64,000 nt of DNA from positions 910,501 through 974,500 of the forward strand of contig NZ_CP023004.1 in NCBI RefSeq assembly GCF_003096195.1, given 5' to 3'. The position numbers and the translations under genes were made by a program. Below are positions 1 through 64,000 of the stretch, one piece after another (within the stretch, counting starts at the first letter, position 1; every line of letters begins with the position of its first letter). The stretch comes from Ereboglobus luteus. GTDB taxonomy: Bacteria; Verrucomicrobiota; Verrucomicrobiia; Opitutales; Opitutaceae. The notes under the pieces are model-generated. The model had not been told where the DNA came from. It ran no database searches and worked only from the letters and a program-made list of their open reading frames with translations.

Positions 1-1
1 C

Positions 2-58
2 AAACAAGTGCCGGAGGCAAAACAGTGGGTTGTCGAAGGCACGGCCGAGCCGGAATAA
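2..58 (+). CDS. C-terminal end of an upstream gene (partial)
   Basis: Frame 2 is open from the window edge to a TAA at 56-58 and would encode 18 residues ending in GTAEPE. It sits 50 bp before the ABC permease start. The piece is too short to assign to a family, and it may be a chance open frame. Confidence 0.3.
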   Translation, partial: KQVPEAKQWVVEGTAEPE

Positions 59-108
59 AACGCCCCCATTCCGACCGCGGGATTTTTATTAATTAATATC
101 ATTCATAT

Positions 109-885
109 ATGTGGGTTTCGACTTTAAAGAGATACGCCGGGATTGTCTTTTATAGGACACTGGCCGGCATCAAATCCGAGGGGCGCCAGAATTACCTGGG
201 ATATTTGTGGTTTTTGCTGGAGCCAATGTTGAGCACGCTTGTGCTTTATATAGCGTTCTCCCAAATCACCGGCAAGGGCGGCCCCGAGTATGTGGTTTTT
301 CTTATTTTGGGCATGATCACATGGCAGTGGTTCGAAAGCTCGTGCATGCTCGGCGCCACGGCAATCAAGGCCAAATACGGCGTCCTCACGCAATTTAACC
401 TTCCGAAATACATATTCCCGATTGTGTCCATCATGGTCAACACGTGGAAATTCCTGTGCGTGTTTGTGGTAATTCTGGTGACGGCCGCTGTGTTTGGTTA
501 TTCACCCAACTTTCATTATGTATATTTGCCGGGCCTGATGCTGTTGCAGTTGTTGCTGATTATCGGCGTGACACTGCCGCTGACCATCGGCGCCACGCTC
601 ATGAACGATCTTCTCACGGTGGTGAGCTCCATATTCCGGCTGTTGTTCTTCATGTCGGGGATATTCTTTGACGCCTCACTCGTGCCGGAGAATTTAAAAT
701 CACTCTTTTATGCAAATCCGATGGCTGTCTTTATAGAATCCTATCGCGCGGTCGTAATCCACAACCAGCCCCCGCAAATGACGCATCTGGCCGAGGCGGG
801 CCTGGTCAGCGTGGCGTTCCTCGTCCTCGGCATGATTCTTCATGCCTATTACGATAAAAAAATACTCAAACTGACCAATGCCTGA
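109..885 (+). CDS. ABC-2 type polysaccharide exporter permease (Wzm/TagG-like)
   Basis: This 258-residue inner-membrane protein has about six hydrophobic segments (roughly residues 30-51, 60-78, 103-128, 138-160, 168-188 and 228-247) and the amphipathic N-terminal region usual for ABC-2 transport permeases. Length and topology match Wzm/TagG/RfbD proteins, which move undecaprenyl-linked O-antigen, teichoic acid or capsule chains across the inner membrane. Its last codons overlap the start of the ATPase gene by 8 bp, which suggests translational coupling, and glycosyltransferases follow directly. The substrate cannot be read from the sequence. Confidence is high for the family and moderate for polysaccharide export, which rests on context. 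Confidence 0.88.
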   Translation: MWVSTLKRYAGIVFYRTLAGIKSEGRQNYLGYLWFLLEPMLSTLVLYIAFSQITGKGGPEYVVFLILGMITWQWFESSCMLGATAIKAKYGVLTQFNLPKYIFPIVSIMVNTWKFLCVFVVILVTAAVFGYSPNFHYVYLPGLMLLQLLLIIGVTLPLTIGATLMNDLLTVVSSIFRLLFFMSGIFFDASLVPENLKSLFYANPMAVFIESYRAVVIHNQPPQMTHLAEAGLVSVAFLVLGMILHAYYDKKILKLTNA

Positions 886-1606
886 TCCTGCGATGACGCC
901 TCTTATTACACTGGACAATGTCGGTTTGTGCTACCGGCCGCAAAGGACTATTTTCTCAAGGACAAAAAAGGAAATATGGGCCTTGCGCGGTTTGAACCTG
1001 CAAATTTTTGAGGGTGAAAAACTCGGTATCATAGGCCGCAATGGATGCGGCAAAAGCACATTGATGCGCGTGCTCGCCGGCATATATGGCATAGACGAGG
1101 GAAAGATGTTGTTTTCCCGGCCCAATGTTCATGTCGAGCTGCTCTCCCTCGGCGTGGGATTTGAGGGCAACCTGACCGGGGAGGAAAATGCCATTCTCAA
1201 CGGCATGCTCATGGGAAAATCGAGGGGGCACATGCTGGAACGAATAGATAAAATACGCGAATTCTCCGGCCTTGGTGATTTTTTTGATTATCCAGTATAT
1301 ACATATTCATCCGGCATGAACCTGCGCCTGGGCTTTTCCGTCGCAATGGAAACGGACCCCGACGTTTTATTGATAGACGAGGTGCTTGGCGTGGGCGACG
1401 AAGTGTTTGCCGCCAAATCGGAGGCCGCCATAAAGGAAAAATTCTCCTCAAACCGCACGGTGGTGTTGATTTCGCACGACGCGGAAACAATAAAACGCAT
1501 GTGCGGACGGGCCATCTGGCTGGAGAAAGGCCAAATCCTTGCTGAAGGCGATCCCGGCGAGGTCGCGGAAAAATATCACACAGGCGCGCATCAATATAAA
1601 ATTTAG
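878..1606 (+). CDS. ABC exporter ATP-binding subunit (Wzt/TagH-like)
   Basis: This 242-residue ABC ATPase has Walker A GRNGCGKST at residues 53-61, an ABC signature SSGMNL at about 144-149, Walker B VLLIDE at 163-168 and the switch histidine H200 in LISHD. The N-terminal layout, with a basic insertion before the first strand, is typical of KpsT/TagH/Wzt ATPases. It powers the permease encoded just upstream. At 242 residues it stops after the nucleotide-binding domain and lacks the C-terminal carbohydrate-binding domain found in Wzt proteins that recognise a capped O-antigen. Export here is therefore probably of the kind not gated by chain-end recognition (inference). Confidence 0.92.
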   Translation: MPDPAMTPLITLDNVGLCYRPQRTIFSRTKKEIWALRGLNLQIFEGEKLGIIGRNGCGKSTLMRVLAGIYGIDEGKMLFSRPNVHVELLSLGVGFEGNLTGEENAILNGMLMGKSRGHMLERIDKIREFSGLGDFFDYPVYTYSSGMNLRLGFSVAMETDPDVLLIDEVLGVGDEVFAAKSEAAIKEKFSSNRTVVLISHDAETIKRMCGRAIWLEKGQILAEGDPGEVAEKYHTGAHQYKI

Positions 1607-1613
1607 CCATCAG

Positions 1614-2828
1614 ATGAGCCAAGTATTATATGATGTCACGCACACCTCGCATTGCCATGCGAACACTGGAATCCAACGTGTGACACGCCGGCTGCTGGCG
1701 GAGTGGCGCGAGTCCGTGCCGGTTCAGCCCGTTGTATATGATCATCTGGCCGCCACGTGGCGAATACCGGACGCCAAGGAGATGGCGCTGGCAAAATTCT
1801 CAAATATACGGAAACCGGGAGAGAAACGAGGGGCATCGTGGACGTGGTGGCAGCGAACCAGGGGAAAACTGGCGCGCATGAGCTTGGCCAATGTTGCGGA
1901 AATATCAGGTGTTCAAAAAGGATTTATCACATGCGAACTGTTTGGCCCCAAAATAACCGCTGGCGTTCTTGAGACGATGAAGCGGCGCGTCGAGGGACCC
2001 ATGGTTGCGGTGTTCCATGACATGATTGCGCTGGAAAAACCTGAAATCTCCCCGTCAAAAACGGTGATGTTTTATGAGGACTATTTGGAACGATTGTTAC
2101 GTTTTGATATTATCGCGGCCAATTCCGAATATAGTCGCGATGTGCTGGTAAATTATTGGAAAAAGAAAAAGGTGGCACAATCGCCCGAAGTTATTGCCAT
2201 GCCTCTGGGAGTTGACATTCCGAATTCACAGATTCCGGGAAATCACGCGCATAAGGCCGGAGACCCCGATGGAAATAAACCGCCACTAATCTTATGTGTG
2301 GGAACCCTTGAAGGGCGAAAAAATCACATTTCGTTGCTCTCGGCGTGTGAAAAACTTTGGGAACAAGGACTCCAATTTCGGCTGCGATTGATTGGGATGC
2401 TTAATACAGAAACCGGCACGCAAGCGGCAAACGAAGTGCAACGACTGCGAAATGAGGGATTTCCGATAGAATGGAACAGCGGCGCAAGTGACCACGACTT
2501 GGCGGCAGCTTATGGGGAGTGCAAATTCACCGTGTATCCTTCGTTGATTGAAGGCTTCGGTCTGCCGGTTTTGGAAAGCATCGCGCATGGACGCCCCTGT
2601 GTCTGCTCCGGATTGACAGCCATGGCTGAAATCGCCCGCGACGGCGGTTGTCTTGCGGTGGGCGAGCCGTCGGCTGAAAATCTGGCGAGCGGGATAGCGA
2701 GACTGTTGGGTGATTCGCCCTTGTATGAAAAATTTTTCCAAGAAGCGGCGACACGAAAGATCCGCACTTGGTCTGATTACGCCACGGCAATCTGCGGCTT
2801 GTTCGAAAAGAGAGAGCAAGGATTATAG
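1614..2828 (+). CDS. GT4-family glycosyltransferase
   Basis: This is a cytoplasmic GT-B fold transferase of 404 residues if translation starts at the ATG at 1614. That start lies 7 bp after the ATPase stop, and the upstream in-frame ATG at 1539 would overlap the ATPase gene. The N-terminus shows the TGIQRVTRRLL segment typical of GT4 enzymes of polysaccharide loci. The C-terminal half has LCVGTLEGRKNH, and EGFGLPVLESIAHGRP at about 310-330 contains the EX7E nucleotide-sugar motif. It probably adds one sugar, possibly mannose-like, to the exported polysaccharide. Donor and acceptor cannot be predicted. It is the third gene of a tight operon with the exporter. Confidence 0.88.
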   Translation: MSQVLYDVTHTSHCHANTGIQRVTRRLLAEWRESVPVQPVVYDHLAATWRIPDAKEMALAKFSNIRKPGEKRGASWTWWQRTRGKLARMSLANVAEISGVQKGFITCELFGPKITAGVLETMKRRVEGPMVAVFHDMIALEKPEISPSKTVMFYEDYLERLLRFDIIAANSEYSRDVLVNYWKKKKVAQSPEVIAMPLGVDIPNSQIPGNHAHKAGDPDGNKPPLILCVGTLEGRKNHISLLSACEKLWEQGLQFRLRLIGMLNTETGTQAANEVQRLRNEGFPIEWNSGASDHDLAAAYGECKFTVYPSLIEGFGLPVLESIAHGRPCVCSGLTAMAEIARDGGCLAVGEPSAENLASGIARLLGDSPLYEKFFQEAATRKIRTWSDYATAICGLFEKREQGL

Positions 2829-2905
2829 GGCAGTTTGAAGAATCGAAAAAATAGCGAAAGCATCCTGCTTCGGTCATGGCGAGCAGGATGCTCTCCTTGC
2901 CATGA

Positions 2906-3243
2906 CTATAGTTTGTCGTATTCCGACTGCACCAAGCGTTTAACCATCTCGTCGAAGGGAATCGAATTTTTTCAACCCAACAATCTGGTCGCTTTTGATG
3001 GGTTTCCGCATGGGGAACCGGTTCGGCTTGCGTGATAAGCGCCGGATCCTGGCGAACGTGATCGCGCCAATTCAGGTCAACGCATTTGAACGCGGATTCA
3101 ACCAGTTCTTCGACACCGTGGAGGCGGCCTGTCGCGAGAACAAAATCATCAACAGTCTCGGCCTGAAACATCCGCCACATGCCCTCCACGTATTCCTCGG
3201 CGTAAACCCAGTCGCGTTTGGCCGACGGCTGCGCAGGCTGCCA
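2906..3243 (-). pseudogene. GDP-mannose 4,6-dehydratase remnant (C-terminal third)
   Basis: The minus strand encodes AKRDWVYAEEYVEGMWRM and then DDFVLATG..H.V.E.VE.AF, a close match to the C-terminal region of GDP-mannose 4,6-dehydratase (Gmd), which makes the GDP-6-deoxy-4-keto-mannose precursor of fucose and rhamnose sugars. After EPVPH the frame shifts, and the next frame gives CGNPSKATRLLG, a TGA where Gmd proteins have Trp, then PFDEMVKRLVQSEYDKL and a TAG at 2906-2908. A second frameshift seems to lie just before AKRDW, where FGSL is read in another frame. The N-terminal Rossmann half with the NAD site is absent. It is a decayed relic inside the sugar locus. Confidence 0.8.
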
Positions 3244-3390
3244 AAAATAAGTGTTGCAGCAATCTTAAAAATCTTGGAGTGAAGTGTTCATGTTGAGAAA
3301 ATTTATAATGCCGACCGTAATCATGTGCAATATATCATATTGCGCAGTAACATGTTGCGATTGTTTTAAAAACAGCCTTCATTATTTCAA

Positions 3391-3825
3391 ATGAATCCAC
3401 AGGGCTTGCCCAACTCGGCGGATGATGTGAGCGACCTAATGCAAATTTTGTTTGCGAAACTGGAGGAGCGCAAAGCCGCGGGCGATGAATTACCGAAAAT
3501 AAACCCCGTGGCACTCGCGAGAAACAGCAACCGCGGGGCAACCGCTCAGAAAATATCCAAAATGACGGCCCAATTGGATAAATTTATAAACAGGGTCTGG
3601 CACCAGCGTATTTATGACATGCTGTTCAACCGGGAAAAAAAACGCCGGATCATCCGGCGCACCGTCGATTGTCTTTGTGAGTTGGCCGCCGAAAACAGCA
3701 CCTTGATCGAGGCATTGGCCGGCGCCGTTGAAACCCAACAGCGCGAATGCGCGGATGCCCTGGCGAAACAAAAACGGCAGATTGAGGAATTGCGGACGGA
3801 GTTGGAAAAATGCCGGCGCGCGTAA
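3391..3825 (+). CDS. Small coiled-coil protein of the glycosyltransferase locus
   Basis: This 144-residue soluble protein has no recognised domain. The middle (about residues 55-90) is rich in basic residues (FNREKKRRIIRRTVD), and the last 45 residues form a predicted coiled coil (TQQRECADALAKQKRQIEELRTELEKC). There is no signal peptide or membrane segment. It ends 12 bp before the three-domain glycosyltransferase and is probably co-transcribed with it, so it could be an assembly or scaffolding partner. That role is inferred only from position and the coiled coil. The FkbM protein at 10,329-11,468 also carries a long coiled coil, which may be a shared feature of the locus. Confidence 0.65.
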   Translation: MNPQGLPNSADDVSDLMQILFAKLEERKAAGDELPKINPVALARNSNRGATAQKISKMTAQLDKFINRVWHQRIYDMLFNREKKRRIIRRTVDCLCELAAENSTLIEALAGAVETQQRECADALAKQKRQIEELRTELEKCRRA

Positions 3826-3837
3826 ACAAGACGAGCT

Positions 3838-6800
3838 ATGCAAAATCAAAAACTGGCCATCGTCATCCCCTGGTTCGGACGCAATGTAAAAGGCGGCGCG
3901 GAGCAATATGCGTGGAACGTGGCGGCGCGATTGGCCGCGCGCGGGCACGACGTCGATATTTTGACAACATGCTGCCGTTCGCACCAAGATGACTGGGCCT
4001 CCAATTTTTTCGAACCGGGCGTGATGCGCGAACCCGAGGGATTTGTGACGAGACGCTTTCGCGTGGTCGCGCGCAACCGGGAAGCCATTGACCGTGTGTG
4101 CGGCCGGCTGCAGGCCTTTCCCAAGGAGTGCCTGAGGGTCGAGTGCAGTCCGGTGTCCCGCGAGGACGAGGCCGTCTTTGCCAACGAACTCATTAAAAGC
4201 CCGGACTTAATAGAATATATAAGTAAAAAGCAGGATGACTACGCGCACTTTATATTCATTCCCTATTTATACACACCCATTTTGAAAGGGCTTCCGCTGG
4301 TCGCGCAAAAGGCGTTTTTACAACCATGCCTTCACGACGAATCCTATGCCTACATGGATTGTGTCGCGGATATCATGGAAAGGGCTCGCGGGATATTATG
4401 GAACAGCGAGGGCGAGAACGAGCTCGGATTGAAACTTTACGGCCCGACTGTCGCTGTAAAATCGCACGTGGTGGGCGGCGGAATCGAACTTTTGCCAGCC
4501 GTGGTGCGCAACGAGGAAATAGAAAAAATGGAGCAACTCGGCCCCTATTTTTTGATACTGGGGCGAAAGGACGAGGGGAAGGGCACGTTTTTGGCCGCGG
4601 ATGCGTTCAAACGTTTCAAAAAAGAGTATAAATGCAAAATCAGCCTGGTCATAGCGGGACCGGGGCCGTTCGATTTAACCTCCGCAAAGGACGGCATATT
4701 TGACGTGGGTGTGGCGTCCGAAAACCAGAGGTCCTGGTTGTTGCAAAACGCGCTGGCATTAATACAGCCGAGCGCGAACGAGAGTTATTCGCGCGTTCTT
4801 TTCGAGGCATGGAAGTGCGGGCGTCCCGTGGTGGCGCGGACGTCGTGCCTGGCCACTGCTACCGCGGTGCGCACCTCGGGCGGAGGCTGGCTTGCCGAAA
4901 CCGAGGACGAGTGGGTTTCGCGCTATCACGAGCTCGCGACATCAAGCGCCGCCTTGCTCGACGACGCCGGGGCAAAAGGCCGTGCTTACGCAGGCGACTT
5001 GGCCGATTGGGATAAGGTCATGGACAGATACGAGCAAATATTTTTCCACGTCGTCGAACCCGCGCCGCTCGCACGAGGAGAGAGCCCGCGCGTGCTGCAC
5101 CAAGTGCTGTGCAATATTGCGTTCGGCGACGCCATATCGAACCAGACCGTGTGGATTCGGAACGAGTTGAGAAAATTGGGCTATGCGTCGGAGATTTACG
5201 CGCGGCATATAAGCGAACAAATGCGCGATGAGGCGGTGTGCATTACGGACATGACTGACATCGCGCCCGGCACGCCACTCATATATCATCATTCCATAGG
5301 GACGGAAATAACACCGGGCGTATGCGCGCACTCGGGGCCGAAAGCCATATTGTATCATAATATAACGCCCGCCGAATACATGCCCCCGTATTATCCCTTG
5401 CACACAAGACTGTGCCGGGAGGGGCGCGAGCAACTGCCATCGCTTGCGAAATATTTTCCCGTGGCTGTCGCGGATTCGACCTATAACGCGATAGAGCTGG
5501 TCGCGACGGGCTATTCGACGCCCGAGGTGCTGCCTATCGCGGTTTCGCCGAAAAAGTTCGGGCGGCGGGCGGACCCCAGCCTGATGGATTCGCTCCAGGA
5601 CGGGCGAACCAATATATTGTTTGTCGGACGTTATTGCCCCAACAAAAAACAAGAGGACTTGATTTGCGCGTTCGCCCATTATCTCAAGATTGACCCGCAA
5701 GCGCGGCTGCACCTGGTGGGAATGCCGATATATGAGGAAAACGATCCATATAAACAGTGCCTGGCGGCGCTGGCAAAACAGCTTGGCGTGTCAGACAGCG
5801 TGAACCTGACCGGGCCAGTGAGCGACGGGCAACTGACCGCCTACTATAGAACAGCGCATTTGTTCTGGTGCATGAGCGAGCACGAGGGATTCTGCGTGCC
5901 CGTGGTTGAGGCCATGTGGTTTGACATCCCGGTGTTTGCGTATGAATCCACCGCAATTCCCGAGACACTTGCGGACGCGGGACGCATGTTTTCAAGCAAG
6001 CGAGATTTCGGGGCGCTCGCGGAGCTTGCGCATTTGTTGATACACGACTCGGGGCTGCGGAGTGATATGATTCGCAAGCAAAGGAAGCGTCGGCTTGCGT
6101 TCACTCCTGAAAATGTGGCTCCGAGGCTGGCCGTCATTGCGAAAAAAATATGCGACAGCTCCAATCCATCCCCGGAGAATGTCGAGCGCGCGCTGCCGGC
6201 GGCCATGGGCCGCGATATAAACCAAATTGCCGTGGTGAAGCTCGATCATATAGGCGACTTGCTCCTTGCGACGCCCGTGTTTCACAGTTTGCGCAGGCGT
6301 TTTCCGGGGGCAAAAATAACGGCTGTCGTCGCGCCGGAGGCAGCGCCCGTGCTGGAGGGAAACCCGAATGTCGACAAAGTGATACAATACAGTGCCCCCT
6401 GGTTTTGGCGCGGAACGCGGAGCGAGGCACAAAACAAGGCGACTCTGGCGGCGAACTGGAGCGCAATGAGGGAGATTCTGGACAATCCCGTTCCCTTTGA
6501 CCTTGTTGTCAATTTGCGATCCGACCACGTCAATGTGCTGCTCTCCGCGTCGATTCCCCACATGCATCTGCTTTCTTATACGAATGACACTATATATTCG
6601 AATTTGATAACTCATCCGCTTACCCGGACCCGGGGCATGCACATCACGGAGCAGCACAGGGAATTGCTCGCGAGCATTGGGGCGGACGCATGGGGCAGTC
6701 CGCGCATTTATTTCGGGCAGGCGGAGGTGGAGCGCGTTAAAGCAAAATTCGAGCCATCGAAGAACACTGTCGCGCTGGCTTTGGGTGCGGGCGATGAGTT

Positions 6801-7254
6801 GAAGCGTTGGTCGTCCTTGAAGTATGGCGAGCTGGCCAGAACGCTAAAAGTGCGCGGCTTGGAGGTGGCGCTTGTGGGCTCTGCCTCCGACAGCCGCCTT
6901 TCGGACGCCTGGCGCGACGAGTTGGGTGCGCGGGATTTGTGCGGCCAACTCAGCCTCTTGGAGCTGGCCGCCTATTTTTCCCAAATTGGCTGCGTTGTGG
7001 CCAATGACAGCCTTGCCATGCACATGGCCGCAGCGGCCGAAACCCCCGTGGTTTGTTTCGTGAGGCCGGCCACCGACGAATTCCTGCCCGCGGGGAAATT
7101 TACCAACGCCTGCGAGCGGCGGCTTTGCACGGAAGCGTGCAAGGGTTTTGATCCCAATAATCCGGACAACCAGCCATTTTGCAGGTGCATCCAGGAAGTT
7201 TCGGTCTGTGATGTGGCGGACATGGTTGAAAAATCGCTCAACAGAAATGCTTAA
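3838..7254 (+). CDS. Three-domain glycosyltransferase (GT4-GT4-GT9 fusion)
   Basis: The 1,138-residue protein has three consecutive GT-B fold enzymes. Residues 1 to about 400 are a GT4 domain: the N-terminus has VIPWFGRNVKGGAEQYAWN, and EX7E lies in ESYSRVLFEAWKCGRPVV. Residues about 415-780 are a second GT4 domain with YHHSIGTE, LYHNITPAEY, LFVGRYCPNKKQEDL and EGFCVPVVEAMWFDIPV. From about residue 793 a GT9 heptosyltransferase-like domain begins with VVKLDHIGDLLLATPVF and ends with VVANDSLAMHMAAAAETPVV. The protein should perform up to three sugar transfers on one exported glycan. GT9 enzymes usually add heptose to lipopolysaccharide core, but its acceptor here is unknown. No frameshift is seen between domains, so it is a genuine fusion. 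Confidence 0.88.
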   Translation: MQNQKLAIVIPWFGRNVKGGAEQYAWNVAARLAARGHDVDILTTCCRSHQDDWASNFFEPGVMREPEGFVTRRFRVVARNREAIDRVCGRLQAFPKECLRVECSPVSREDEAVFANELIKSPDLIEYISKKQDDYAHFIFIPYLYTPILKGLPLVAQKAFLQPCLHDESYAYMDCVADIMERARGILWNSEGENELGLKLYGPTVAVKSHVVGGGIELLPAVVRNEEIEKMEQLGPYFLILGRKDEGKGTFLAADAFKRFKKEYKCKISLVIAGPGPFDLTSAKDGIFDVGVASENQRSWLLQNALALIQPSANESYSRVLFEAWKCGRPVVARTSCLATATAVRTSGGGWLAETEDEWVSRYHELATSSAALLDDAGAKGRAYAGDLADWDKVMDRYEQIFFHVVEPAPLARGESPRVLHQVLCNIAFGDAISNQTVWIRNELRKLGYASEIYARHISEQMRDEAVCITDMTDIAPGTPLIYHHSIGTEITPGVCAHSGPKAILYHNITPAEYMPPYYPLHTRLCREGREQLPSLAKYFPVAVADSTYNAIELVATGYSTPEVLPIAVSPKKFGRRADPSLMDSLQDGRTNILFVGRYCPNKKQEDLICAFAHYLKIDPQARLHLVGMPIYEENDPYKQCLAALAKQLGVSDSVNLTGPVSDGQLTAYYRTAHLFWCMSEHEGFCVPVVEAMWFDIPVFAYESTAIPETLADAGRMFSSKRDFGALAELAHLLIHDSGLRSDMIRKQRKRRLAFTPENVAPRLAVIAKKICDSSNPSPENVERALPAAMGRDINQIAVVKLDHIGDLLLATPVFHSLRRRFPGAKITAVVAPEAAPVLEGNPNVDKVIQYSAPWFWRGTRSEAQNKATLAANWSAMREILDNPVPFDLVVNLRSDHVNVLLSASIPHMHLLSYTNDTIYSNLITHPLTRTRGMHITEQHRELLASIGADAWGSPRIYFGQAEVERVKAKFEPSKNTVALALGAGDELKRWSSLKYGELARTLKVRGLEVALVGSASDSRLSDAWRDELGARDLCGQLSLLELAAYFSQIGCVVANDSLAMHMAAAAETPVVCFVRPATDEFLPAGKFTNACERRLCTEACKGFDPNNPDNQPFCRCIQEVSVCDVADMVEKSLNRNA

Positions 7255-7278
7255 TAACAAACTACAGAATAATAAACT

Positions 7279-9333
7279 ATGAAAATAAGAGAGACATTGG
7301 TGAATGCGGGCTTCCTGGATTTTTATGGAAGCCGCCACAAGTTGATCTGGATATTTGTGTTGGTGCTCCTGGTGACAAATGTATATTTGATATCCTATTT
7401 CCAACATCCCGAGGTCCCACAGCATGCCGATGCGAATCAGGGATGGATCGGATGGTTTGATCAGGGCGAATATTATAAGACGGCCAGAGACATAGCGAAT
7501 GGGGAGATCAAGCCGAGCAACTATTGGTATGGGTATCCGGCCATTGGCGCGCTGACTTATCATTTTTTGCCAAAGCACGCATTTTTGCTGCCGAATCTCG
7601 TGATGGTGACCATGATAATGGTTTTCTTTTTCCTCATATGCGCCCGGTATTTGACAACTTGGGAGTCGCTAATTTTGACCGTCCTCGCGTTCATGGTAAA
7701 CCAGAGGCTGTGGGTCAACTCGCTGATAATCCCTTGGAATACGATTCCGGTTTACCTCGCCGTTTTTGCCTGCGTCTGGCTGCTAATTTTTGAGAACAAA
7801 ATAAAGGGGCGCTGGTTATACGCGGCGCTTGCGATTGCGCTTGCCTGCTTCAGCAGGCCGCCCGACACGCCGATGCTTTGCATAATATACTATGGTTCGG
7901 CATTGTGTTCATGGAGAAATTTAGACGGTAAAATTCGAGTCCTCGCCTATCCGGTCGTATTTATATGCGTAGCGGTGGCCATGCAACTCGGGGCTCATAT
8001 TTATTTATACAAGAGCCTATGGTCCCCCTATTTGGGGACGATTGCGGATGTCGGCTTTAATTGGGGCTCCCTGCCGCTGAAGCTTTACCAGATGTTTGTC
8101 GATCCCACGCTGCTGTGCGGAGCAACCATGCTTCCGCCCGGAAAAACAATGACAGGAATCGTGGCGCAGGCGCCCTATGTCACAATAATAATTCCAGGGA
8201 TTATTTACGCGTTCCAACGGACTGGCCTGAAAATTTTGCTGCTGCCACTGGCCATCGCGTTTTCGATCACATTTTACGCCGGATTCAACCCGATTTCCTA
8301 CACACCGTATTTCTGGAGCTATTTGTTGTTTCATTATTTTTGGTGGTTTCTGCCGTGGATGTTCCTTTTCAGCTGGCTCACGATATCACGCGCATGGAGG
8401 AGCATGCGTTTGATTCCGTTTGTCGCGTGCTTGCTGGGCATACTGGCGCTCATCTCCCTATTTTCCTACAAGGTGGAAACCCTCTCGGTCGTGCCGGTGC
8501 TTGACGCGCGGAGTGCCGGTGATGCTCACGCGGCTACCATCGCCACTGCCAATGACGGGAAATCGACAACGATAAAGGTCCCATTGCCCCAGAATGAGCG
8601 CGTTTACAGCTTGCATTTCACAGGGAGGGAGGTTGTGCCTTTTCACGCTTCCGTGGCGGGAAATCATGTGTATTTCAAGGTTAGCAAGGACGGGGTTCCA
8701 TTGGTTTCCTCGTATGAGTATTTTCCGGTGGGTGATCCTGACAGTTTATATCTTTCATTTATAAATTCGCCAATTCGCGGAAAAACCGCGACTGAAATTG
8801 AGGTTGAGATATCTGGAGTGGACTTGAGCCGCGTCGGGCCGGCCAGCTGCGAAATATTGACTGTCCGCTGGCGTCCTTTTTCAAATTGGAGTCAGTGGTT
8901 TGCGAGGAAGCCGCCCCGTGTGCATTATGCGCAAAATCTGCAACCGCCTAATAGAATAGGCCTGTTTGCTGGCTGGTCAGGGGGCGGTCCAGACTACATG
9001 TGGACTTTGGGAAAGGAGTCCGAGATGGCAATTCTTTGCGAGGCAAAGGATCAGAAAAGTCAGTATTTGGTAATGGAGCTGTCGGCTTTCAGGCCGCAGA
9101 TGCTCGGTGTTTACATAAACGATATTCATGCTGGGGAGATATCCGTAAATTCCACATCAAAAAAGCCGTATGCGATCAAACTGCCAACCCCATTGGAGTT
9201 GGGATATTTTCCACGCATTCGCCTGCTGGTGTCAAATCCAACGAGGCCGAAAGATATTGGCATGAACGATGACACGCGAGAGCTCGGGGTTGCCCTGCAC
9301 ACCGCGAGGTTCGAGGCAAGTTTCAGCCCATGA
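7279..9333 (+). CDS. Polytopic GT-C-like glycosyltransferase/membrane protein
   Basis: This 684-residue protein has a hydrophobic first 400 residues, roughly ten or more membrane segments beginning at about residue 20, and a soluble, beta-rich C-terminal domain from about residue 410 to the end. The first extracytoplasmic loop carries WFDQGEYYKTARDIANG, resembling the acidic loop motif of GT-C enzymes (PMT/ArnT/GT39 group) that use lipid-linked sugars on the periplasmic side. It starts 24 bp after the three-domain transferase. A role in transferring or modifying sugars after export is likely but inferred. A Wzy-like polymerase is a less likely alternative. Confidence 0.65.
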   Translation: MKIRETLVNAGFLDFYGSRHKLIWIFVLVLLVTNVYLISYFQHPEVPQHADANQGWIGWFDQGEYYKTARDIANGEIKPSNYWYGYPAIGALTYHFLPKHAFLLPNLVMVTMIMVFFFLICARYLTTWESLILTVLAFMVNQRLWVNSLIIPWNTIPVYLAVFACVWLLIFENKIKGRWLYAALAIALACFSRPPDTPMLCIIYYGSALCSWRNLDGKIRVLAYPVVFICVAVAMQLGAHIYLYKSLWSPYLGTIADVGFNWGSLPLKLYQMFVDPTLLCGATMLPPGKTMTGIVAQAPYVTIIIPGIIYAFQRTGLKILLLPLAIAFSITFYAGFNPISYTPYFWSYLLFHYFWWFLPWMFLFSWLTISRAWRSMRLIPFVACLLGILALISLFSYKVETLSVVPVLDARSAGDAHAATIATANDGKSTTIKVPLPQNERVYSLHFTGREVVPFHASVAGNHVYFKVSKDGVPLVSSYEYFPVGDPDSLYLSFINSPIRGKTATEIEVEISGVDLSRVGPASCEILTVRWRPFSNWSQWFARKPPRVHYAQNLQPPNRIGLFAGWSGGGPDYMWTLGKESEMAILCEAKDQKSQYLVMELSAFRPQMLGVYINDIHAGEISVNSTSKKPYAIKLPTPLELGYFPRIRLLVSNPTRPKDIGMNDDTRELGVALHTARFEASFSP

Positions 9334-9413
9334 GTCCGGGGTGTTGGCAATTCGTCCGGTTTTTCACACTCAATGGCGGCAAGCGGACGGTCGGGCTGGG
9401 CGTTCGCGTGATG

Positions 9414-10145
9414 TCACGCCGGCATCGCAACTATAGTCAATGGGGAATTGAGTTCTTCCGGGAGAATTCGAATTTCAATGTCTCCCTGCGGGGGCTGACT
9501 GTGCAAAGTGTAGCCAAAATTGATGAGCAGGCTTGCATATTCTTGGGCAGTCACCCGGGAGATTTTTATTAATTGTGTCGGATGGATTTCTGTAAGTATA
9601 ATAGGGCGTTCTCACCCGAGTAGTTGCAATGCGCCCTGGACGGCTAGTGACTCGACGCCTTCTATGTCCATTTTTATAAAATCGACTTTTGGAAGCTGTC
9701 CAACGTGGTGACCGCAATTTCAACTTCAACGTGAGCAGGTGGAACCGGTGAATCGGGAGCAAGATGGGCTCCCCCGAAATTGGTCGTAACAGGAGCATGC
9801 CTTAGCTTTAGCGTGCCGTCTCTTGTTTTCCGACGGCCTTGTTGAAGGCGCGGGGATTTACCCATTTTCTTATAAATTCAACTTCAGCAGTATCATAATT
9901 ATCGTTTAAAATAGAACCGCAGACGGCGGATACACCCAGAGTCTAAATCCATGCGCGGTTTCCTTGATAACCCAGGTGTTGGGCAGTAAAAAATCAGGAT
10001 TTTTTATCATGAATTTCTCGGTGGTCAAAAAGACCCGCCTTAAATCTTGCGTGCTTGTTAAATTTGTTTGTGCGACTTGTTGGGTTTCAGGATCCCGGTC
10101 AAGAAACAATCTATAAGCCCACGTCAGATAATCCGAACGATGCAT
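9414..10145 (-). pseudogene. FkbM-family methyltransferase pseudogene, internally deleted
   Basis: Reading the minus strand from an ATG at 10145, the first 79 residues are intact (a DUF4214-like helical region, then WVIKETAHGFRLWV) and end at a TAA. The adjacent frame continues as DNYDTAEVEFIRKWVNP, jumps straight to AFNKAVGKQ, shifts frame to DGTLKLRHAPVTTNFGGAHL and on to VTTLDSF, shifts again to KVDFIKMDIEGVESLAVQGAL, meets an in-frame TGA at 9612-9614, and runs through PIILTEIHPTQL to a TGA at 9414-9416. The segment that should hold the SAM-binding VDIGAN loop, about 50 residues, is missing. At least three frame changes, one internal stop and one deletion make this clearly non-functional. 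Confidence 0.85.
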
Positions 10146-10328
10146 TATGTTTCATGATGTTGTGTTTATAGAATGATATAGTTATATTTGATAATATAAG
10201 GAAAGTAATCGATCCGCACGGATCATTTTTTCAGGATGTGGAACGTGACGAATTTATGAATAGCCGCACAGTGGCCAAATGACGCAAGTTTTTATTTTTA
10301 TACTTATCAGGACTTGCGTCGAGGGCCA
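10146..10328. other. AT-rich intergenic region
   Basis: This lies between the FkbM pseudogene start and the stop of the next minus-strand gene. It is AT-rich and probably held the promoter of the now dead FkbM gene. I see no clear terminator or other gene in it. Confidence 0.5.
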
Positions 10329-11468
10329 TTATGGCGCCGGTTTTTCCAGCTGCGAGACAGGCGTCCGGTTTTGCTTGTAATGTTTGTCGCCCATAAGGAC
10401 GCGGAGCGCCCGGTAGAGGTGGGTGCCTGTGCTCGCGGAATACAGGAGTTTTCGAAGGCGGTCGATTTCCGCCTGGCGGGCAGTGATCACGGCCTGCATT
10501 TGTTCACTTGTTGATGTGGCGTGTCTCCTCAGGTCGGCATGATCCTTTTGGAGTTTTGCGTTCGTAATATTTAACATGCCGATAGTTTTATCTTTTTGTT
10601 GGAGTTGTTCCTCAAAATCCTCCTCATGCTGTTTCGCTTGGACGCGGAATCCCTCAATTTTTTTCTCGAGCGTCTGGATTTCGTTTTGCAGTTGTTTTAT
10701 CGCAGCTTCCGCAGCGCGTTGCGTTTCGGCAAGCGCATGTTGAGCTTCGTCAAGCTCACGCTGCTTTGATTGTTCGGCCTTTAGTTTTTTATAAACTGCG
10801 AAGTCATCGAATATACCCGGTGGATATATAAGGTGTTTTTTCAAGACTGATTGTTCAGTTGCGAGATAATACCGGTTTACGCCGTCGAAATATACATATG
10901 CGTAGTTTGCCTCGATTATATAGCGCTCCCATTGATCATAGGTGGGGTCCTGCGTGCTGGGTGCGATTGCCTCAATGACCAGTATCCATGGGCGGTATTT
11001 TTGAAAATCCATGCCCTCTATTATTTCCGTCTCCATGCCTTCGACATCGATTTTTAGAAAATGAATGTCGCGATTCGCATAGGGGGCGAGAATATCCTTG
11101 AGTGGATAGACGGGGACGGTGGTTTTGGTGACAGGCCAGCCGCTTTGCTCGTGCTTTTCGGCAATTTGCGGAACGGCGGTTGAAAGGCCGGTGTTCGGAA
11201 TGTTGCTAAACTCGATTTCCCCGACGGTTTTGCCGGCGACGCAGCTCAGCGTGATGTCGCGGGGGCGGTCGTTGACGAGTTTGCGGTAATAATCCTGATT
11301 CGGCTCGATGTTCACTCCCGACCAGCCGAGATCGTAAAAGGCCTTGGTAACCGAATCAATGACGGGATCGTTGGCGCCGACATCCACATAGAACCCGTTT
11401 TTGATGTTTTTTAACGCACGGTGAAGCACCACATCCTCAAGGTTTTGCGCGTAAGAAATGAAGGTCAT
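10329..11468 (-). CDS. FkbM-family methyltransferase with C-terminal coiled coil
   Basis: The protein has 379 residues. Residues 1 to about 225 form the SAM-dependent methyltransferase domain: SYAQNLEDVVLHRAL at the start, FYVDVGANDP as the SAM-binding loop at about 27-36, IEPN as the acidic residue of strand 2, and FLKIDVEGMETEIIEGMDF as the FkbM signature. Residues about 228-345 are a long coiled coil (KAEQSKQRELDEAQHALAE onward), followed by a basic tail. FkbM enzymes O-methylate sugars or polyketides, and in polysaccharide loci this can cap the glycan chain. The coiled coil may position it as a molecular ruler or complex partner, as in WbdD-type chain terminators (inference). It is the last gene of the sugar locus and faces the others. 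Confidence 0.82.
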   Translation of the reverse strand: MTFISYAQNLEDVVLHRALKNIKNGFYVDVGANDPVIDSVTKAFYDLGWSGVNIEPNQDYYRKLVNDRPRDITLSCVAGKTVGEIEFSNIPNTGLSTAVPQIAEKHEQSGWPVTKTTVPVYPLKDILAPYANRDIHFLKIDVEGMETEIIEGMDFQKYRPWILVIEAIAPSTQDPTYDQWERYIIEANYAYVYFDGVNRYYLATEQSVLKKHLIYPPGIFDDFAVYKKLKAEQSKQRELDEAQHALAETQRAAEAAIKQLQNEIQTLEKKIEGFRVQAKQHEEDFEEQLQQKDKTIGMLNITNAKLQKDHADLRRHATSTSEQMQAVITARQAEIDRLRKLLYSASTGTHLYRALRVLMGDKHYKQNRTPVSQLEKPAP

Positions 11469-11639
11469 GGGTAAAAATTAAGGTGAAAGAGAGATCGTTT
11501 GGATGCTTGTTTAACAACCCCTTGTCCCTGCACTGAACACCCGCAAAATCGAATTTTGTAATATATTGGTTTTCACTGCGTTAGATTCATTTGTAAATAA
11601 TGCCTGAAATGCAAACAAAAGTATTATGATAATGCAAGT

Positions 11640-11940
11640 GCCTGCGTGCAGTTTCCTCTCGCTTGCACGCCGGAACGAAAGAATCGCGGGAGACCGTCAT
11701 CTCATTGGGGCATCGTGATTCGACGATTTTACCATCCTGTAACTCGCCAACAGACCGTCCGTCGCCAAGCATGGCAACAATCTGCAGATACTTTATGCGC
11801 TAACTTTTCAAAAAAAGGTAAAATTTCTTGCATCGGGTGGGTGTTGCCACATCGTGAGCATCCCTCCCGCCAAAAACCTTAAGTAGAGCCTAGCTCCTTA
11901 GGGTTTATTCGCCCGGTCTCACCACCGGGCGATTTTTTTT
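11640..11940 (+). ncRNA. Candidate structured RNA ending in an intrinsic terminator
   Basis: A chain of predicted hairpins runs from 11644 to 11931 and ends in eight T residues just 38 bp before the trmL start. One stem pairs AAACCTTAAG with CTTAGGGTTT (one G-U pair) and contains an inner GAGC/GCTC stem. It directly precedes the GC-rich terminator. No conserved core of 6S RNA, tmRNA, RNase P RNA, SRP RNA or a common riboswitch was recognised. It may be an independent small RNA or a leader that attenuates trmL. The call rests on secondary-structure potential alone. Confidence 0.3.
11910..11940 (+). terminator. Intrinsic terminator upstream of trmL
   Basis: A perfect 8-bp stem CGCCCGGT/ACCGGGCG with a 6-nt loop is followed at once by a run of eight T residues. 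It ends the candidate RNA above or acts as a leader attenuator for trmL. Confidence 0.8.
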
Positions 11941-11978
11941 GCACAGCGCGCCGCCGCCTGTTGGGTTCCGTGGCTGTC

Positions 11979-12446
11979 ATGCTGCATATTGTCCTCTTTC
12001 AACCGGAAATCCCCCAGAACACGGGCAACATCGGGCGCATGTGCGCGCTTACGAAGTCGAGACTGCACCTGATCCATCCGCTCGGCTTCAAGATCACCGA
12101 TGCGCAATTGCGGCGCGCGGGCATGGATTACTGGTATTCGCTCGACGTGCATCATCACAACGACTGGCCCGCGTTTCGCGCGAGCCCCGCGGCACCGGGC
12201 GGGCGATTGTGGCTGTTCACCACAAAGACAAGGCGTTCGTTTTGGGACGCGGGATTTGCGGATGGCGACGGACTGGTTTTTGGAAACGAGGGCGGAGGCG
12301 CGCCCGAATGGCTGCACTCGGAACTCGGCGAGGAGGCGCGAGTGACGATTCCCCATGCGAACCCCGCGTTGCGTTCGCTCAACTTGAGCACGGCGGCGGG
12401 CATTGCGTGTTACGAGGCGCTGCGGCAAACACGACTGCTGGGATAA
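11979..12446 (+). CDS. trmL: tRNA (cytidine/uridine-2'-O-)-methyltransferase TrmL
   Basis: This 155-residue SPOUT-family methyltransferase is of the size of E. coli TrmL (YibK). It shows the N-terminal LFQPEIPQNTGNIGR, the middle GLVFGNEGGGAP, and the C-terminal knot segment IPHANPALRSLNLSTAAGIACYE that binds S-adenosylmethionine. TrmL methylates the ribose of the wobble nucleotide of tRNA-Leu isoacceptors as a homodimer. The ATG at 11979 is preferred over an upstream TTG because family members begin with MLHIVLF-like residues. It stands alone, 38 bp after a terminator. Confidence 0.93.
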   Translation: MLHIVLFQPEIPQNTGNIGRMCALTKSRLHLIHPLGFKITDAQLRRAGMDYWYSLDVHHHNDWPAFRASPAAPGGRLWLFTTKTRRSFWDAGFADGDGLVFGNEGGGAPEWLHSELGEEARVTIPHANPALRSLNLSTAAGIACYEALRQTRLLG

Positions 12447-12690
12447 GACGGCGGCGGATTATCAGAGCCGTAGTGTTTTAAATGTCGTGAAGTTTCGGGA
12501 GTTGAACGAGGACGCACCGCCAGATGGCGAACGTGAGGTATTTAAGCGTAATTTTGAGCCGGGCGGTGTGGATGTTTTAAAGCTTAAGAGGTTATTTTGA
12601 ATTAAGGCTTTCTGCTTTTTTAACCACGGAGGGCACAGAGACTCACGGAGTGAGGATTCTATATTACGTGAGCTCAGTGGCTCTCCGTGG
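12447..12690. other. Intergenic region with a long palindrome
   Basis: No gene is recognised. The right half contains the palindromic element at 12618-12693. The left half (about 12,470-12,600) is open in two frames but shows no family signature. Confidence 0.4.
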
Positions 12691-12693
12691 TTA
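12618..12693. repeat. Palindromic element, TAACCACGGAG arms
   Basis: Perfect 11-bp arms TAACCACGGAG and CTCCGTGGTTA flank a region in which pairing continues imperfectly (GACTCAC against GTGAGCTC). This CCACGGAG-type palindrome has the form of dispersed repeats seen in many verrucomicrobial and planctomycete intergenic regions, from memory of such genomes. It overlaps the end of the SEC-C relic. Confidence 0.55.
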
Positions 12694-12871
12694 TGCCGGT
12701 TTGTCCATGCAGCATTTTTTGTATTTCTTGCCGGAGCCGCAGAGTCAGGGGTCGTTGCGTCCAATTTCTGGCGCGGTGTTGATGAAGGGGCGGCTGGTCG
12801 CGCTCGGCGCAGATGGCGTCTCAAGCCTCGACGCCGAGTTTCGAGAGCAACGCGGCGGTGAAATCAGACAT
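12691..12871 (-). pseudogene. Decayed SEC-C zinc-motif protein
   Basis: The minus strand reads MSDFTAALLSKLGVEA and a TGA. After a frame change it reads INTAPEIGRNDP, a TGA, LCGSGKKYKKCCMDKPA and a TAA. The second part is a textbook SEC-C motif (CxCGSGKKYKKCC), in which the first cysteine codon TGC has become TGA. SEC-C motifs bind zinc at the C-terminus of SecA and several small proteins. What remains is about 60 codons with two stops and a frameshift, so it is probably a dead gene. A selenocysteine reading of the TGA seems unlikely because the same relic has other lesions. Confidence 0.6.
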
Positions 12872-12981
12872 GGGAGGTGTGAATGATTATGAAAGGGATC
12901 GGCCGAATTGACGGAGTAGGTTTACCAAGACAAATTTCAGAACAAAGAGGAGGGCTGGATTCATGGTATGGAGTGGTGAAA

Positions 12982-15003
12982 TCAGGCGTTGAGCGGGCTG
13001 ATAATTGGGAGTCCGAGTTCGGTTAAATATTGATACGTTTTGTCATAATACTCGGGTGATCGCGTTGGGTCATCGGCATCACCTGGCGGAACAAATATGA
13101 CCATACCTTGGCGAGCGCGAGTAAGGAGAACGCGGTAAGCGTTTAGTAGGTAGTTGCGGTTGTCCTCGTTGGCGATGTTGCACCAGCGATTGCCGCGAAA
13201 GTCGTGATGAGTCCAAGAGCGACCGGCATTGCGGAGATCGGCGTCCCATGTGACACAGGCCCAATCGAGTTCTAGGCCTTGCACTTGGAATTCGGTGGCA
13301 GCGTCTTCAAGATAGTAACTTGAACGCGTATCGTCTTTGTCGTTCAAAAACCAATGCACTGGATCGATTGGCACACGGATGTCGATTGCGAGGGGTTTTA
13401 GGCGAAGTGCTTTGGACGATGCGAGTAGGCCAATACGTTCAGAACCACGTGCATGAGTGCGGAGCCATTTTTTCGCGAGATCAAGTTGGCGAGTGATCAC
13501 AATAGGATAGCGTGCGCCAAGTTCATTGAGCGTGAGACGAGCTTTTTCTTTTTCTTGTTCGAGTAGAGCTTTGACGAAGTAAGAAACTTTTTCTGAACGA
13601 AATGAGCGCATCGAAACAGAGAGGTGCAGGCTGTCGTCGAAGGCGGTCTTCTCGTGATGTTGGATTTTATCTAATGCGTGGCCCGCTGCATATTCTGTAT
13701 CAGTTAAGCGTGATGAAATATACATCTGCCAATGGGGAAATCTGTCGTTTACTGCATCCAGCCATGCCCCGATGCCTGCTTCGCCGGTGTTGATTTCTTG
13801 TCCTCCCCCGACCAAGCAAATGATAACCGCCCAATCGGAATGGCGATCCATGTAAGAGATCAAGAATTCGGGTTCGGATTGAGAGAAATGAGCGCGACCT
13901 TTTTTCCTGCGCATGAAGTTAGCGGTTTGGCGCAGATTCCAGGCTCGTTGCGCTTCATCAAAAATCACGACATGTTCTGAGGGTGGCAGATCGTCTTTGA
14001 GGCCATCGTCGCGAAAGTGGTGAATATTTTGAATGAACTTTCTAACTGGAATCGCGACTTCGCTTTTTCGGGCGGCCTTGTTTTTTGCTTTTGCGCGAAC
14101 AAATTCATCGCGCACGAGCACTTCGGTTAGCACTGCGACGAGTGGGCCATTGCCAGAAAGAAAAACGGCGTGTGTTTTCTCTTTTTCGTCGCGGCGTTGT
14201 GTCGCGATATTTAGTCCAACAAGTGTTTTTCCCGCACCGGGCACACCAGTGACAAAGCAGATAATTTTGCGTTTATGGTTCTGCGCCTCATCAACGAGTT
14301 GCTCGATGCGTTGGGACGTTACGCGTAAGTTTTGTGCGCCCGCATCATGTCGGGCGATATTTTCAACTGAGTGACGCGAGAACAAAGCACGCGCAGCTTC
14401 TACAATAGTGGGAGTGGGCCGATAGGGCGCACTCGCCCAGTGGCGCGAGTCGAGTGTTTCGTTTGTAATAGCATGCAGTGATTTATCTATCGCGGCTCGA
14501 AAACTATCCCTGCCAACAAGGAGAGGTTTATGAACTTTATCGCTGGCTGGAGACAAATCGCCTGGAGTTGTTTCGGACGCTTCGGTCGCGATGAGGATCG
14601 GAACAATCGATGCAGCGTGACTGGCTTCGTGAAAGTTTTTTAAATCCAGCGCATAATCCCAAACTTGGTCTATGGAAGCTCTGTCGAATGTTTTTTCGCC
14701 GACCTTAAATTCGACAACAAAAACGACGGAGTTAAGTAGCAAAACAACATCTACGCGTTTACCCATTCGTGGAATCGTGAACTCCAGAAGAATATCACCC
14801 GAGAGACCGACGAGATTAGTTTTTAGTAACGCAATTTCTTCGAGCCATGCGTCACGTTGCGTTTGCAGTAGTGCGTATTCGCCGTTTGTGGCAAGCGCGC
14901 CGATAACCTCTTCCGATGACGCAGCGAGAAAAGTATCGATTGAGGACTGATACCACGCGCGCGAAACCTTCTGGCCGGGAGATTGATTACCGGATTCTAG
15001 CAT
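12982..15003 (-). CDS. PD-(D/E)XK-like nuclease fused to DUF2075 ATPase/helicase
   Basis: This protein has 673 residues. The N-terminal domain shows a PD-(D/E)XK pattern: KRVDVVLLL with D85, then VVFVVEFKVG with E98 and K100. The second domain is a P-loop NTPase of the DUF2075 group: FVTGVPGAGKT with Walker A at 253-260, VIFDEAQRAW at about 350 as Walker B, and near the end VQGLELDWACVTWD and LLNAYRVLLTRARQG, which resemble superfamily 1 helicase motifs V and VI. Such nuclease-helicase fusions often lie in defence islands and probably act on DNA or RNA. It is transcribed alone between a SEC-C relic and ilvD. The defence role is inference. Confidence 0.75.
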   Translation of the reverse strand: MLESGNQSPGQKVSRAWYQSSIDTFLAASSEEVIGALATNGEYALLQTQRDAWLEEIALLKTNLVGLSGDILLEFTIPRMGKRVDVVLLLNSVVFVVEFKVGEKTFDRASIDQVWDYALDLKNFHEASHAASIVPILIATEASETTPGDLSPASDKVHKPLLVGRDSFRAAIDKSLHAITNETLDSRHWASAPYRPTPTIVEAARALFSRHSVENIARHDAGAQNLRVTSQRIEQLVDEAQNHKRKIICFVTGVPGAGKTLVGLNIATQRRDEKEKTHAVFLSGNGPLVAVLTEVLVRDEFVRAKAKNKAARKSEVAIPVRKFIQNIHHFRDDGLKDDLPPSEHVVIFDEAQRAWNLRQTANFMRRKKGRAHFSQSEPEFLISYMDRHSDWAVIICLVGGGQEINTGEAGIGAWLDAVNDRFPHWQMYISSRLTDTEYAAGHALDKIQHHEKTAFDDSLHLSVSMRSFRSEKVSYFVKALLEQEKEKARLTLNELGARYPIVITRQLDLAKKWLRTHARGSERIGLLASSKALRLKPLAIDIRVPIDPVHWFLNDKDDTRSSYYLEDAATEFQVQGLELDWACVTWDADLRNAGRSWTHHDFRGNRWCNIANEDNRNYLLNAYRVLLTRARQGMVIFVPPGDADDPTRSPEYYDKTYQYLTELGLPIISPLNA

Positions 15004-15046
15004 GAAATCAACGTATTGAGCCGAAGCTGACTGGTTGAGGTAAAAG

Positions 15047-16876
15047 CTACTCTATGATTCGCACGCCGCCGAGGTCGGCGCTGGCTACGTCGCGGGCGTA
15101 GGCGCGGAGCGCCTTGCTGATGATGCGGTCGCGGATCGGCTTGTAGGCGAGTTTGCCGCGGGCTTCTTCCTCGGCGCGACGTTTGGCGAGTTCGGCTTCG
15201 GTTACGGCGAGGTGGATTTTGCGCGCGGGGATGTCGATTTCGATCGTGTCACCGTCGCGGACGAGCGCGATGGCGCCGCCGCTGGCCGCCTCGGGCGAGA
15301 CGTGGCCGATGGAGAGTCCGGAGGTGCCCCCGCTGAAGCGGCCGTCGGTGATGAGGGCGCATTGCTTGCCGAGGTGCTTGGATTTTATGTAGCTCGTCGG
15401 GTAGAGCATTTCCTGCATGCCGGGGCCGCCCTTGGGGCCTTCGTAGATGATGACGACGATGTCGCCGGCTTTGATCTGGTCGAGGAGGATGGCGCGGCAG
15501 GCGTCGTCTTGCGAATGGAAAACGTGGGCGGTGCCGGTGAACTTGAAGATGCTTTCATCGACGCCGGCGGTTTTTACGACGCAGCCTTTTTCGGCGATGT
15601 TGCCTTTGAGAATGGCGAGGCCGCCGTCCTTGGTGTAGGCGTGCGCGATGTCGCGGATGCAGCCGGCGGCACGGTCGGTGTCGAGGGTTTTGTAGTGGCT
15701 GTCCTGGCTGCCCATTTTGAGGTTGAAGCGGTTGGCGGGCGCGGAGGTGTAGATGCGCGCGGCTTCGGGGTCGGGCGTCGCGGTGGTGATGTTGTATTTG
15801 GCGATGGCTTGGGCGAGGGTGAGGCCGTCGGCGCGGGGTTGGGCGGTGTCGATGAGGTTGGCGGAGGCGAGCTCAGCCATGATGCCGAGAATACCGCCGG
15901 CGCGGTTCACGTCCTGGATGTGGTATTTTTCGGTGTTGGGGGCGACTTTGCAGAGGCAGGGGACGCGGCGCGAGAGAGCGTCGATGTCGTCCATCGTGAA
16001 GTTGACTTGAGCTTCGTTGGCGATGGCGAGGAGGTGGAGAATCGTGTTGGTGGAGCCGCCCATGGCGATGTCGAGCGACATGGAGTTGAGGAAGGCCTGG
16101 CGGGTGGCGATGGAACGGGGGAGGACGGAGTCGTCGCCGTCGCGGTAATATTTGTAGGCGTTTTCGACGATGAGGCGGGCGGCGTCCTTGAAGAGTTGGA
16201 GGCGGTTTTTATGGGTGGCGACGATGGTGCCGTTGCCGGGGAGGGCGAGGCCGATGGCTTCGTTGAGGCAGTTCATGGAGTTGGCGGTGAACATGCCGGA
16301 GCAGGAGCCGCAGGTGGGGCAGGCGGCGTGCTCGAGTTTTTCGATTTGGGTGTCGGGGATGGAGTCGTCGGCGGACTCAATCATGACGTTGATGAGGTCG
16401 AGGTGGCGTTCGCCGAGCTCGCCGGCCTCCATGGGGCCGCCGGAGACGAAGATGGCGGGGATGTTGAGGCGCATGGCGGCCATCAACATGCCGGGGGTGA
16501 TTTTGTCGCAGTTGGAAATGCAGATCATGGCGTCGGCCTTGTGGGCGTTGACCATGTATTCGACGGAGTCGGCGATGAGGTCGCGCGAGGGGAGCGAGTA
16601 GAGCATGCCGTCGTGGCCCATGGCGATGCCGTCGTCGATGGCGATGGTGTTGAACTCGGCGGCGAAACAGCCTTGCGCCTCGATTTCGCGTTTCACGAAC
16701 TGGCCGACATCGTGGAGGTGGGTGTGGCCGGGGACGAATTGCGTGAAGGAGTTGACGATGGCGACGAGGGGTTTGCCCATTTGCGCGTCGGTCATGCCGT
16801 TGGCGCGCCAGAGTGCGCGCGCGCCGGCCATGCGGCGGCCCTGGGTGGTGGTGTCGGAACGGAGTGCGTGTTTCAT
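15047..16876 (-). CDS. ilvD: Dihydroxy-acid dehydratase
   Basis: IlvD dehydrates 2,3-dihydroxy-isovalerate and 2,3-dihydroxy-3-methylvalerate, the third common step of valine, leucine and isoleucine synthesis. The 609-residue length is normal. Seen are the N-terminal [15 protein letters not shown], the iron-sulfur ligand regions [13 protein letters not shown] and [19 protein letters not shown], and the C-terminal [22 protein letters not shown]. The antisense strand also has a long open frame, a base-composition effect. It appears monocistronic; no other ilv genes are in the window. Confidence 0.97.
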
Positions 16877-17174
16877 AAATGCGGAATGTGGAGTGCGGAA
16901 TGCGGAATTAGGATTTCAAATTTCCTTTGGTTTTCTGATTTCTGAAATCCCTACCTTGTGAGGCGGCGTTCGGCCAACATCAAATAAATCCCAATTTTCA
17001 AAAAATCCAAATGTCTGTTTCGACGCAGACGGGACTCGCAAATGCTGGAGTTGCGATGCGACAAAGGATCTGTCGCATCGCCTGAAAAGAGCCGATGGGC
17101 ATGCGACTGGAAACACGCGCGCCCCACCCTCGCGGGTCGGCCTTTGTCGGCATGGTGTTGATGTGTTGCCGCCG
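16877..17174. other. Intergenic region of dispersed repeats
   Basis: No coding sequence is seen. It contains a GCGGAATG-rich stretch (16,878-16,912), a perfect 11-bp hairpin (17,053-17,081) and a GCGCGCCCCACC...GCGGGTCGGCC element (17,115-17,142) similar to one at about 42,751-42,793. The segment carries the promoter side of ilvD. Confidence 0.5.
17053..17081. repeat. Perfect 11-bp inverted repeat
   Basis: The arms GCGATGCGACA and TGTCGCATCGC are separated by a 7-bp loop. There is no T-run, so it is probably not a terminator. It looks like a palindromic intergenic element between ilvD and the Tat oxidoreductase. Confidence 0.6.
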
Positions 17175-18770
17175 TCAGGCTTTCTTTTTTGCGGACGGCT
17201 TTCGGTTGATCACATTGGCCTGGAGCCGGCGGGGCATTTCGACCGGGTCCTTGTTGGTGGGCATCGGCGGATAGTCGGGCTTTTTCAAGCCCTTGACCAT
17301 ATCCGCTATTTTCACCGGCCGACCGGTCACGAAGCTCATGTTGGCCGCCGCGCCGATGAGGATCGACTCGGCGCCGCCGCGCTCGTCGGAATTGCGCTGA
17401 TATTTGTCGGCGGGCGGGTTCGGAAGGAAAACGTCGTTCAACATGACAACATCGCCACCGCCGTGGCTGCCCGAGCCCTTCCAGGGAGTGTGCTCGGTGG
17501 CGGGCTCGCGGAGCGGGATGACGCGCACCACCGTGCCGCCGGCCTTGATCGCGCCTTGCTTGTCGTCACCGTCGGCAGCGTTCATGTAGATTTGCTCGAC
17601 GATGGAGTGCTCGAGACGGCCCTTGGTGCCGTTGAAGGCGATTTGATAACCTTCCCACGCGTTGAAGGCATTGAGCGAGTAGCTGAGTGTGGCGCCGGTG
17701 TCGTATTTAACGATCACGTTCATGGTGTCCTCGATGTCGATGTCTGAACGGAAGACGCAGCGGTCGCGCATGTAGCCGTCGTATTTTTCGTTGTCGAGAT
17801 ACATGGATTTGATGCCGGGGGTGCCGGGGAGGTCGATGTGGAAGCCGCACTTGCCACCCTCGGGGCAGGTCATGCAACGTTCGCCGGGGCCCTTGAGGCC
17901 GAAACGCTTGATCATGGCGGGCGTGTAGAATTCGCGCTTGCCGACGGCGGTGACCTCGACGGGCGAGGCGCTGAGCCACCAGTTCACGAGGTCGAAGTGG
18001 TGCGTGGCCTTGTGGATCATGAGGCCGCCGGAGTTGATTTTGTTGCTGTGCCAGCGACGGAAATAATCGGCGCCGTGGCGGGTGTTGAGCAACCAGGTGA
18101 AATCAACGGAGAGGATGTCGCCGATCGCGCCGGACATGAGCAGATCCTTCACTTGGGTGCGCGGCGGCGAGTAACGATAGTTGAAGGTGACGCGGACTTT
18201 TTTGCCGGTGCGTTTTTTCGCGTCGAGGATGCGCTGGCATTTCTCGGCGGTGATCGTCATGGGTTTTTCGGTGATGGTGTCGCAGCCCATTTCCATTGCC
18301 TTGACGATGTAGCGATCGTGCGCGCAGTCGGTGGTCGTTACGATGACGATATCGGGCTTGGTTTCCTTGATCATCTGTTCGAACTCTGGGAGCAGTCGGT
18401 CGAAATCGGGTTTCGAGGGATTGGATTTCGGGAAATACGCCTTGATCGACACACCGGCCTTGAGTGCGTTTTTTGCCGCGCTCTCGGCGCGCCCCTTGTT
18501 CACGTCGCATACGGCGACGATCTCGGCGACGTCCTTGTATTGGTTGAGAATGGAGTTGAGATACATGCGGTGGCGTCCGCCGCAACCGACGATGGCGTAA
18601 CGGCGGCGCGTGCCTCCGGAGGCTGAGGCGATGGCCGAGGCGGGATCGGCCGCACTGGCAAACGCGGAGCCCATCGCAAGCCCGGCGCCGGCGAGCGCGG
18701 CGGTTTTGGCAAAAGTGCGACGGTTAATAACGGTTTTAGGGAAGGCGGAGTCTTGGGTGGTCGTGTTCAT
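17175..18770 (-). CDS. Tat-exported Gfo/Idh/MocA-family oxidoreductase
   Basis: The 531-residue protein begins with a twin-arginine signal: NRRTFAKTA at about residues 16-24, a hydrophobic stretch, and cleavage probably after ASA. A Rossmann fold follows (YAIVGCGGRHRMYLN), with DIVIVTTTDCAHDRYIVKAMEMG and the conserved TEKPMT lysine motif, then the GFO/IDH/MocA C-terminal sheet domain. Members of this family use NAD(P) on sugars, and some are glycoside hydrolases of family GH109. Export with bound cofactor points to periplasmic sugar metabolism (inference). A CMTCPEGGKCGF segment near residue 300 carries three cysteines and may bind metal. No partner gene is adjacent. Confidence 0.87.
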   Translation of the reverse strand: MNTTTQDSAFPKTVINRRTFAKTAALAGAGLAMGSAFASAADPASAIASASGGTRRRYAIVGCGGRHRMYLNSILNQYKDVAEIVAVCDVNKGRAESAAKNALKAGVSIKAYFPKSNPSKPDFDRLLPEFEQMIKETKPDIVIVTTTDCAHDRYIVKAMEMGCDTITEKPMTITAEKCQRILDAKKRTGKKVRVTFNYRYSPPRTQVKDLLMSGAIGDILSVDFTWLLNTRHGADYFRRWHSNKINSGGLMIHKATHHFDLVNWWLSASPVEVTAVGKREFYTPAMIKRFGLKGPGERCMTCPEGGKCGFHIDLPGTPGIKSMYLDNEKYDGYMRDRCVFRSDIDIEDTMNVIVKYDTGATLSYSLNAFNAWEGYQIAFNGTKGRLEHSIVEQIYMNAADGDDKQGAIKAGGTVVRVIPLREPATEHTPWKGSGSHGGGDVVMLNDVFLPNPPADKYQRNSDERGGAESILIGAAANMSFVTGRPVKIADMVKGLKKPDYPPMPTNKDPVEMPRRLQANVINRKPSAKKKA

Positions 18771-19096
18771 GGATTTAGGATCGATAAAAAATCAAATGAA
18801 GTTGCGGGAAAACAAGGGTGCGCAAAATCGGAACGGAAGCGTTATTTCGAAATCGGAAGGGTTGGTTTTGCAAAGGGGATCGGTGAAACTAGGACACGAG
18901 AAACTTTCATCCGGGAAGTTTCGATGTCGAGCCTTTTTGAGGGCCTCCGCCAGCATCGGGCACCGGTCGCGTCATGCGACTCGCGCCACTGGACGGGGCA
19001 AAAGCATCGGCCAATTGCCGCCCCGCCTCCGAGTCCCGCGTGCCCGTCCCATAGTATCCAAAAATCAAATACACAAAGCCCGCGCGCGACGCAAAC
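18771..19096. other. 326-bp intergenic region, no gene recognised
   Basis: It lies between the oxidoreductase start and the zinc-ribbon protein stop. The part at about 18,935-19,060 is GC-rich with several possible short stems (for example GTCGC/GCGAC and GGACGGG/CCCCGTCC), but I recognise no known RNA family and no T-run terminator. Confidence 0.4.
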
Positions 19097-19798
19097 TCAG
19101 TCCCACCAGATGATTCGTCCGCATTGGTCGCACGTCGCGAGAATCTCGCCCTTGCGTGCGTTTGATTCCGACTCGCCGGAAACCTTCAGGTGGCAGCCAT
19201 CGCACGTCCCGCCGTGCACGGCGGCGACCACCGGCTGCGTGCGCTCCGCAATCCGGCCGTATAGGCGCAAGCTCAACGGGTCCAGCGGCTCGCGCGCCTT
19301 CGCCACCTCGGACTGCGCGGCGGCCAGCTCCACGGCCAGGTTTTTCTCGCGCTCGCGCAATGTCGCGATTCGCGATTCGTGCCCGGCAATGTTGTCCTTG
19401 AGCACTTTTTCGGCATTGGCAAATTTCACCTTCGCCTCGTCGATCGCGAACATCACGCCCAGTTCCTTTTCCTCCAGCTCGCCGATGGCGGATTCCGTCG
19501 ATGCAATTTGCTGGCCGAGCGCCTGGTATTCGTCGTTTTTGCGCACGAGTGATTGCTGCGTTTTGTATTTTCCGAGCGTGCCCTGCATCGTGCCGATTTC
19601 CGTCTCGATTAATTTTTTTTGGGTTTCGAGATCCATCAACTCCGTTCGCGCCTCCTCGATGGCCTGCTTGTCCGCGAGGATTTTCCCCTCCACGGCGCGA
19701 ACTAAATCGGGCACCGACTTGATTTCTGTCTCCAGCTGGATTCGTTTGGTGTCACGATTCTGGAGTATGAGGAGATTATCGATGGCAGGATGGCGCAT
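19097..19798 (-). CDS. Coiled-coil protein with C-terminal C4 zinc ribbon (DUF164 family)
   Basis: This 233-residue protein starts at the ATG at 19798; an upstream in-frame start at 19828 would add ten residues, but homologues begin near LLILQNRD. About residues 10-185 form a long helical hairpin coiled coil (EARTELMDLETQKKLIETE and on). The C-terminus has CDGCHLKV and CDQCGRIIWWD, two CxxC pairs that bind one zinc. Proteins of this family are widespread, with a proposed nucleic-acid-binding role, but no function is proven. It is monocistronic here. Confidence 0.88.
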   Translation of the reverse strand: MRHPAIDNLLILQNRDTKRIQLETEIKSVPDLVRAVEGKILADKQAIEEARTELMDLETQKKLIETEIGTMQGTLGKYKTQQSLVRKNDEYQALGQQIASTESAIGELEEKELGVMFAIDEAKVKFANAEKVLKDNIAGHESRIATLREREKNLAVELAAAQSEVAKAREPLDPLSLRLYGRIAERTQPVVAAVHGGTCDGCHLKVSGESESNARKGEILATCDQCGRIIWWD

Positions 19799-20266
19799 GA
19801 CCGCCACGTTAGAGAGCCTTGGCCGCAACGCTCAATCACCAATCACGCGCGCACAAAAAAAACCGGCAACCCGCGCGCAAAAACATGGCCGAAAATTGAC
19901 ACGCATGAAAAAAATCGCATTATTTTTACATTTCCCCCACCCCTCGGCATTGCAAATAACCGTATTTAAAAAACGAATACATATTCATTTTCCCATAGTG
20001 ACTTTGTCCAAAAACGGCGTCAAAAATCACAAAAAAAGAGCCCCGATTTTTGCGCCATTTTTATCCCGAATTTACCCCTGAAAAAATTCCCGACCCTATA
20101 ATTTTTCTTCTGCATAGCTTTAGTTTTGCTTAAATGTGAACACACTGTGAGTAACATTTTAATTCATTAATAGTTAATTATTTATAAATCAAAAATTTTT
20201 CCAAAAAAACTACATTTAAAACTCGCCCAACCTTTCAAACTCATCCACTACATTGGTTTTTCTGTC
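19799..20266. other. 468-bp AT-rich intergenic region before ribonucleotide reductase
   Basis: The segment is much more AT-rich than its flanks, especially 19,920-20,260. It is the expected promoter area for the ribonucleotide reductase gene and, on the other strand, for the zinc-ribbon gene. I could not identify a cobalamin riboswitch, a convincing pair of NrdR boxes, or a small gene. Confidence 0.5.
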
Positions 20267-22801
20267 ATGAAGTCTTCCCTCCCTTTTTCCATCTCCAACA
20301 TCCTTCCAAGCGAACCCGCGGCGACCATCACCAAAGGCGCCCAATTGCTCAACCGCAGCATCCCCGCGGATGCCCGCATGGTCGTCAAACGCGACGGCAC
20401 CCGCGCCCGCTACGACCAGAACAAGGTTACCCGCGCCATCGCGCTCGCCTTCCACGAAGTGCGCACCAATAACGCCGACAATCCGTCCCGCGACGACTTC
20501 CTCGCGCAATACGGCGTGAGCCCCGACATCTTCGCCGAGGCCGCCCGCCTTGGCGAAAGCGTCTCGCAGATGCTCGAACTCTACTACCGCGAGGGCAAAC
20601 ACCCCTCCATCGAGCAAATCCAGGACGCCGTTGAAAAGGCGATCGCCGCCTCCGGAAACTGGGAAGTAGCCCGCTCCTACGTGCTCTACCGCATGCAGCA
20701 CTCCGCCAACCGCCTCGCCAAATACGAGGAAAACGGACTCGGCGACTACATCGCCATGGCGAAATACGCCCGCTACCGCCCCGACCTCAAGCGTCGCGAA
20801 ACCTTCACCGAGGCCACCGACCGCGTGCGCGACATGCACCTCACCCATTTCGCGGCCAAGATCGACGCGCGCATCCCCGAAAAACTCCCCGCCGACATCG
20901 CCGCGCTCGCCGGCGACGCCGCCCCGCAACTTCTCGCCACCCTCGGCAACAAGCGCCTCTACGACATCATTCAAACGGTGTTCGACAAGGTCGCCGCCAA
21001 GCAAGTCCTCCCCTCGATGCGCTCCATGCAATTCGGCGGCGAGGCCATCCTCAAAAACCACTCGCGCATGTTCAACTGCTCCTTCGCAAACGTTGACCGC
21101 GTCGAGTTCTTCCGCGAATACCTCTACCTCCTACTCTCCGGCTGCGGCGTCGGCTTCTCGGTGCAAAAGCACCACGTCGCCATGCTTCCCTCGCTGCCCG
21201 CCCGCGCCAACGAATACGACCTGCCCGTCTGGCACTACCACATCCCCGACACCATCGAGGGCTGGTCCGACGCCGTGCACATGCTCTTCCAGTCCTTCTA
21301 CGAAGGCAAAAAAATCGAGTTCAACTACTCGCTCATCCGCTCGCGCGGACTCCCCCTCAAAACCTCCGGCGGCAAGGCCCCCGGCCACCTTCCGCTCAAG
21401 CGCGCCCTCACACAAGTCGAGGAAATCCTCTCGCAAGCCGCGGGCCGCGCCCTGCGCCCCATCGAAGTTTACGACATCAACATGTTCCTCGCCAAGGCCG
21501 TGCTCGCCGGCGGCATCCGCCGCTCCGCGACCATCTGCCTCTTCTCGCCCGACGACGAGGAAATGATGAACGCCAAGACCGGCAACTGGTTCGAAAAATA
21601 TCCGCACCGCTCCGCCTCGAACAACTCCGCCGTCCTCGCCCGCACCGAGGACAACCGTGCCCACTTCAAAAAACTCTTCAAGGCGCAAAAGGAATTTGGC
21701 GAGCCCGGCTTCTTCTTCTCCGACAACCCCGAGGCCGGCTGCAACCCCTGCGCCGAAATCAACCTCCTCCCCATTGTCGACTGGGAACTCTCCGGCGAGG
21801 AAGTCTCGAAGCTCTTCGCCTGGGGTTACAAGGGCGACCTCCCCGGCACCACGCGCCTCTCCGGTTTCCAGATGTGCAATCTGACAACCATCAACGGACG
21901 CGCCGCCACCACCGTTGAAAACTTCTTCGACGGCTGCATCGCCGCCACCGCCATCGGCACCCTTCAGGCCGCCTACACCAGCATGCCCTACCTCGGGCCC
22001 GTCACCCGCCTCATCAACGAGCACGACTCGCTCCTCGGTGTTTCCATCTGCGGCTTCATGGACAACCCCAACATCCTCTTCGACGCCGAAATCCTCACCC
22101 GCGGCGCGCACCTCTGCCGCGCCACCAACCGCCTCATCGCGGCGCTCATCGGCATCCGTCCCGCCGCCAAGCTCACCACCTGCAAACCCGAAGGCACCGC
22201 CTCGCTCATCCTCGACGCCGCCTCCGGCATCCACCCTCACCACTCGCGCCACTACTTCCGCCGCGTGCAGGCCAACCGCAAGGAGCCCATCTACACCTTC
22301 TTCAAGCAGCACAACCCGCAGATGACCGAGGCGTCCGTTTACAACCCCGACACCGACGACGTCATCACCTTCCCCGTCGAGGCGGCGCCGCAGGCCATCC
22401 TTCGCAAGGACATCAACGCGCTGCAATTCCTGCAACTCGTCGAGCTCGTGCAGCAATCCTGGGTCATCCCCGGCGGCGATCCCGAATCGCGCTCGCCGAA
22501 CCTGCACCACAACGTCTCCAACACCTGCACCGTCAGCCCGACCGAATGGAACGACGTCGAGGAGTTCATCTGGGAGCACCGCGAATCCTTCACCGGCATC
22601 TCGCTCCTCCAGGACGCCGGCGACAAGGTTTATGCGCAAGCCCCCCGCGAGGAAGTCGCCACCGAAAGCGACATCATCCGCTGGAACATGCTTCGCCCGA
22701 ACAAAGTTGACTACACCAAGATGCGCGAGGAAACCGACGAGACCAAACTCGCCGAACACATCGCCTGCGCCGGCGGCGCCTGCGAAATCGTGCACACGTA
22801 A
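20267..22801 (+). CDS. nrdJ: Ribonucleotide reductase, probably class II (adenosylcobalamin-dependent), with ATP-cone
   Basis: The protein has 844 residues. An ATP-cone regulatory domain occupies about residues 38-130 (MVVKRDGTRARYDQNKVTRAI). The catalytic barrel has FNCSFANV, LSGCGVGFS, GGIRRSATICL and NPCAEI, the last holding the thiyl-radical cysteine region. Near the end is NVSNTCTVSPTEW and the C-terminal CAGGAC, a C-x4-C pair like the redox tail of the Lactobacillus leichmannii enzyme. It reduces ribonucleotides to deoxyribonucleotides. No nrdB radical subunit or nrdG activase is adjacent, which supports class II. The ATP-cone suggests dATP feedback control. A class I large subunit is the main alternative. 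Confidence 0.8.
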   Translation: MKSSLPFSISNILPSEPAATITKGAQLLNRSIPADARMVVKRDGTRARYDQNKVTRAIALAFHEVRTNNADNPSRDDFLAQYGVSPDIFAEAARLGESVSQMLELYYREGKHPSIEQIQDAVEKAIAASGNWEVARSYVLYRMQHSANRLAKYEENGLGDYIAMAKYARYRPDLKRRETFTEATDRVRDMHLTHFAAKIDARIPEKLPADIAALAGDAAPQLLATLGNKRLYDIIQTVFDKVAAKQVLPSMRSMQFGGEAILKNHSRMFNCSFANVDRVEFFREYLYLLLSGCGVGFSVQKHHVAMLPSLPARANEYDLPVWHYHIPDTIEGWSDAVHMLFQSFYEGKKIEFNYSLIRSRGLPLKTSGGKAPGHLPLKRALTQVEEILSQAAGRALRPIEVYDINMFLAKAVLAGGIRRSATICLFSPDDEEMMNAKTGNWFEKYPHRSASNNSAVLARTEDNRAHFKKLFKAQKEFGEPGFFFSDNPEAGCNPCAEINLLPIVDWELSGEEVSKLFAWGYKGDLPGTTRLSGFQMCNLTTINGRAATTVENFFDGCIAATAIGTLQAAYTSMPYLGPVTRLINEHDSLLGVSICGFMDNPNILFDAEILTRGAHLCRATNRLIAALIGIRPAAKLTTCKPEGTASLILDAASGIHPHHSRHYFRRVQANRKEPIYTFFKQHNPQMTEASVYNPDTDDVITFPVEAAPQAILRKDINALQFLQLVELVQQSWVIPGGDPESRSPNLHHNVSNTCTVSPTEWNDVEEFIWEHRESFTGISLLQDAGDKVYAQAPREEVATESDIIRWNMLRPNKVDYTKMREETDETKLAEHIACAGGACEIVHT

Positions 22802-22823
22802 AACGCAACGTCACACTTCATGC

Positions 22824-22861
22824 CAAAAAGGCCGGACTCAATTTGAGTCCGGCCTTTTTTT
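22824..22861 (+). terminator. Intrinsic terminator of the ribonucleotide reductase gene
   Basis: A long near-perfect stem (GGCCGGACTCAA with TTGAGTCCGGCC) is followed by seven or more T residues and preceded by A residues, so it may act in both directions. It lies 23 bp after the stop codon. Confidence 0.9.
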
Positions 22862-23071
22862 CGCCACGCGGCTGACCGAAACGTGTAGGAGCAGCGTCAC
22901 ACGCTTCGCACGCATTGGGTTTCCCTCGGCCGCAACAACCGTCGTTCTCAGTCTCGGAGTTTTGGCAGGGCGAACCGTCCCGGTGAGCCGAAACGATTCG
23001 CATATCGTGGCGTTTTCAGTGAGCGCGTCCTGTCCGATCAAACAACACGGGCTGGAAGTCCGTGCTACCAC
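22862..23071. other. Intergenic region with palindromic repeat traces
   Basis: No gene is seen. A GGCAGGGCGAACC...GGTGAGCC segment at 22,964-22,990 and a CACGGGCTGGAAGTCCGTG stem at about 23,047-23,065 look like dispersed repeats. No terminator for the autotransporter gene is evident on the minus strand apart from the bidirectional hairpin at 22,824-22,861. Confidence 0.4.
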
Positions 23072-26000
23072 TTACCAGAGTCTGCGGTAGCCGAGGTTTA
23101 GGGACCAGGGGCGTTCGTAGAACTGGGCCTTCGCATATTCGTAGTCGAAGTAAACTTGGCTGATGTCGTTGATGCGGTAGCTCGTGCCCAAGCCGAACTC
23201 GACTCGCTTGCCGTCGTAGTTGGCTTCAAATGTCTTGCCGTGCGCGCTGATCTCGCCGTCGGAGCTTTCCACGGAGACCGCCGCAAACTTGCCATAGGGC
23301 GCCCAGCGGCTGCCGGGGATTTGTTTTCCGAAGCGCACAAGAGCGCGGTATTGCCAGGTTTTGGAGCTGTCCACGTGCACGTCGATCGCGCGCTGGTCGG
23401 CGGTTGCTTGCGTCGAGTAGTTCGCGCTGTCGAGACTGAGCACCGCCACTTGCACTCCCGGCTCCACCCACCAGCCGTCGGTGCGCTGCAGGCGGCGGCC
23501 AAACTCGGCGCTCAGGCTTTGCGCTCCGGTTGTGTATTTGCCGCGTGTCGTGCGACCATCCACCGCCTTGGCCTCAAATTCATTCGAGTAACGGTCCAGG
23601 CGCGCCACCACGTCGAGGTGCCAGCCGGTTTGTTTGAGCAGCGTGAGGTAGGCGCCCACGGCCACGTTGCGCGTCTTGCCGTTGCCTCCGTTGTCGAAGT
23701 CGCGGTCCACTCCGCCCGTGTCGATGAAGGCGCCGAGCAGGTGCACGCCGGTTTCGGTTTCGAAGATTTTGTCCGCACCACCGGTCATGCCCCAGCCGTA
23801 TTGGCGGAAGGACATGCCGGAGAGGTCGTTCGCCGCGTTGAGGCGGTAGCCGCGCGCGCGAATCCAGAGGTTTCCGGATTTTGGATTGTCGGAGCGGGTG
23901 AGGGTTTCGGCGCGGATGTCGCCCAGGCGCAGGTGGAGGGCGTCGAGGGCGTAGGCCCAGTCGAGCGCGAGTGTCGAGGCGGTGTTGATGATCGCGTCAG
24001 CGGCGTGGCTGAGGTTGCGGTCCGAGAGATACCATTTGTTTGTGTCGGGCGTGTAGACGCTGCCGTCGCCCTGGACCAGTTCGATGGTGGTGAGGTCATA
24101 CTCAAGTTTGCCGCCGGGGTTTGCCATTGCGAAGGTGGCGCTGCCGCTGCCGGTCGTGATCAGTTCGATGGCGAAGTTGATCGCGGCGGGTGGTTCGCTG
24201 ATGGGGTTGATGTAAACGTCGTGGCGGCCCGCGCCGGCGTCGGCGATTGCGAGGTGATTGGCGACGGTGCCGGCGGGGTTGATGCCGGCGGTGATGTCGG
24301 CGAGTTTCGCGTTGAGGATGAAGCGTCCGGTGGTGTCGCCGAGGGTGTCGATTTGCGCGGCGGCGGTCGGGGCGGTGGCGGCGAAGGCGAGGGCGCCGTT
24401 GTTCAGCTCGAGGGCGCGGAAGCGGTAGCCGGTGGTTTCGAGGATGAGCGCGCTGGTCGCGTCGAGCGTGGTGGCGGCGATGGTGTAGCCGGCGGGGTTG
24501 GCGAGGGTGAGCGTGCTGTTGGTGAGCTGGTGAAGGCCTTCGCCGTGGAGTTCGTTTTGCAGCGTGCCGGTGACGTTGAGTTGCTCGAAGGCCGCGCCGT
24601 CGGCGACGGTGATCGCGGCGGTGCCGAGCGCGTCGATCTTGGCGGCGATGAGACGGCCTTCGTCGATGCTCGCGTCGCCGGTGAAGCCGGCGTTCGAGTG
24701 GTTGATCGCCACGATGCCGGTGTTGTCCTTGATGAGGGTGCCGGTGCCAGAAAGGGTGTTTTGCAGCGCGCCGGTGCCGGTTGTGTCAACAATGAGGATG
24801 CCTTCGAGTTCGATCGCGGCGGAGCCGAGCGCGTCGATATCGGTAATGCGCGCGGTGGCTGGGGCATTGATGTTGGTTTGCGCGGTGAAGCCGGTGTTCG
24901 AACTGGTGACGAGCAACGTGCCGGTGGAGAGGGTAAGCGCGCCGGTGCCGGTGAGGAGGCCGTCGATTTGGCCGCCGTTGGCGAGGGTTTGCGTGTTGCC
25001 GTTGAGGTCGTAGGTGGCGGGGATTTCCACGACGAGGAAACTGGTTTGCCCGAGTGCCTCGTTCGCGCCGGCGATGAGCGTGCCGGTGGCGAGGGTGGTC
25101 GTGCCGGTGTAGGTGTTGGTGTTGTTGAGCGTGATCGACCCGGCCGCCTCGACGCGGAGGTTGCCCGAGCCGCTGACCTTGGCGTGCAGTTCGTCGGCTC
25201 CGTTCAGGATTGCGTCGTCGATGTCGCCGGTGAGCAGCGTGGTCTTGCCGGCGAGCAGGTCGAGCGCGGTCAACTCGTAGGAAAGATGGATGCCGGTGTT
25301 GCTCGCAACTGCGGCAAAGTCGTAGGTGCCGCTCGCCACGATGTCGCCGGACTGGGCGATGTCGAGTTGCGTGGCGTCGGTGATTTGGTTGCCAAGTTGG
25401 TCGACGAGTTGCGTGCCGGTGATGAGCGTCTTGCCGCCGGCCGCGAGGGTGGTCGATTCGACGAGGGTGATGGTGTGCGGCTCGTCCTGCTGAAGCAGCG
25501 GGAGTGTGTTGCCGGGGAGGGCGCCGGTGTCGATGACCAGGACGGTGTCGTGGACGGCGAGCGTGCCGGTGCGGATGATGCCGGCCGCCTCCGTGCCGCT
25601 CGCGGCGAGCGTGAAGCCGAGTGTGCCGCTGGTGAGCGTGAGGTTGCCGATTTGCTGCGCGCCGCTGCCGGTGGCGACAAAGGCGTTTTCGTCGATTTGC
25701 AGGGTCGCTTCGGTGAGAACGGCGGTGTTGGTGCCGGAGAGATCGAAGGCGGCGGAGTGCAATTCGAGGACGCCGCGGAAAGGGCTGAAGGGCTGAAAGA
25801 CTGAAGGGCTGAAGGAGAAGGCGTTGTTGTTTGTATCCACTTTCAGGATACCGGTGCCGCTGAGCGCGTTTGTGTAGAGCCAGGCGGTCGCGCTGTCGAT
25901 GTCGAGCAGGCCGTCGATGTGGGTCGCTCCCGCGCCGAGATTGGCGGTCGAGGAGACTTGCGCGGCTCCGGTGATGTGCCAGTCGGTGGAGTTGGTGCCG

Positions 26001-29000
26001 GTTAGGACTGTGTAGGACCCATAAGACCCTTGGGTCACATGGGACGTGCCGGTGCCGGTGATGTTGTTTGAGAAGGTGCCCGTGGCGGCGAGGTCGAGGT
26101 TCGCGTTGTTGATGACGGCACTGGTGCCGACGCCCTGGAGGTTTTCGAGTCGCAGCGTGCCGCCGGTGATTAGCGTCGTGCCGGTGAAGGTGTTGTTGGC
26201 GTGGTCGATCGTGAGCGCGGTCGCGGCGTTGATTTTCTCGAAGACGCCAGAGCCGGAGAGCGCGGCGTTGCCGAGGTTCGCATTGGTGGAGGCGGCGAGG
26301 CGGCTGGTAGCTGAGATCGCGAAGGTGCCGCTGTAGTTTGTGTTGTCGGCGGTGAGCGTGATCGTGGCACTGTTGACGAGGGAAACCCCGCCCTGCCCTG
26401 CCAGCGTCTTGGAGAGGTCGCCGGTCGCTCCGTCCGCGCTGAGTGTCGCGCCGGATGCGATCGCGATGGTGCCGGTGTTGCCGAGGGCTTGAGTGTTGTT
26501 GATGATCGTCGTGCCGGTGACGCCGACGTTGGCGGCGAAGGCGGCGTTGGTGCTTGTGATTGTCGCCAGGCCGCCGAGGCCGAGGCTGCCCGAACCGTGG
26601 AGCGTGCCGTCGATTTGCGCGCCGTTGGCGATTGTCTGCGTGTGGCCGTTGAGGTTGTAGGCGGCGGTGCCGGTGATGAGCAGGTGGGCGGTTTGGCCGA
26701 GCGCATCGTTGGCGGCGGCGATGAGCGTCCCGCTGCTGATCGTGGTTGTGCCGGTGTAGGCGTTCGAGTGGCTGAGGAATATTTGCGTGTCGCGCGCCTG
26801 GATTGTCAGGTTGCCGGTGCCGGTGATTTTGGCGCCGAGGACCGTGTCCGTCGCTCCGGCGTTGTCGAGCACGAGGTTGGTGTTCGTCTTGAGTTCGGTG
26901 AGCAGGTAGTCGACGTAGATGCCGGGGCCCTCGATGTGGTTGCTGTGCGCGCTGCCGGTGACGTGGGCAGAGCCGCTTGAGAACGCGGCGTAGTTGTAGG
27001 TGGCCTCGATGTCGGTGTTGCCGTGCCCGTCGCCGACTATGAGCGTCGTGCCGGTGTTCGAGGGCGCCGCTCCATTGAAGAGCAGGTTCATTTGTTTGCC
27101 GGCCTCGTCGAGCGAGGCCGCCTTGACCAGCTGGATGCTGTTCGTGCCGCTGTCCTGGTCGAGGAAGTTGCCCGTGGTCGGCGCGCCGGCGGGCGTGAGG
27201 CTCGTGTCGAGGTTGAAGCTCACCGAGTCCGCGTTGGCGACGGTGAGCTCGTTGACTTCGAGCACGTGCGCGGTGTCGGGCGACTGGAGGTGCACGTTGA
27301 TCGTGCCGCCGATCAGTTCGAGGCCGTTGATTTTCATCGTGCCCGACACGCTGTTGGTGCCGAGGTTGATGATCGATCCGGCTTGCGTGCGCAGCGTCGC
27401 GTTGGCGAGGGCGGACTCGTTCGCGGTGTTGTGGAAGAGGTTGTAGGTGGTGTTTTCGAGGGCGAGGACGCCTTCGAAAAAGGCTGAAGAACTGAAGGCT
27501 GAAGGGCTGAAGGTGAACGCGGAGCCGGAAAGGTTGACGGCGAGGGTGCCGGTGCCGGTGAGGGTGTTCGAGTAGGCCCACGCGGTGGTGGCGGCAAGGG
27601 AGAGCTCGCCGTCGATGTGCGTGTTGCCCGCGCCGAGGTTGGTGGTCGAGGAGACTTGCGCGGCTCCGGTGATGTTCCAGTCGGTGGAGTTGGTGCCGGT
27701 TAGGACTGTGTAGGACCCATAAGACCCCGAGGACACATGGGACGTGCCGGTGCCGGTGATGTTGTTGGCGAAGGTGCCCGTGGCGGCGAGGTCGAGGATC
27801 GCGTTGTTGATGACAGCACTGGTGCCGACGCCCTGGAGGTTTTCGAGTCGCAGCGTGCCACCGGTGATTAGCGTCGTGCCGGTGAAGGTGGTGTTGGCGT
27901 GGTCGATCGTGAGCGCGGTCGCGGCGTCGATTTTCTCGAAGACGCCAGAGCCGGAGAGCGCGGCATTGCCGAGGTTCGCATTGGTAGAGGCGGCGAGGCG
28001 GCTGGCGGCGGAGATCGCGAAGGTGCCGCTGTAGGCGGTGTTGTCTCCGGCGAGCGTGATGGTGCTCGTGCCGAGAAGTTCGAAGGCGCCGGAGCCGGCA
28101 AGGGTTTTGGTGAAGGCGCCCGTGGCGCTCGCGGTTTGCAGGGCGGCGTTTGCGGCGATGGCGATGGTGCCGGTGGTCGTGCCGAGGGCTTGCGTGCTGG
28201 CGATGATCGTCGTGCCGGTGACGCCGATGTTCGCCGCGAAGTTCGCGTTGGTGCTTGTTATTGTCGCCAGGCCGCCGAGCCCGAGGCTGCCCGAACCGTG
28301 GAGTGTGCCGTCGATTTGCGCGCCGTTGGCGATTGTTTGGGTGTGGCCGTTGAGGTTGTAGGCGGCGGTGGCGGTGACGGCGAGCCATGCGGTGTTGCCG
28401 AGCGCGTTGCTCGTGCCGCTGACGAGTGTGCCGGTGTTCACGAGGGTCGTGCCGGTGTGGGTGTTGGCGGCGTTGTTGAGCGTGATCGCGCTGGTGGCGT
28501 CGATTTGCAGGTTGCCCGCTCCGGTGATCAGCGCGTGCAGTTCCGAGCCGCCGGCGGGCGGCTCGGTGTCGTCGGCGAGCGTGGTGGTTTGGTTGGCGAG
28601 GAGGTCGAGCTGCGTGAGTTCGTAGGCGACTGAAAGGCCGTTGGTGTAGTCGAGCGTTTGCGCGTAGGTTGCCGTGGCGGTCGTGACTGATGCGGTGTTC
28701 TTGATGGCGGCGGTCGTGGTCGTGCCGCCGGCGAGGGTGAGGCTGGTGTTGCTCAGCGCGGTCGCGTCGATGAGCAGCACGCGGTAGCCTTCGTCCTGCT
28801 GGAGGAGCGGCTTGGCGAAGAGCCCCGTGCTTCCGCTGTAAGTCGAGGTGACTGTGACCGTGCCGCTGATGGCGTCGAGCGTGCCGGTGCGGATGATGCC
28901 GTCGGCTCGCGTGCCGGTCGCGTGGGTGAATACGAGCGTGCCGCCGTCGATGGCGAGGTTGCCGATGGCGTGCGTGCCGGTGGCCACGGTGGTTGTGTTG

Positions 29001-32000
29001 TTCGCGCCGAGGATCACGTCGGCGTTGGCGAGGGCGTTATTGTTAAGCGTGAACGCGCTTTTCAGGAACTTGGCAGTTCCTGAAAAAAGGGCTGAAGGAC
29101 TGAAGGACTGAAGGCTGAAAGAGAAGGCGTCGGAGGACGATGCGAGATCGACTTCGAACAGGCCTTCGCCAGTCAGGGTGTTGCTGAATGTCATGCTGCC
29201 GGTGGCGACGCGCAGGGTCGCATCCGTGGAGATGGTCGCGGTGTTGTCGCCAATGGCGTGCTCGTTTGTCATCACCAGCGTGCCTGAGAGGATTTGCGTG
29301 GGGCCGGCGTAGGTGTTCGAGCCACTGAGAACCAGCGTACCCTCCCCTCCCGCCTTCGTCACGCCGTGCGTGCCCGTGATTTGCGTCGCGATCGTCGTGC
29401 TCACCGCCGCCCCGCTCCGATAGTCAAGCGTGTCGATGTTGAGGATTATGTCCGCGTCGCTGCCGCTTGTCGTGAGCGTGCCGCCGGTGAGAAGATAGCC
29501 GTCGGTGCGGAATTGCGCACCGGAAAGTTCGATGGTCGTGCCGGAGTTGACGACGGTGACCGTGCCCGAAACGCCCTTGAAGATTGCGAACTCGCCCTGC
29601 TCCCACTCGCCGTTCACGGCGGCGTCGGTGCCCGTCCACGCGGTGTGCGTGCCCGAGAGCTGCCCGGGCGCATACCACGTGCCGTTGCCTCCGTTCGGCT
29701 CGTCGTTGTTCCACAGGCTCGTATTGTCCCCGTCCCAGATCGCGTAGCCGCCGAGGTCGTAGGCAAGCTTGATCCAATTCGTTTCGCTGGTGACGATGCG
29801 GTATTTGCCCAAGTCGGTCCCGGTAAGCACCAGACCGTCCACCAGTCCGATTGCAAAGTTGCCGTGGCCCCCGCTGAGCGCGCCCGCGTAGTTAATCAAG
29901 TCGTATTCGCCCTTGGCCAGTGTCGCCGTCGTGGTGATGTTCACGCGGCTCATGCCGCTCGCCGTCACATTGCCGCCCACAATCAAGAGGTCGTTCGTGC
30001 CGCTGTGATACATGTGCCCGGGATCGGTGCGCGCCCCGAGCTCCCAGTCGAGCTGCGCGTTGTTTTCGAGCGTCAGGTTGCCGAGGATCGTGAACTGGCC
30101 GGGGCTCGCGCCGGGCGAGAGATGGCCGCCGCCTTGAATGGTGACGTGCCCGCCCGCCGTGCCGGTGCCCGCGAGCGTCGCGCCGGAGGCGACGAGGGTG
30201 TGCGTGCTGGAGACGTAGCCGCGCAAGTCGAGCTTGCCGGCGTTGACGAATGTCGTGCCCGTGTAGGTGTTGTTCGCCCAGAGCGTCAATGCGCCGGCCC
30301 CGGTTTTGGTGAGGGACACGCCCGCGCCCGCCGCGATGCTGTCGGTGGTCGCGGCGATTGAGTTCGTGCCGCCGATTGCCGCACTCGCGTTTGCGCCGAT
30401 GTCGAAGAGCATCGAACCGCTGTTCGTGTAGAGGAAGCCGCCGGAGGCGTTGTTTGCCGCCATGTTGTTGGTTGCAGTGAAGACGCCTCCCGCGGCTAGG
30501 TTGAGCGCGAATCCGGAGCCCGCGTAGATCGCCCCGCCGATGCCGCTCGCCGTGTTGCCGGCAATGGATATGTTTTTCGCGCCACCGCCGATGACGGTGG
30601 TTCCGCTGCTGTAGAACGCGCCGCCGTATTGGGCCGCATTATCCGCAATCGCGAGCGTTTCGGCATCGGGCGCAATCACAATGTTTTTGGAAGTGAAAAC
30701 CGCGCCGCTGTGTGAGCTCGAGGTGTTTCCGGTGATGGAGACGTCGTCGTATTCCCCGGTGATCGAAAAACCGTTGCCCGCATAAATGGCGCCGTAGCTT
30801 CCAAGCGCGCAATTATTGGCGATTTGCAGCGAGCCGCTGGCCGTGGCCGAAATCACCACGCTTCCGTTGTAGGTGTAAATGGCGCTGGCGAAACTTTGGG
30901 CGGTGTTGCTGTTGATTAGTATGCTGCCGTAATCGCCATTTATGACAATGCCGCCGTGGGCAATAATCACACCGCCGGCATTGCTCGCGTAATTGTCAAC
31001 GATTCGAAGCTCGCCCGCCGTCGTGGCGCTGAACCGCACGGTGCCGCGGGATGCGTAAAACGCGCCACCGTTCGCCGAGGTGTTCGAGTTGATGAATATG
31101 CCGCCGTGGGTTCCGGCTATTATGACATCACCTTGTTCCGCGTAAAACGCGCCGCCGTTTTCGCTCGCGACGTTTGAATTGATGAACACGTCACCGTAGC
31201 TTCCGCCTATCATGATGTCGCCCTCCATCGTGTGGAGCGCGCCGCCGTTGACACTCGAGGTGTTGCTGACCAGGGACAGCGTCCCCGTTGCCGCGGGATT
31301 TATCACGATGTCGCCGGAACTCGCGCTGAGCGCGCCGCCGCCGCGCCAACTTGATGCCACGGTCACGTTGTCCGCGATTTCAATGACGCCGTAACTTCCG
31401 CCGATAGTGATATCGCCCTCGCTTGTGTGAATCGCGCTGCCAAAGGTGCTATCAAGCGATGTGTTGCTCGTGATAATCAGCGCGCCGCTCGTGGCGCTGA
31501 TGGCAACCGTGCCCGCGCTCCAGATCGCCCCGCCACTGGAAAACGCGACGTTTCCGCTCATCACGATGCGCTCATAGTCTCCCGTGATACTGACGCCGCC
31601 GGCATAATCACCGGGGGCATTCGTCTCCGTTCCCGAGGCGATGGCACCCCCGACTTCGTGGGCGTAGTTGTTGAGAAACGCCAGCGTTCCCCCGCCGGTC
31701 ATGTTAATGGAAAGATCATTGAAAGTGAATACCGCGCCGCCGGCGCTAAGGAACGAGTGCACCTCGTCGACGGCAAAGGCCGTGTTGCTGGCAAACAAAA
31801 GGCTGGAGCCGGCGGTATCGATTGAGACGGAATCCTCCGCGAAAATCGCGCCGCCGCGATACGCCTGATTGTCCCGGAAAACGATTTCGCTCTGACTGGC
31901 GGTGATGGCGAGGGAGTCCGCCGCATAGATCGCGCCGCCTTGCCCGATTTCGTAGATGAAACCGTTGACGAACGCAACGGTGCCGCTGTTGAAGGAAAGC

Positions 32001-35000
32001 GCGGCTCCGGCATCGGCGTAAACGGCTGCGCCGTGGCGATTGGCCTCCCAACTGTCGAGGAAGGTGATATTGCCGACACTTGTGAACGAGCCGTTCGCAT
32101 CAATGTAAAGCGCGGGAGCCGCGGTCGCGGTGATGACGAGCGTGCCGCCGTCGGCAACCCGCACCGTGCCCGACGCGCCCGTGGTGACGCGCTGGGTTTG
32201 GTTCAGCGTGCCGGTGCCCGCGAAGCGGAGCGTGGAGCCGAGGGGGTTGGTGTAAACGATGGTGCCGGAACCGAGGGCAAGGGCGGTGTTGCCGCCCGCG
32301 GCGGCCGCGACGAGCGTGCCGTTGCGGAGGTATATATTGCCACTGAAACTGTTGCTCGCGCTGAGAACGAGCGTTCCGCTGTTGCCGGTGGTGAGGGTGA
32401 GCGTTTTGCCGTCCCAACCGCTGGCGTAGGGGCCGTTGTTTTGGTTCGCGAGGCTCACATCGACATTGAAGCCGGTGCCGCTCGCGATTGTGAAATCGCC
32501 GTGGCCGTCGGCCGCGCCGCCGAGCCAGGACAGGTTCACGCCCGCCAGGTATTGCGTGGCCGCGCCGTTTTTATAGACGCCGCCATAAAGGTAATCGGGC
32601 AGGCCCGCGCCGTCGAAACCGGCGAGCGTGGCGCTGGCAAACACACCGGCGATCGTGCCGGAGGTCGCGCTGATGAGCACTTGCTTGCCCTCGGCGAGAA
32701 CCGCGCTGGCCGTCGAAAATGCCGTGCCCGTGGTGAATCCGCTCACGCTAATGGTGCCGCCAACCGTCGCCGACGAGGCGTAAACGAAGGCGTCGCCCGT
32801 GCCGCGCGCGGAAGCATCGAGCGTCAGCGTGGAGCGGGCGTTCTGCGAATACACGCCGGCGGCGGTCGCGAACCCGCTGCCGCTGATCGAAAGCGCGCCC
32901 GCGCCGGCTCCCCCGACGGTGATGGTTCCCGTGCTTCCGAGATAACCGCTGACGTTGATCGTGCCGCTGTCGGCCGCGGCCGCGCCGATCACGACACCCG
33001 CCGTGCTGCCCGTCCAGCCTGTGATGTTGAGCACGCCGCCGCTCACGAACGTCGTGCCCGTGTAGGTGTTGCGAGCCCAGAGTGTGAGCGCGCCCGCGCC
33101 GGTTTTTGTGAGTGAGACGTCCGTGGCGGCCGCGATGCTGTCGGTGACCGCGGAGATGGAGTTGGCGTCGCCGATGGTCGCGGTCGCGCCCGCGCCGATG
33201 TCGAAGAGCATGGAGCCGCCCGCCGTGTAAAGGAAGCCGCCGGAGGCGTCGTCCGCCGCCTTGTTGTTGGTCGCGGTAAAGACGGCGCCGTCCGCCACGG
33301 TCAGCGTAAAGTTGGAGCCGCTATAGAACGCGCCGCCTCGCGCATCAGCGGTGTTGTTGGCGACGCTCATATTCTCCACACCGCCGATGGTCGTGCTTCT
33401 CACGCTGTAAAACGCACCGCCGCGGACGGCCGTGTTACTCGTAACCACGAGTGTTTCAGCGGCATCGGGTGAGATGACAATGTCGCCGCCATAAATCGCG
33501 CCGCCACGCGAATCCACCGTGTTGCCGGCAATGGATATGTTTTCCACGCCACCGCCAATGATGGTCGTTCCGGTGCTGTAGAACGCGCCGCCGGAGGAGG
33601 CGGTGTTACTCGCAATCACGAGCGTTTCAACGGCGCCGGGAGTGATGACAATATTTTTGGTGGTGTAAACCACGCCGCTGTAGGCGCTCGCGGTGTTTCC
33701 GGTGATGGAGATGACGTCGTAGTCCCCGGTGATCGAAAAACCCTCGCCCGCATAAATGGCACTGCGGCCGCCGAGCGCGGAATTATTGGCGATCTCCAGC
33801 GAACCGCTGGTCGTGGCCGAAATCGCCACACTTCCGCCGTAGGTGTAAATGGCGCTGGCAAAACCCTGGGCGGTGTTGCTGTTGATCAGTATGCTGTCGT
33901 AGGCGCCGCCCATGACAACGTCCCCGTAGGCAACAATAGCCCCGCCGGCATTGTCCGCGTAATTGTCAGTGATCCGAAGGTCGCCGCTAGCCGTGGCGCT
34001 GAACCGCACGGAGCCGTCGAGCGTGTAAAACGCGCCGCCATCCGTCGCCGTGTTTGATTCGATGAATATGCCGCCATGGGTTCCGCCTATCACGATATTG
34101 CCCTCCTCCGCGTAAAATGCGCCGCCGCTCTCGGAGGCGACATTCGAGGTGATGAACATCTCACCATAGCTTCCGCTTATCACAATGTCGCCCGCCTCCG
34201 TGTAGAACGCGCCGCCATTGGCGCTCGAGGAGTTGCCGGCAATGGACAACGTCCCCGTGGCGGCGGGATTTATCACAATGTCCCCGGCAAACGCGTGGAA
34301 CGCGCCGCCACCACGCCAGTTCGTATCCGCGATCACGTTGCCCGCAATTTCAATGATGCCATAGCTGCCGCTGATGATGATGTCGCCATCGCTCGCGTGG
34401 AACGCGCCGCCCGAGTTTCCCTTGGCCGAAGTGTTGCTCGTGACCATGAGCGCGGCGCTCGTAGCGCTGATGGCGATCGAGCCCGCGCTCCAGATTGCCC
34501 CGGCGCTTCCGTTGAAAGCGATGTTTCCACTCATTTCGATGCGCCCGTAGTCGCCAGTGATGCTGACGTCGCCAATGTGGCCGCCACCCGCAGTCGTGCC
34601 CGAGGCGATGGCACCGCCAAAAGAACTCGCGTAATTGTCGAGAAGCGCCAGCGTCCCTCCGCCGGTCATGTTGATGGAGAGTCCTCCAAGGGCGCGCATC
34701 GCGCCGCCATTGGTATACGGGTGGATGGGAGAAGCGGGATCGCGAGCCGTGTTGCTGACAAACAGCAGGCTGGAGCCGTCAGTGTCGATGGAGACGGAGC
34801 CCTCCGTGTAAATCGCGCTACCGCGATGAGCCTGGTTGTCCTGGAAAATGAGTTCGGACTGGCTGGATGCAATATCCAGTGAACCCTCCGAGTAGATCGC
34901 ACCGCCGAAAGCGACGCCACTAACAGAGCCGCTGGCGAACGTGGCCGTGCCGCTGTTGAATGAAAGCGAGGCTCCGTCACCGGTGTAAACGGCGGCGCCG

Positions 35001-38000
35001 TTCCGACCCGAGACATGGTTGTCGAGGAAGGTGATGTTGCCGACGCTTGTGAACGCGCCGTTCTCGCCGACAAAAAGCGCGGGAGACTTGGATGCGGTGA
35101 TGCCGAGCGTGCCGCCGTTGGCAACCTGCACCGTGCCCGACGCGCCCGCGGCAACATGCTGGCCTTGGCTCAGCGTGCCGCTGCCTTCAAGGCGGAGTGT
35201 GGAGCCGAGGGCGTTGGTGTAGAAGATGGTGCCGGAACCGAGGGCGCGCGCGGAGTCGCCTCCCGCAGTGGCGGCGACGAGCGTGCCTTCGTGGATCGTG
35301 GTGCTGCCAGTGTGGGTGTTGACGCCTCCGAGCGTGAGCGTGCCGGTGCCGGTTTTGGTGAGCGCACCGTCACCGGTGATGCTGCCGGAGTAGGTCGTGG
35401 CGGCGGTGTTCAGCGCGATGACGTGACCAGTGAGGTTGTTGCCATCGGCGCCCGCGATGATGTGGCCGGTGCCGGAGAGATTGGTTAGCGTTTGCTTGAT
35501 GTCGCCGGTCGCGAGGGTTGCGTTGACGATGACCGCCGTGCTGCTGGCGATGGCGTTCGCTGCGGTGAAGGCGAGCGTGCCCGCGCTCACGGTGGTCGTG
35601 CCGGTGTGCGCGCTGGCGGCCGCGAGAGTGAGCGCGCCGTCGCCGGTTTTTTCAAGGGAGGCAACGCCGGAACCGCTCTGAGCGATGCCGCTGGTCAGCG
35701 TCGTTTCATTGCCGGAGGCGGCGTCGAGTTTGAGCGTGATGTCCACCGCGTCGGTGCCGTCGAGTTGGGTGTCGAGATTGATGGCGTTGTCGATTGTTTG
35801 CGCGCCGGCGGCGGCGAAGGCGAGCGTCGGGGCGAGCGTGCCGGCAACCGTGAGCGTGCCGGTGCCGAGGGGCCCGGCGATCACGGAGCCCGAGGAAACC
35901 GACGAGCTGGCGGCCGCGGTCAGCGTGCCGTCGAGCAAGGTGATGCCGCCCGAAAAACTGCCGGCGTTACTGGCCAAAACCAACTCACCCGCGCCGCTTT
36001 TGATCATGCCTTGCGTGCCGCTTACGGGCGCGTTGATCGTGAGCGTGCCGCTGCCGACCGTGCTCACGACGAGACGGTTGGACAGGGCAATGCCGGCGTT
36101 GGCGATTGTCACGGAGTTGTTGTTTTGCAGCGTCAGGTTCGCGACCTCATCGGAATCCATTTGCTCGAAGGTGATCGACTGTCCATCGAGCGAATAGTTT
36201 TCGCCGGTGTTGTTTGTGAACATGAGGCCGCCGAGCTTGAGGTTGGCGACATCGATATGCACCGGATCGCCGCCAAGCTGGAGCGTGTTGGAAAAAACGG
36301 CGACCGCGCCCGGGCCGGTCGGCGATATGTTGCCCTTCCAGTTGGCGGTGTTGCCCCAATTGTTGCCGGAGGCGTCGCCCACCCATTCCGCGCTCACGCC
36401 AAGCGGGATGATCTCATAAAATTGCTGGGGGTTTTTCAGGATTTTGGCGCCGGGCGCGTAGGTGATGACTCCGCTGCTGTAAAAACTAATCGCGGCGAGG
36501 CGCGCGTAGTCGAATGCGTTAAGGACGTCGCTGACAAAGCGCACTTGCGTGGCGCCTCCGCCGTAGGTGCTGTTGCCGTTCCAGTTGATGATGTCGAGCG
36601 TGCCGTTCCATGAGCCCAGGTTTTGGAATGTGAGCAACGAGGAGCCGGACGCGCCGTTCATGTTGATGGTGCCCGAACCGGCGAGATTGAAGAGCGTGCC
36701 CGCGAAGGTCTGGCTGCCGCTGACGTTGAACGTGGCGGTGCCGAGTGTGAAGCTGCCCAGGCCCGTGCGCGTGCTGTTCGCGCTGCCAAGGTCGAGCGCG
36801 CCCTCCCGCAAAATGAAGTTGGGCGTCACGATGTTACCGCCTGTCCAGTGCAGCGTGGCCGTGCCGGTCTTGATAATATCGCCGGCGGTGCGAAGGTAGC
36901 CGTAGGCATTGCCGCTGATGGTGGAATTGGTTTCGGTTACGATTTTGGTGTCTATGTTTGCCCCGCTAATCGCGCCGGCGGTGTCGGTGATGTTGATGCT
37001 CGCGGTGTTCACGGCGCTGTTGCCAGTGAGGGCGAGGTTGCCGTGGAGGTTCACGCTGGAGCCGTCGGTCGTGACAAGTTCGAGCAGACGCGCGAAGTTG
37101 CCGCTAGTGAAGGTGACATGCCCCGTGCCGAGGTAATTGTTGCCGGCGTCGGCCTCGCCGAGCGTGATGTCGCCCGCAGCGTTCACGCGCAGGGTGCCTT
37201 GCGTGATCGCCGTGTTGCCAGTGTAGGTGCTGTTGCCGGAATTGATGACAAGCGTGCCCGCGAAGGTTTTGTTGATGCCATAGTCCCCGTTAATCGCAAG
37301 ATTGGCGCCAAACACGGCCGTGCCGGTGACTGCGATGGTTTTGTTATTATTCAGGGTCACGCCGAGACTCGGATCGAGTGTGAGCAGGCCTGCGTTGCCG
37401 TTGAGACCGATGTAGGCACCGGTGAACAAAACGTCGTTTGAAAGTGTGATGGCGTCACCGTAGCTGGCGAGCGTCCCGGCCGAAGCGCCGCCAAAGATGA
37501 GCGTGCCGCTGCCTCCAATGGAGAGATTGTCGCCGACGGAAAGCGTGCCGTTGCTTATCGAGGTGTTGCCGGTGTATTCGTGCGCGCCCTCCAGACGGAT
37601 TGTCCCCTGCTCATTGATTGCAAGTCCACCGGCGCCTGCGAAAGTGTGGCTTGCAGGCACAATCACGGTCACTCCACTTTTGGGATACATTTTGGCAGTC
37701 TGCACCAAGGTGCTCGTGCCGCTGTAATCCAATGTAAAATTGCTGGTGCGCCACAGAATTTCACCACTACTGTTAAACACCAGGTTGTTGGAAATAGTGC
37801 GGTTTCCTCCCAGCGCCCAAAAATCCGTCGTCCCCAAAATGCTGACAGTGCCCGTGCCGAAAGCCGTGTCGCTGCCGACACCAACGCCCGCCCTAATGAT
37901 AACACCGCCTGTGAATGTATTGTCGCCATAGAAGGCTGTCGTGCAGGACGAGTTGCTATTGCCGTCACGGCGCGTGTCCTGCAAATCAAAACCGCCCGGC

Positions 38001-41000
38001 CCTTGGAGGTCGGTCTTTAAAATCAACCGGGCATTACCCGGAAAATAATTATATCCATAAAGAACCCACGTCCCCGATGCGACATAACTCGGCGCGTCAC
38101 TCTGAATGGTCAATGTATAATAATCAGTGTAATTATCCGCGCCGAAATTTAAGTTTCCGGCAATGCGCACGCTGGCGTCCACAGTGTGCGCGACATTGGT
38201 TGTGGCGGAGCGCAGATAATACCATCGCCCCGCCGTGCCATCGCCAATATTCAACGCTTGAAGATTTTTCGACGCATCCCCGCCGTCACCGAATAAAGAG
38301 CCCGTTCCGAACACACTACCATGAGAAGCGACAAGGACATAGCGGGTGTTGGCAGCCGCGCCCCGGCTTGTCTGGGTGCTGCCCAACATCCAAAACCCGC
38401 CGGTATAATCACTGGCACTGGAGCCGGAGTTTTCAACGGTGCCAAATGTCGTGACACCTTGGTTGCCGCCGGCATACGGCGTATTATATATAATCGCTCC
38501 AGTGCCTGTTATATAACCCGTCATAATCAGCCTGTTCGCGCTGGTCGTCTTGATCTCCAAGTCCGAATCAAGCCGCATGTTCGTTCTGATGGTGGCGCTG
38601 TGAACGCCTTGGTTGATTAAAAACGCGCTGGTGCCGGAGGCGCTGTTGTCGAATACTAGCGTGCCGGCGGCGGTGCTATCCAATGTGAAGTATTGTGCTC
38701 CGGCGCTTTCGAGCAGGAGTTTGCCAACGGTGGCGTCCATGTCCACGGTGATGATATTATTGTTCAGCATGCTGTCCAAGTCGCGCACGGCCGCGACACG
38801 GCCGGATGCGTTGGGGACGCCGTTGATCCAGTTGGAACCACTACTCCACAAGCGGTCGGTATCGCCATTGGAACCGTCCGCCGCCCCCGCCCATTCGCCC
38901 AACTGCTGTCCGGAGGGCGCGATAAACCAGAGCGTGCCGCTTTGCACAAATTCGGCGCCCTGCTCGTAACCGGTGAAGGCAATGAGTGAAAGGCGCGAGG
39001 CAAACGCGGCGGTGCCGCTGTTTGTTATATATACATAAGTGTCGTATTCAGTCGGCTTGGCCGCGGTTGACCAGATGCCGCTGTCGTTGGCGAGGCTGAG
39101 CTGATAGGTATTGCCCGTGGTCGCCCATGTGCCGACGCCGTTGAACAGGAGCGATGAATGGTTCGACAGCATGAAGCCCGTGTTACCGGTCACCGACAAC
39201 GCATTGAATGAATTGGTGCCGGTGGTTGTTTGCAACAGGCCTCCGCTCATGGTCAGCGCGGGCTGGTTCACGCCCGCGCGCGGTTTTATATAATTGTCGC
39301 CGTCGATGATAAAGGTGCCGTTGGTGATGGAGAGTGTGGTTATGCCCGCCGTAGAACTCAGGATCGTGGTGCCCACGCCTTGTTTTGTAAGCGTGCCGAT
39401 TCCCGTGAAGCCATTGCTCATGGTGGATGAAATCGTCTGCGTAATGCCCGCGCCGGGATTGGCATAGAGATTCACAAAACCCGTGAGAAATGACTCATTA
39501 ATGGTGAGGTTCCGGTTGGCATATAAATTCAAATAATGCGTGGCCGCCGTGCCGATCGTCCATTCCGTGCCTTCACTAATGGTGGTGTCGACAAGATTGA
39601 ATGTCATTGTGGTTTTGCCTGCCGTGTATAACGCGCCATCAAGAGTCGCCGAATAGAGGGCGTCACCGAGATCGTTGACACTGCCGGTAACGGTGATGCT
39701 GCCCGCATTGAGCGCCATGCTGCCGCTGCCGAGGTAGTTGCTCCCCGGAGCCAGCGTGCCTGTGACGAGGTCGTTGTGCAAATACACGTTCAGGCTGCCC
39801 GCGCCGGTTTTAACGAGTCCCCCGGAAAATACATTACCATCGCTATAAAGCCCCAGACTGCCGGCGATGTTAAGCGTCAGTTTGCCAGCACCCACAAGAT
39901 TTACGCCCGAACGGAAGCTGCTGCCACCGCTCACCGCAATGGTGCGGTCGGCGTCCAGCTCCGTGTTTCCGATGCCGGTAAAGTGAACATTTTGGATGGC
40001 AAAGTTGCCGGCAATGACGAGCGGGTTGTCCAAACTCGCCGACTGACTGCCGGCATAATTCCGCATGACCGCGCCTTGATACAGAGTCAGCGTGCCAGTG
40101 CCCAGCGTCAGGGCCGTGTTGGTGTTGCCCGGGTGGTCAAATGAAAGCGTGCTATGCAAGTCGATTCCACCGTTGAAATTCGGGCGGGCCGTGGCGGCAC
40201 TGATCGACATGCCCGCGCCTTGCACGATTAGCCTGCCGCTGCCACTGATGACTGAGGTGCCAAACCCGATACCGTTTGAGCTGTTTCCGGGCTGCGAATT
40301 CTTGCCCGTGGCAAGAAGGATGAGGTTGTTGTTCAAGACCACGCCCGCGTTTATATTGAGCCCGCCTGTGCCACTGATTGTCGATGGCGCCTTCGAGCCG
40401 CTTTCCATGACGCCACTGTCGAAAACCAGTGCGCCAGTGGTGATGTTAAACGAAATGGAATTATATGCCAAATTTTTGTCGGTTATGAAATGACCGATGG
40501 TCACAGCTTGGTTTTGAAGGTTAATTGCTCCATTTGGTGCAGTGGCAGCGAGTGTCACTTCACTACCGGCGCCGTTGGCAATATCCACCGACCACGCCGC
40601 AAAGTTAAACCAACTGCCACTGCTGTTCAGCGTGGTGCGCAGAAAATCCACCGGCACCAAATTGCCCGAGGCGTCCAGAGTCGCGCCTGGCGCATAACCT
40701 CGAAACCAGACTTTGCTCAAATCCACACCGCCAATGGCTTTGACGATGTTGCCGTTGGACACAACGGTGCCGTCCAGCAAATGCGTGTTCGGGTTGCCTT
40801 TCCAGTTATAGATGGAAAGGTAGTTCGCGCCTTGTGGATTCGTCGTTGGAGTCGCGACGGAGGAGGTGAGTCCGCCGATTGTCAGGGTCGAGGGCGTGCT
40901 CGCGCTCATCCAGATGCCCAGGCGCGCGTCCGTGGCGATGTTGATGGACGAAAAGGTCTGGTCGTAGCCGTTGAGAAGCAGGTTCGTAATGACATTTTGC

Positions 41001-42394
41001 CCGATATTCAGCGCGGAGGAATTGCTCAGTTGATCGGCGCGCCCAAAACTCACCGAGCCGGTTGGCAGCGTCAGCAGGTTTGTGAAGCGGGCATTGGTGC
41101 CGGAAAAAGTGAGCCCGTTCGCCAGATCGAGCGCAGTCTGGTTGAGCGTGACGGCGCCAAGACCGGATTCGATCACAAATTCATCCGCGCGAAACGCGCC
41201 CGTGTCACCCGCTGTAAAAGTGAGCGCATTGGTGCCGGTTTTGCGCACCACACCGAAAGCGCCCAGCATGGCGGTGTTGTTCATCTTCACATTCATCGCA
41301 GTGGCGTTTCGCGACGTGTCGAAAACCAGCGTGGGCGCGTTTTCAAAAAGCGTGCCGCCCGAGCCGTCGGCGTTGTAAACGAAATCCGCGCCCGCGAGTG
41401 TGAGCGTGCCGTGATTCGGGTTTGTGCCGCCGCTGAGCGTGCCGGAGTTGAAATTAAAGCGAAAGGTTGTGCGGGCGTCGTTTTCCGAAATGCGCAAGCC
41501 GCCTCCGTTTTCGAGCAGGATCAATCCCCCGCCAAGCGTGACGTGCTGGCCGGCGTAATTATTCGCCGCGGAATTGATCGTCAGCAACGCGTCGCTGTTG
41601 GCCACCTTGATGTCACCAATGCCAAGATAGTTGGCCCCGGTCGCGGCAACTCCCGCGCCAAGCACGGTGCCCGCATTGGCGCGGTTGCCGATCGTCGTTG
41701 TCACAGCGCCGACAAAAACATCCAAGCCACCGGAAAAGGTATTGTTCGAATTGGAAAGCACCAGCGCGCCGCCGCCGGTCTTGATGAGCTGCGTGCCGGC
41801 GCCGGTGATCGCGCCGCTGATGGTGGTGGTGGCGGGCGCGTGCCCGGCATTGACGTAGAGCGTGTTGCCGTTGCCGTCGATGCGCCCGGAAATCGTCAGC
41901 TTGCTCGCAAAGGCGGGCAATAACGGGTCGGTGCCGGCCTGAATGGTAAAATCGCTGAGCAAGTTGATCACACTGCTGATGGTGATGTAATTGCTGCCTT
42001 GGTAATTAAGGACGGCGTTTTGTCCCCCCGTCGCCTCAAAGCCGAGCGTCGATGACTGGATTATTATCGTGGAAGCCGTGGCATTATTGCCCTCGATGCT
42101 GAGTGTGCCGACGATGACTCCGGGGTTGGCGATGGTGATGGTGTGGTTGCCCGCCGAAAGGTCGTTGCTGATGATGGCGGTCGCGTCGGCGGCGTTTGGC
42201 ACGCCGTTATTCCAATTGGCCGCCGCACCCCAAGCGCCATTGCCGGTGGTCTGCCACGTGGACTGCGCCTCCAAAAATGGTTTAGCCGCACACATGCTCG
42301 CAACAACTGCCAGTAAAAACGCTAACTGGTGAATAAAACGAAAAGACCGTAATTGGAGGTTTTTAATCATCCTTTTGGAAGTGAGTGTGAACAA
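23072..42394 (-). CDS. Giant autotransporter, 6,440 residues, mosaic beta-helix passenger
   Basis: One uninterrupted frame encodes a type V secreted surface protein. Translation can start at a TTG at 42394 with GGAG five bases upstream; an in-frame ATG at 42370 lacks a spaced ribosome site. Residues 1-45 are a signal peptide (LAFLLAVVASMCAA core). The passenger holds many autotransporter-associated strand repeats (LTKTGAGALTLWANNTYTGT type). It has W-rich segment starts near residues 48, 1165, 2000 and 4220, two Pmp-like blocks at about 2440-3110 and 3430-4050, and a tandemly duplicated module at about 4680-5480. The barrel spans about 6170-6440 and ends in LGYRRLW, an aromatic terminus expected for outer-membrane insertion. 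The role, adhesion or glycan binding, is unknown. No adjacent chaperone or protease gene is seen. Confidence 0.95.
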   Translation of the reverse strand: MFTLTSKRMIKNLQLRSFRFIHQLAFLLAVVASMCAAKPFLEAQSTWQTTGNGAWGAAANWNNGVPNAADATAIISNDLSAGNHTITIANPGVIVGTLSIEGNNATASTIIIQSSTLGFEATGGQNAVLNYQGSNYITISSVINLLSDFTIQAGTDPLLPAFASKLTISGRIDGNGNTLYVNAGHAPATTTISGAITGAGTQLIKTGGGALVLSNSNNTFSGGLDVFVGAVTTTIGNRANAGTVLGAGVAATGANYLGIGDIKVANSDALLTINSAANNYAGQHVTLGGGLILLENGGGLRISENDARTTFRFNFNSGTLSGGTNPNHGTLTLAGADFVYNADGSGGTLFENAPTLVFDTSRNATAMNVKMNNTAMLGAFGVVRKTGTNALTFTAGDTGAFRADEFVIESGLGAVTLNQTALDLANGLTFSGTNARFTNLLTLPTGSVSFGRADQLSNSSALNIGQNVITNLLLNGYDQTFSSINIATDARLGIWMSASTPSTLTIGGLTSSVATPTTNPQGANYLSIYNWKGNPNTHLLDGTVVSNGNIVKAIGGVDLSKVWFRGYAPGATLDASGNLVPVDFLRTTLNSSGSWFNFAAWSVDIANGAGSEVTLAATAPNGAINLQNQAVTIGHFITDKNLAYNSISFNITTGALVFDSGVMESGSKAPSTISGTGGLNINAGVVLNNNLILLATGKNSQPGNSSNGIGFGTSVISGSGRLIVQGAGMSISAATARPNFNGGIDLHSTLSFDHPGNTNTALTLGTGTLTLYQGAVMRNYAGSQSASLDNPLVIAGNFAIQNVHFTGIGNTELDADRTIAVSGGSSFRSGVNLVGAGKLTLNIAGSLGLYSDGNVFSGGLVKTGAGSLNVYLHNDLVTGTLAPGSNYLGSGSMALNAGSITVTGSVNDLGDALYSATLDGALYTAGKTTMTFNLVDTTISEGTEWTIGTAATHYLNLYANRNLTINESFLTGFVNLYANPGAGITQTISSTMSNGFTGIGTLTKQGVGTTILSSTAGITTLSITNGTFIIDGDNYIKPRAGVNQPALTMSGGLLQTTTGTNSFNALSVTGNTGFMLSNHSSLLFNGVGTWATTGNTYQLSLANDSGIWSTAAKPTEYDTYVYITNSGTAAFASRLSLIAFTGYEQGAEFVQSGTLWFIAPSGQQLGEWAGAADGSNGDTDRLWSSGSNWINGVPNASGRVAAVRDLDSMLNNNIITVDMDATVGKLLLESAGAQYFTLDSTAAGTLVFDNSASGTSAFLINQGVHSATIRTNMRLDSDLEIKTTSANRLIMTGYITGTGAIIYNTPYAGGNQGVTTFGTVENSGSSASDYTGGFWMLGSTQTSRGAAANTRYVLVASHGSVFGTGSLFGDGGDASKNLQALNIGDGTAGRWYYLRSATTNVAHTVDASVRIAGNLNFGADNYTDYYTLTIQSDAPSYVASGTWVLYGYNYFPGNARLILKTDLQGPGGFDLQDTRRDGNSNSSCTTAFYGDNTFTGGVIIRAGVGVGSDTAFGTGTVSILGTTDFWALGGNRTISNNLVFNSSGEILWRTSNFTLDYSGTSTLVQTAKMYPKSGVTVIVPASHTFAGAGGLAINEQGTIRLEGAHEYTGNTSISNGTLSVGDNLSIGGSGTLIFGGASAGTLASYGDAITLSNDVLFTGAYIGLNGNAGLLTLDPSLGVTLNNNKTIAVTGTAVFGANLAINGDYGINKTFAGTLVINSGNSTYTGNTAITQGTLRVNAAGDITLGEADAGNNYLGTGHVTFTSGNFARLLELVTTDGSSVNLHGNLALTGNSAVNTASINITDTAGAISGANIDTKIVTETNSTISGNAYGYLRTAGDIIKTGTATLHWTGGNIVTPNFILREGALDLGSANSTRTGLGSFTLGTATFNVSGSQTFAGTLFNLAGSGTINMNGASGSSLLTFQNLGSWNGTLDIINWNGNSTYGGGATQVRFVSDVLNAFDYARLAAISFYSSGVITYAPGAKILKNPQQFYEIIPLGVSAEWVGDASGNNWGNTANWKGNISPTGPGAVAVFSNTLQLGGDPVHIDVANLKLGGLMFTNNTGENYSLDGQSITFEQMDSDEVANLTLQNNNSVTIANAGIALSNRLVVSTVGSGTLTINAPVSGTQGMIKSGAGELVLASNAGSFSGGITLLDGTLTAAASSSVSSGSVIAGPLGTGTLTVAGTLAPTLAFAAAGAQTIDNAINLDTQLDGTDAVDITLKLDAASGNETTLTSGIAQSGSGVASLEKTGDGALTLAAASAHTGTTTVSAGTLAFTAANAIASSTAVIVNATLATGDIKQTLTNLSGTGHIIAGADGNNLTGHVIALNTAATTYSGSITGDGALTKTGTGTLTLGGVNTHTGSTTIHEGTLVAATAGGDSARALGSGTIFYTNALGSTLRLEGSGTLSQGQHVAAGASGTVQVANGGTLGITASKSPALFVGENGAFTSVGNITFLDNHVSGRNGAAVYTGDGASLSFNSGTATFASGSVSGVAFGGAIYSEGSLDIASSQSELIFQDNQAHRGSAIYTEGSVSIDTDGSSLLFVSNTARDPASPIHPYTNGGAMRALGGLSINMTGGGTLALLDNYASSFGGAIASGTTAGGGHIGDVSITGDYGRIEMSGNIAFNGSAGAIWSAGSIAISATSAALMVTSNTSAKGNSGGAFHASDGDIIISGSYGIIEIAGNVIADTNWRGGGAFHAFAGDIVINPAATGTLSIAGNSSSANGGAFYTEAGDIVISGSYGEMFITSNVASESGGAFYAEEGNIVIGGTHGGIFIESNTATDGGAFYTLDGSVRFSATASGDLRITDNYADNAGGAIVAYGDVVMGGAYDSILINSNTAQGFASAIYTYGGSVAISATTSGSLEIANNSALGGRSAIYAGEGFSITGDYDVISITGNTASAYSGVVYTTKNIVITPGAVETLVIASNTASSGGAFYSTGTTIIGGGVENISIAGNTVDSRGGAIYGGDIVISPDAAETLVVTSNTAVRGGAFYSVRSTTIGGVENMSVANNTADARGGAFYSGSNFTLTVADGAVFTATNNKAADDASGGFLYTAGGSMLFDIGAGATATIGDANSISAVTDSIAAATDVSLTKTGAGALTLWARNTYTGTTFVSGGVLNITGWTGSTAGVVIGAAAADSGTINVSGYLGSTGTITVGGAGAGALSISGSGFATAAGVYSQNARSTLTLDASARGTGDAFVYASSATVGGTISVSGFTTGTAFSTASAVLAEGKQVLISATSGTIAGVFASATLAGFDGAGLPDYLYGGVYKNGAATQYLAGVNLSWLGGAADGHGDFTIASGTGFNVDVSLANQNNGPYASGWDGKTLTLTTGNSGTLVLSASNSFSGNIYLRNGTLVAAAAGGNTALALGSGTIVYTNPLGSTLRFAGTGTLNQTQRVTTGASGTVRVADGGTLVITATAAPALYIDANGSFTSVGNITFLDSWEANRHGAAVYADAGAALSFNSGTVAFVNGFIYEIGQGGAIYAADSLAITASQSEIVFRDNQAYRGGAIFAEDSVSIDTAGSSLLFASNTAFAVDEVHSFLSAGGAVFTFNDLSINMTGGGTLAFLNNYAHEVGGAIASGTETNAPGDYAGGVSITGDYERIVMSGNVAFSSGGAIWSAGTVAISATSGALIITSNTSLDSTFGSAIHTSEGDITIGGSYGVIEIADNVTVASSWRGGGALSASSGDIVINPAATGTLSLVSNTSSVNGGALHTMEGDIMIGGSYGDVFINSNVASENGGAFYAEQGDVIIAGTHGGIFINSNTSANGGAFYASRGTVRFSATTAGELRIVDNYASNAGGVIIAHGGIVINGDYGSILINSNTAQSFASAIYTYNGSVVISATASGSLQIANNCALGSYGAIYAGNGFSITGEYDDVSITGNTSSSHSGAVFTSKNIVIAPDAETLAIADNAAQYGGAFYSSGTTVIGGGAKNISIAGNTASGIGGAIYAGSGFALNLAAGGVFTATNNMAANNASGGFLYTNSGSMLFDIGANASAAIGGTNSIAATTDSIAAGAGVSLTKTGAGALTLWANNTYTGTTFVNAGKLDLRGYVSSTHTLVASGATLAGTGTAGGHVTIQGGGHLSPGASPGQFTILGNLTLENNAQLDWELGARTDPGHMYHSGTNDLLIVGGNVTASGMSRVNITTTATLAKGEYDLINYAGALSGGHGNFAIGLVDGLVLTGTDLGKYRIVTSETNWIKLAYDLGGYAIWDGDNTSLWNNDEPNGGNGTWYAPGQLSGTHTAWTGTDAAVNGEWEQGEFAIFKGVSGTVTVVNSGTTIELSGAQFRTDGYLLTGGTLTTSGSDADIILNIDTLDYRSGAAVSTTIATQITGTHGVTKAGGEGTLVLSGSNTYAGPTQILSGTLVMTNEHAIGDNTATISTDATLRVATGSMTFSNTLTGEGLFEVDLASSSDAFSFSLQSFSPSALFSGTAKFLKSAFTLNNNALANADVILGANNTTTVATGTHAIGNLAIDGGTLVFTHATGTRADGIIRTGTLDAISGTVTVTSTYSGSTGLFAKPLLQQDEGYRVLLIDATALSNTSLTLAGGTTTTAAIKNTASVTTATATYAQTLDYTNGLSVAYELTQLDLLANQTTTLADDTEPPAGGSELHALITGAGNLQIDATSAITLNNAANTHTGTTLVNTGTLVSGTSNALGNTAWLAVTATAAYNLNGHTQTIANGAQIDGTLHGSGSLGLGGLATITSTNANFAANIGVTGTTIIASTQALGTTTGTIAIAANAALQTASATGAFTKTLAGSGAFELLGTSTITLAGDNTAYSGTFAISAASRLAASTNANLGNAALSGSGVFEKIDAATALTIDHANTTFTGTTLITGGTLRLENLQGVGTSAVINNAILDLAATGTFANNITGTGTSHVSSGSYGSYTVLTGTNSTDWNITGAAQVSSTTNLGAGNTHIDGELSLAATTAWAYSNTLTGTGTLAVNLSGSAFTFSPSAFSSSAFFEGVLALENTTYNLFHNTANESALANATLRTQAGSIINLGTNSVSGTMKINGLELIGGTINVHLQSPDTAHVLEVNELTVANADSVSFNLDTSLTPAGAPTTGNFLDQDSGTNSIQLVKAASLDEAGKQMNLLFNGAAPSNTGTTLIVGDGHGNTDIEATYNYAAFSSGSAHVTGSAHSNHIEGPGIYVDYLLTELKTNTNLVLDNAGATDTVLGAKITGTGNLTIQARDTQIFLSHSNAYTGTTTISSGTLIAAANDALGQTAHLLITGTAAYNLNGHTQTIANGAQIDGTLHGSGSLGLGGLATITSTNAAFAANVGVTGTTIINNTQALGNTGTIAIASGATLSADGATGDLSKTLAGQGGVSLVNSATITLTADNTNYSGTFAISATSRLAASTNANLGNAALSGSGVFEKINAATALTIDHANNTFTGTTLITGGTLRLENLQGVGTSAVINNANLDLAATGTFSNNITGTGTSHVTQGSYGSYTVLTGTNSTDWHITGAAQVSSTANLGAGATHIDGLLDIDSATAWLYTNALSGTGILKVDTNNNAFSFSPSVFQPFSPFRGVLELHSAAFDLSGTNTAVLTEATLQIDENAFVATGSGAQQIGNLTLTSGTLGFTLAASGTEAAGIIRTGTLAVHDTVLVIDTGALPGNTLPLLQQDEPHTITLVESTTLAAGGKTLITGTQLVDQLGNQITDATQLDIAQSGDIVASGTYDFAAVASNTGIHLSYELTALDLLAGKTTLLTGDIDDAILNGADELHAKVSGSGNLRVEAAGSITLNNTNTYTGTTTLATGTLIAGANEALGQTSFLVVEIPATYDLNGNTQTLANGGQIDGLLTGTGALTLSTGTLLVTSSNTGFTAQTNINAPATARITDIDALGSAAIELEGILIVDTTGTGALQNTLSGTGTLIKDNTGIVAINHSNAGFTGDASIDEGRLIAAKIDALGTAAITVADGAAFEQLNVTGTLQNELHGEGLHQLTNSTLTLANPAGYTIAATTLDATSALILETTGYRFRALELNNGALAFAATAPTAAAQIDTLGDTTGRFILNAKLADITAGINPAGTVANHLAIADAGAGRHDVYINPISEPPAAINFAIELITTGSGSATFAMANPGGKLEYDLTTIELVQGDGSVYTPDTNKWYLSDRNLSHAADAIINTASTLALDWAYALDALHLRLGDIRAETLTRSDNPKSGNLWIRARGYRLNAANDLSGMSFRQYGWGMTGGADKIFETETGVHLLGAFIDTGGVDRDFDNGGNGKTRNVAVGAYLTLLKQTGWHLDVVARLDRYSNEFEAKAVDGRTTRGKYTTGAQSLSAEFGRRLQRTDGWWVEPGVQVAVLSLDSANYSTQATADQRAIDVHVDSSKTWQYRALVRFGKQIPGSRWAPYGKFAAVSVESSDGEISAHGKTFEANYDGKRVEFGLGTSYRINDISQVYFDYEYAKAQFYERPWSLNLGYRRLW
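25781..25820. repeat. Octamer tandem tract GCTGAAGG (copy 1)
   Basis: About four to five imperfect 8-bp units of GCTGAAGG lie inside the autotransporter gene and encode FSFSPSVFQPFSPF on the minus strand. An 8-bp unit is not a multiple of three, so gain or loss of a unit would break the frame. Confidence 0.7.
25960..26690. repeat. Autotransporter module duplicate A
   Basis: This stretch of about 730 bp is near-identical to 27,640-28,360 (offset about 1,700 bp). Both encode LAASTNANLGNAALSGSGVFEK and TGTTLITGGTLRLENLQG type sequence. It is an internal in-frame duplication of a beta-helix module. Confidence 0.75.
27481..27513. repeat. Octamer tandem tract GCTGAAGG (copy 2)
   Basis: About four units, one of 7 bp, lie at the homologous place of the second module and encode FSPSAFSSSAFF on the minus strand. 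Confidence 0.65.
27640..28360. repeat. Autotransporter module duplicate B
   Basis: This is the partner of the stretch at 25,960-26,690. Differences are mostly single substitutions, with small in-frame changes in the TQALGNTG against TQALGTTTG segment. Confidence 0.75.
29061..29084. repeat. Perfect 10-bp inverted repeat inside the autotransporter gene
   Basis: TTCAGGAACT and AGTTCCTGAA flank a TGGC loop, directly beside octamer tract 3. On the minus strand it encodes FSGTAKFLK, which replaces FRGVLELHS-like residues of the sister modules. It could be a transcript hairpin or a mutational scar. Confidence 0.6.
29089..29123. repeat. Octamer tandem tract GCTGAAGG (copy 3)
   Basis: About four units (GCTGAAGG, ACTGAAGG, a 7-bp ACTGAAG, GCTGAAAG) encode FSFSLQSFSPSALF on the minus strand at the homologous place of a third module. 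Confidence 0.65.
30240..32290. repeat. Pmp-like block duplicate, C-terminal copy
   Basis: This encodes about 620 residues of short repeats with GGAFY/GGAIY followed by [FI]xxN-type SNT or SNV turns. It aligns along its length with 33,045-35,230 at an offset of about 2.8 kb. Its DNA has diverged more than the smaller module pair. Confidence 0.7.
33045..35230. repeat. Pmp-like block duplicate, N-terminal copy
   Basis: This is the partner of 30,240-32,290, with the same order of motifs (FTSVGNITFLDN, GGAIYSEGSL, GGAFHASDG, GGAFYTEAG, GGAFYAEEG and others). It carries one additional unit near its C-terminal end (the TTIGGVENMSVANNTADARGG type). Confidence 0.7.
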
Positions 42395-42451
42395 TCATGC
42401 TCCACCTTGCGGCTGAGCGAATTATGCAAAAAATGTTACTTATTAATAAAA

Positions 42452-42481
42452 TTATTACAAATAATGGCCATTTTCTTGCAA
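42452..42481 (-). promoter_or_regulatory. Candidate sigma-70 type promoter of the autotransporter gene
   Basis: On the minus strand TTGCAA (42476-42481) and TAATAA (42452-42457) are 18 bp apart and lie about 58 bp before the TTG start, in a strongly AT-rich stretch. The call is by eye only. Confidence 0.35.
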
Positions 42482-42887
42482 TACACTCAACTTTAATTGT
42501 GCACATGCGCTGAACAGCCGAGGGTGTGCATCCGAAATAGCCCCCTAAAACCTGTCAGCTATGAATACATTTTGTTTGCAATGCATCGCACTGATTTATT
42601 TTGCATCACTTTGCAAATAAACAACAAATAAACTTTCCTTATGACGCCCACCGAGAAGGTTTGAATGATCCGCAACCGCACGGTCACAAGCCGACGAACG
42701 TATAAGTTAAAACGAGATAATACTCTGGATCGTCCGCAAGGAATGCACATGGGCGTGACCCGCCAAGGCGCGCTCGCCCCACCCGTGAGGCCGTTTTCCT
42801 CGTCTCACTTCTAATCACGCCCCATCGCCGCATGAATCAACATGATTGCTTGGCAGACCGCGCAACACGCATCAAAACAGCTGCCTC
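42482..42887. other. Intergenic region between autotransporter and rhomboid-like gene
   Basis: The left 200 bp are AT-rich and probably regulatory. At about 42,751-42,793 lies a GGCGCGCTCGCCCCACC element like the one at 17,115-17,142. No gene is seen. Confidence 0.45.
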
Positions 42888-43715
42888 ATGTCCTGGCTTA
42901 ACCGCATCGAGCGACGGCTCGAACCTTTCGCAATTCCACACCTCACGCTCATCATCGTGGCGGGGCAGTTGTTAATGCTGGTTGCGATCAGGTTTCTCGG
43001 CATTTTCGCTTGGGAGGATTGCGTGCTCATGCCGTCGGCCGTGCTCCGCGGCGAATGGTGGAGGCTGATCACGTTCGCGTTTTTTCCGCCCACGTTCAGC
43101 CCGTTCTGGGCCGCGTTCGCGCTCTACATGATTTATTTGTTCGGCTCGGCGCTGGAGCATTATTGGGGCGAGGTGCGCTTCAACTTGTTTTTGCTCTGCG
43201 GCTACGTGCTCACGGTGGGCGTCGCGTTCATCACGCCAAACGCCATCGCGACCAACATTTTTATCAGCGGCTCGCTGTTTCTCGCGTTTGCGTATCTGAA
43301 TCCCGAGTTCGAGATCATGGTGTTTTTCATCCTGCCGGTGAAAATCAAGTGGCTCGCGCTGATCACGTGGATTGGCTACGCGTTCACGTTTTTCACGGGC
43401 GGACTATCGGCGAAACTGATGGTCGTGGCGTCGGTGGGAAACTTTCTGATCTTTTTCTCGGGAGACCTGGCGCGACGGATTCGCTCGGGACGGCGGCGCA
43501 TGGCAACACAGGCCGACCGGATCGCGCAGCAAAGCGACACGCCGATGATGCGCAATCGTTGTCATGTTTGCGGCAAGACGAGCCAGACGCACCCGCAGGA
43601 GGATTTTCGCTACTGCTCTAAATGCGAGGGCGAGTATTGCTACTGCTCCGAGCACATCCGCAACCATGAGCACGTGCGCGCCCCAAAAACGCCCGGCCGC
43701 GATGAGAAAGAATAA
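42888..43715 (+). CDS. Rhomboid/derlin-fold membrane protein with Cys/His-rich tail
   Basis: The protein has 275 residues from the ATG at 42888 (MSWLNRIERRLEPF). Several membrane segments follow between about residues 20 and 195, with GEWWRLITFAFFPP, a typical rhomboid-superfamily loop. The serine-like motif is ISGS rather than GxSG, and no histidine is seen in the last membrane segment (VVASVGNFLIFF), so it is probably not an active protease. The tail has CHVCGK, YCSKC, CYC and HIRNHEH, which could bind zinc. Function is unknown; pseudo-rhomboids often recognise membrane substrates. It ends 3 bp before prmB, suggesting one transcript. Confidence 0.7.
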   Translation: MSWLNRIERRLEPFAIPHLTLIIVAGQLLMLVAIRFLGIFAWEDCVLMPSAVLRGEWWRLITFAFFPPTFSPFWAAFALYMIYLFGSALEHYWGEVRFNLFLLCGYVLTVGVAFITPNAIATNIFISGSLFLAFAYLNPEFEIMVFFILPVKIKWLALITWIGYAFTFFTGGLSAKLMVVASVGNFLIFFSGDLARRIRSGRRRMATQADRIAQQSDTPMMRNRCHVCGKTSQTHPQEDFRYCSKCEGEYCYCSEHIRNHEHVRAPKTPGRDEKE

Positions 43716-43718
43716 CGC

Positions 43719-44687
43719 ATGAAACAATCGTCGCGCAACGCACAGACGCCTCCCGCCTCGCTGCCGGTGACCTCGCAACTGGCGACGCTGCGCGACTGGC
43801 TCGCGTTTGCGGAGGACGCGTATGCGCGCGCGGGGCTGGCGCTCGGGCAGATCGCAACCAACGCGCACGACGAGGCGCTGTATCTTTTGCTGCGCACACT
43901 CGACTGGCCGCTCGACAGCGATGCCTCGGTTTTGGACAAACGCATCGCGCCCGCGCAACGAACCGCCTTGCGCGCGATGCTCCGGCGGCGGGTGATCGAG
44001 CGCGTGCCGGCGGCGTATATCACGCGCGAGGCGTTCCTGGGCGGAAACCGTTATTATGTGGATGAGCGCGTGCTGATTCCGCGATCGTATTTTCTGGAAC
44101 TCATCCCCGCGCAGCTGGATTGCTGGCTGCCGCAAAACGGCAAGGGTGCGAGGCGCGTCGTGGATGTGTGCACGGGCTCGGGATGCCTGGCGATTGAGCT
44201 GGCGCATCATTTTCCAAATGCGCGGGTCGATGCGATCGACCTGTCGGCGGACGCGCTCGATGTTGCAAAAATCAACGTGCGCGAACACCGGCTTTCCAGG
44301 CGCGTGAAATTATACCGCAGCGATGTGTTTGACGCGGTGCCCGCGCCAAAATCGCCGGCAGAAAAATACGATGTGATCCTGAGCAATCCGCCCTACGAGC
44401 CGTCGCGCATTTGCGATGACCTGCCGGTGGAGTTTCAAAAGGAGCCTCGCCTCGCGCTCGACGGCGGACGCGACGGGCTCGACATCATTCGCAAGCTGCT
44501 CGCGCAGGCAAGGGACCGGCTCGCGCCGCACGGAATCGTCGTGATCGAAGTGGGCGGCCTGCGCCGCGCGATGGAAGGCGCGTTTGGCGCGCTCGGGCTG
44601 CACTGGCTGCACACCGAAGACGGAAGCGACTGCGTGTGCCTCGTGCAGGCAAAACACCTGCTGACATCGAAGTCGCCCGCAATTTGA
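43719..44687 (+). CDS. prmB: Ribosomal protein/release-factor N5-glutamine methyltransferase (PrmB-like)
   Basis: This 322-residue SAM-dependent methyltransferase has VVDVCTGSGCLAIELA as motif I, the catalytic NPPY followed by EPSRICDDLPVEFQKEPRLALDGGRDGLD, and an N-terminal helical domain ending in ERVPAAYITREAFLGGNRYYVDERVLIPRS. The DLPVEF...EP.LAL.GG.DGLD pattern and the LIPRS segment point to PrmB, which methylates ribosomal protein L3 on glutamine, rather than PrmC for release factors. PrmC remains possible. It probably shares a transcript with the upstream rhomboid-like gene. Confidence 0.85.
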   Translation: MKQSSRNAQTPPASLPVTSQLATLRDWLAFAEDAYARAGLALGQIATNAHDEALYLLLRTLDWPLDSDASVLDKRIAPAQRTALRAMLRRRVIERVPAAYITREAFLGGNRYYVDERVLIPRSYFLELIPAQLDCWLPQNGKGARRVVDVCTGSGCLAIELAHHFPNARVDAIDLSADALDVAKINVREHRLSRRVKLYRSDVFDAVPAPKSPAEKYDVILSNPPYEPSRICDDLPVEFQKEPRLALDGGRDGLDIIRKLLAQARDRLAPHGIVVIEVGGLRRAMEGAFGALGLHWLHTEDGSDCVCLVQAKHLLTSKSPAI

Positions 44688-44699
44688 TGCGTCGAAAAA

Positions 44700-45047
44700 T
44701 CAACCCGGAGGCCAGGCCATCTGGCGCCGGGCGAGCATGTGCATGTGGAAATGCGGAACCGTTTCGCAAGCGTCGGGACCGTTGTTGATGACAAGACGGA
44801 AACCGCGTTCGAGACCGAGTTTTTTGGCAACGACGCCGGCAGTCGTTATGAGATGCCCGAGGAGTTGCTCGTCCGGCGAATCGGGAATGGATTCCGCGGC
44901 GCGCGCGATCACGCGCTTGGGCACGATAAGCAAATGCACGGGAGCCTGCGGCTCGATGTCGTGGAGGACGATGCACTGGTCGTCCTCGTATTCGATTTTC
45001 GACGGAATCTCGCGGTCGATGATGCGCTGGAATAAGGTTTTGCTCAT
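44700..45047 (-). CDS. hinT: HIT-family nucleotide-binding hydrolase (HinT-like)
   Basis: At 115 residues it has normal HinT length. It shows FQRIIDREIPSKIEYEDD at the N-terminus, DIEPQAPVHLLIVPKR in the middle and the histidine triad HFHMHML (H99, H101, H103). HinT hydrolyses purine nucleoside phosphoramidates and AMP-lysine adducts. It ends 12 bp from the convergent prmB stop. Confidence 0.95.
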   Translation of the reverse strand: MSKTLFQRIIDREIPSKIEYEDDQCIVLHDIEPQAPVHLLIVPKRVIARAAESIPDSPDEQLLGHLITTAGVVAKKLGLERGFRLVINNGPDACETVPHFHMHMLARRQMAWPPG

Positions 45048-45213
45048 GGCGGGGAAGTTGGGTTGATGACAAAATCAACGGCGGAATTGTTCAAGCGCCA
45101 ATGGCGGCGATTGCGCGCGAACATTTTCGCAAACACCCCGGAAATTCCTTGCCGCGAAAATCGTGGTGCTTGCCATCGGTGACCGTTGTTGGGACAACTC
45201 CGCACCGAATATC

Positions 45214-45681
45214 ATGTTCGACTTCATCAAAAATCTTTTCCGCCCGAAGCAAAAACAACTCCTGCCCACGCTCACCGATTCGCTTTTCGGCCCCTTGGTT
45301 CATTTTCCCGCCGCCGGACTCTGGGCCGGGCAAATCCAGTTCCCGCCAGTTGAAGGAGAGGTCGAAATTCTAATCGAAGCCGACGACTCCGGACCGGGTG
45401 AAACGCAACGCGCCTTTTTTAACGAACTCGTCTCGCGCTGGCCGGAAGTCCAAAGCGCCATCGGCGAAATCCTTTTCCCTCCGATGAAAAAATGGGCCAA
45501 GCGCGACTACGACGAAAGCAACCCGTGGGGCTACTTCGACCTGCGCGGCATCCGCATCCCCTCGCTCACCGCGGAACCCGCCGAATGGGCGATTTCCTAC
45601 TGGTGCCCGTCGGTGAAACACCACTTCGACGTCCAAATGTCCGGCTGGACGCCCGACGGCCTCGACATCAGCCGCAAGTAA
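45214..45681 (+). CDS. Conserved-type protein of unknown function
   Basis: This protein has 155 residues from the ATG at 45214 (MFDFIKNLFRPKQ). It is soluble with no signal peptide. The sequence has a small mixed alpha/beta look (EGEVEILIEADDSGPG, WGYFDLRGIRIPSL) and ends in a tryptophan-rich half (WAISYWCPSVKHHFDVQMSGW). I do not recognise a family. It stands between hinT and tgt, 36 bp before the latter, with a GCATTCCG repeat in the gap. Confidence 0.7.
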   Translation: MFDFIKNLFRPKQKQLLPTLTDSLFGPLVHFPAAGLWAGQIQFPPVEGEVEILIEADDSGPGETQRAFFNELVSRWPEVQSAIGEILFPPMKKWAKRDYDESNPWGYFDLRGIRIPSLTAEPAEWAISYWCPSVKHHFDVQMSGWTPDGLDISRK

Positions 45682-45717
45682 TTCCGCATTCCGAACTCCG
45701 CATTCCGCATTTTCCCA
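45682..45717. repeat. ATTCCGCATT-type short repeat
   Basis: TTCCGCATTCCG and CCGCATTCCGCATTTTCC lie here. The reverse complement resembles the stretch at 16,878-16,912 beside ilvD. It fills the gap between the unknown gene and tgt. Confidence 0.45.
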
Positions 45718-46854
45718 ATGCCTTCTGTTCCGCATTTCGAACTCCTCAAAACCGATACGGCCACAGCAGCGCGTCGCGCGCGGCTGACAACGCGCCACGG
45801 CGTCGTGCAAACGCCCATCTTCATGCCCGTCGGCACGCAGGGCACAGTGAAAGCCGTCACGCCCGTGCAGCTTCGCGAAATCGGCGCGCAGATTATTCTC
45901 GGCAACACGTATCATCTCAACATCCGCCCCACCAGCGAACTCATCCGCGACATGGGCGGCCTGCATAAATTCATGGGCTGGGACGGCCCCATCCTCACCG
46001 ACAGCGGCGGCTTCCAAGTTTTCTCGCTCGCCAAACTCCGCGACATCCGGCCCGACGGCGTCGCGTTTCAATCGCACCTCGACGGCGCGAAACTTTTCCT
46101 CGGCCCGCGCGAGGTCATGACGATCCAGCAAAACCTCGGCAGCGACATCGCCATGGTTTTGGACGAGTGTCCGCCCTTCCCTTGCGAGCGCGACGTGTGC
46201 GCGCATTCCGTCGCGCGCACCTTCGAGTGGGCGAAACAATGCAAGCAGATCGCCACCGACAACGGTTTCCTCGCCGCCGGCCACCACGTCTTCGCCATCG
46301 CGCAAGGCTCCACCTACGACGACATCCGCCGCGAGGCCGCCGAGGCGCTCGCCTCGCTCGACTTCCCCGGCTACGCCATCGGCGGCGTGAGCGTCGGCGA
46401 GCCCGAGCCGGAAATGCTCCAGCAAGTTTCCGCCTCGGTAAAATACCTCCCCGCGCACAAGCCCCGCTACACGATGGGCCTCGGCACCCCGCCGCAAATG
46501 CTCAAGATGATCGCGATGGGCGTGGACATGTTTGATTGCGTGATGCCCACGCGCGTCGCCCGCAACGGACTCGTCTTCACGCCCGACGGCCCGATCAACC
46601 TGCGCAATGAAAAATACCGCGCCGACCCGCGCCCCATCAGCGACGAAGTGCAAAACTACACGACCAATTTTTCGCGCGCCTACCTGCGCCATCTCACCAC
46701 GTCGAACGAGATGCTGGCCGGCACGCTCCTCTCGATGCACAACTTGCACTTCTTCCTCGACCTCATGGCGCAAGCCCGCGCGCGCATCGAGGCGGGCGAC
46801 TACGCGACATGGCACCGCGCATGGATAACACGCTACGAAGCCGGATCCAAGTAG
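45718..46854 (+). CDS. tgt: tRNA-guanine transglycosylase (Tgt), unusual zinc site
   Basis: Tgt exchanges the wobble guanine of GUN-anticodon tRNAs for a queuine precursor. The 378-residue length is normal. Seen are RHGVVQTPIFMPVGTQGTVKA, LTDSGGFQVFSLA with the catalytic Asp, GYAIGGVSVGEP and MFDCVMPTRVARNG with the nucleophile Asp. The usual zinc site CxCxxC before YSRAYLRHL is absent: the sequence reads DEVQNYTTNFSRAYLRHL, with no cysteine and one residue fewer, while the later SMHNLHF histidine remains. Loss of zinc binding is therefore likely. No other queuosine genes are near. The enzyme could still be active or could be diverging. Confidence 0.92.
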   Translation: MPSVPHFELLKTDTATAARRARLTTRHGVVQTPIFMPVGTQGTVKAVTPVQLREIGAQIILGNTYHLNIRPTSELIRDMGGLHKFMGWDGPILTDSGGFQVFSLAKLRDIRPDGVAFQSHLDGAKLFLGPREVMTIQQNLGSDIAMVLDECPPFPCERDVCAHSVARTFEWAKQCKQIATDNGFLAAGHHVFAIAQGSTYDDIRREAAEALASLDFPGYAIGGVSVGEPEPEMLQQVSASVKYLPAHKPRYTMGLGTPPQMLKMIAMGVDMFDCVMPTRVARNGLVFTPDGPINLRNEKYRADPRPISDEVQNYTTNFSRAYLRHLTTSNEMLAGTLLSMHNLHFFLDLMAQARARIEAGDYATWHRAWITRYEAGSK

Positions 46855-46951
46855 GGGCGCGCCTTGCGCGCGCCCTCGAGTCCGCCCGCTTCATGATTGC
46901 GAGCGCCAATAGTCCTTCGCGCACGAGGGCACGCACGAGGAGTGCCCCTAC
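46851..46951. repeat. Palindromic repeat overlapping the tgt stop codon
   Basis: The arms GTAGGGGC (46851-46858) and GCCCCTAC (46944-46951) flank GCGCGCC-rich inner repeats (GCGCGCCTTGCGCGCGC, CGCGCACGAGGGCACG). The left arm supplies the TAG stop of tgt. The form is that of a dispersed GC-rich palindrome. Confidence 0.55.
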
Positions 46952-46957
46952 GAAAGC

Positions 46958-48106
46958 ATGATTCCCTACGTCCTTTTCTACCTCGGCTACGACGACGACC
47001 GCGGCGGCATCTGCTCGTTTCTCCGCGCGCTCTCGACCGCCGCCGCGCCGCATTTCGAAATGACGCTCGGCGTCAACGAAGCCGCGCAATTCGACCGCCT
47101 CGCGCTTCCTGTTATCGAGTTTCCAATCATCAATGGCGAAACGATTTCCCCTCGCACATTTTTGCGCGCCCGCATCATAGCCCGCGCCGCGCGCGAATGG
47201 CTCCGCGCCGATCCGCGCCGCGTTTTTCACGGATGTTCGCGCACCGGCCTTCTTGTCGCGCTCTGGCTCGCGCACTGGGGCGAGCGCCGTGTCGCCGCCA
47301 CCGTGCATCATTACGGACGCCATCGTTGGTTTTACCGTCGTGCCGCGCGCACACTCACCCCCGGCAAACGCCTGTTTTTTCTGAGCCCGGAAATGTCCCG
47401 TTACTACGGCCTGCCGCCGCAAAGCTGGGACGACTGCCTGCCGCCATGCATTGTCCCGGGAACGCGGGCATCTTGCCCGCAAAACGAACCGCCCAAATTA
47501 TTCGAAAATACAAAGCGGGCAGGATTCCCGCGCTCCCGAGGCGAAATCATCCGCGCCGCCGGCATTGGCGCGATTGTGCGCTGGAAGCGCTGGGAATTCG
47601 TGCTCGACGCACTCGCGCAACTGCCCGCGTATATTCGCGCGCAATGGCACTTCACGCACATCGGCGCGAACGACGGCACGGAGGATTCCATCCGCTACGA
47701 ACGCGAACTGCGCGAACGCACGCGCGCGCTCAATCTCGAAACCCGCGTGACGTGGCTCGGCCAGCAACCCTCCTCCGCCCCGCTTCTCCGCGAAACCGAC
47801 GTGCTCCTTGTCCCATCGGACAACGAACCTTTTTCGATCGCCCGAATCGAGGCGTTCGACGCCGATGTCCCCTCGATTTCAGCGGACTCGGGCGGTGCGC
47901 GTGATCTCATCACAACAACGCCCCCGGTAAACGGCTGGTTTTTCCGCACCGGAGACGCCGCGGATCTCGCGCGTGCGCTCGCGCATCTCGCGGAGACAAA
48001 CGCGCTCGCCCAAGCGCGCATCGACCGCGACAGCCTGCGCCGGTTTTCCGCCGACCACTCCGCCCGGCAACACGCGCAAGTGTATGCCGGATTGCTCGAG
48101 TCCTGA
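46958..48106 (+). CDS. GT4-type glycosyltransferase with repeat-derived insertion
   Basis: This is a 382-residue GT-B glycosyltransferase. The N-terminal half has YDDDRGGICSFLRAL. The C-terminal half has IVRWKRWEFVLDALAQLP, HIGANDGTE and DNEPFSIARIEAFDADVPSI with the EX7E donor motif. Residues about 167-194 are encoded by a palindromic element (47,458-47,537) inserted in frame just before the second Rossmann domain, in an interdomain loop. Donor and acceptor are unknown. It lies after tgt with no obvious sugar cluster around it. Confidence 0.8.
   Translation: MIPYVLFYLGYDDDRGGICSFLRALSTAAAPHFEMTLGVNEAAQFDRLALPVIEFPIINGETISPRTFLRARIIARAAREWLRADPRRVFHGCSRTGLLVALWLAHWGERRVAATVHHYGRHRWFYRRAARTLTPGKRLFFLSPEMSRYYGLPPQSWDDCLPPCIVPGTRASCPQNEPPKLFENTKRAGFPRSRGEIIRAAGIGAIVRWKRWEFVLDALAQLPAYIRAQWHFTHIGANDGTEDSIRYERELRERTRALNLETRVTWLGQQPSSAPLLRETDVLLVPSDNEPFSIARIEAFDADVPSISADSGGARDLITTTPPVNGWFFRTGDAADLARALAHLAETNALAQARIDRDSLRRFSADHSARQHAQVYAGLLES
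47458..47537. repeat. 80-bp palindromic element inside a coding sequence
   Basis: The left arm (47458-47480) contains GCGGGCATCTTGCCCGC and the right arm (47515-47537) GCGGGCAGGATTCCCGC. The two 23-bp arms pair with three mismatches around a 34-bp loop. The type is the GCGGGCAT/ATGCCCGC palindrome seen scattered between genes in such genomes. Here it adds about 27 codons in frame. Confidence 0.8.
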
Positions 48107-48179
48107 ACGTCGCACCAAGCTTTGGTGTTGCCGCCCGCGTGTGAAAATTGCTTTGTTTTGCCCAGTCTTTCCCCGCCTC

Positions 48180-49730
48180 ATGCCTTCACTCATCGCCAAG
48201 TTGAAAATCCTGATTCTTGCAGTCGTTCTGCTGTTTGCGGGCATTGCAACAAACACAGCGCATGGATCCGGGGAATGGCTTCGTTTGAGCAGCGAGCATT
48301 TTGACCTGCTCAGTTGCGCACCGGAACGCGAATCCAAAATACTGTTGATTAGGCTGGAACAGTTTCGAGCGACCTTTTTCGCATTGTTTCCACAAGCGCG
48401 CACCTATTACAAGCGGCCCTATATTATCGTCTTTGACTCGCCTGAACAGTTCTCCGCCCATCTTCCATTGTATAAAGGCAAGTCTCGCGAGAATGTGGCG
48501 GGGATTTTCATGGAAAGTCCGGTCAGCTCCCGCATCATTTTGCAGAACGCGACGATTTTTGAGGGATTGAGAACAGTTTACCATGAATACGTCCACTCGC
48601 TTGTCGCGGCCATGGGGTTGCGTCCTCCGCTTTATATTAACGAGGGGCTTGCCGAGGTTTTTTCCACTTTCTCATCAAGGAGGGAAACCGTGTCGCTTGG
48701 CACAGCACCCTCGTGGCACCTCCGCGCCCTCAGAGAGTCGAAATGGCTGCCCTTTGAGACCGTTTTCACTGTTGATACCAATAGCCCCTATTACAATGAG
48801 ACAAAACATGCCCGGATGTTTTATGCGCAATCGTGGGTGTTCATGCATTATATAATATGCGGCCAGAACACCGGTCTCATGAAAGCCGACCGACTTGATG
48901 TGTTCACAAACCTCTGTGAAACGCCGGGCGTTTCGACAGCCGACGCGCTTCAACAAGCATTTGGGCTGAACCAAAAAAAATTGAGCCGGACTCTCAAGTC
49001 CTACGCGAGCGGCGGGCGTTATACTGTCGTGAATCGCAAGGTGCCGGTCGGGTCGATTCTAAAACAAATAACATCCAAACCCGCCGATTCGCTTGAGCAT
49101 GAAATGGAGCTGATTACCGTCAAGGGGCGCACCGATAGGGCGCACGACGCCGAGTTTCAACTTCTGCAACTATCCGAGCGCAATCCGAAAAATCCCCGCA
49201 TCTACGAATTGCTCGCCGAAGTCAGGGCCGCCGGAAACAATCCCGCCGCGGCCCACGAATACTGGCGCAAAGCGGTGGAAAATAATTCCACAAATCCGCT
49301 GGCTTATGTGTGGTTTTTGCGCAGTTCCCGCGAGGTCGAAAATTCATCATTGAAACGCATAATGCCCGGGTTCGTGAGCACCGAGCTGAGAAAACTGGTG
49401 GATCGCGCGCTCGAACTCGCGCCGGATTGCATGGAGGCATACGAGTTGCTTGCGATGATCGAATCGCAAAGCCCGGAAATCCGCGTGGAGAAAATAAACA
49501 AGGTTCTCGAAGCGCTCTCATCCATGCGCCACAGGTCCAAGACTTACCACGCGCTCGCCATCATTTACTGGCGCCTGAAAAGATACGCCGACGCCGAGGC
49601 GGTGATCAAGGTAATGTCCGTCGATCCGAGGACGGACTATAAGGCCAAACGCGCCGCGCGTGAAGTGCTTCGCGAAATCGCAAGGGAAACCGGCAAACCG
49701 GTGCCGGCACCCCTGCCTCCCAAAATATAA
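48180..49730 (+). CDS. Exported HExxH metallopeptidase-like protein with TPR-like C-terminus
   Basis: The protein has 516 residues from the ATG at 48180 (MPSLIAKLKILILAVVLLFAG), with a signal peptide ending near THA-HG. Residues about 25-290 resemble DUF1570-type peptidases: HFDLLS, YIIVFDSPEQF, VYHEYVHSLVAAMG with an HExxH zinc site (HEYVH), and YINEGLAEVFSTF with the downstream glutamate. The C-terminal part has helical, TPR-like repeats (NPRIYELLAEVRAAGNNPAAAHEYW). It should work in the periplasm or outer membrane. Its substrate is unknown. The DegP-like protease follows 91 bp later. Confidence 0.75.
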   Translation: MPSLIAKLKILILAVVLLFAGIATNTAHGSGEWLRLSSEHFDLLSCAPERESKILLIRLEQFRATFFALFPQARTYYKRPYIIVFDSPEQFSAHLPLYKGKSRENVAGIFMESPVSSRIILQNATIFEGLRTVYHEYVHSLVAAMGLRPPLYINEGLAEVFSTFSSRRETVSLGTAPSWHLRALRESKWLPFETVFTVDTNSPYYNETKHARMFYAQSWVFMHYIICGQNTGLMKADRLDVFTNLCETPGVSTADALQQAFGLNQKKLSRTLKSYASGGRYTVVNRKVPVGSILKQITSKPADSLEHEMELITVKGRTDRAHDAEFQLLQLSERNPKNPRIYELLAEVRAAGNNPAAAHEYWRKAVENNSTNPLAYVWFLRSSREVENSSLKRIMPGFVSTELRKLVDRALELAPDCMEAYELLAMIESQSPEIRVEKINKVLEALSSMRHRSKTYHALAIIYWRLKRYADAEAVIKVMSVDPRTDYKAKRAAREVLREIARETGKPVPAPLPPKI

Positions 49731-49821
49731 AAGCGGGGCACGCGGCTGTTTCGCGGGGAACAATTCAACACACTTCATTGAAACCTCGCGTGATTTCGCG
49801 CATCTCATATTTTTTCAAAAC

Positions 49822-51201
49822 ATGAAACACGCCATTTCCACGCTCGCCCTTGCTTTCGTTTTTGCCGCGTCGCTTTTTGCCGCTCCTCCGGCCAATCCGC
49901 TGCCGCAGCTCAAAATCGACGACGCGGCGGTCGGCGACGGTAAATCGCCCGCGCTTGCAAGTTACGCCGACGCCGTGGAACCCGCGAAAAAATCCGTCGT
50001 GTCCATCGCCTCGGCGCGCTTTGTGCGGCAGCGGCTGCCGTTCCCGTGGTTCGCGCCGGGGGCGAATCGCGAATACAAGGTCGAGGGCCTCGGCTCGGGC
50101 GTGATCGTGTCCGCCGACGGTTACATCCTGACCAATAATCATGTCGTCGAGGACGCGGACGAGTTGACGGTGATACTGTCCGACGATCGCGAGTTCAAGG
50201 CGCGCGTCATCGGCACCGACCCGAAAACCGACGTGGCCGTCATCAAGATCGACGCAAAAAACCTTCCCCTCGCCACGCTTGCCGACAGCGACAAGTTGCG
50301 CGTCGGCGACATCGTGTTCGCAATCGGCAATCCGCTCGGCATCGGGCAAACCGTGACGATGGGCATCGTCTCCGCCACGGGCCGGCGCGTCGGCATCCTG
50401 GCCGAGGTCGAGGGCTACGAGGACTTCATCCAGACGGACGCCTCGATCAACCAGGGCAACAGCGGCGGCGCGCTCATCGACGCGAAGGGGCGCCTCGTGG
50501 GCATCAACAGCGCGATCATTTCGCCCACGCGCGGCAATGTGGGCATCGGGTTTGCGATTCCGGCAAACCTCGCCCGCAACATCATGAACAATCTCGTGAC
50601 AAGCGGCAAAGTCACGCGCGGTTATTTCGGCGCAAGCGGCGAACCCCTCACGCCCGACCTCGCCGAGGCGCTCGACCTGCCGCGCGACACACGGGGCGTA
50701 ATCCTCAACGACGTGACGCCCGACGGTCCGGCGGACAACGCGGGCCTGCGCCGCTACGACGTGATCACGGCAATCAACAACCGTCCCGTGACAAACGCCG
50801 CCGACCTGCGCACGCACGTCGCGCAACTCCCGCCCGACACCGAGGTGACCGTGAGGATTTTCCGCGACGGCAAGGCTGAAACCGCGATCGTGCGCCTTGG
50901 CAAATCGGGCGACGCGCTCGCCTACAACGAACTGCTGCCCGGCGTGCAGGTCACGCGCCTGACCGCAAGCCAGCGCCGCTCGCTGCGCATCTCAAGCAGC
51001 GTGGACGGCCTGTATGTCGTAAAAGTGGACGGCGACTCGCCCTACAAGGACTGGTTTGCCGAAGGCGCGGTGATTCTGGAAATCAACCGCGCAAGGGCGT
51101 CCAGTGTTGAAACCGCGCGCAACTCGCTCGTGCGCGGACGAAACCTGTTTGTCGTTTATTCAAAGGGCGCGGTGCGCACGATGGTGCTCGTGGTGAAGTG
51201 A
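49822..51201 (+). CDS. DegP/HtrA-family periplasmic serine protease
   Basis: The protein has 459 residues from the ATG at 49822 (MKHAISTLALAFVFAASLFAA, a signal peptide). The trypsin-like domain shows the triad as TNNHVVED (His), DPKTDVAVIKID (Asp) and QGNSGGALID (Ser). A PDZ domain follows from GYFGASGEPL to about residue 360. A second, diverged PDZ-like region (LLPGVQVTRLTASQRRSL) ends the protein. It degrades or refolds damaged envelope proteins. With the giant autotransporter encoded in this window, a DegP-type protease is a natural quality-control partner, but the genes are not linked. Confidence 0.92.
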   Translation: MKHAISTLALAFVFAASLFAAPPANPLPQLKIDDAAVGDGKSPALASYADAVEPAKKSVVSIASARFVRQRLPFPWFAPGANREYKVEGLGSGVIVSADGYILTNNHVVEDADELTVILSDDREFKARVIGTDPKTDVAVIKIDAKNLPLATLADSDKLRVGDIVFAIGNPLGIGQTVTMGIVSATGRRVGILAEVEGYEDFIQTDASINQGNSGGALIDAKGRLVGINSAIISPTRGNVGIGFAIPANLARNIMNNLVTSGKVTRGYFGASGEPLTPDLAEALDLPRDTRGVILNDVTPDGPADNAGLRRYDVITAINNRPVTNAADLRTHVAQLPPDTEVTVRIFRDGKAETAIVRLGKSGDALAYNELLPGVQVTRLTASQRRSLRISSSVDGLYVVKVDGDSPYKDWFAEGAVILEINRARASSVETARNSLVRGRNLFVVYSKGAVRTMVLVVK

Positions 51202-51298
51202 CGGAACCGGCGCGCGCGCGCAAAACCATGCCCGGGCGATGAAAAGCCCGGGCTTGCCGTTTCCCGCGATGCGGATTTTTCTAGGCGCATATTCTTCC

Positions 51299-52393
51299 AT
51301 GAAAGTTCCGTTCCTCGACCTCTCCATTCAACACAAGGCGATTCGCGAAGACGCGCTGGCCGCGCTGGCGGCCACGTATGACGCGACGCGTTTTTGCCTC
51401 GGCAAGGACGTCGAGGATTTTGAAAAAAACTTTTCCGCGACGTTCGGCCATTCGCGCGCCCTCGGCATGAACAGCGGCACGTCGCCGCTTCATGTGGCCG
51501 CGATTTGCGGAGGCTTCGGGCCGGGCGACGAGGTGCTCGTGCCGACATTCACGTTCATCTCGTCCGCGTGGTGCATCAGCTACACGGGCGCGACGCCGAG
51601 GTTTGTCGATATCGAGGAGGGCACGCTCAACATGGATCCGGAAAAGATCGAGGCGGCAATCACCCCGAAAACAAAAGGCATGGTCGTGGTGCATTTGTTC
51701 GGGCAGCCGGCGCGCATGGATGAAATCATGGCGATCGCGCGCAAGCACAACCTGTTCGTGATCGAAGATTGCGCGCAGGCCGTGGGCGCGCGCTACAAGG
51801 GCGCGCCCGTGGGAACGATCGGCGACGCGGGCACGTTTAGTTTTTACCCGACAAAAAATCTCGGCGGCTGCGGCGAGGGCGGCCTGTTTGTGTCGGGGCG
51901 CGACGATGTTTTTGAAAAGGCGCGCATCCTGCGCGTGCATGGTTCGTCGCGGCGCTATCATCACGACATGGTCGGTTTTAACTATCGCATGGACGGGTTT
52001 CAGGGCGCGGTGCTCAATGTGAAACTGCCGCGTCTCGCCGCGTGGAACGCGCGGCGCCAGGCCATCGCGAAACGCTACATGGCCGAAATCAAGCTCGCCG
52101 ATGTGATCATGCCTCAAGTGGTTGATTACGGCGCGAGCGTGTATCACCAGTTCACGATCCGCCATCCGCGCCGCGACGCGCTGCGCGAACATCTCGCGAA
52201 ACGCGAGGTGGGCACGGATTTGATTTACCCGGTGGCGCTGCACCAGCAGGCGTGTTACGCGGGGCTCGGTTACAAGGCGGGCTCGCTGCCCGTGGCGGAA
52301 AAAGCATGCGCGACCTGCGTGAGCCTGCCGATCTTCCCCGAGCTGACCGACGAACAGGTGGGCCACGTCATCGAGTCGGTGAACACATTCTAA
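51299..52393 (+). CDS. DegT/DnrJ/EryC1/StrS-family sugar aminotransferase
   Basis: This 364-residue, PLP-dependent fold type I enzyme starts at the ATG at 51299 (MKVPFLDLSIQHKAIREDAL), the usual family N-terminus; an upstream ATG at 51239 adds 20 untypical residues. Seen are LGMNSGTSPLHVAAIC, VHLFGQPARMDEI, EDCAQAVGARYKG and GTFSFYPTKNLGGCGEGG, where the lysine (about K186) binds PLP. It transfers an amino group to a keto-sugar nucleotide for surface glycans. It is outside the sugar locus, so its product may feed that pathway from a distance (inference). Confidence 0.93.
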   Translation: MKVPFLDLSIQHKAIREDALAALAATYDATRFCLGKDVEDFEKNFSATFGHSRALGMNSGTSPLHVAAICGGFGPGDEVLVPTFTFISSAWCISYTGATPRFVDIEEGTLNMDPEKIEAAITPKTKGMVVVHLFGQPARMDEIMAIARKHNLFVIEDCAQAVGARYKGAPVGTIGDAGTFSFYPTKNLGGCGEGGLFVSGRDDVFEKARILRVHGSSRRYHHDMVGFNYRMDGFQGAVLNVKLPRLAAWNARRQAIAKRYMAEIKLADVIMPQVVDYGASVYHQFTIRHPRRDALREHLAKREVGTDLIYPVALHQQACYAGLGYKAGSLPVAEKACATCVSLPIFPELTDEQVGHVIESVNTF

Positions 52394-52508
52394 CGGACGG
52401 CTTCCCGGCGGGCGGAAAGCCGCCGCGAAGTCACTGGAAAAACGCCCGCACGCAAAAATTGACTTTCGCCCGCACGCGACGTCCGTTTGCGTGTGCACAC
52501 CCAAAACC

Positions 52509-53267
52509 ATGCCGCGCCGGAAATCCGAATCTCCCAATGACAGCGAAAACGCCGGATCGGCCGGCGCGACCGCGTTCATCCAGCACGTCCGCCTCGCCGG
52601 ACGCGCGCACGGGCTTGTCAAAAACCTGGGCGGCTTCAGCAAAAAGCACCACAGCGTGCCCGATTTCGCGAGCGCGGCGGCAGTGGCGTTTCTCGGCAAA
52701 CTTTGCGCGGACGAACTCGCCGTCGAAGCCGAGGCATTTTTCCAGAAGGCGCGCGCCGCGTTCGCCTACAAACGCAAGGATATCTCGCTCGATGTCTCCA
52801 GCCCCGCCGCCGTGCTCACCTCGCGCCACTTCACGCTCGAATGGAACTACGCGCTCAACGAAGACGACCCCGCCGAGTGGACGCTCACGCGCACACTGCA
52901 CACGCTCGATTTCTCGCACGAAAACGCCGAACCCGCGTTCGAGGAATTGTTCGCGGGCATGTTCGACTCAATCGTGTTTGCGCTGACCAAGGGCGCGCGC
53001 GTCGAGGACGTGATCGACGCCGTGGAATCATTCGACACCGGGGAGGACTGGACAAATCCCGCGCCGCTCACCGTGACGTATCCGTCGGACTGCGCCACGT
53101 GCACCCTGCGCGTCGACGGAGTGCCCGCGGAGGTTGTTTTTAGCGGAGGCGAGTTGTCGATGGTGTTTCCACGCGCCGGATCGCCGCGCGAGTTAATCGA
53201 GGCGTTCGCCGCGGCTCGCCATGCGTTCGCCCTCACCCGCCACCCGGCGCTGATGGCGCTCCTGTAA
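52509..53267 (+). CDS. Protein of unknown function, no signal peptide
   Basis: The 252 residues run from the ATG at 52509, with a GTG six codons upstream as an alternative. It is soluble. It has an N-terminal helical part (AFIQHVRLAGRAHGLVKNLG) and a longer part with acidic, beta-rich character (SSPAAVLTSRHFTLEWNYAL) followed by LFAGMFDSIVFALTKG. I do not recognise a family. It stands between the aminotransferase and the aminomutase on the same strand, with 115 and 74 bp gaps. Confidence 0.65.
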   Translation: MPRRKSESPNDSENAGSAGATAFIQHVRLAGRAHGLVKNLGGFSKKHHSVPDFASAAAVAFLGKLCADELAVEAEAFFQKARAAFAYKRKDISLDVSSPAAVLTSRHFTLEWNYALNEDDPAEWTLTRTLHTLDFSHENAEPAFEELFAGMFDSIVFALTKGARVEDVIDAVESFDTGEDWTNPAPLTVTYPSDCATCTLRVDGVPAEVVFSGGELSMVFPRAGSPRELIEAFAAARHAFALTRHPALMALL

Positions 53268-53293
53268 AACAATTGTCCATGAATCACCATCCG

Positions 53294-53321
53294 TTGACAT
53301 AAGCGGCGAAAAACCTAGCCT
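53294..53321 (+). promoter_or_regulatory. Possible promoter for the aminomutase gene
   Basis: TTGACA at 53294-53299 is followed after 16 bp by TAGCCT at 53316-53321, 20 bp before the start codon. The -35 box is perfect and the -10 box poor. Confidence 0.3.
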
Positions 53322-53341
53322 ACATTTTTCTCTAAAACATC

Positions 53342-54514
53342 ATGGCCTACACTGAAGATCGCGCAGCCTGGTTTGAAGGGCAAGGACTCTGGCAGCACGT
53401 CCCGGCGTCCGATTGGAACGACTGGGTCTGGCAGCTCAAGAACCGCATCACCACGCTCGACGAGCTTGAGAAATACATGGTGCTCACGCAGGACGAGCGA
53501 CGGGGCATCGCCTTCGCGGGGCACAAGCTCTCCCTCGCAATCACGCCCCACTTTTTTAATCTCATCGACCGAAACAACCCCAACTGCCCCGTCCGCCTCC
53601 AAGTTATTCCGCGCGAGGGAGAGTCAATCATCAGCCGCGAGGAAATGCTCGACTCGCTCGGCGAGGACGAGCACTCGCCCGTGCCCGGCCTCGTGCACCG
53701 CTATCCGGATCGCGTGCTGTTTCTTGTCACGGATCGCTGCGCCTCGTATTGCCGCTATTGCACGCGCAGCCGCCTCGTGAGCAACGCGCAGGATTACAAT
53801 TTTCATCCCGAATACGAGCAGGGCCTGCGCTACATCGAGTCGCACCCCGAGGTGCGCGACGTGCTTCTCTCCGGCGGCGACCCGCTCCTCCTTTCCGACA
53901 AAAAACTGGAGCATCTGCTCAGCCGCCTTCGCGCGATCAAGCACGTCGAGTTCATCCGCATCGGCTCGCGCATCCCGGTGTTTCTTCCACAGCGCATCAC
54001 GCCCGCGCTCTGCGATATTTTCAAAAAATACGGCCCAATCTGGATGAGCATTCACGTGAACCATCCCAAGGAATGCACCGCCGACCTCCGCGCCGCGTGC
54101 GAACGCCTCAGCTTTGCGGGTGTCCCGCTCGGCAACCAAAGCGTGCTGCTGCGCGGCGTGAACGACGATGCCGGGACGATGAAAACGCTTGTTCACCGCC
54201 TGCTCCAAATGCGCGTGCGCCCGTATTACCTGTATCAAATGGACCTCATCACGGGCGGCTCGCACTTCAAGGTCGACGTGCGCAAGGGTCTCGAAATCAT
54301 CCACGCCCTCCGCGGCCACACGACCGGCTACGCCATCCCCCAATACGTAATTGATGCGCCCGGCGGCGGCGGCAAAGTCCCGATCAACCCCGACTACATC
54401 GAAAAAATCACCGACGAGGAAGTCGTTTTCAAAAACTACGAAGGCCAAACCTACCGCTATCCGCTGACGAACACACCAGTGACGCGAACGATCAAATCTG
54501 CATCTACAACATAA
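53342..54514 (+). CDS. kamA: Lysine 2,3-aminomutase-like radical SAM enzyme
   Basis: This 390-residue enzyme of the KamA family interconverts L-alpha-lysine and L-beta-lysine with a 4Fe-4S cluster, SAM and PLP. The cluster motif is CASYCRYC at about 131-138. The N-terminus has WVWQLKNRITTLDELEKYM. Later come LSGGDPLLLSDKKLEHLL, IRIGSRIPVFLPQRIT and IDAPGGGGKVPINPDYI with the PLP lysine region. At 390 residues it is closer to KamA (about 416) than to EpmB (about 340), and no epmA or efp gene is adjacent. Beta-lysine could serve in osmolyte or lysine metabolism; the substrate is inferred. Confidence 0.88.
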   Translation: MAYTEDRAAWFEGQGLWQHVPASDWNDWVWQLKNRITTLDELEKYMVLTQDERRGIAFAGHKLSLAITPHFFNLIDRNNPNCPVRLQVIPREGESIISREEMLDSLGEDEHSPVPGLVHRYPDRVLFLVTDRCASYCRYCTRSRLVSNAQDYNFHPEYEQGLRYIESHPEVRDVLLSGGDPLLLSDKKLEHLLSRLRAIKHVEFIRIGSRIPVFLPQRITPALCDIFKKYGPIWMSIHVNHPKECTADLRAACERLSFAGVPLGNQSVLLRGVNDDAGTMKTLVHRLLQMRVRPYYLYQMDLITGGSHFKVDVRKGLEIIHALRGHTTGYAIPQYVIDAPGGGGKVPINPDYIEKITDEEVVFKNYEGQTYRYPLTNTPVTRTIKSASTT

Positions 54515-54578
54515 AGATGCCATACCTCATTCACTGGAACAAAGGTCGCCATGCCCCGCTAAACGCGTTCAACTAAAA

Positions 54579-55232
54579 ATGGGAGACCTCATGACAGGCA
54601 TCTGGGTGACAACCGCCCTTATTGCAATTATCGGATTCATTCCATATGGGACTTGGATCGTTTACACAGCCGTAAAAAAACGCTGGAAGAAACTTGGAAT
54701 TCAGGTTGCGGCTCCCTTAATCATATATTTGATGCTAATCAGCATAAGTCCGCCTGTAAACAAGTTAGGATATAAGCAATACCTCAAAGGTTTGTATGGC
54801 ACTAACGTGAATTTTGAGCCGCCGATTTTCGAATATAATTCTGAACGCGCGTTCAATGGAGATGGATACTCGATTTCAGTTTATGAACTACCGCGATCCA
54901 TCAGAGCGCGCTTTGAATCAGCTGATGAGAAACTTTTCACAGAGCATCCAAAACGCCCAAGTTATCGCAACCATTGGAAAGTGGAGCATTGGAGAGAGGG
55001 TCCATTTGAAGAAGAATTCAAACATTATTTAAATTTTGCGCTTAGTGCTTACGGCGAATCCGATGGCTCAGAATTGTTAAAACAATTTGATGCCATTCGT
55101 CAGGCAGTGATGCGCAAAGGGACGTATTATGCTTTTTTTTACTACGCCCACGGAGAACACCCCGGCGATATTGATTTATTTATAATAGATATAACAAACA
55201 ATCGACTTTATTCAATCAACCATAACACATAA
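54579..55232 (+). CDS. AT-rich gene for a small membrane-anchored protein
   Basis: This 217-residue protein has two N-terminal membrane segments (about residues 6-28 and 40-57) and a soluble C-terminal domain with SISVYELPRSIRARFESADEKL and YYAFFYYAHGEHPGDIDLFIIDI. I do not recognise a family. The DNA of this gene and the following 250 bp is clearly more AT-rich than the neighbours, which suggests recent acquisition. It lies between the aminomutase and a flavoprotein. Confidence 0.65.
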   Translation: MGDLMTGIWVTTALIAIIGFIPYGTWIVYTAVKKRWKKLGIQVAAPLIIYLMLISISPPVNKLGYKQYLKGLYGTNVNFEPPIFEYNSERAFNGDGYSISVYELPRSIRARFESADEKLFTEHPKRPSYRNHWKVEHWREGPFEEEFKHYLNFALSAYGESDGSELLKQFDAIRQAVMRKGTYYAFFYYAHGEHPGDIDLFIIDITNNRLYSINHNT

Positions 55233-55478
55233 ACGAAATCAAGGGCTCCGCACAAAACGGAAACGATTTATTGACCCTCAAAGCCGTGTTACTTCCTAGG
55301 AAAAACGTCAGCACCATATAGACGAACAATTTTCAAAATCTCAAAAACCTCGCAAGAAATTGCATGATGGTCGTAGAAAACATCACAAGCGGCCCGTCCG
55401 CTAACGGGTTTGCGATTATTCTAATCGTTAAAAAACACTGACAATGCACCATGTCCTGAAACAATCCCACACCTCGAC
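55233..55478. other. AT-rich intergenic region after the membrane protein
   Basis: This is continuous in composition with the preceding gene. On the minus strand a frame is open for about 43 codons and ends at 55289 (ending IVRLYGADVFPRK), but it has no start codon, so it may be a gene relic. No terminator is seen. Confidence 0.35.
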
Positions 55479-56741
55479 ATGGCTTCGGAAACACCACAAC
55501 GCATTGTAATCGCAGGCGGCGGCGCGGCCGGCTACTTTGCCGCGATCACCTGCGCGGAGGCGTGCGCGCGGAACAACACGGACGTCGAAATCACCCTTCT
55601 CGAGGCCGCCCCGCAACCGCTCGCCAAGGTTCGCATTTCCGGCGGCGGCCGCTGCAACGTCACCCGCGCCTGCTTTGATACGCGCGAACTCGTCAAGGGC
55701 TACCCGCGCGGCGGCCGCGAACTTCTCGGCGCGTTTCACCGCTGGCAGCCGCGCGACACAATCGAGTGGTTTGAATCACGCGGAGTTCCGCTCATCACGC
55801 AGCCCGACTTGCGCATGTTTCCCGCGGCCGACACCTCGCAAGCCATTATCGACTGCCTGCAACACGCCGCCGCACGCACAGGGGTAAAAGTGCGAACCAA
55901 ATGCGGCCTGACAAACGCCGTCGCTTCCGCCGCGCCGCGCTCATTCAATCTCGCCCTCTCCACAGGCGAAACCCTCCCCTGCGACCGCCTCCTCATCGCC
56001 ACTGGAGGAGGAGCCAAATCCGGCGCCACGCTCGCCATCGCCGAAAAACTCGGCCACACCATCGAGGCGCCCGTCCCCTCGCTTTTCACATTCAATATCG
56101 ACGATCCGCGACTGCGCGATCTCGCCGGCTTTGCCGTTCCCTGCGCCGCCACCGCAATCCCCGACTCGACGCCAAAGCTCCGCGAAACCGGCCCCATGAT
56201 AATCACTCATTGGGGGCTCAGCGGCCCCGCCATCCTGAAAATCTCAGCATGGGGCGCGCGCGAACTCCACGCGCGCAATTATCATTTTCCGCTCACGGTT
56301 AACTGGCTCGGCCCCATCACCACGGAGCAGGCGCGCGCCACGCTTGCCGCGACGCGCGCCTCGCACGCGCGCCGGCAAATCACCACGAGCAACCCCTTCG
56401 CGCTCTCCTCGCGCCTGTGGGAGCGGCTCGCCGCCGCGGCAAACATCCCCGCCGCGACGACCTGGGCCAACCTCTCCAAAACACAACTCGCCGCCCTTGC
56501 CGCGCAATGCACCGCGTGCGAATTCACCGTTACGGGCAAAAGCACCAACAAGGACGAATTTGTGACCTGCGGCGGTGTGCGCCTCGGCGAGGTCGATTTC
56601 AAAACCATGCAAAGCCGCGTTTGCCCCGGGCTTTATTTTGCCGGCGAAGTGCTCGACATTGACGGCATCACCGGCGGTTACAATTTCCAAGCCGCCTGGA
56701 CAACCGGCCGCCTTGCCGGGCTTGCGATGGCGGAAAACTAA
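55479..56741 (+). CDS. HI0933/YhiN-family FAD flavoprotein
   Basis: This 420-residue flavoprotein begins with the dinucleotide-binding IVIAGGGAAGYFAAITCAEA, followed by the family hallmark ISGGGRCNVTRACF, the insertion KGYPRGGRELLGAFHRW, and the closing EVLDIDGITGGYNFQAAWTTG. HI0933-type proteins are NAD(P)/FAD-dependent oxidoreductases of uncertain substrate. It is complete and stands alone, followed by the GGTAGGGCGGTTTCG hairpin. Confidence 0.9.
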   Translation: MASETPQRIVIAGGGAAGYFAAITCAEACARNNTDVEITLLEAAPQPLAKVRISGGGRCNVTRACFDTRELVKGYPRGGRELLGAFHRWQPRDTIEWFESRGVPLITQPDLRMFPAADTSQAIIDCLQHAAARTGVKVRTKCGLTNAVASAAPRSFNLALSTGETLPCDRLLIATGGGAKSGATLAIAEKLGHTIEAPVPSLFTFNIDDPRLRDLAGFAVPCAATAIPDSTPKLRETGPMIITHWGLSGPAILKISAWGARELHARNYHFPLTVNWLGPITTEQARATLAATRASHARRQITTSNPFALSSRLWERLAAAANIPAATTWANLSKTQLAALAAQCTACEFTVTGKSTNKDEFVTCGGVRLGEVDFKTMQSRVCPGLYFAGEVLDIDGITGGYNFQAAWTTGRLAGLAMAEN

Positions 56742-56771
56742 AAATCATCATCCGGAAACGCCGCGGATTTT

Positions 56772-56803
56772 GGTAGGGCGGTTTCGCCGAAACCGCCGCG
56801 TTT
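56772..56803. repeat. GGTAGGGCGG hairpin element
   Basis: The stem GGCGGTTTC/GAAACCGCC is preceded by GGTAG and has no T-run, so it looks like a dispersed palindromic repeat rather than a terminator. Confidence 0.5.
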
Positions 56804-56965
56804 GGCACTCAAACCCCCGACGCCCAACAAGGATGCCGTTTCATTTAAAATGCCCCTGTTTGAAAACATAAGACATTGGCATCACCTGCATGCGTCTGCG
56901 GCATCCATGGATTTTCTTCCTTTTTCACATCACCCTTTCGCCTTCGCGCGCCATCTTTTACTTCC

Positions 56966-56998
56966 TAATTTTCAATTCTTAATTTCTAATTTTTTCTT
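56966..56998. repeat. TAATT-rich tract before the HAD gene
   Basis: A run of CTAATTTT, CAATTCTTAATT and TCTAATTTT lies directly before the start codon at 57001. A similar run lies at 57,866-57,899 before the next gene. Confidence 0.5.
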
Positions 56999-57000
56999 CC

Positions 57001-57792
57001 ATGATCAAACTCGTAGTCACCGACATCGACGGCACGCTCGTTGATGACAACAAAAACTTGAGCCCGGATTTTTGGGAAACTATCGACCAAATCTCCCAAA
57101 AAGGCATCATCTTCGCCGTCGCAAGCGGACGCCAGTATTACACGCTTGCCGCGCAATTCGAACGCATGAAAGACCGGATGCTGTTTATCGCCGAGAACGG
57201 CGCCTATGCCTCGTATGAAAACCGGGAGATCCTCACCGTCGCGCTCGAACCCGCCGTCGTGCACAATTTCATAAAAATCGGCCGCGCCATCGCCGACACC
57301 TACCCGGTTCTTTGCGGGAAAAATTCGACCTATGTCGAAAACGACAACGAGTATTTCCTGTCCGTGGTGAATCATTATTGCGCAAGGCTGCAACGCGTGG
57401 ACGACCTCACCCAAGTCGGGGACACGCTGCTGAAATTCAGCATGTTCGACCTCGTCGATTCCGAGACGCACGCATACCCCCACTTCAAACAATTCGAGCG
57501 CGACTACAAAGTCGCGCCCGCCGGAAAGCGCTGGCTCGACATGACCGCGCCCGACGCCAACAAGGGCGCCGCCCTCAGGCACGCCCAGCGGCAACTCGGC
57601 ATCTCGCCCGACGAAACCCTCGTCTTCGGCGACTACCTCAACGACCTCGAAATGATGCGCGAGGCCAAATACAGCTACGCCATGAAAAACGCCCACCCCG
57701 AAATAATAAAGGCGGCGAATTTCGTCACCGACCGCGACAACAACAACCACGGCGTCGTTGATATGATTCGGAAACTCTGCCTGAACGCATGA
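57001..57792 (+). CDS. Cof-type HAD-IIB phosphatase
   Basis: This 263-residue phosphatase has the catalytic VTDIDGTLVDD (D8 and D10) at the N-terminus, a C2-type cap in the middle, and the late motifs NKGAALRHAQRQLGI and VFGDYLNDLEMMREA. HAD-IIB enzymes dephosphorylate sugar phosphates, nucleotides or flavin precursors. The substrate is not predictable. The start lies right after a TAATT-rich tract and has no clear ribosome-binding site. Confidence 0.92.
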   Translation: MIKLVVTDIDGTLVDDNKNLSPDFWETIDQISQKGIIFAVASGRQYYTLAAQFERMKDRMLFIAENGAYASYENREILTVALEPAVVHNFIKIGRAIADTYPVLCGKNSTYVENDNEYFLSVVNHYCARLQRVDDLTQVGDTLLKFSMFDLVDSETHAYPHFKQFERDYKVAPAGKRWLDMTAPDANKGAALRHAQRQLGISPDETLVFGDYLNDLEMMREAKYSYAMKNAHPEIIKAANFVTDRDNNNHGVVDMIRKLCLNA

Positions 57793-57865
57793 CCCGCCGG
57801 GCCTCGTCACCCACGATGTGTTATTATGCGACTCATCGGTCGCAATGTCTTGAGTCCAGTTATTA

Positions 57866-57899
57866 CTTTTTAATTCTTACCTTCTAATTCCTAATTTTC
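57866..57899. repeat. TAATT-rich tract before the pseudouridine synthase gene
   Basis: TTTTTAATTCTTACC, TTCTAATTCC and TAATTTT form a run like that at 56,966-56,998. The downstream gene starts at 57905. Confidence 0.5.
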
Positions 57900-57904
57900 G
57901 CACC

Positions 57905-58699
57905 GTGCCGCTGCCTCCCATCATTTACGAAGACGACGCGCTGATCGCTTTTGACAAGCCATCAGGCCTGCTCATCGCGCCTGATCGCTGGGACAAGACG
58001 CGCGAAAATTTGATGGGACTCGTTCATGATAAATTTGGCCACACTGTCGCGAATGTCCACCGGCTCGACGCCGACACGAGCGGCATCGTGCTTTGCACAA
58101 AAACAAAACCCGCGCTCGATTTTGTGAGCGGACAGTTTCAGTCCAAAACCGTTCGCAAAAAATACCTCGCGCTCACCGTCCTTTTGCCGCCCGAACGCGC
58201 GATGAAGTTCCCCTCGCCCATCGTGCCGCGCACCACCGGAGGGATCCTGCCGGAAAACTTCACCGTCGAAACCGGCCTCGACCATGACAATTCGAACCCG
58301 GGTCGCATGCGCGTGTTTCGCAAGCGCGGCGGCAAACCCAGCCTCACCGAGTTCACCGCGCTGGAGCATTTCGGGCGTTATGTGCTTTACGAGTGCCGCC
58401 CCATCACAGGCCGCACGCATCAAATCCGCGTGCATCTCGCAGCCGCCGGCGCGCCCTGCCTGAACGACCCTTTTTATGGCGACACCACGGAGCTGCTTCT
58501 TCTCTCAAACTTGAAGCGCGGCTACAAAGGTCGCGCCGATGAAAAACCCCTCATCGCGCGCCTCGCCCTGCACGCAAGCGAACTCACGATCACGCACCCG
58601 CTCACCCGCGAGCCGGTTACGATTCATTGCGAAACCCCCAACGACTTCAAAGTCGCGCTCAAATATCTGCGCAAATTTCCAGGACGCGAAAAACACTGA
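57905..58699 (+). CDS. RluA-family pseudouridine synthase
   Basis: This is a 264-residue enzyme with a GTG start at 57905. The catalytic motif HRLDADTSG has the nucleophile D55. Further motifs are FDKPSGLLI, GRTHQIRVHLAAAG and IARLALHASELTITHP. It has no S4 domain and resembles TruC/RluA enzymes that modify tRNA or rRNA uridines. Its exact target is not predictable. It overlaps no neighbour; the metallopeptidase starts 18 bp later and is probably co-transcribed. Confidence 0.92.
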   Translation: MPLPPIIYEDDALIAFDKPSGLLIAPDRWDKTRENLMGLVHDKFGHTVANVHRLDADTSGIVLCTKTKPALDFVSGQFQSKTVRKKYLALTVLLPPERAMKFPSPIVPRTTGGILPENFTVETGLDHDNSNPGRMRVFRKRGGKPSLTEFTALEHFGRYVLYECRPITGRTHQIRVHLAAAGAPCLNDPFYGDTTELLLLSNLKRGYKGRADEKPLIARLALHASELTITHPLTREPVTIHCETPNDFKVALKYLRKFPGREKH

Positions 58700-58717
58700 C
58701 GCACACCGCACCCGAAG

Positions 58718-59518
58718 ATGCCTCCTGAAATTCAACTCGATTTGTTCGGCCTGTTCACACCCGCGTCCGGTGTGCACAAATCGCCGCCCGACGGACCAGC
58801 GCCCTCTTCTTTTGGTGACACGGACGTGTCGTCCGAAATCGTCTATGTGCGCAGCCCTCGCGCGCGCCATTACCGGCTCACGCTCAGGCGCGACGGCTCC
58901 GCGGTTGTCACGATTCCATCGCGCGGCAGCGAACGCGAAGCGCGGCGTTTCGCGGCAGACCACGCGGACTGGCTTGCCCGCGCCCGGGCGCGCCAGGAGA
59001 AGAAGCCCCGCGCGGCAACAACCTGGGGCGTCGGCACGCGAATTCTCTGGCGCGGCGAAATGACCGCCATTCGCGTCGCCCCCGGATCCGCCGCCGAGCG
59101 CCCCGCCGTCGCGCTTGACGCAAACAATTCAGGCGCACCCGACACCTTTCGCGTTGCAAGCCTCACGTCCGACCTGCGCCCCACGCTTGAGGCTCATTTT
59201 TTGCGCATTGCCAAAGTGGAGCTCCCCGCGCGCACATGGGAGCTCGCCGCCGAGACGCGCGTGCCCGTCACCCGGGTCACCGTGCGCAATCAACGCACCC
59301 GTTGGGGTTCGTGCACGGCCGACGGCATTATCTCGCTCAACTGGCGTCTCGTGCAGGCCCCGATTTTTGTGCGCGACTATATTATTTACCACGAACTCAT
59401 GCACCTGCGCGAAATGAACCACTCCGCGCGCTTCTGGGCGCGGGTCGCCGAGGTCTGCCCGTGGTGGCAGGACGCCGAGCGCTGGATCAAACAAAACGGC
59501 GGCCTGCTCGGACTGTAA
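58718..59518 (+). CDS. YgjP/WLM-type metallopeptidase-like protein
   Basis: This 266-residue protein has a C-terminal zinc-metallohydrolase domain: VRNQRTRWGSCTADGIISLNWRL, then the zinc site HELMH at about 225-229 and the following MNHSARFW with a third histidine. The N-terminal half is variable and partly disordered. Family members (YgjP, formerly DUF45) have been proposed as peptidases or nucleotide phosphohydrolases; the substrate is not settled. It follows the pseudouridine synthase by 18 bp. Confidence 0.88.
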   Translation: MPPEIQLDLFGLFTPASGVHKSPPDGPAPSSFGDTDVSSEIVYVRSPRARHYRLTLRRDGSAVVTIPSRGSEREARRFAADHADWLARARARQEKKPRAATTWGVGTRILWRGEMTAIRVAPGSAAERPAVALDANNSGAPDTFRVASLTSDLRPTLEAHFLRIAKVELPARTWELAAETRVPVTRVTVRNQRTRWGSCTADGIISLNWRLVQAPIFVRDYIIYHELMHLREMNHSARFWARVAEVCPWWQDAERWIKQNGGLLGL

Positions 59519-59714
59519 GACAATATTGTCAAAACACGCCCCGGCGGCGGCGGCGACGCTGCGCTTGTGCCTTGTCCTGAACAAGCTGCTTGAATCCCCC
59601 AAACCGCAAAACCCGCGCAGTTCGCGCCAAAATGCACGCAGCGGCACTAGGCAATCTGTATTACTTTATGCGACACTGGGCTCTAGTTTTTCCTGAAACA
59701 ACTTTCTTAACTTT

Positions 59715-60494
59715 ATGAAAACATACCTGTATTTCACGCTCGCCCCGGAATCCCTCGTTGCATCGCATCTGCCCCCCGCCGAATTCGGCAACTACATCGC
59801 CGTCGGACCGAATCGCAATTCCAGCGGACAGGCACAGTTTTTCGAAATCGATCCCGAATGGCGCACCGACGCGCTCCCCATGCAGGACATCGCCAAGCGA
59901 TGCGTCCCCCACCCCGACGGCGCCCCGCGCAAGTCAACTTACCTCGCCATCTATCGTGTCCTTGAGCACATTCCCTTTGGCGCCATCGGCGACCTGCACC
60001 TCGCCACGGCAAGCGGCATGGTGCTTTCGCTGAAAGCGAAAAACGATATTCCCCCAGAAACCGAGGACCGTTTTCATCTTTACCAGGAATATTGCCCCGC
60101 GCAGCCCCGCGTTGTCAGCATTTACGGACCGGCGCGTTTCGGCGCGCACCTCACCGACCCCGCGCAGCCCGTCAGTGTGCCCAAGCTCATTTTTGCGGAA
60201 CTCAAACTTGGCAACCTCGCCAAGAACCCCGAGGCCACCGGCCTTGGCAACCTGCCTTATCCGAACATTGACCACCTGCGCGACTGCCTGCGCGAGTTTA
60301 CCTTCAAGCCGGCAAAACCCACCAAGGTTTTCATTCGCAATGTCAGCGATGCCGTCCTCTACCGCACCATTCGCAACGGCTACTACGTGGGCCAGCAAAA
60401 CGACATCAAGCATTACCCGCTTCCCGCGATCGACGAGCTCGAAACCACCCACCTCGACTGGTGGCGTTCGGCGCAAAATGTCTTCGGCGGCTGA
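59715..60494 (+). CDS. Protein of unknown function
   Basis: This is a 259-residue soluble protein without a signal peptide or membrane segments. It starts MKTYLYFTLAPESLV and ends WWRSAQNVFGG, and shows FFEIDPEWRTDALPMQDIAKRC and FGAHLTDPAQPVSVPKLIFAELKLG. I do not recognise a family. It lies alone, 156 bp before the pyrophosphatase gene. Confidence 0.7.
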   Translation: MKTYLYFTLAPESLVASHLPPAEFGNYIAVGPNRNSSGQAQFFEIDPEWRTDALPMQDIAKRCVPHPDGAPRKSTYLAIYRVLEHIPFGAIGDLHLATASGMVLSLKAKNDIPPETEDRFHLYQEYCPAQPRVVSIYGPARFGAHLTDPAQPVSVPKLIFAELKLGNLAKNPEATGLGNLPYPNIDHLRDCLREFTFKPAKPTKVFIRNVSDAVLYRTIRNGYYVGQQNDIKHYPLPAIDELETTHLDWWRSAQNVFGG

Positions 60495-60649
60495 TTTCAG
60501 AACACACCCATAATGAGCGCATGACAACCATGTGCACCGCCCACGCGGACACGTGCATGCGCAAAAACCAAACCCTCACGCCATAGCTATATCCTCATTT
60601 AAAGATCAACAACTTCCGCAAGCCGCACTCCATTTTTTCTTAAACAACA

Positions 60650-62878
60650 ATGATAACACAGTCCCCCATATTCTGGCTCACGCCACTGGCCTCAATTCTC
60701 GCACTCGGCTTTGCCGCGTGGTTTTATATGCGCATGAAAAGCGCGCCGGAGGGCACTTCGCGAATGGCGGAAATCGCCTCCCATGTGCGCGCCGGCGCAA
60801 TGGCGTATCTGAAACAGCAATACAAAATCGTCGGCATTTTCTTTATCATTCTGACCATCACCTTTGCGATCCTCGCCTACGGCTTCGGACTGCAAAACGG
60901 CTGGGTGCCCTTCGCCTTCATCACGGGCGGTTTCTTCTCGGGCCTCGCCGGTTTCTTCGGCATGAAGACGGCCACCTACGCCTCCTCGCGCGTCGCGCAC
61001 GCCGCCAGCCAGTCGCTCAACTCCGGGCTTCGCCTCGCGTTTCGCTCCGGCGCCGTCATGGGGCTTGTTGTCGTCGGCCTCGCGCTTCTCGACATCGCCG
61101 TGTGGTTCCTCGTGCTCAACCACTTCATCGATGATCCCGACCAAGGGCACAAGCTCACCATCATCACCACCACCATGCTGACCTTCGGCATGGGCGCGTC
61201 GCTGCAAGCGCTCTTCGCACGCGTCGGCGGCGGCATCTTCACCAAGGCGGCCGACGTCGGCGCCGACCTCGTCGGCAAAGTCGAGGCGGGCATCCCCGAG
61301 GACGACCCGCGCAATCCCGCCACCATCGCCGACAACGTCGGTGACAACGTCGGCGACGTCGCCGGCATGGGCGCCGACCTCTACGAGTCCTACGCCGGCT
61401 CCATCCTCGCCACCGCCGCGCTCGGCGCCGCCGCCTTCGCGGGCAATCCCGCCGCCGTTGCCGACGGCACCGCCTACAAGGCCGTCATCGCCCCCATGAT
61501 CATCGCCGCAGTCGGCACCATCCTTTCCATCCTCGGCATCTTTGTCGTGCGCACCAAGGAAGGTGCCTCGCAACGCAACCTCCTCGACGCGCTCAGCCGC
61601 GGCGTCAACTTCAGCTCCCTTCTCATTGTCATCCTCTCGTGGGTCGTTCTCTACCTCCTCGAAATCCCCAACCACTGGGGCATCTGGGGCGCGATTGTCA
61701 CCGGCCTGATCGCCGGCATCCTCATCGGCAAGACGACAGAATACTACACCTCGCAAGAATACAAACCCACCAAGCACATCGCGCAAAACGCCACCACCGG
61801 CCCCGCCACCGTCATCATCTCCGGGCTCGGCGTCGGCATGCTCTCGACAGCCATCCCCGTCATCACCGTCGTCGTCGGCACCATCCTCGCCTACTGCTTC
61901 GCGTCCGGATCGTGGAAATTCACACCCGAGTCCATGTCGATGGGACTTTACGGCATCGGTATCGCCGCAGTCGGCATGCTCTCCACGCTCGGCATCACGC
62001 TCGCCACCGACGCCTACGGCCCCATCGCCGACAACGCCGGCGGCAACGCCGAGATGTCCGGCCTCGGGCCCGAGGTGCGCAAACGCACCGACGCGCTCGA
62101 CTCGCTTGGCAACACCACCGCAGCCACCGGCAAGGGCTTCGCAATCGGCTCCGCCGCCCTCACCGCGCTCGCGCTCCTTGCCTCCTATGTCGAAGAACTC
62201 AAAATCGCGGTCGATCACCTGCAAGTGGAGACCATTGAGATCGCCGGGCACGCGGTTGAGTCCGCCAAAATCCTAAAGGCAAACATTCCAGAATTCATGA
62301 CCATTTTTGAGGTCCATCTCATGAATCCGAAAGTCATCGTCGGCCTCTTCATCGGCGCCATGATGGCGTTTCTCTTCTGCGGCCTGACAATGAACGCCGT
62401 CGGTCGCGCCGCCTCGCGCATGGTTGAGGAAGTGCGCCGCCAGTTCCGCGAAAAACCCGGCATCCTTGAAGGCAAGGACATGCCCGATTACGCCCGCTGC
62501 GTGGAAATCTCCACCGCCGGCGCGCAACGCGAAATGATCATCCCCTCGATGCTCGCGGTCGTGGTGCCCATCGCCACCGGCCTGCTCTTCGGCGTGCCCG
62601 GCGTGTTCGGATTGCTCGGCGGCGGCCTCGCCGGCGGCTTCGTCCTCGCCATCTTCATGGCCAACTCCGGCGGCGCGTGGGACAACGCCAAGAAATACAT
62701 CGAGGAAGGCCACCTCGGCGGCAAAGGCTCGATCGCGCACAAGGCCGCCGTCATCGGCGACACCGTCGGCGATCCCTTCAAGGACACCTCCGGCCCCAGC
62801 CTGAATATCCTCATCAAGCTCATGAGCATGGTCTCGATCGTCACCGCCGGCGTGAACATCGCCTTTACGCTATTCTAA
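60650..62878 (+). CDS. hppA: Membrane-bound pyrophosphatase, K+-dependent type
   Basis: This 742-residue, roughly 16-helix membrane protein hydrolyses pyrophosphate and pumps Na+ or H+. Substrate motifs are [54 protein letters not shown] and, near the end, [18 protein letters not shown]. The segment [18 protein letters not shown] carries alanine and glycine where K+-independent enzymes have lysine and threonine, so K+ stimulation is expected. Whether it pumps Na+ or H+ cannot be said without alignment of the gate residues. A strong terminator follows. Confidence 0.95.
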
Positions 62879-62910
62879 AACCCAGCGGCATCACCGGCCC
62901 CGGTTTTCAC

Positions 62911-62947
62911 ACGCCGCATCCACGAACTGATGCGGCGTTTTATTTTT
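62911..62947 (+). terminator. Intrinsic terminator of hppA
   Basis: A 9-bp stem ACGCCGCAT/ATGCGGCGT with a 10-nt loop is followed by TTTTATTTTT, 33 bp after the stop codon. Confidence 0.88.
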
Positions 62948-63143
62948 AAGTTTCACAAATAAAGCCCGTGCCGTCCGCGCCACAAAAACTCTTGCCCGTT
63001 ATCATTTTGTATCATAAGAAACCAAATTATTCACAACCAGCCGGAACATTTTTCAGCAAGCCAAACCATCTGACATCTTATCACCAAAGGACACGTTACC
63101 CATTGCGCCAAAGCAAAATATCCAAACGCACTGTTCTGAGATC

Positions 63144-63626
63144 ATGACAAGTCAAGCCAGCATCCCCTACCCCTACGCATACTCGCACGCATCAAGCGAA
63201 GCCGCTGTCACATTGCTGCTTTGCCTGTTCATATCGGCTTACATTGTCGCCGCCGCCTACACGCTTTTTCACTGCGCCAGCGTAAAAAAAATGCGAGGGA
63301 AAAAACTCTACTTGGCCGGAATAACACTCATCCCCTTTCTGGGCACCGTTCTTTACTGGAAAAACCGCGTGGATGCGCTCTCCGAAACGGATGCTGAGAC
63401 CCCCTCCAGCAACACGCGCCCGCCGATCCCAAGGGCGCCCGACAAATACTCAAGCCCCCCGGCACCAAGCCACCCTCCGCGCTATTCCACGATGCCTCCC
63501 TTTGAATTCGCCGCGCAATCAAAGCCGCCCTTTCCCACAAAGTCACCCTTTGGAACCGCTGTCGAAAAGTCGCTCGAAAAATCGGAAACTCCACCGCGCG
63601 CGGACGACGACCTGAGAACCGCGTGA
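63144..63626 (+). CDS. Small two-helix membrane protein with disordered tail
   Basis: This 160-residue protein has two hydrophobic segments at about residues 20-42 and 55-72 (LLCLFISAYIVAAAYTLFHC and LAGITLIPFLGTVLYW), and a proline- and serine-rich tail of about 80 residues. The layout of two helices joined by a short basic loop resembles phospholipase-D N-terminal (PLDc_N) domains, but that is tentative. A paralogue begins 242 bp downstream. Confidence 0.7.
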   Translation: MTSQASIPYPYAYSHASSEAAVTLLLCLFISAYIVAAAYTLFHCASVKKMRGKKLYLAGITLIPFLGTVLYWKNRVDALSETDAETPSSNTRPPIPRAPDKYSSPPAPSHPPRYSTMPPFEFAAQSKPPFPTKSPFGTAVEKSLEKSETPPRADDDLRTA

Positions 63627-63868
63627 GCCATCGAGCGGCTCCACACTCCACCTGCGCGCCATAATTTGGCGGCGAGAGAATGTTGGCGCGCGAATCCGCC
63701 CGGCATATATTACACGAAACCTGTTTCGCACGGGATACCCGCGGGCGTGTTTTGTTTATAATATATGAAAAACTCAACGCGGGTTTTCATTTTGCATCCA
63801 TTGGCGCGAGATTAAAGTCTAACTCAGTGCAGAGCTGAAACGGACTTCCATATAATCACGCATTAAAC
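63627..63868. other. Intergenic region between the two paralogues
   Basis: This is 242 bp without a gene. TATAAT at 63757-63762 could be a -10 box, but no good -35 box is seen. Confidence 0.35.
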
Positions 63869-64000
63869 ATGTTTGCACAGGCACATTTCAATATGATCGA
63901 TGAAACAAGCCGACACTCGTGGCTTCTTTATGTGTTTGTGGCAGCATATATCATAACCACAATTTATACGCTCGCCCACTGCATCGCGACAGACTCCACG
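63869..64000 (+). CDS. Second small membrane protein (partial, cut by window end)
   Basis: An ATG at 63869 opens a frame of 44 codons that continues past the window. Its LLYVFVAAYIITTIYTLAHC matches LLCLFISAYIVAAAYTLFHC of the gene at 63,144, so the two are tandem paralogues. The rest of the protein is outside the window. Confidence 0.65.
   Translation, partial: MFAQAHFNMIDETSRHSWLLYVFVAAYIITTIYTLAHCIATDST

What the first reader, a model, noticed from the sequence alone, without database searches (positions are those of the whole stretch)
23072..42394. A single 6,440-residue mosaic autotransporter
An uninterrupted 19.3-kb frame encodes signal peptide, passenger and barrel, which is exceptionally long for type V secretion. 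The passenger mixes autotransporter-associated strand repeats with Pmp-like blocks and repeated modules, suggesting growth by domain duplication. Such a chain, if exported, could reach far beyond the cell surface.
Basis: partly seen in the sequence, partly recalled or inferred. Interest (0 to 1): 0.75.

Follow-up and report, generated by a model that had tools for sequence, protein, structure and literature searches.

The report
Giant surface autotransporter from a recombining family
The 19-kb gene is real and encodes an ordinary type of self-exporting surface protein made extraordinarily long, and it matters mainly because it is one of 43 such genes in a small gut-bacterium genome whose ends are being copied between loci while their outer parts differ.

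Summary
Confirmed: window 23072-42394 is one open frame, but on the MINUS strand; the likely start is the ATG at 42370 (6,432 aa). It has a signal peptide, a long beta-helical passenger (PATR and Pmp-type repeats) and an autochaperone, linker helix and 12-strand barrel (AlphaFold pLDDT 93; BrkA, EspP and Vag8 are the closest solved structures). It is a classical type Va autotransporter. It is not exceptional in length: BigE is 10,429 aa, a sister Ereboglobus genome has a 7,032-codon frame, and this genome has four more above 5,400.

What is unusual is the family. The genome (Ereboglobus, Opitutaceae) has 43 barrel-bearing loci, 7.6% of its DNA; other genera of the family have 0-3. The gene shares 5,477 bp with no difference with a paralogue 1.5 Mb away, while their first 1.9 kb are 77% identical. 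Orthologues in the sister species show the reverse (5' 87-93%, 3' 89%). So the stalk and barrel halves evolve in concert, presumably by gene conversion. Two other paralogue groups show the same. The whole 19,971-bp segment is cleanly absent from its site in the sister species, which also shows that the gene's two flanks belong together. Function (surface adhesin or stalk) is inferred.

The parts
23072..42370 (-). giant autotransporter gene, ATG start, 6,432 aa (TTG start at 42394 gives 6,440)
   Evidence: open frame; sister-species orthologue of the 5' part open, dN/dS 0.27-0.40
42395..42501 (-). 5' leader of about 105 bp conserved with the paralogue and sister-species genes (likely promoter and untranslated leader)
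   Evidence: 85-94% DNA identity to L061/L085, L086 and L087 up to about -108, none beyond
42260..42370 (-). signal peptide (MIKNLQLRSFRFIHQLAFLLAVVASMCAAKPFLEAQS)
   Evidence: charged n-region, hydrophobic core, small residues at the likely cut; simple hydropathy test
40625..42370 (-). N-terminal passenger portion orthologous to the PH5-10 gene on C30 (92.7% DNA)
37271..40573 (-). passenger stretch of about 1,100 residues that is only 22-52% identical to the PH5-10 orthologue although both flanks are 77-98%: exchanged or fast-evolving cassette (edges approximate)
   Evidence: identity per 100 codons
33095..35077 (-). Pmp-type (FxxN/GGA) beta-helix block 1
   Evidence: alignment A2, AlphaFold pLDDT 87.8, TIGR01376/PF02415
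30275..32110 (-). Pmp-type beta-helix block 2, duplicate of block 1 (67% aa identity)
25765..28528 (-). tandem pair of 1.1-kb PATR-type modules (25765-26827 and 27463-28528), 81% DNA identity
23139..28615 (-). 5,477-bp tract identical base for base to the unlinked paralogue L061 (stalk, autochaperone and nearly all of the barrel)
24098..24415 (-). pertactin-like / autochaperone region (PF03212)
   Evidence: IcsA and pertactin matches
23897..23971 (-). alpha-helical linker entering the barrel
   Evidence: AlphaFold model, helix 202-226
23075..23875 (-). 12-stranded outer-membrane barrel (PF03797, TIGR01414) ending in a W-terminal beta-signal
22865..42835 (.). 19,971-bp segment precisely absent from the orthologous site in Ereboglobus sp. 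PH5-10
   Evidence: junction alignment
22964..22985 (-). copy of a REP-like palindromic repeat (43 copies in the genome)

Best explanation
It is a giant classical (type Va) autotransporter. The signal peptide sends the chain through Sec. The C-terminal barrel is inserted by BamA, possibly helped by a TAM-like protein. [quoted passage not shown] The chain would then stand about 120-140 nm out from the surface, with the N-terminal portion as the distal tip. The most likely role is adhesion or cell-cell contact in an insect gut, with Pmp-type loops on one face. It belongs to a 43-locus family in which the membrane-proximal stalk and barrel are homogenised by gene conversion between unlinked loci, while distal passenger parts are duplicated, exchanged and left to diverge. 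Shown: frame, signal-like N-terminus, barrel and beta-helix by confident model, family size, identical tracts, empty site. Inferred: export, folding direction, length, adhesion, and gene conversion as the copying mechanism.
For: Frame and coding constraint. PF03797 E 1.1e-28, TIGR01414 E 2.7e-46, pertactin, PATR and POMP repeats. AlphaFold of the last 500 residues: pLDDT 93, beta-helix rungs, linker helix, 12 barrel strands. Profile matches to Vag8 (E 9.5e-75), BrkA, EspP, AIDA-I, IcsA and pertactin; Foldseek BrkA 1e-28, TM 0.88 by target length. Pmp block is a beta-helix, pLDDT 87.8, with strands recurring every 29-30 residues. Cysteine-poor. BamA-like Omp85 and a TamB/Omp85 protein in the genome. 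43 loci, 7.6% of the genome. WIN/L061: 5,477 bp identical, 5' 76.6%; orthologues 5' 92.7% and 86.8%, 3' 89.5%. Same pattern in L051/L052/L053 and L056/L057; barrels are either 99% or more identical or 84% or less, nothing between. In PH5-10 two contigs start inside a barrel end 98.75% alike and then enter different flanks.
Against: No expression, export or binding data. The genome's sequencing method is unknown, so the 5.5-kb perfect identity could in principle be an assembler copying one consensus into two places. The paralogue L061 is broken by a frameshift near codon 700, so not every member is functional. Adhesion is assigned by family resemblance only. The Pmp block has no significant fold match in the PDB (best E 7e-3), so its rung shape is not verified by a solved structure.
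Confidence: 0.8

Rival explanations
1. The perfect 3' identity with L061, or the length itself, is an assembly artefact of collapsed or copied repeats.
For: 5,477 bp without one difference between loci 1.5 Mb apart; sister-species contigs break in exactly these tracts; sequencing method not known to me.
Against: Internal repeats are only 77-81% identical. The genes flanking the two ends are direct neighbours in PH5-10, so the ends belong together. Independent data from PH5-10 show the same near-identity (98.75%) of two barrel ends with different flanks. Identity decays gradually at the inner edge. L051/L053 and L056/L057 show the same.
Confidence: 0.12
2. Recent segmental duplication, not conversion: the 3' halves were copied once into new loci together with different 5' ends.
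For: L051 has no signal peptide and shares 8-9 kb with L053, as a partial duplicate would.
Against: L061 is at the same place in both species with orthologous flanks (90% upstream, 96% downstream) and orthologous 5' part, and a WIN-type 3' end is present at that place in PH5-10 too, so its 3' half was overwritten in place.
Confidence: 0.15
3. A decaying, unexpressed giant gene kept only by chance.
For: One close paralogue is frameshifted and 7 of 43 loci lack a recognisable signal peptide.
Against: 6,432 codons without a stop; dN/dS 0.27-0.40 with the sister orthologue; conserved leader and ATG context.
Confidence: 0.05
4. A secreted rather than anchored product: the passenger is cut and released, as in SPATEs or PmpD.
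For: Many type Va passengers are processed (general knowledge); processing was not testable here.
Against: No protease domain was found in the passenger; the very long stalk suits anchored display.
Confidence: 0.25

Closest known systems
Classical (type Va) autotransporters of the BrkA / Vag8 / AIDA-I type
   Same: signal peptide, beta-helical passenger with PATR repeats, pertactin-like autochaperone, linker helix, 12-stranded PF03797 barrel with aromatic C-terminus
   Different: several times longer, in Verrucomicrobiota, with duplicated Pmp-type blocks inside the passenger
BigE (10,429 aa, beta-proteobacterial; Celik 2012, PMC3419190)
   Same: giant type Va protein grown by internal replication of passenger modules
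   Different: BigE is longer and described as an eight-fold replication of one passenger; here different repeat types alternate and modules are shared with paralogues
Chlamydia polymorphic membrane proteins (Pmp; structures in PMC10715098)
   Same: FxxN/GGA rung motifs in a beta-helix, barrel of the same family, multi-gene family of variable surface proteins
   Different: Pmp repeats are only about a fifth of this passenger, the rest is PATR-type; the Pmp middle-region domain was not tested for
Fibrillar adhesin-like proteins of Ereboglobus luteus (survey PMC8286594)
   Same: that survey already lists E. luteus (10 of 2,881 proteins) among proteomes rich in such proteins
   Different: it did not describe autotransporter number, giant size, homogenised 3' ends or gene movement in the sections read; identity of this genome with that strain is likely but not proven
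Gene-converting bacterial surface-protein families (meningococcal TpsA, PMC3848433, title and abstract only; Helicobacter outer-membrane proteins from general knowledge)
   Same: domain exchange and conversion between paralogous surface-protein genes
   Different: here the anchor and stalk end is homogenised across unlinked giant genes and the distal end differs

Membership tests
Type Va (classical) autotransporter | N-terminal Sec-type signal peptide | tested here: met
   sequence and hydropathy only, no SignalP
Type Va (classical) autotransporter | single C-terminal 12-stranded barrel of PF03797/TIGR01414 | tested here: met
Type Va (classical) autotransporter | alpha-helical linker and autochaperone before the barrel | tested here: met
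   helix 202-226 and PF03212; IcsA and pertactin profile matches
Type Va (classical) autotransporter | beta-helical passenger in the same chain | tested here: met
   two modelled portions, about 840 of 6,432 residues; the rest by repeat hits only
Type Va (classical) autotransporter | C-terminal beta-signal with terminal aromatic | tested here: met
   chain ends NLGYRRLW, shared across paralogues
Type Va (classical) autotransporter | Bam machinery in the genome | tested here: met
   BamA-like Omp85, and TamB/Omp85 protein
Type Va (classical) autotransporter | passenger is exposed on the cell surface | not testable with these tools
   needs cells
Chlamydial Pmp family | repeated FxxN and GGA(I,L,V) motifs forming beta-helix rungs | tested here: met
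   two blocks only
Chlamydial Pmp family | Pmp middle region between repeats and barrel | not tested
   no Pmp middle-region family was among the Pfam hits of the barrel-proximal piece, but this was not searched for specifically; therefore not filed as a Pmp
Gene-conversion family (concerted evolution) | paralogues within a genome more alike than orthologues over part of the gene, with the opposite elsewhere | tested here: met
   mechanism itself not observed

The most novel reading that the evidence does not exclude
Ereboglobus carries a recombining surface-fibre system: a shared, actively homogenised anchor-stalk module onto which different distal passenger tips are built and exchanged between dozens of loci, with whole genes moving between chromosomal sites, so that strains of one gut symbiont present different fibre sets on a common base.
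Probability: 0.3. Interest if true: 0.65.

Novelty: new member of a known kind. Interest (0 to 1): 0.42.

Why it matters
The single gene is a very long but recognisable type Va autotransporter. The family is more telling: 43 loci, against a maximum of 19 per species in the 2012 survey (PMC3419190), in an insect-gut lineage of a phylum whose cell surface is little studied. Perfectly shared stalk and barrel halves with divergent tips make a clear, testable case of concerted evolution in giant secreted proteins. They also ask how a barrel and the Bam machinery manage passengers of 6,000 residues.

Tried and rejected
Plus-strand reading: full of stops. Chance open frame in GC-rich DNA: rejected by the domains, constraint and orthologue. 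Tandem-repeat collapse: only tiny low-score tandem arrays and internal repeats of 81% or less. Simple-sequence phase switch in this gene: none found by the scan (only one C9 tract, upstream of L053). Common promoter for all 43 genes: upstream regions share nothing by short BLAST; the 105-bp leader is limited to the close relatives. Mobile element ends at the insertion: no inverted ends or obvious target duplication were seen by eye; a REP-like repeat lies near its left end. Fold matches of the Pmp block: nothing significant in the PDB or viral library. Papers on concerted evolution of autotransporters: none found describing this.

Full report
OBSERVATION. The frame at 23072-42394 is real and unbroken, but on the minus strand; the plus strand is closed by stops. 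The mechanical start is TTG. The ATG at 42370, just after AAAAGG, starts a typical signal peptide and gives 6,432 aa. The gene stands alone. Downstream is a B12-type ribonucleotide reductase gene (plus strand, convergent) with its own terminator, and upstream is a divergent operon of a membrane protein, prmC-like and tgt-like genes (names by eye from the sequence).

DOMAINS AND FOLD. Pfam and NCBIfam give PATR/beta-strand repeats along the passenger, POMP repeats in two blocks, pertactin PF03212, and the barrel PF03797/TIGR01414 at the end. The last 500 residues, modelled with 34 paralogues of the same genome, give pLDDT 93: beta-helix rungs of about 20 residues, a linker helix, and 12 barrel strands. 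Closest solved structures are Vag8, BrkA, EspP and AIDA-I by profile and BrkA by fold. Pmp block 1 (661 residues) is a beta-helix with strands recurring every 29-30 residues, as described for chlamydial Pmps (PMC10715098), with no significant fold match in the PDB. Three cysteines in 6,432 residues fit an exported passenger. If the whole passenger is one helix with rungs of 20-29 residues and 0.48 nm rise, it is about 120-140 nm long; this is inference.

FAMILY. The genome is one 4.17-Mb contig. It has 43 PF03797 loci, total 105,000 codons or 7.6% of the genome, and 36 have signal-like N-termini by a simple test. Three same-genus genomes have 23-45 matches, one with a 7,032-codon frame; other genera of the family have 0-3. 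In the phylum survey only one other genus was rich, with up to 25 first-look candidates per genome and at most 16 scored. Records found by the barrel search are Ereboglobus and another Opitutaceae record. E. luteus was already listed as rich in fibrillar-adhesin-like proteins (PMC8286594). Celik 2012 (PMC3419190) gives 0-19 autotransporters per species and a 10,429-aa maximum, so the length here is not a record, while the number is high.

CONCERTED EVOLUTION. The gene (WIN) and its paralogue L061, 1.5 Mb away, share 5,477 bp without one difference, from window 28615 to 23139, ending 67 bp before the gene's end. Identity falls to 57-99% per 100 bp upstream of this tract, and outside the genes there is none. 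Their first 1.87 kb are 76.6% identical. In Ereboglobus sp. PH5-10 the 5' orthologue of WIN (contig C30) is 92.7% identical and that of L061 (C23) 86.8%, while the 3' block (C36) is 89.5% identical to both. So 5' ends group by locus and 3' ends group by genome. PH5-10 shows the same: contigs C11 and C21 begin inside a barrel end 98.75% alike, then enter different flanks. L061 sits between orthologous flanks in both species, so its 3' half was overwritten in place. Groups L051/L052/L053 and L056/L057 repeat the pattern with identical tracts of 3.5-8.0 kb, and barrels in the genome are either 99% or more or 84% or less identical. Gene conversion is the simplest mechanism; it is inferred.

MOSAICISM. 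Within WIN, a 1.8-kb Pmp module (77%) and a 1.1-kb PATR module (81%) are duplicated. Against its PH5-10 orthologue, codons 1-500 are 86-96% identical per 100 codons, about 600-1,700 only 22-52%, and about 1,700-2,100 again 83-98%: a block of about 1,100 residues has been exchanged or has evolved much faster. The 7,032-codon sister gene and its 5,732-codon orthologue here (L032) are full of 0.6-1.9-kb repeats.

GENE PRESENCE. In PH5-10 the reductase terminator is followed directly by the next operon. The 19,971 bp 22865-42835 are absent with a clean junction. There the WIN 5' orthologue follows an L048-like gene, and the other WIN-type barrel end lies at the site that in this genome follows L053. 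Whether the segment was gained here or lost there is open. This empty site also shows that the two flanks of the giant gene are true neighbours, against a mis-join.

LIMITS. Species identity is inferred from relatives. The sequencing method is unknown. Export, adhesion and length are untested. L061 has a frameshift near codon 700. The two models cover about 840 residues of confident passenger plus the barrel, not the whole chain.

VERDICT. A new, very large member of a known kind, within an unusually large recombining family. Interest 0.42; the tip-exchange reading would deserve 0.65.

Noticed in passing
L108:808-6714 (G000:C1 about 2835807-2841713): One 1,968-aa frame holds TamB (932-1228), POTRA (1572-1641) and Omp85 (1669-1968): an apparent natural TamB-TamA fusion.
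   Followed up: partly
window 22964-22985; 43 copies in the genome: REP-like palindromic repeat CACCGGGACGGTTCGCCCTGCC, often in head-to-head pairs about 41 bp apart; 38 copies in PH5-10, 1 in G001, none of the reversed control.
   Followed up: partly
L099 (PH5-10 contig C21), just after the WIN-type barrel end: An IS200-like Y1 transposase gene (PF01797; protein read by hand from the DNA), possibly the partner of the REP-like repeats, lies directly beside the barrel end.
   Followed up: no
G000:C1:2480301-2500050 (L085/L061): The close paralogue is split into a 740-codon frame and a 5.9k-codon frame by a frameshift between 2482250 and 2482521, near a G7 run; the PH5-10 orthologue is open there.
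   Followed up: partly
G127 and G135 (genus g40, class Verrucomicrobiae): Several autotransporter barrels in one genome have identical scores with different frame lengths (e.g. 3778, 3914, 5180 aa), suggesting homogenised barrels in another genus.
   Followed up: no
G000:C1:1826501-1827258 (L071): An autotransporter barrel is split across two frames, apparently a broken member of the family.
   Followed up: no
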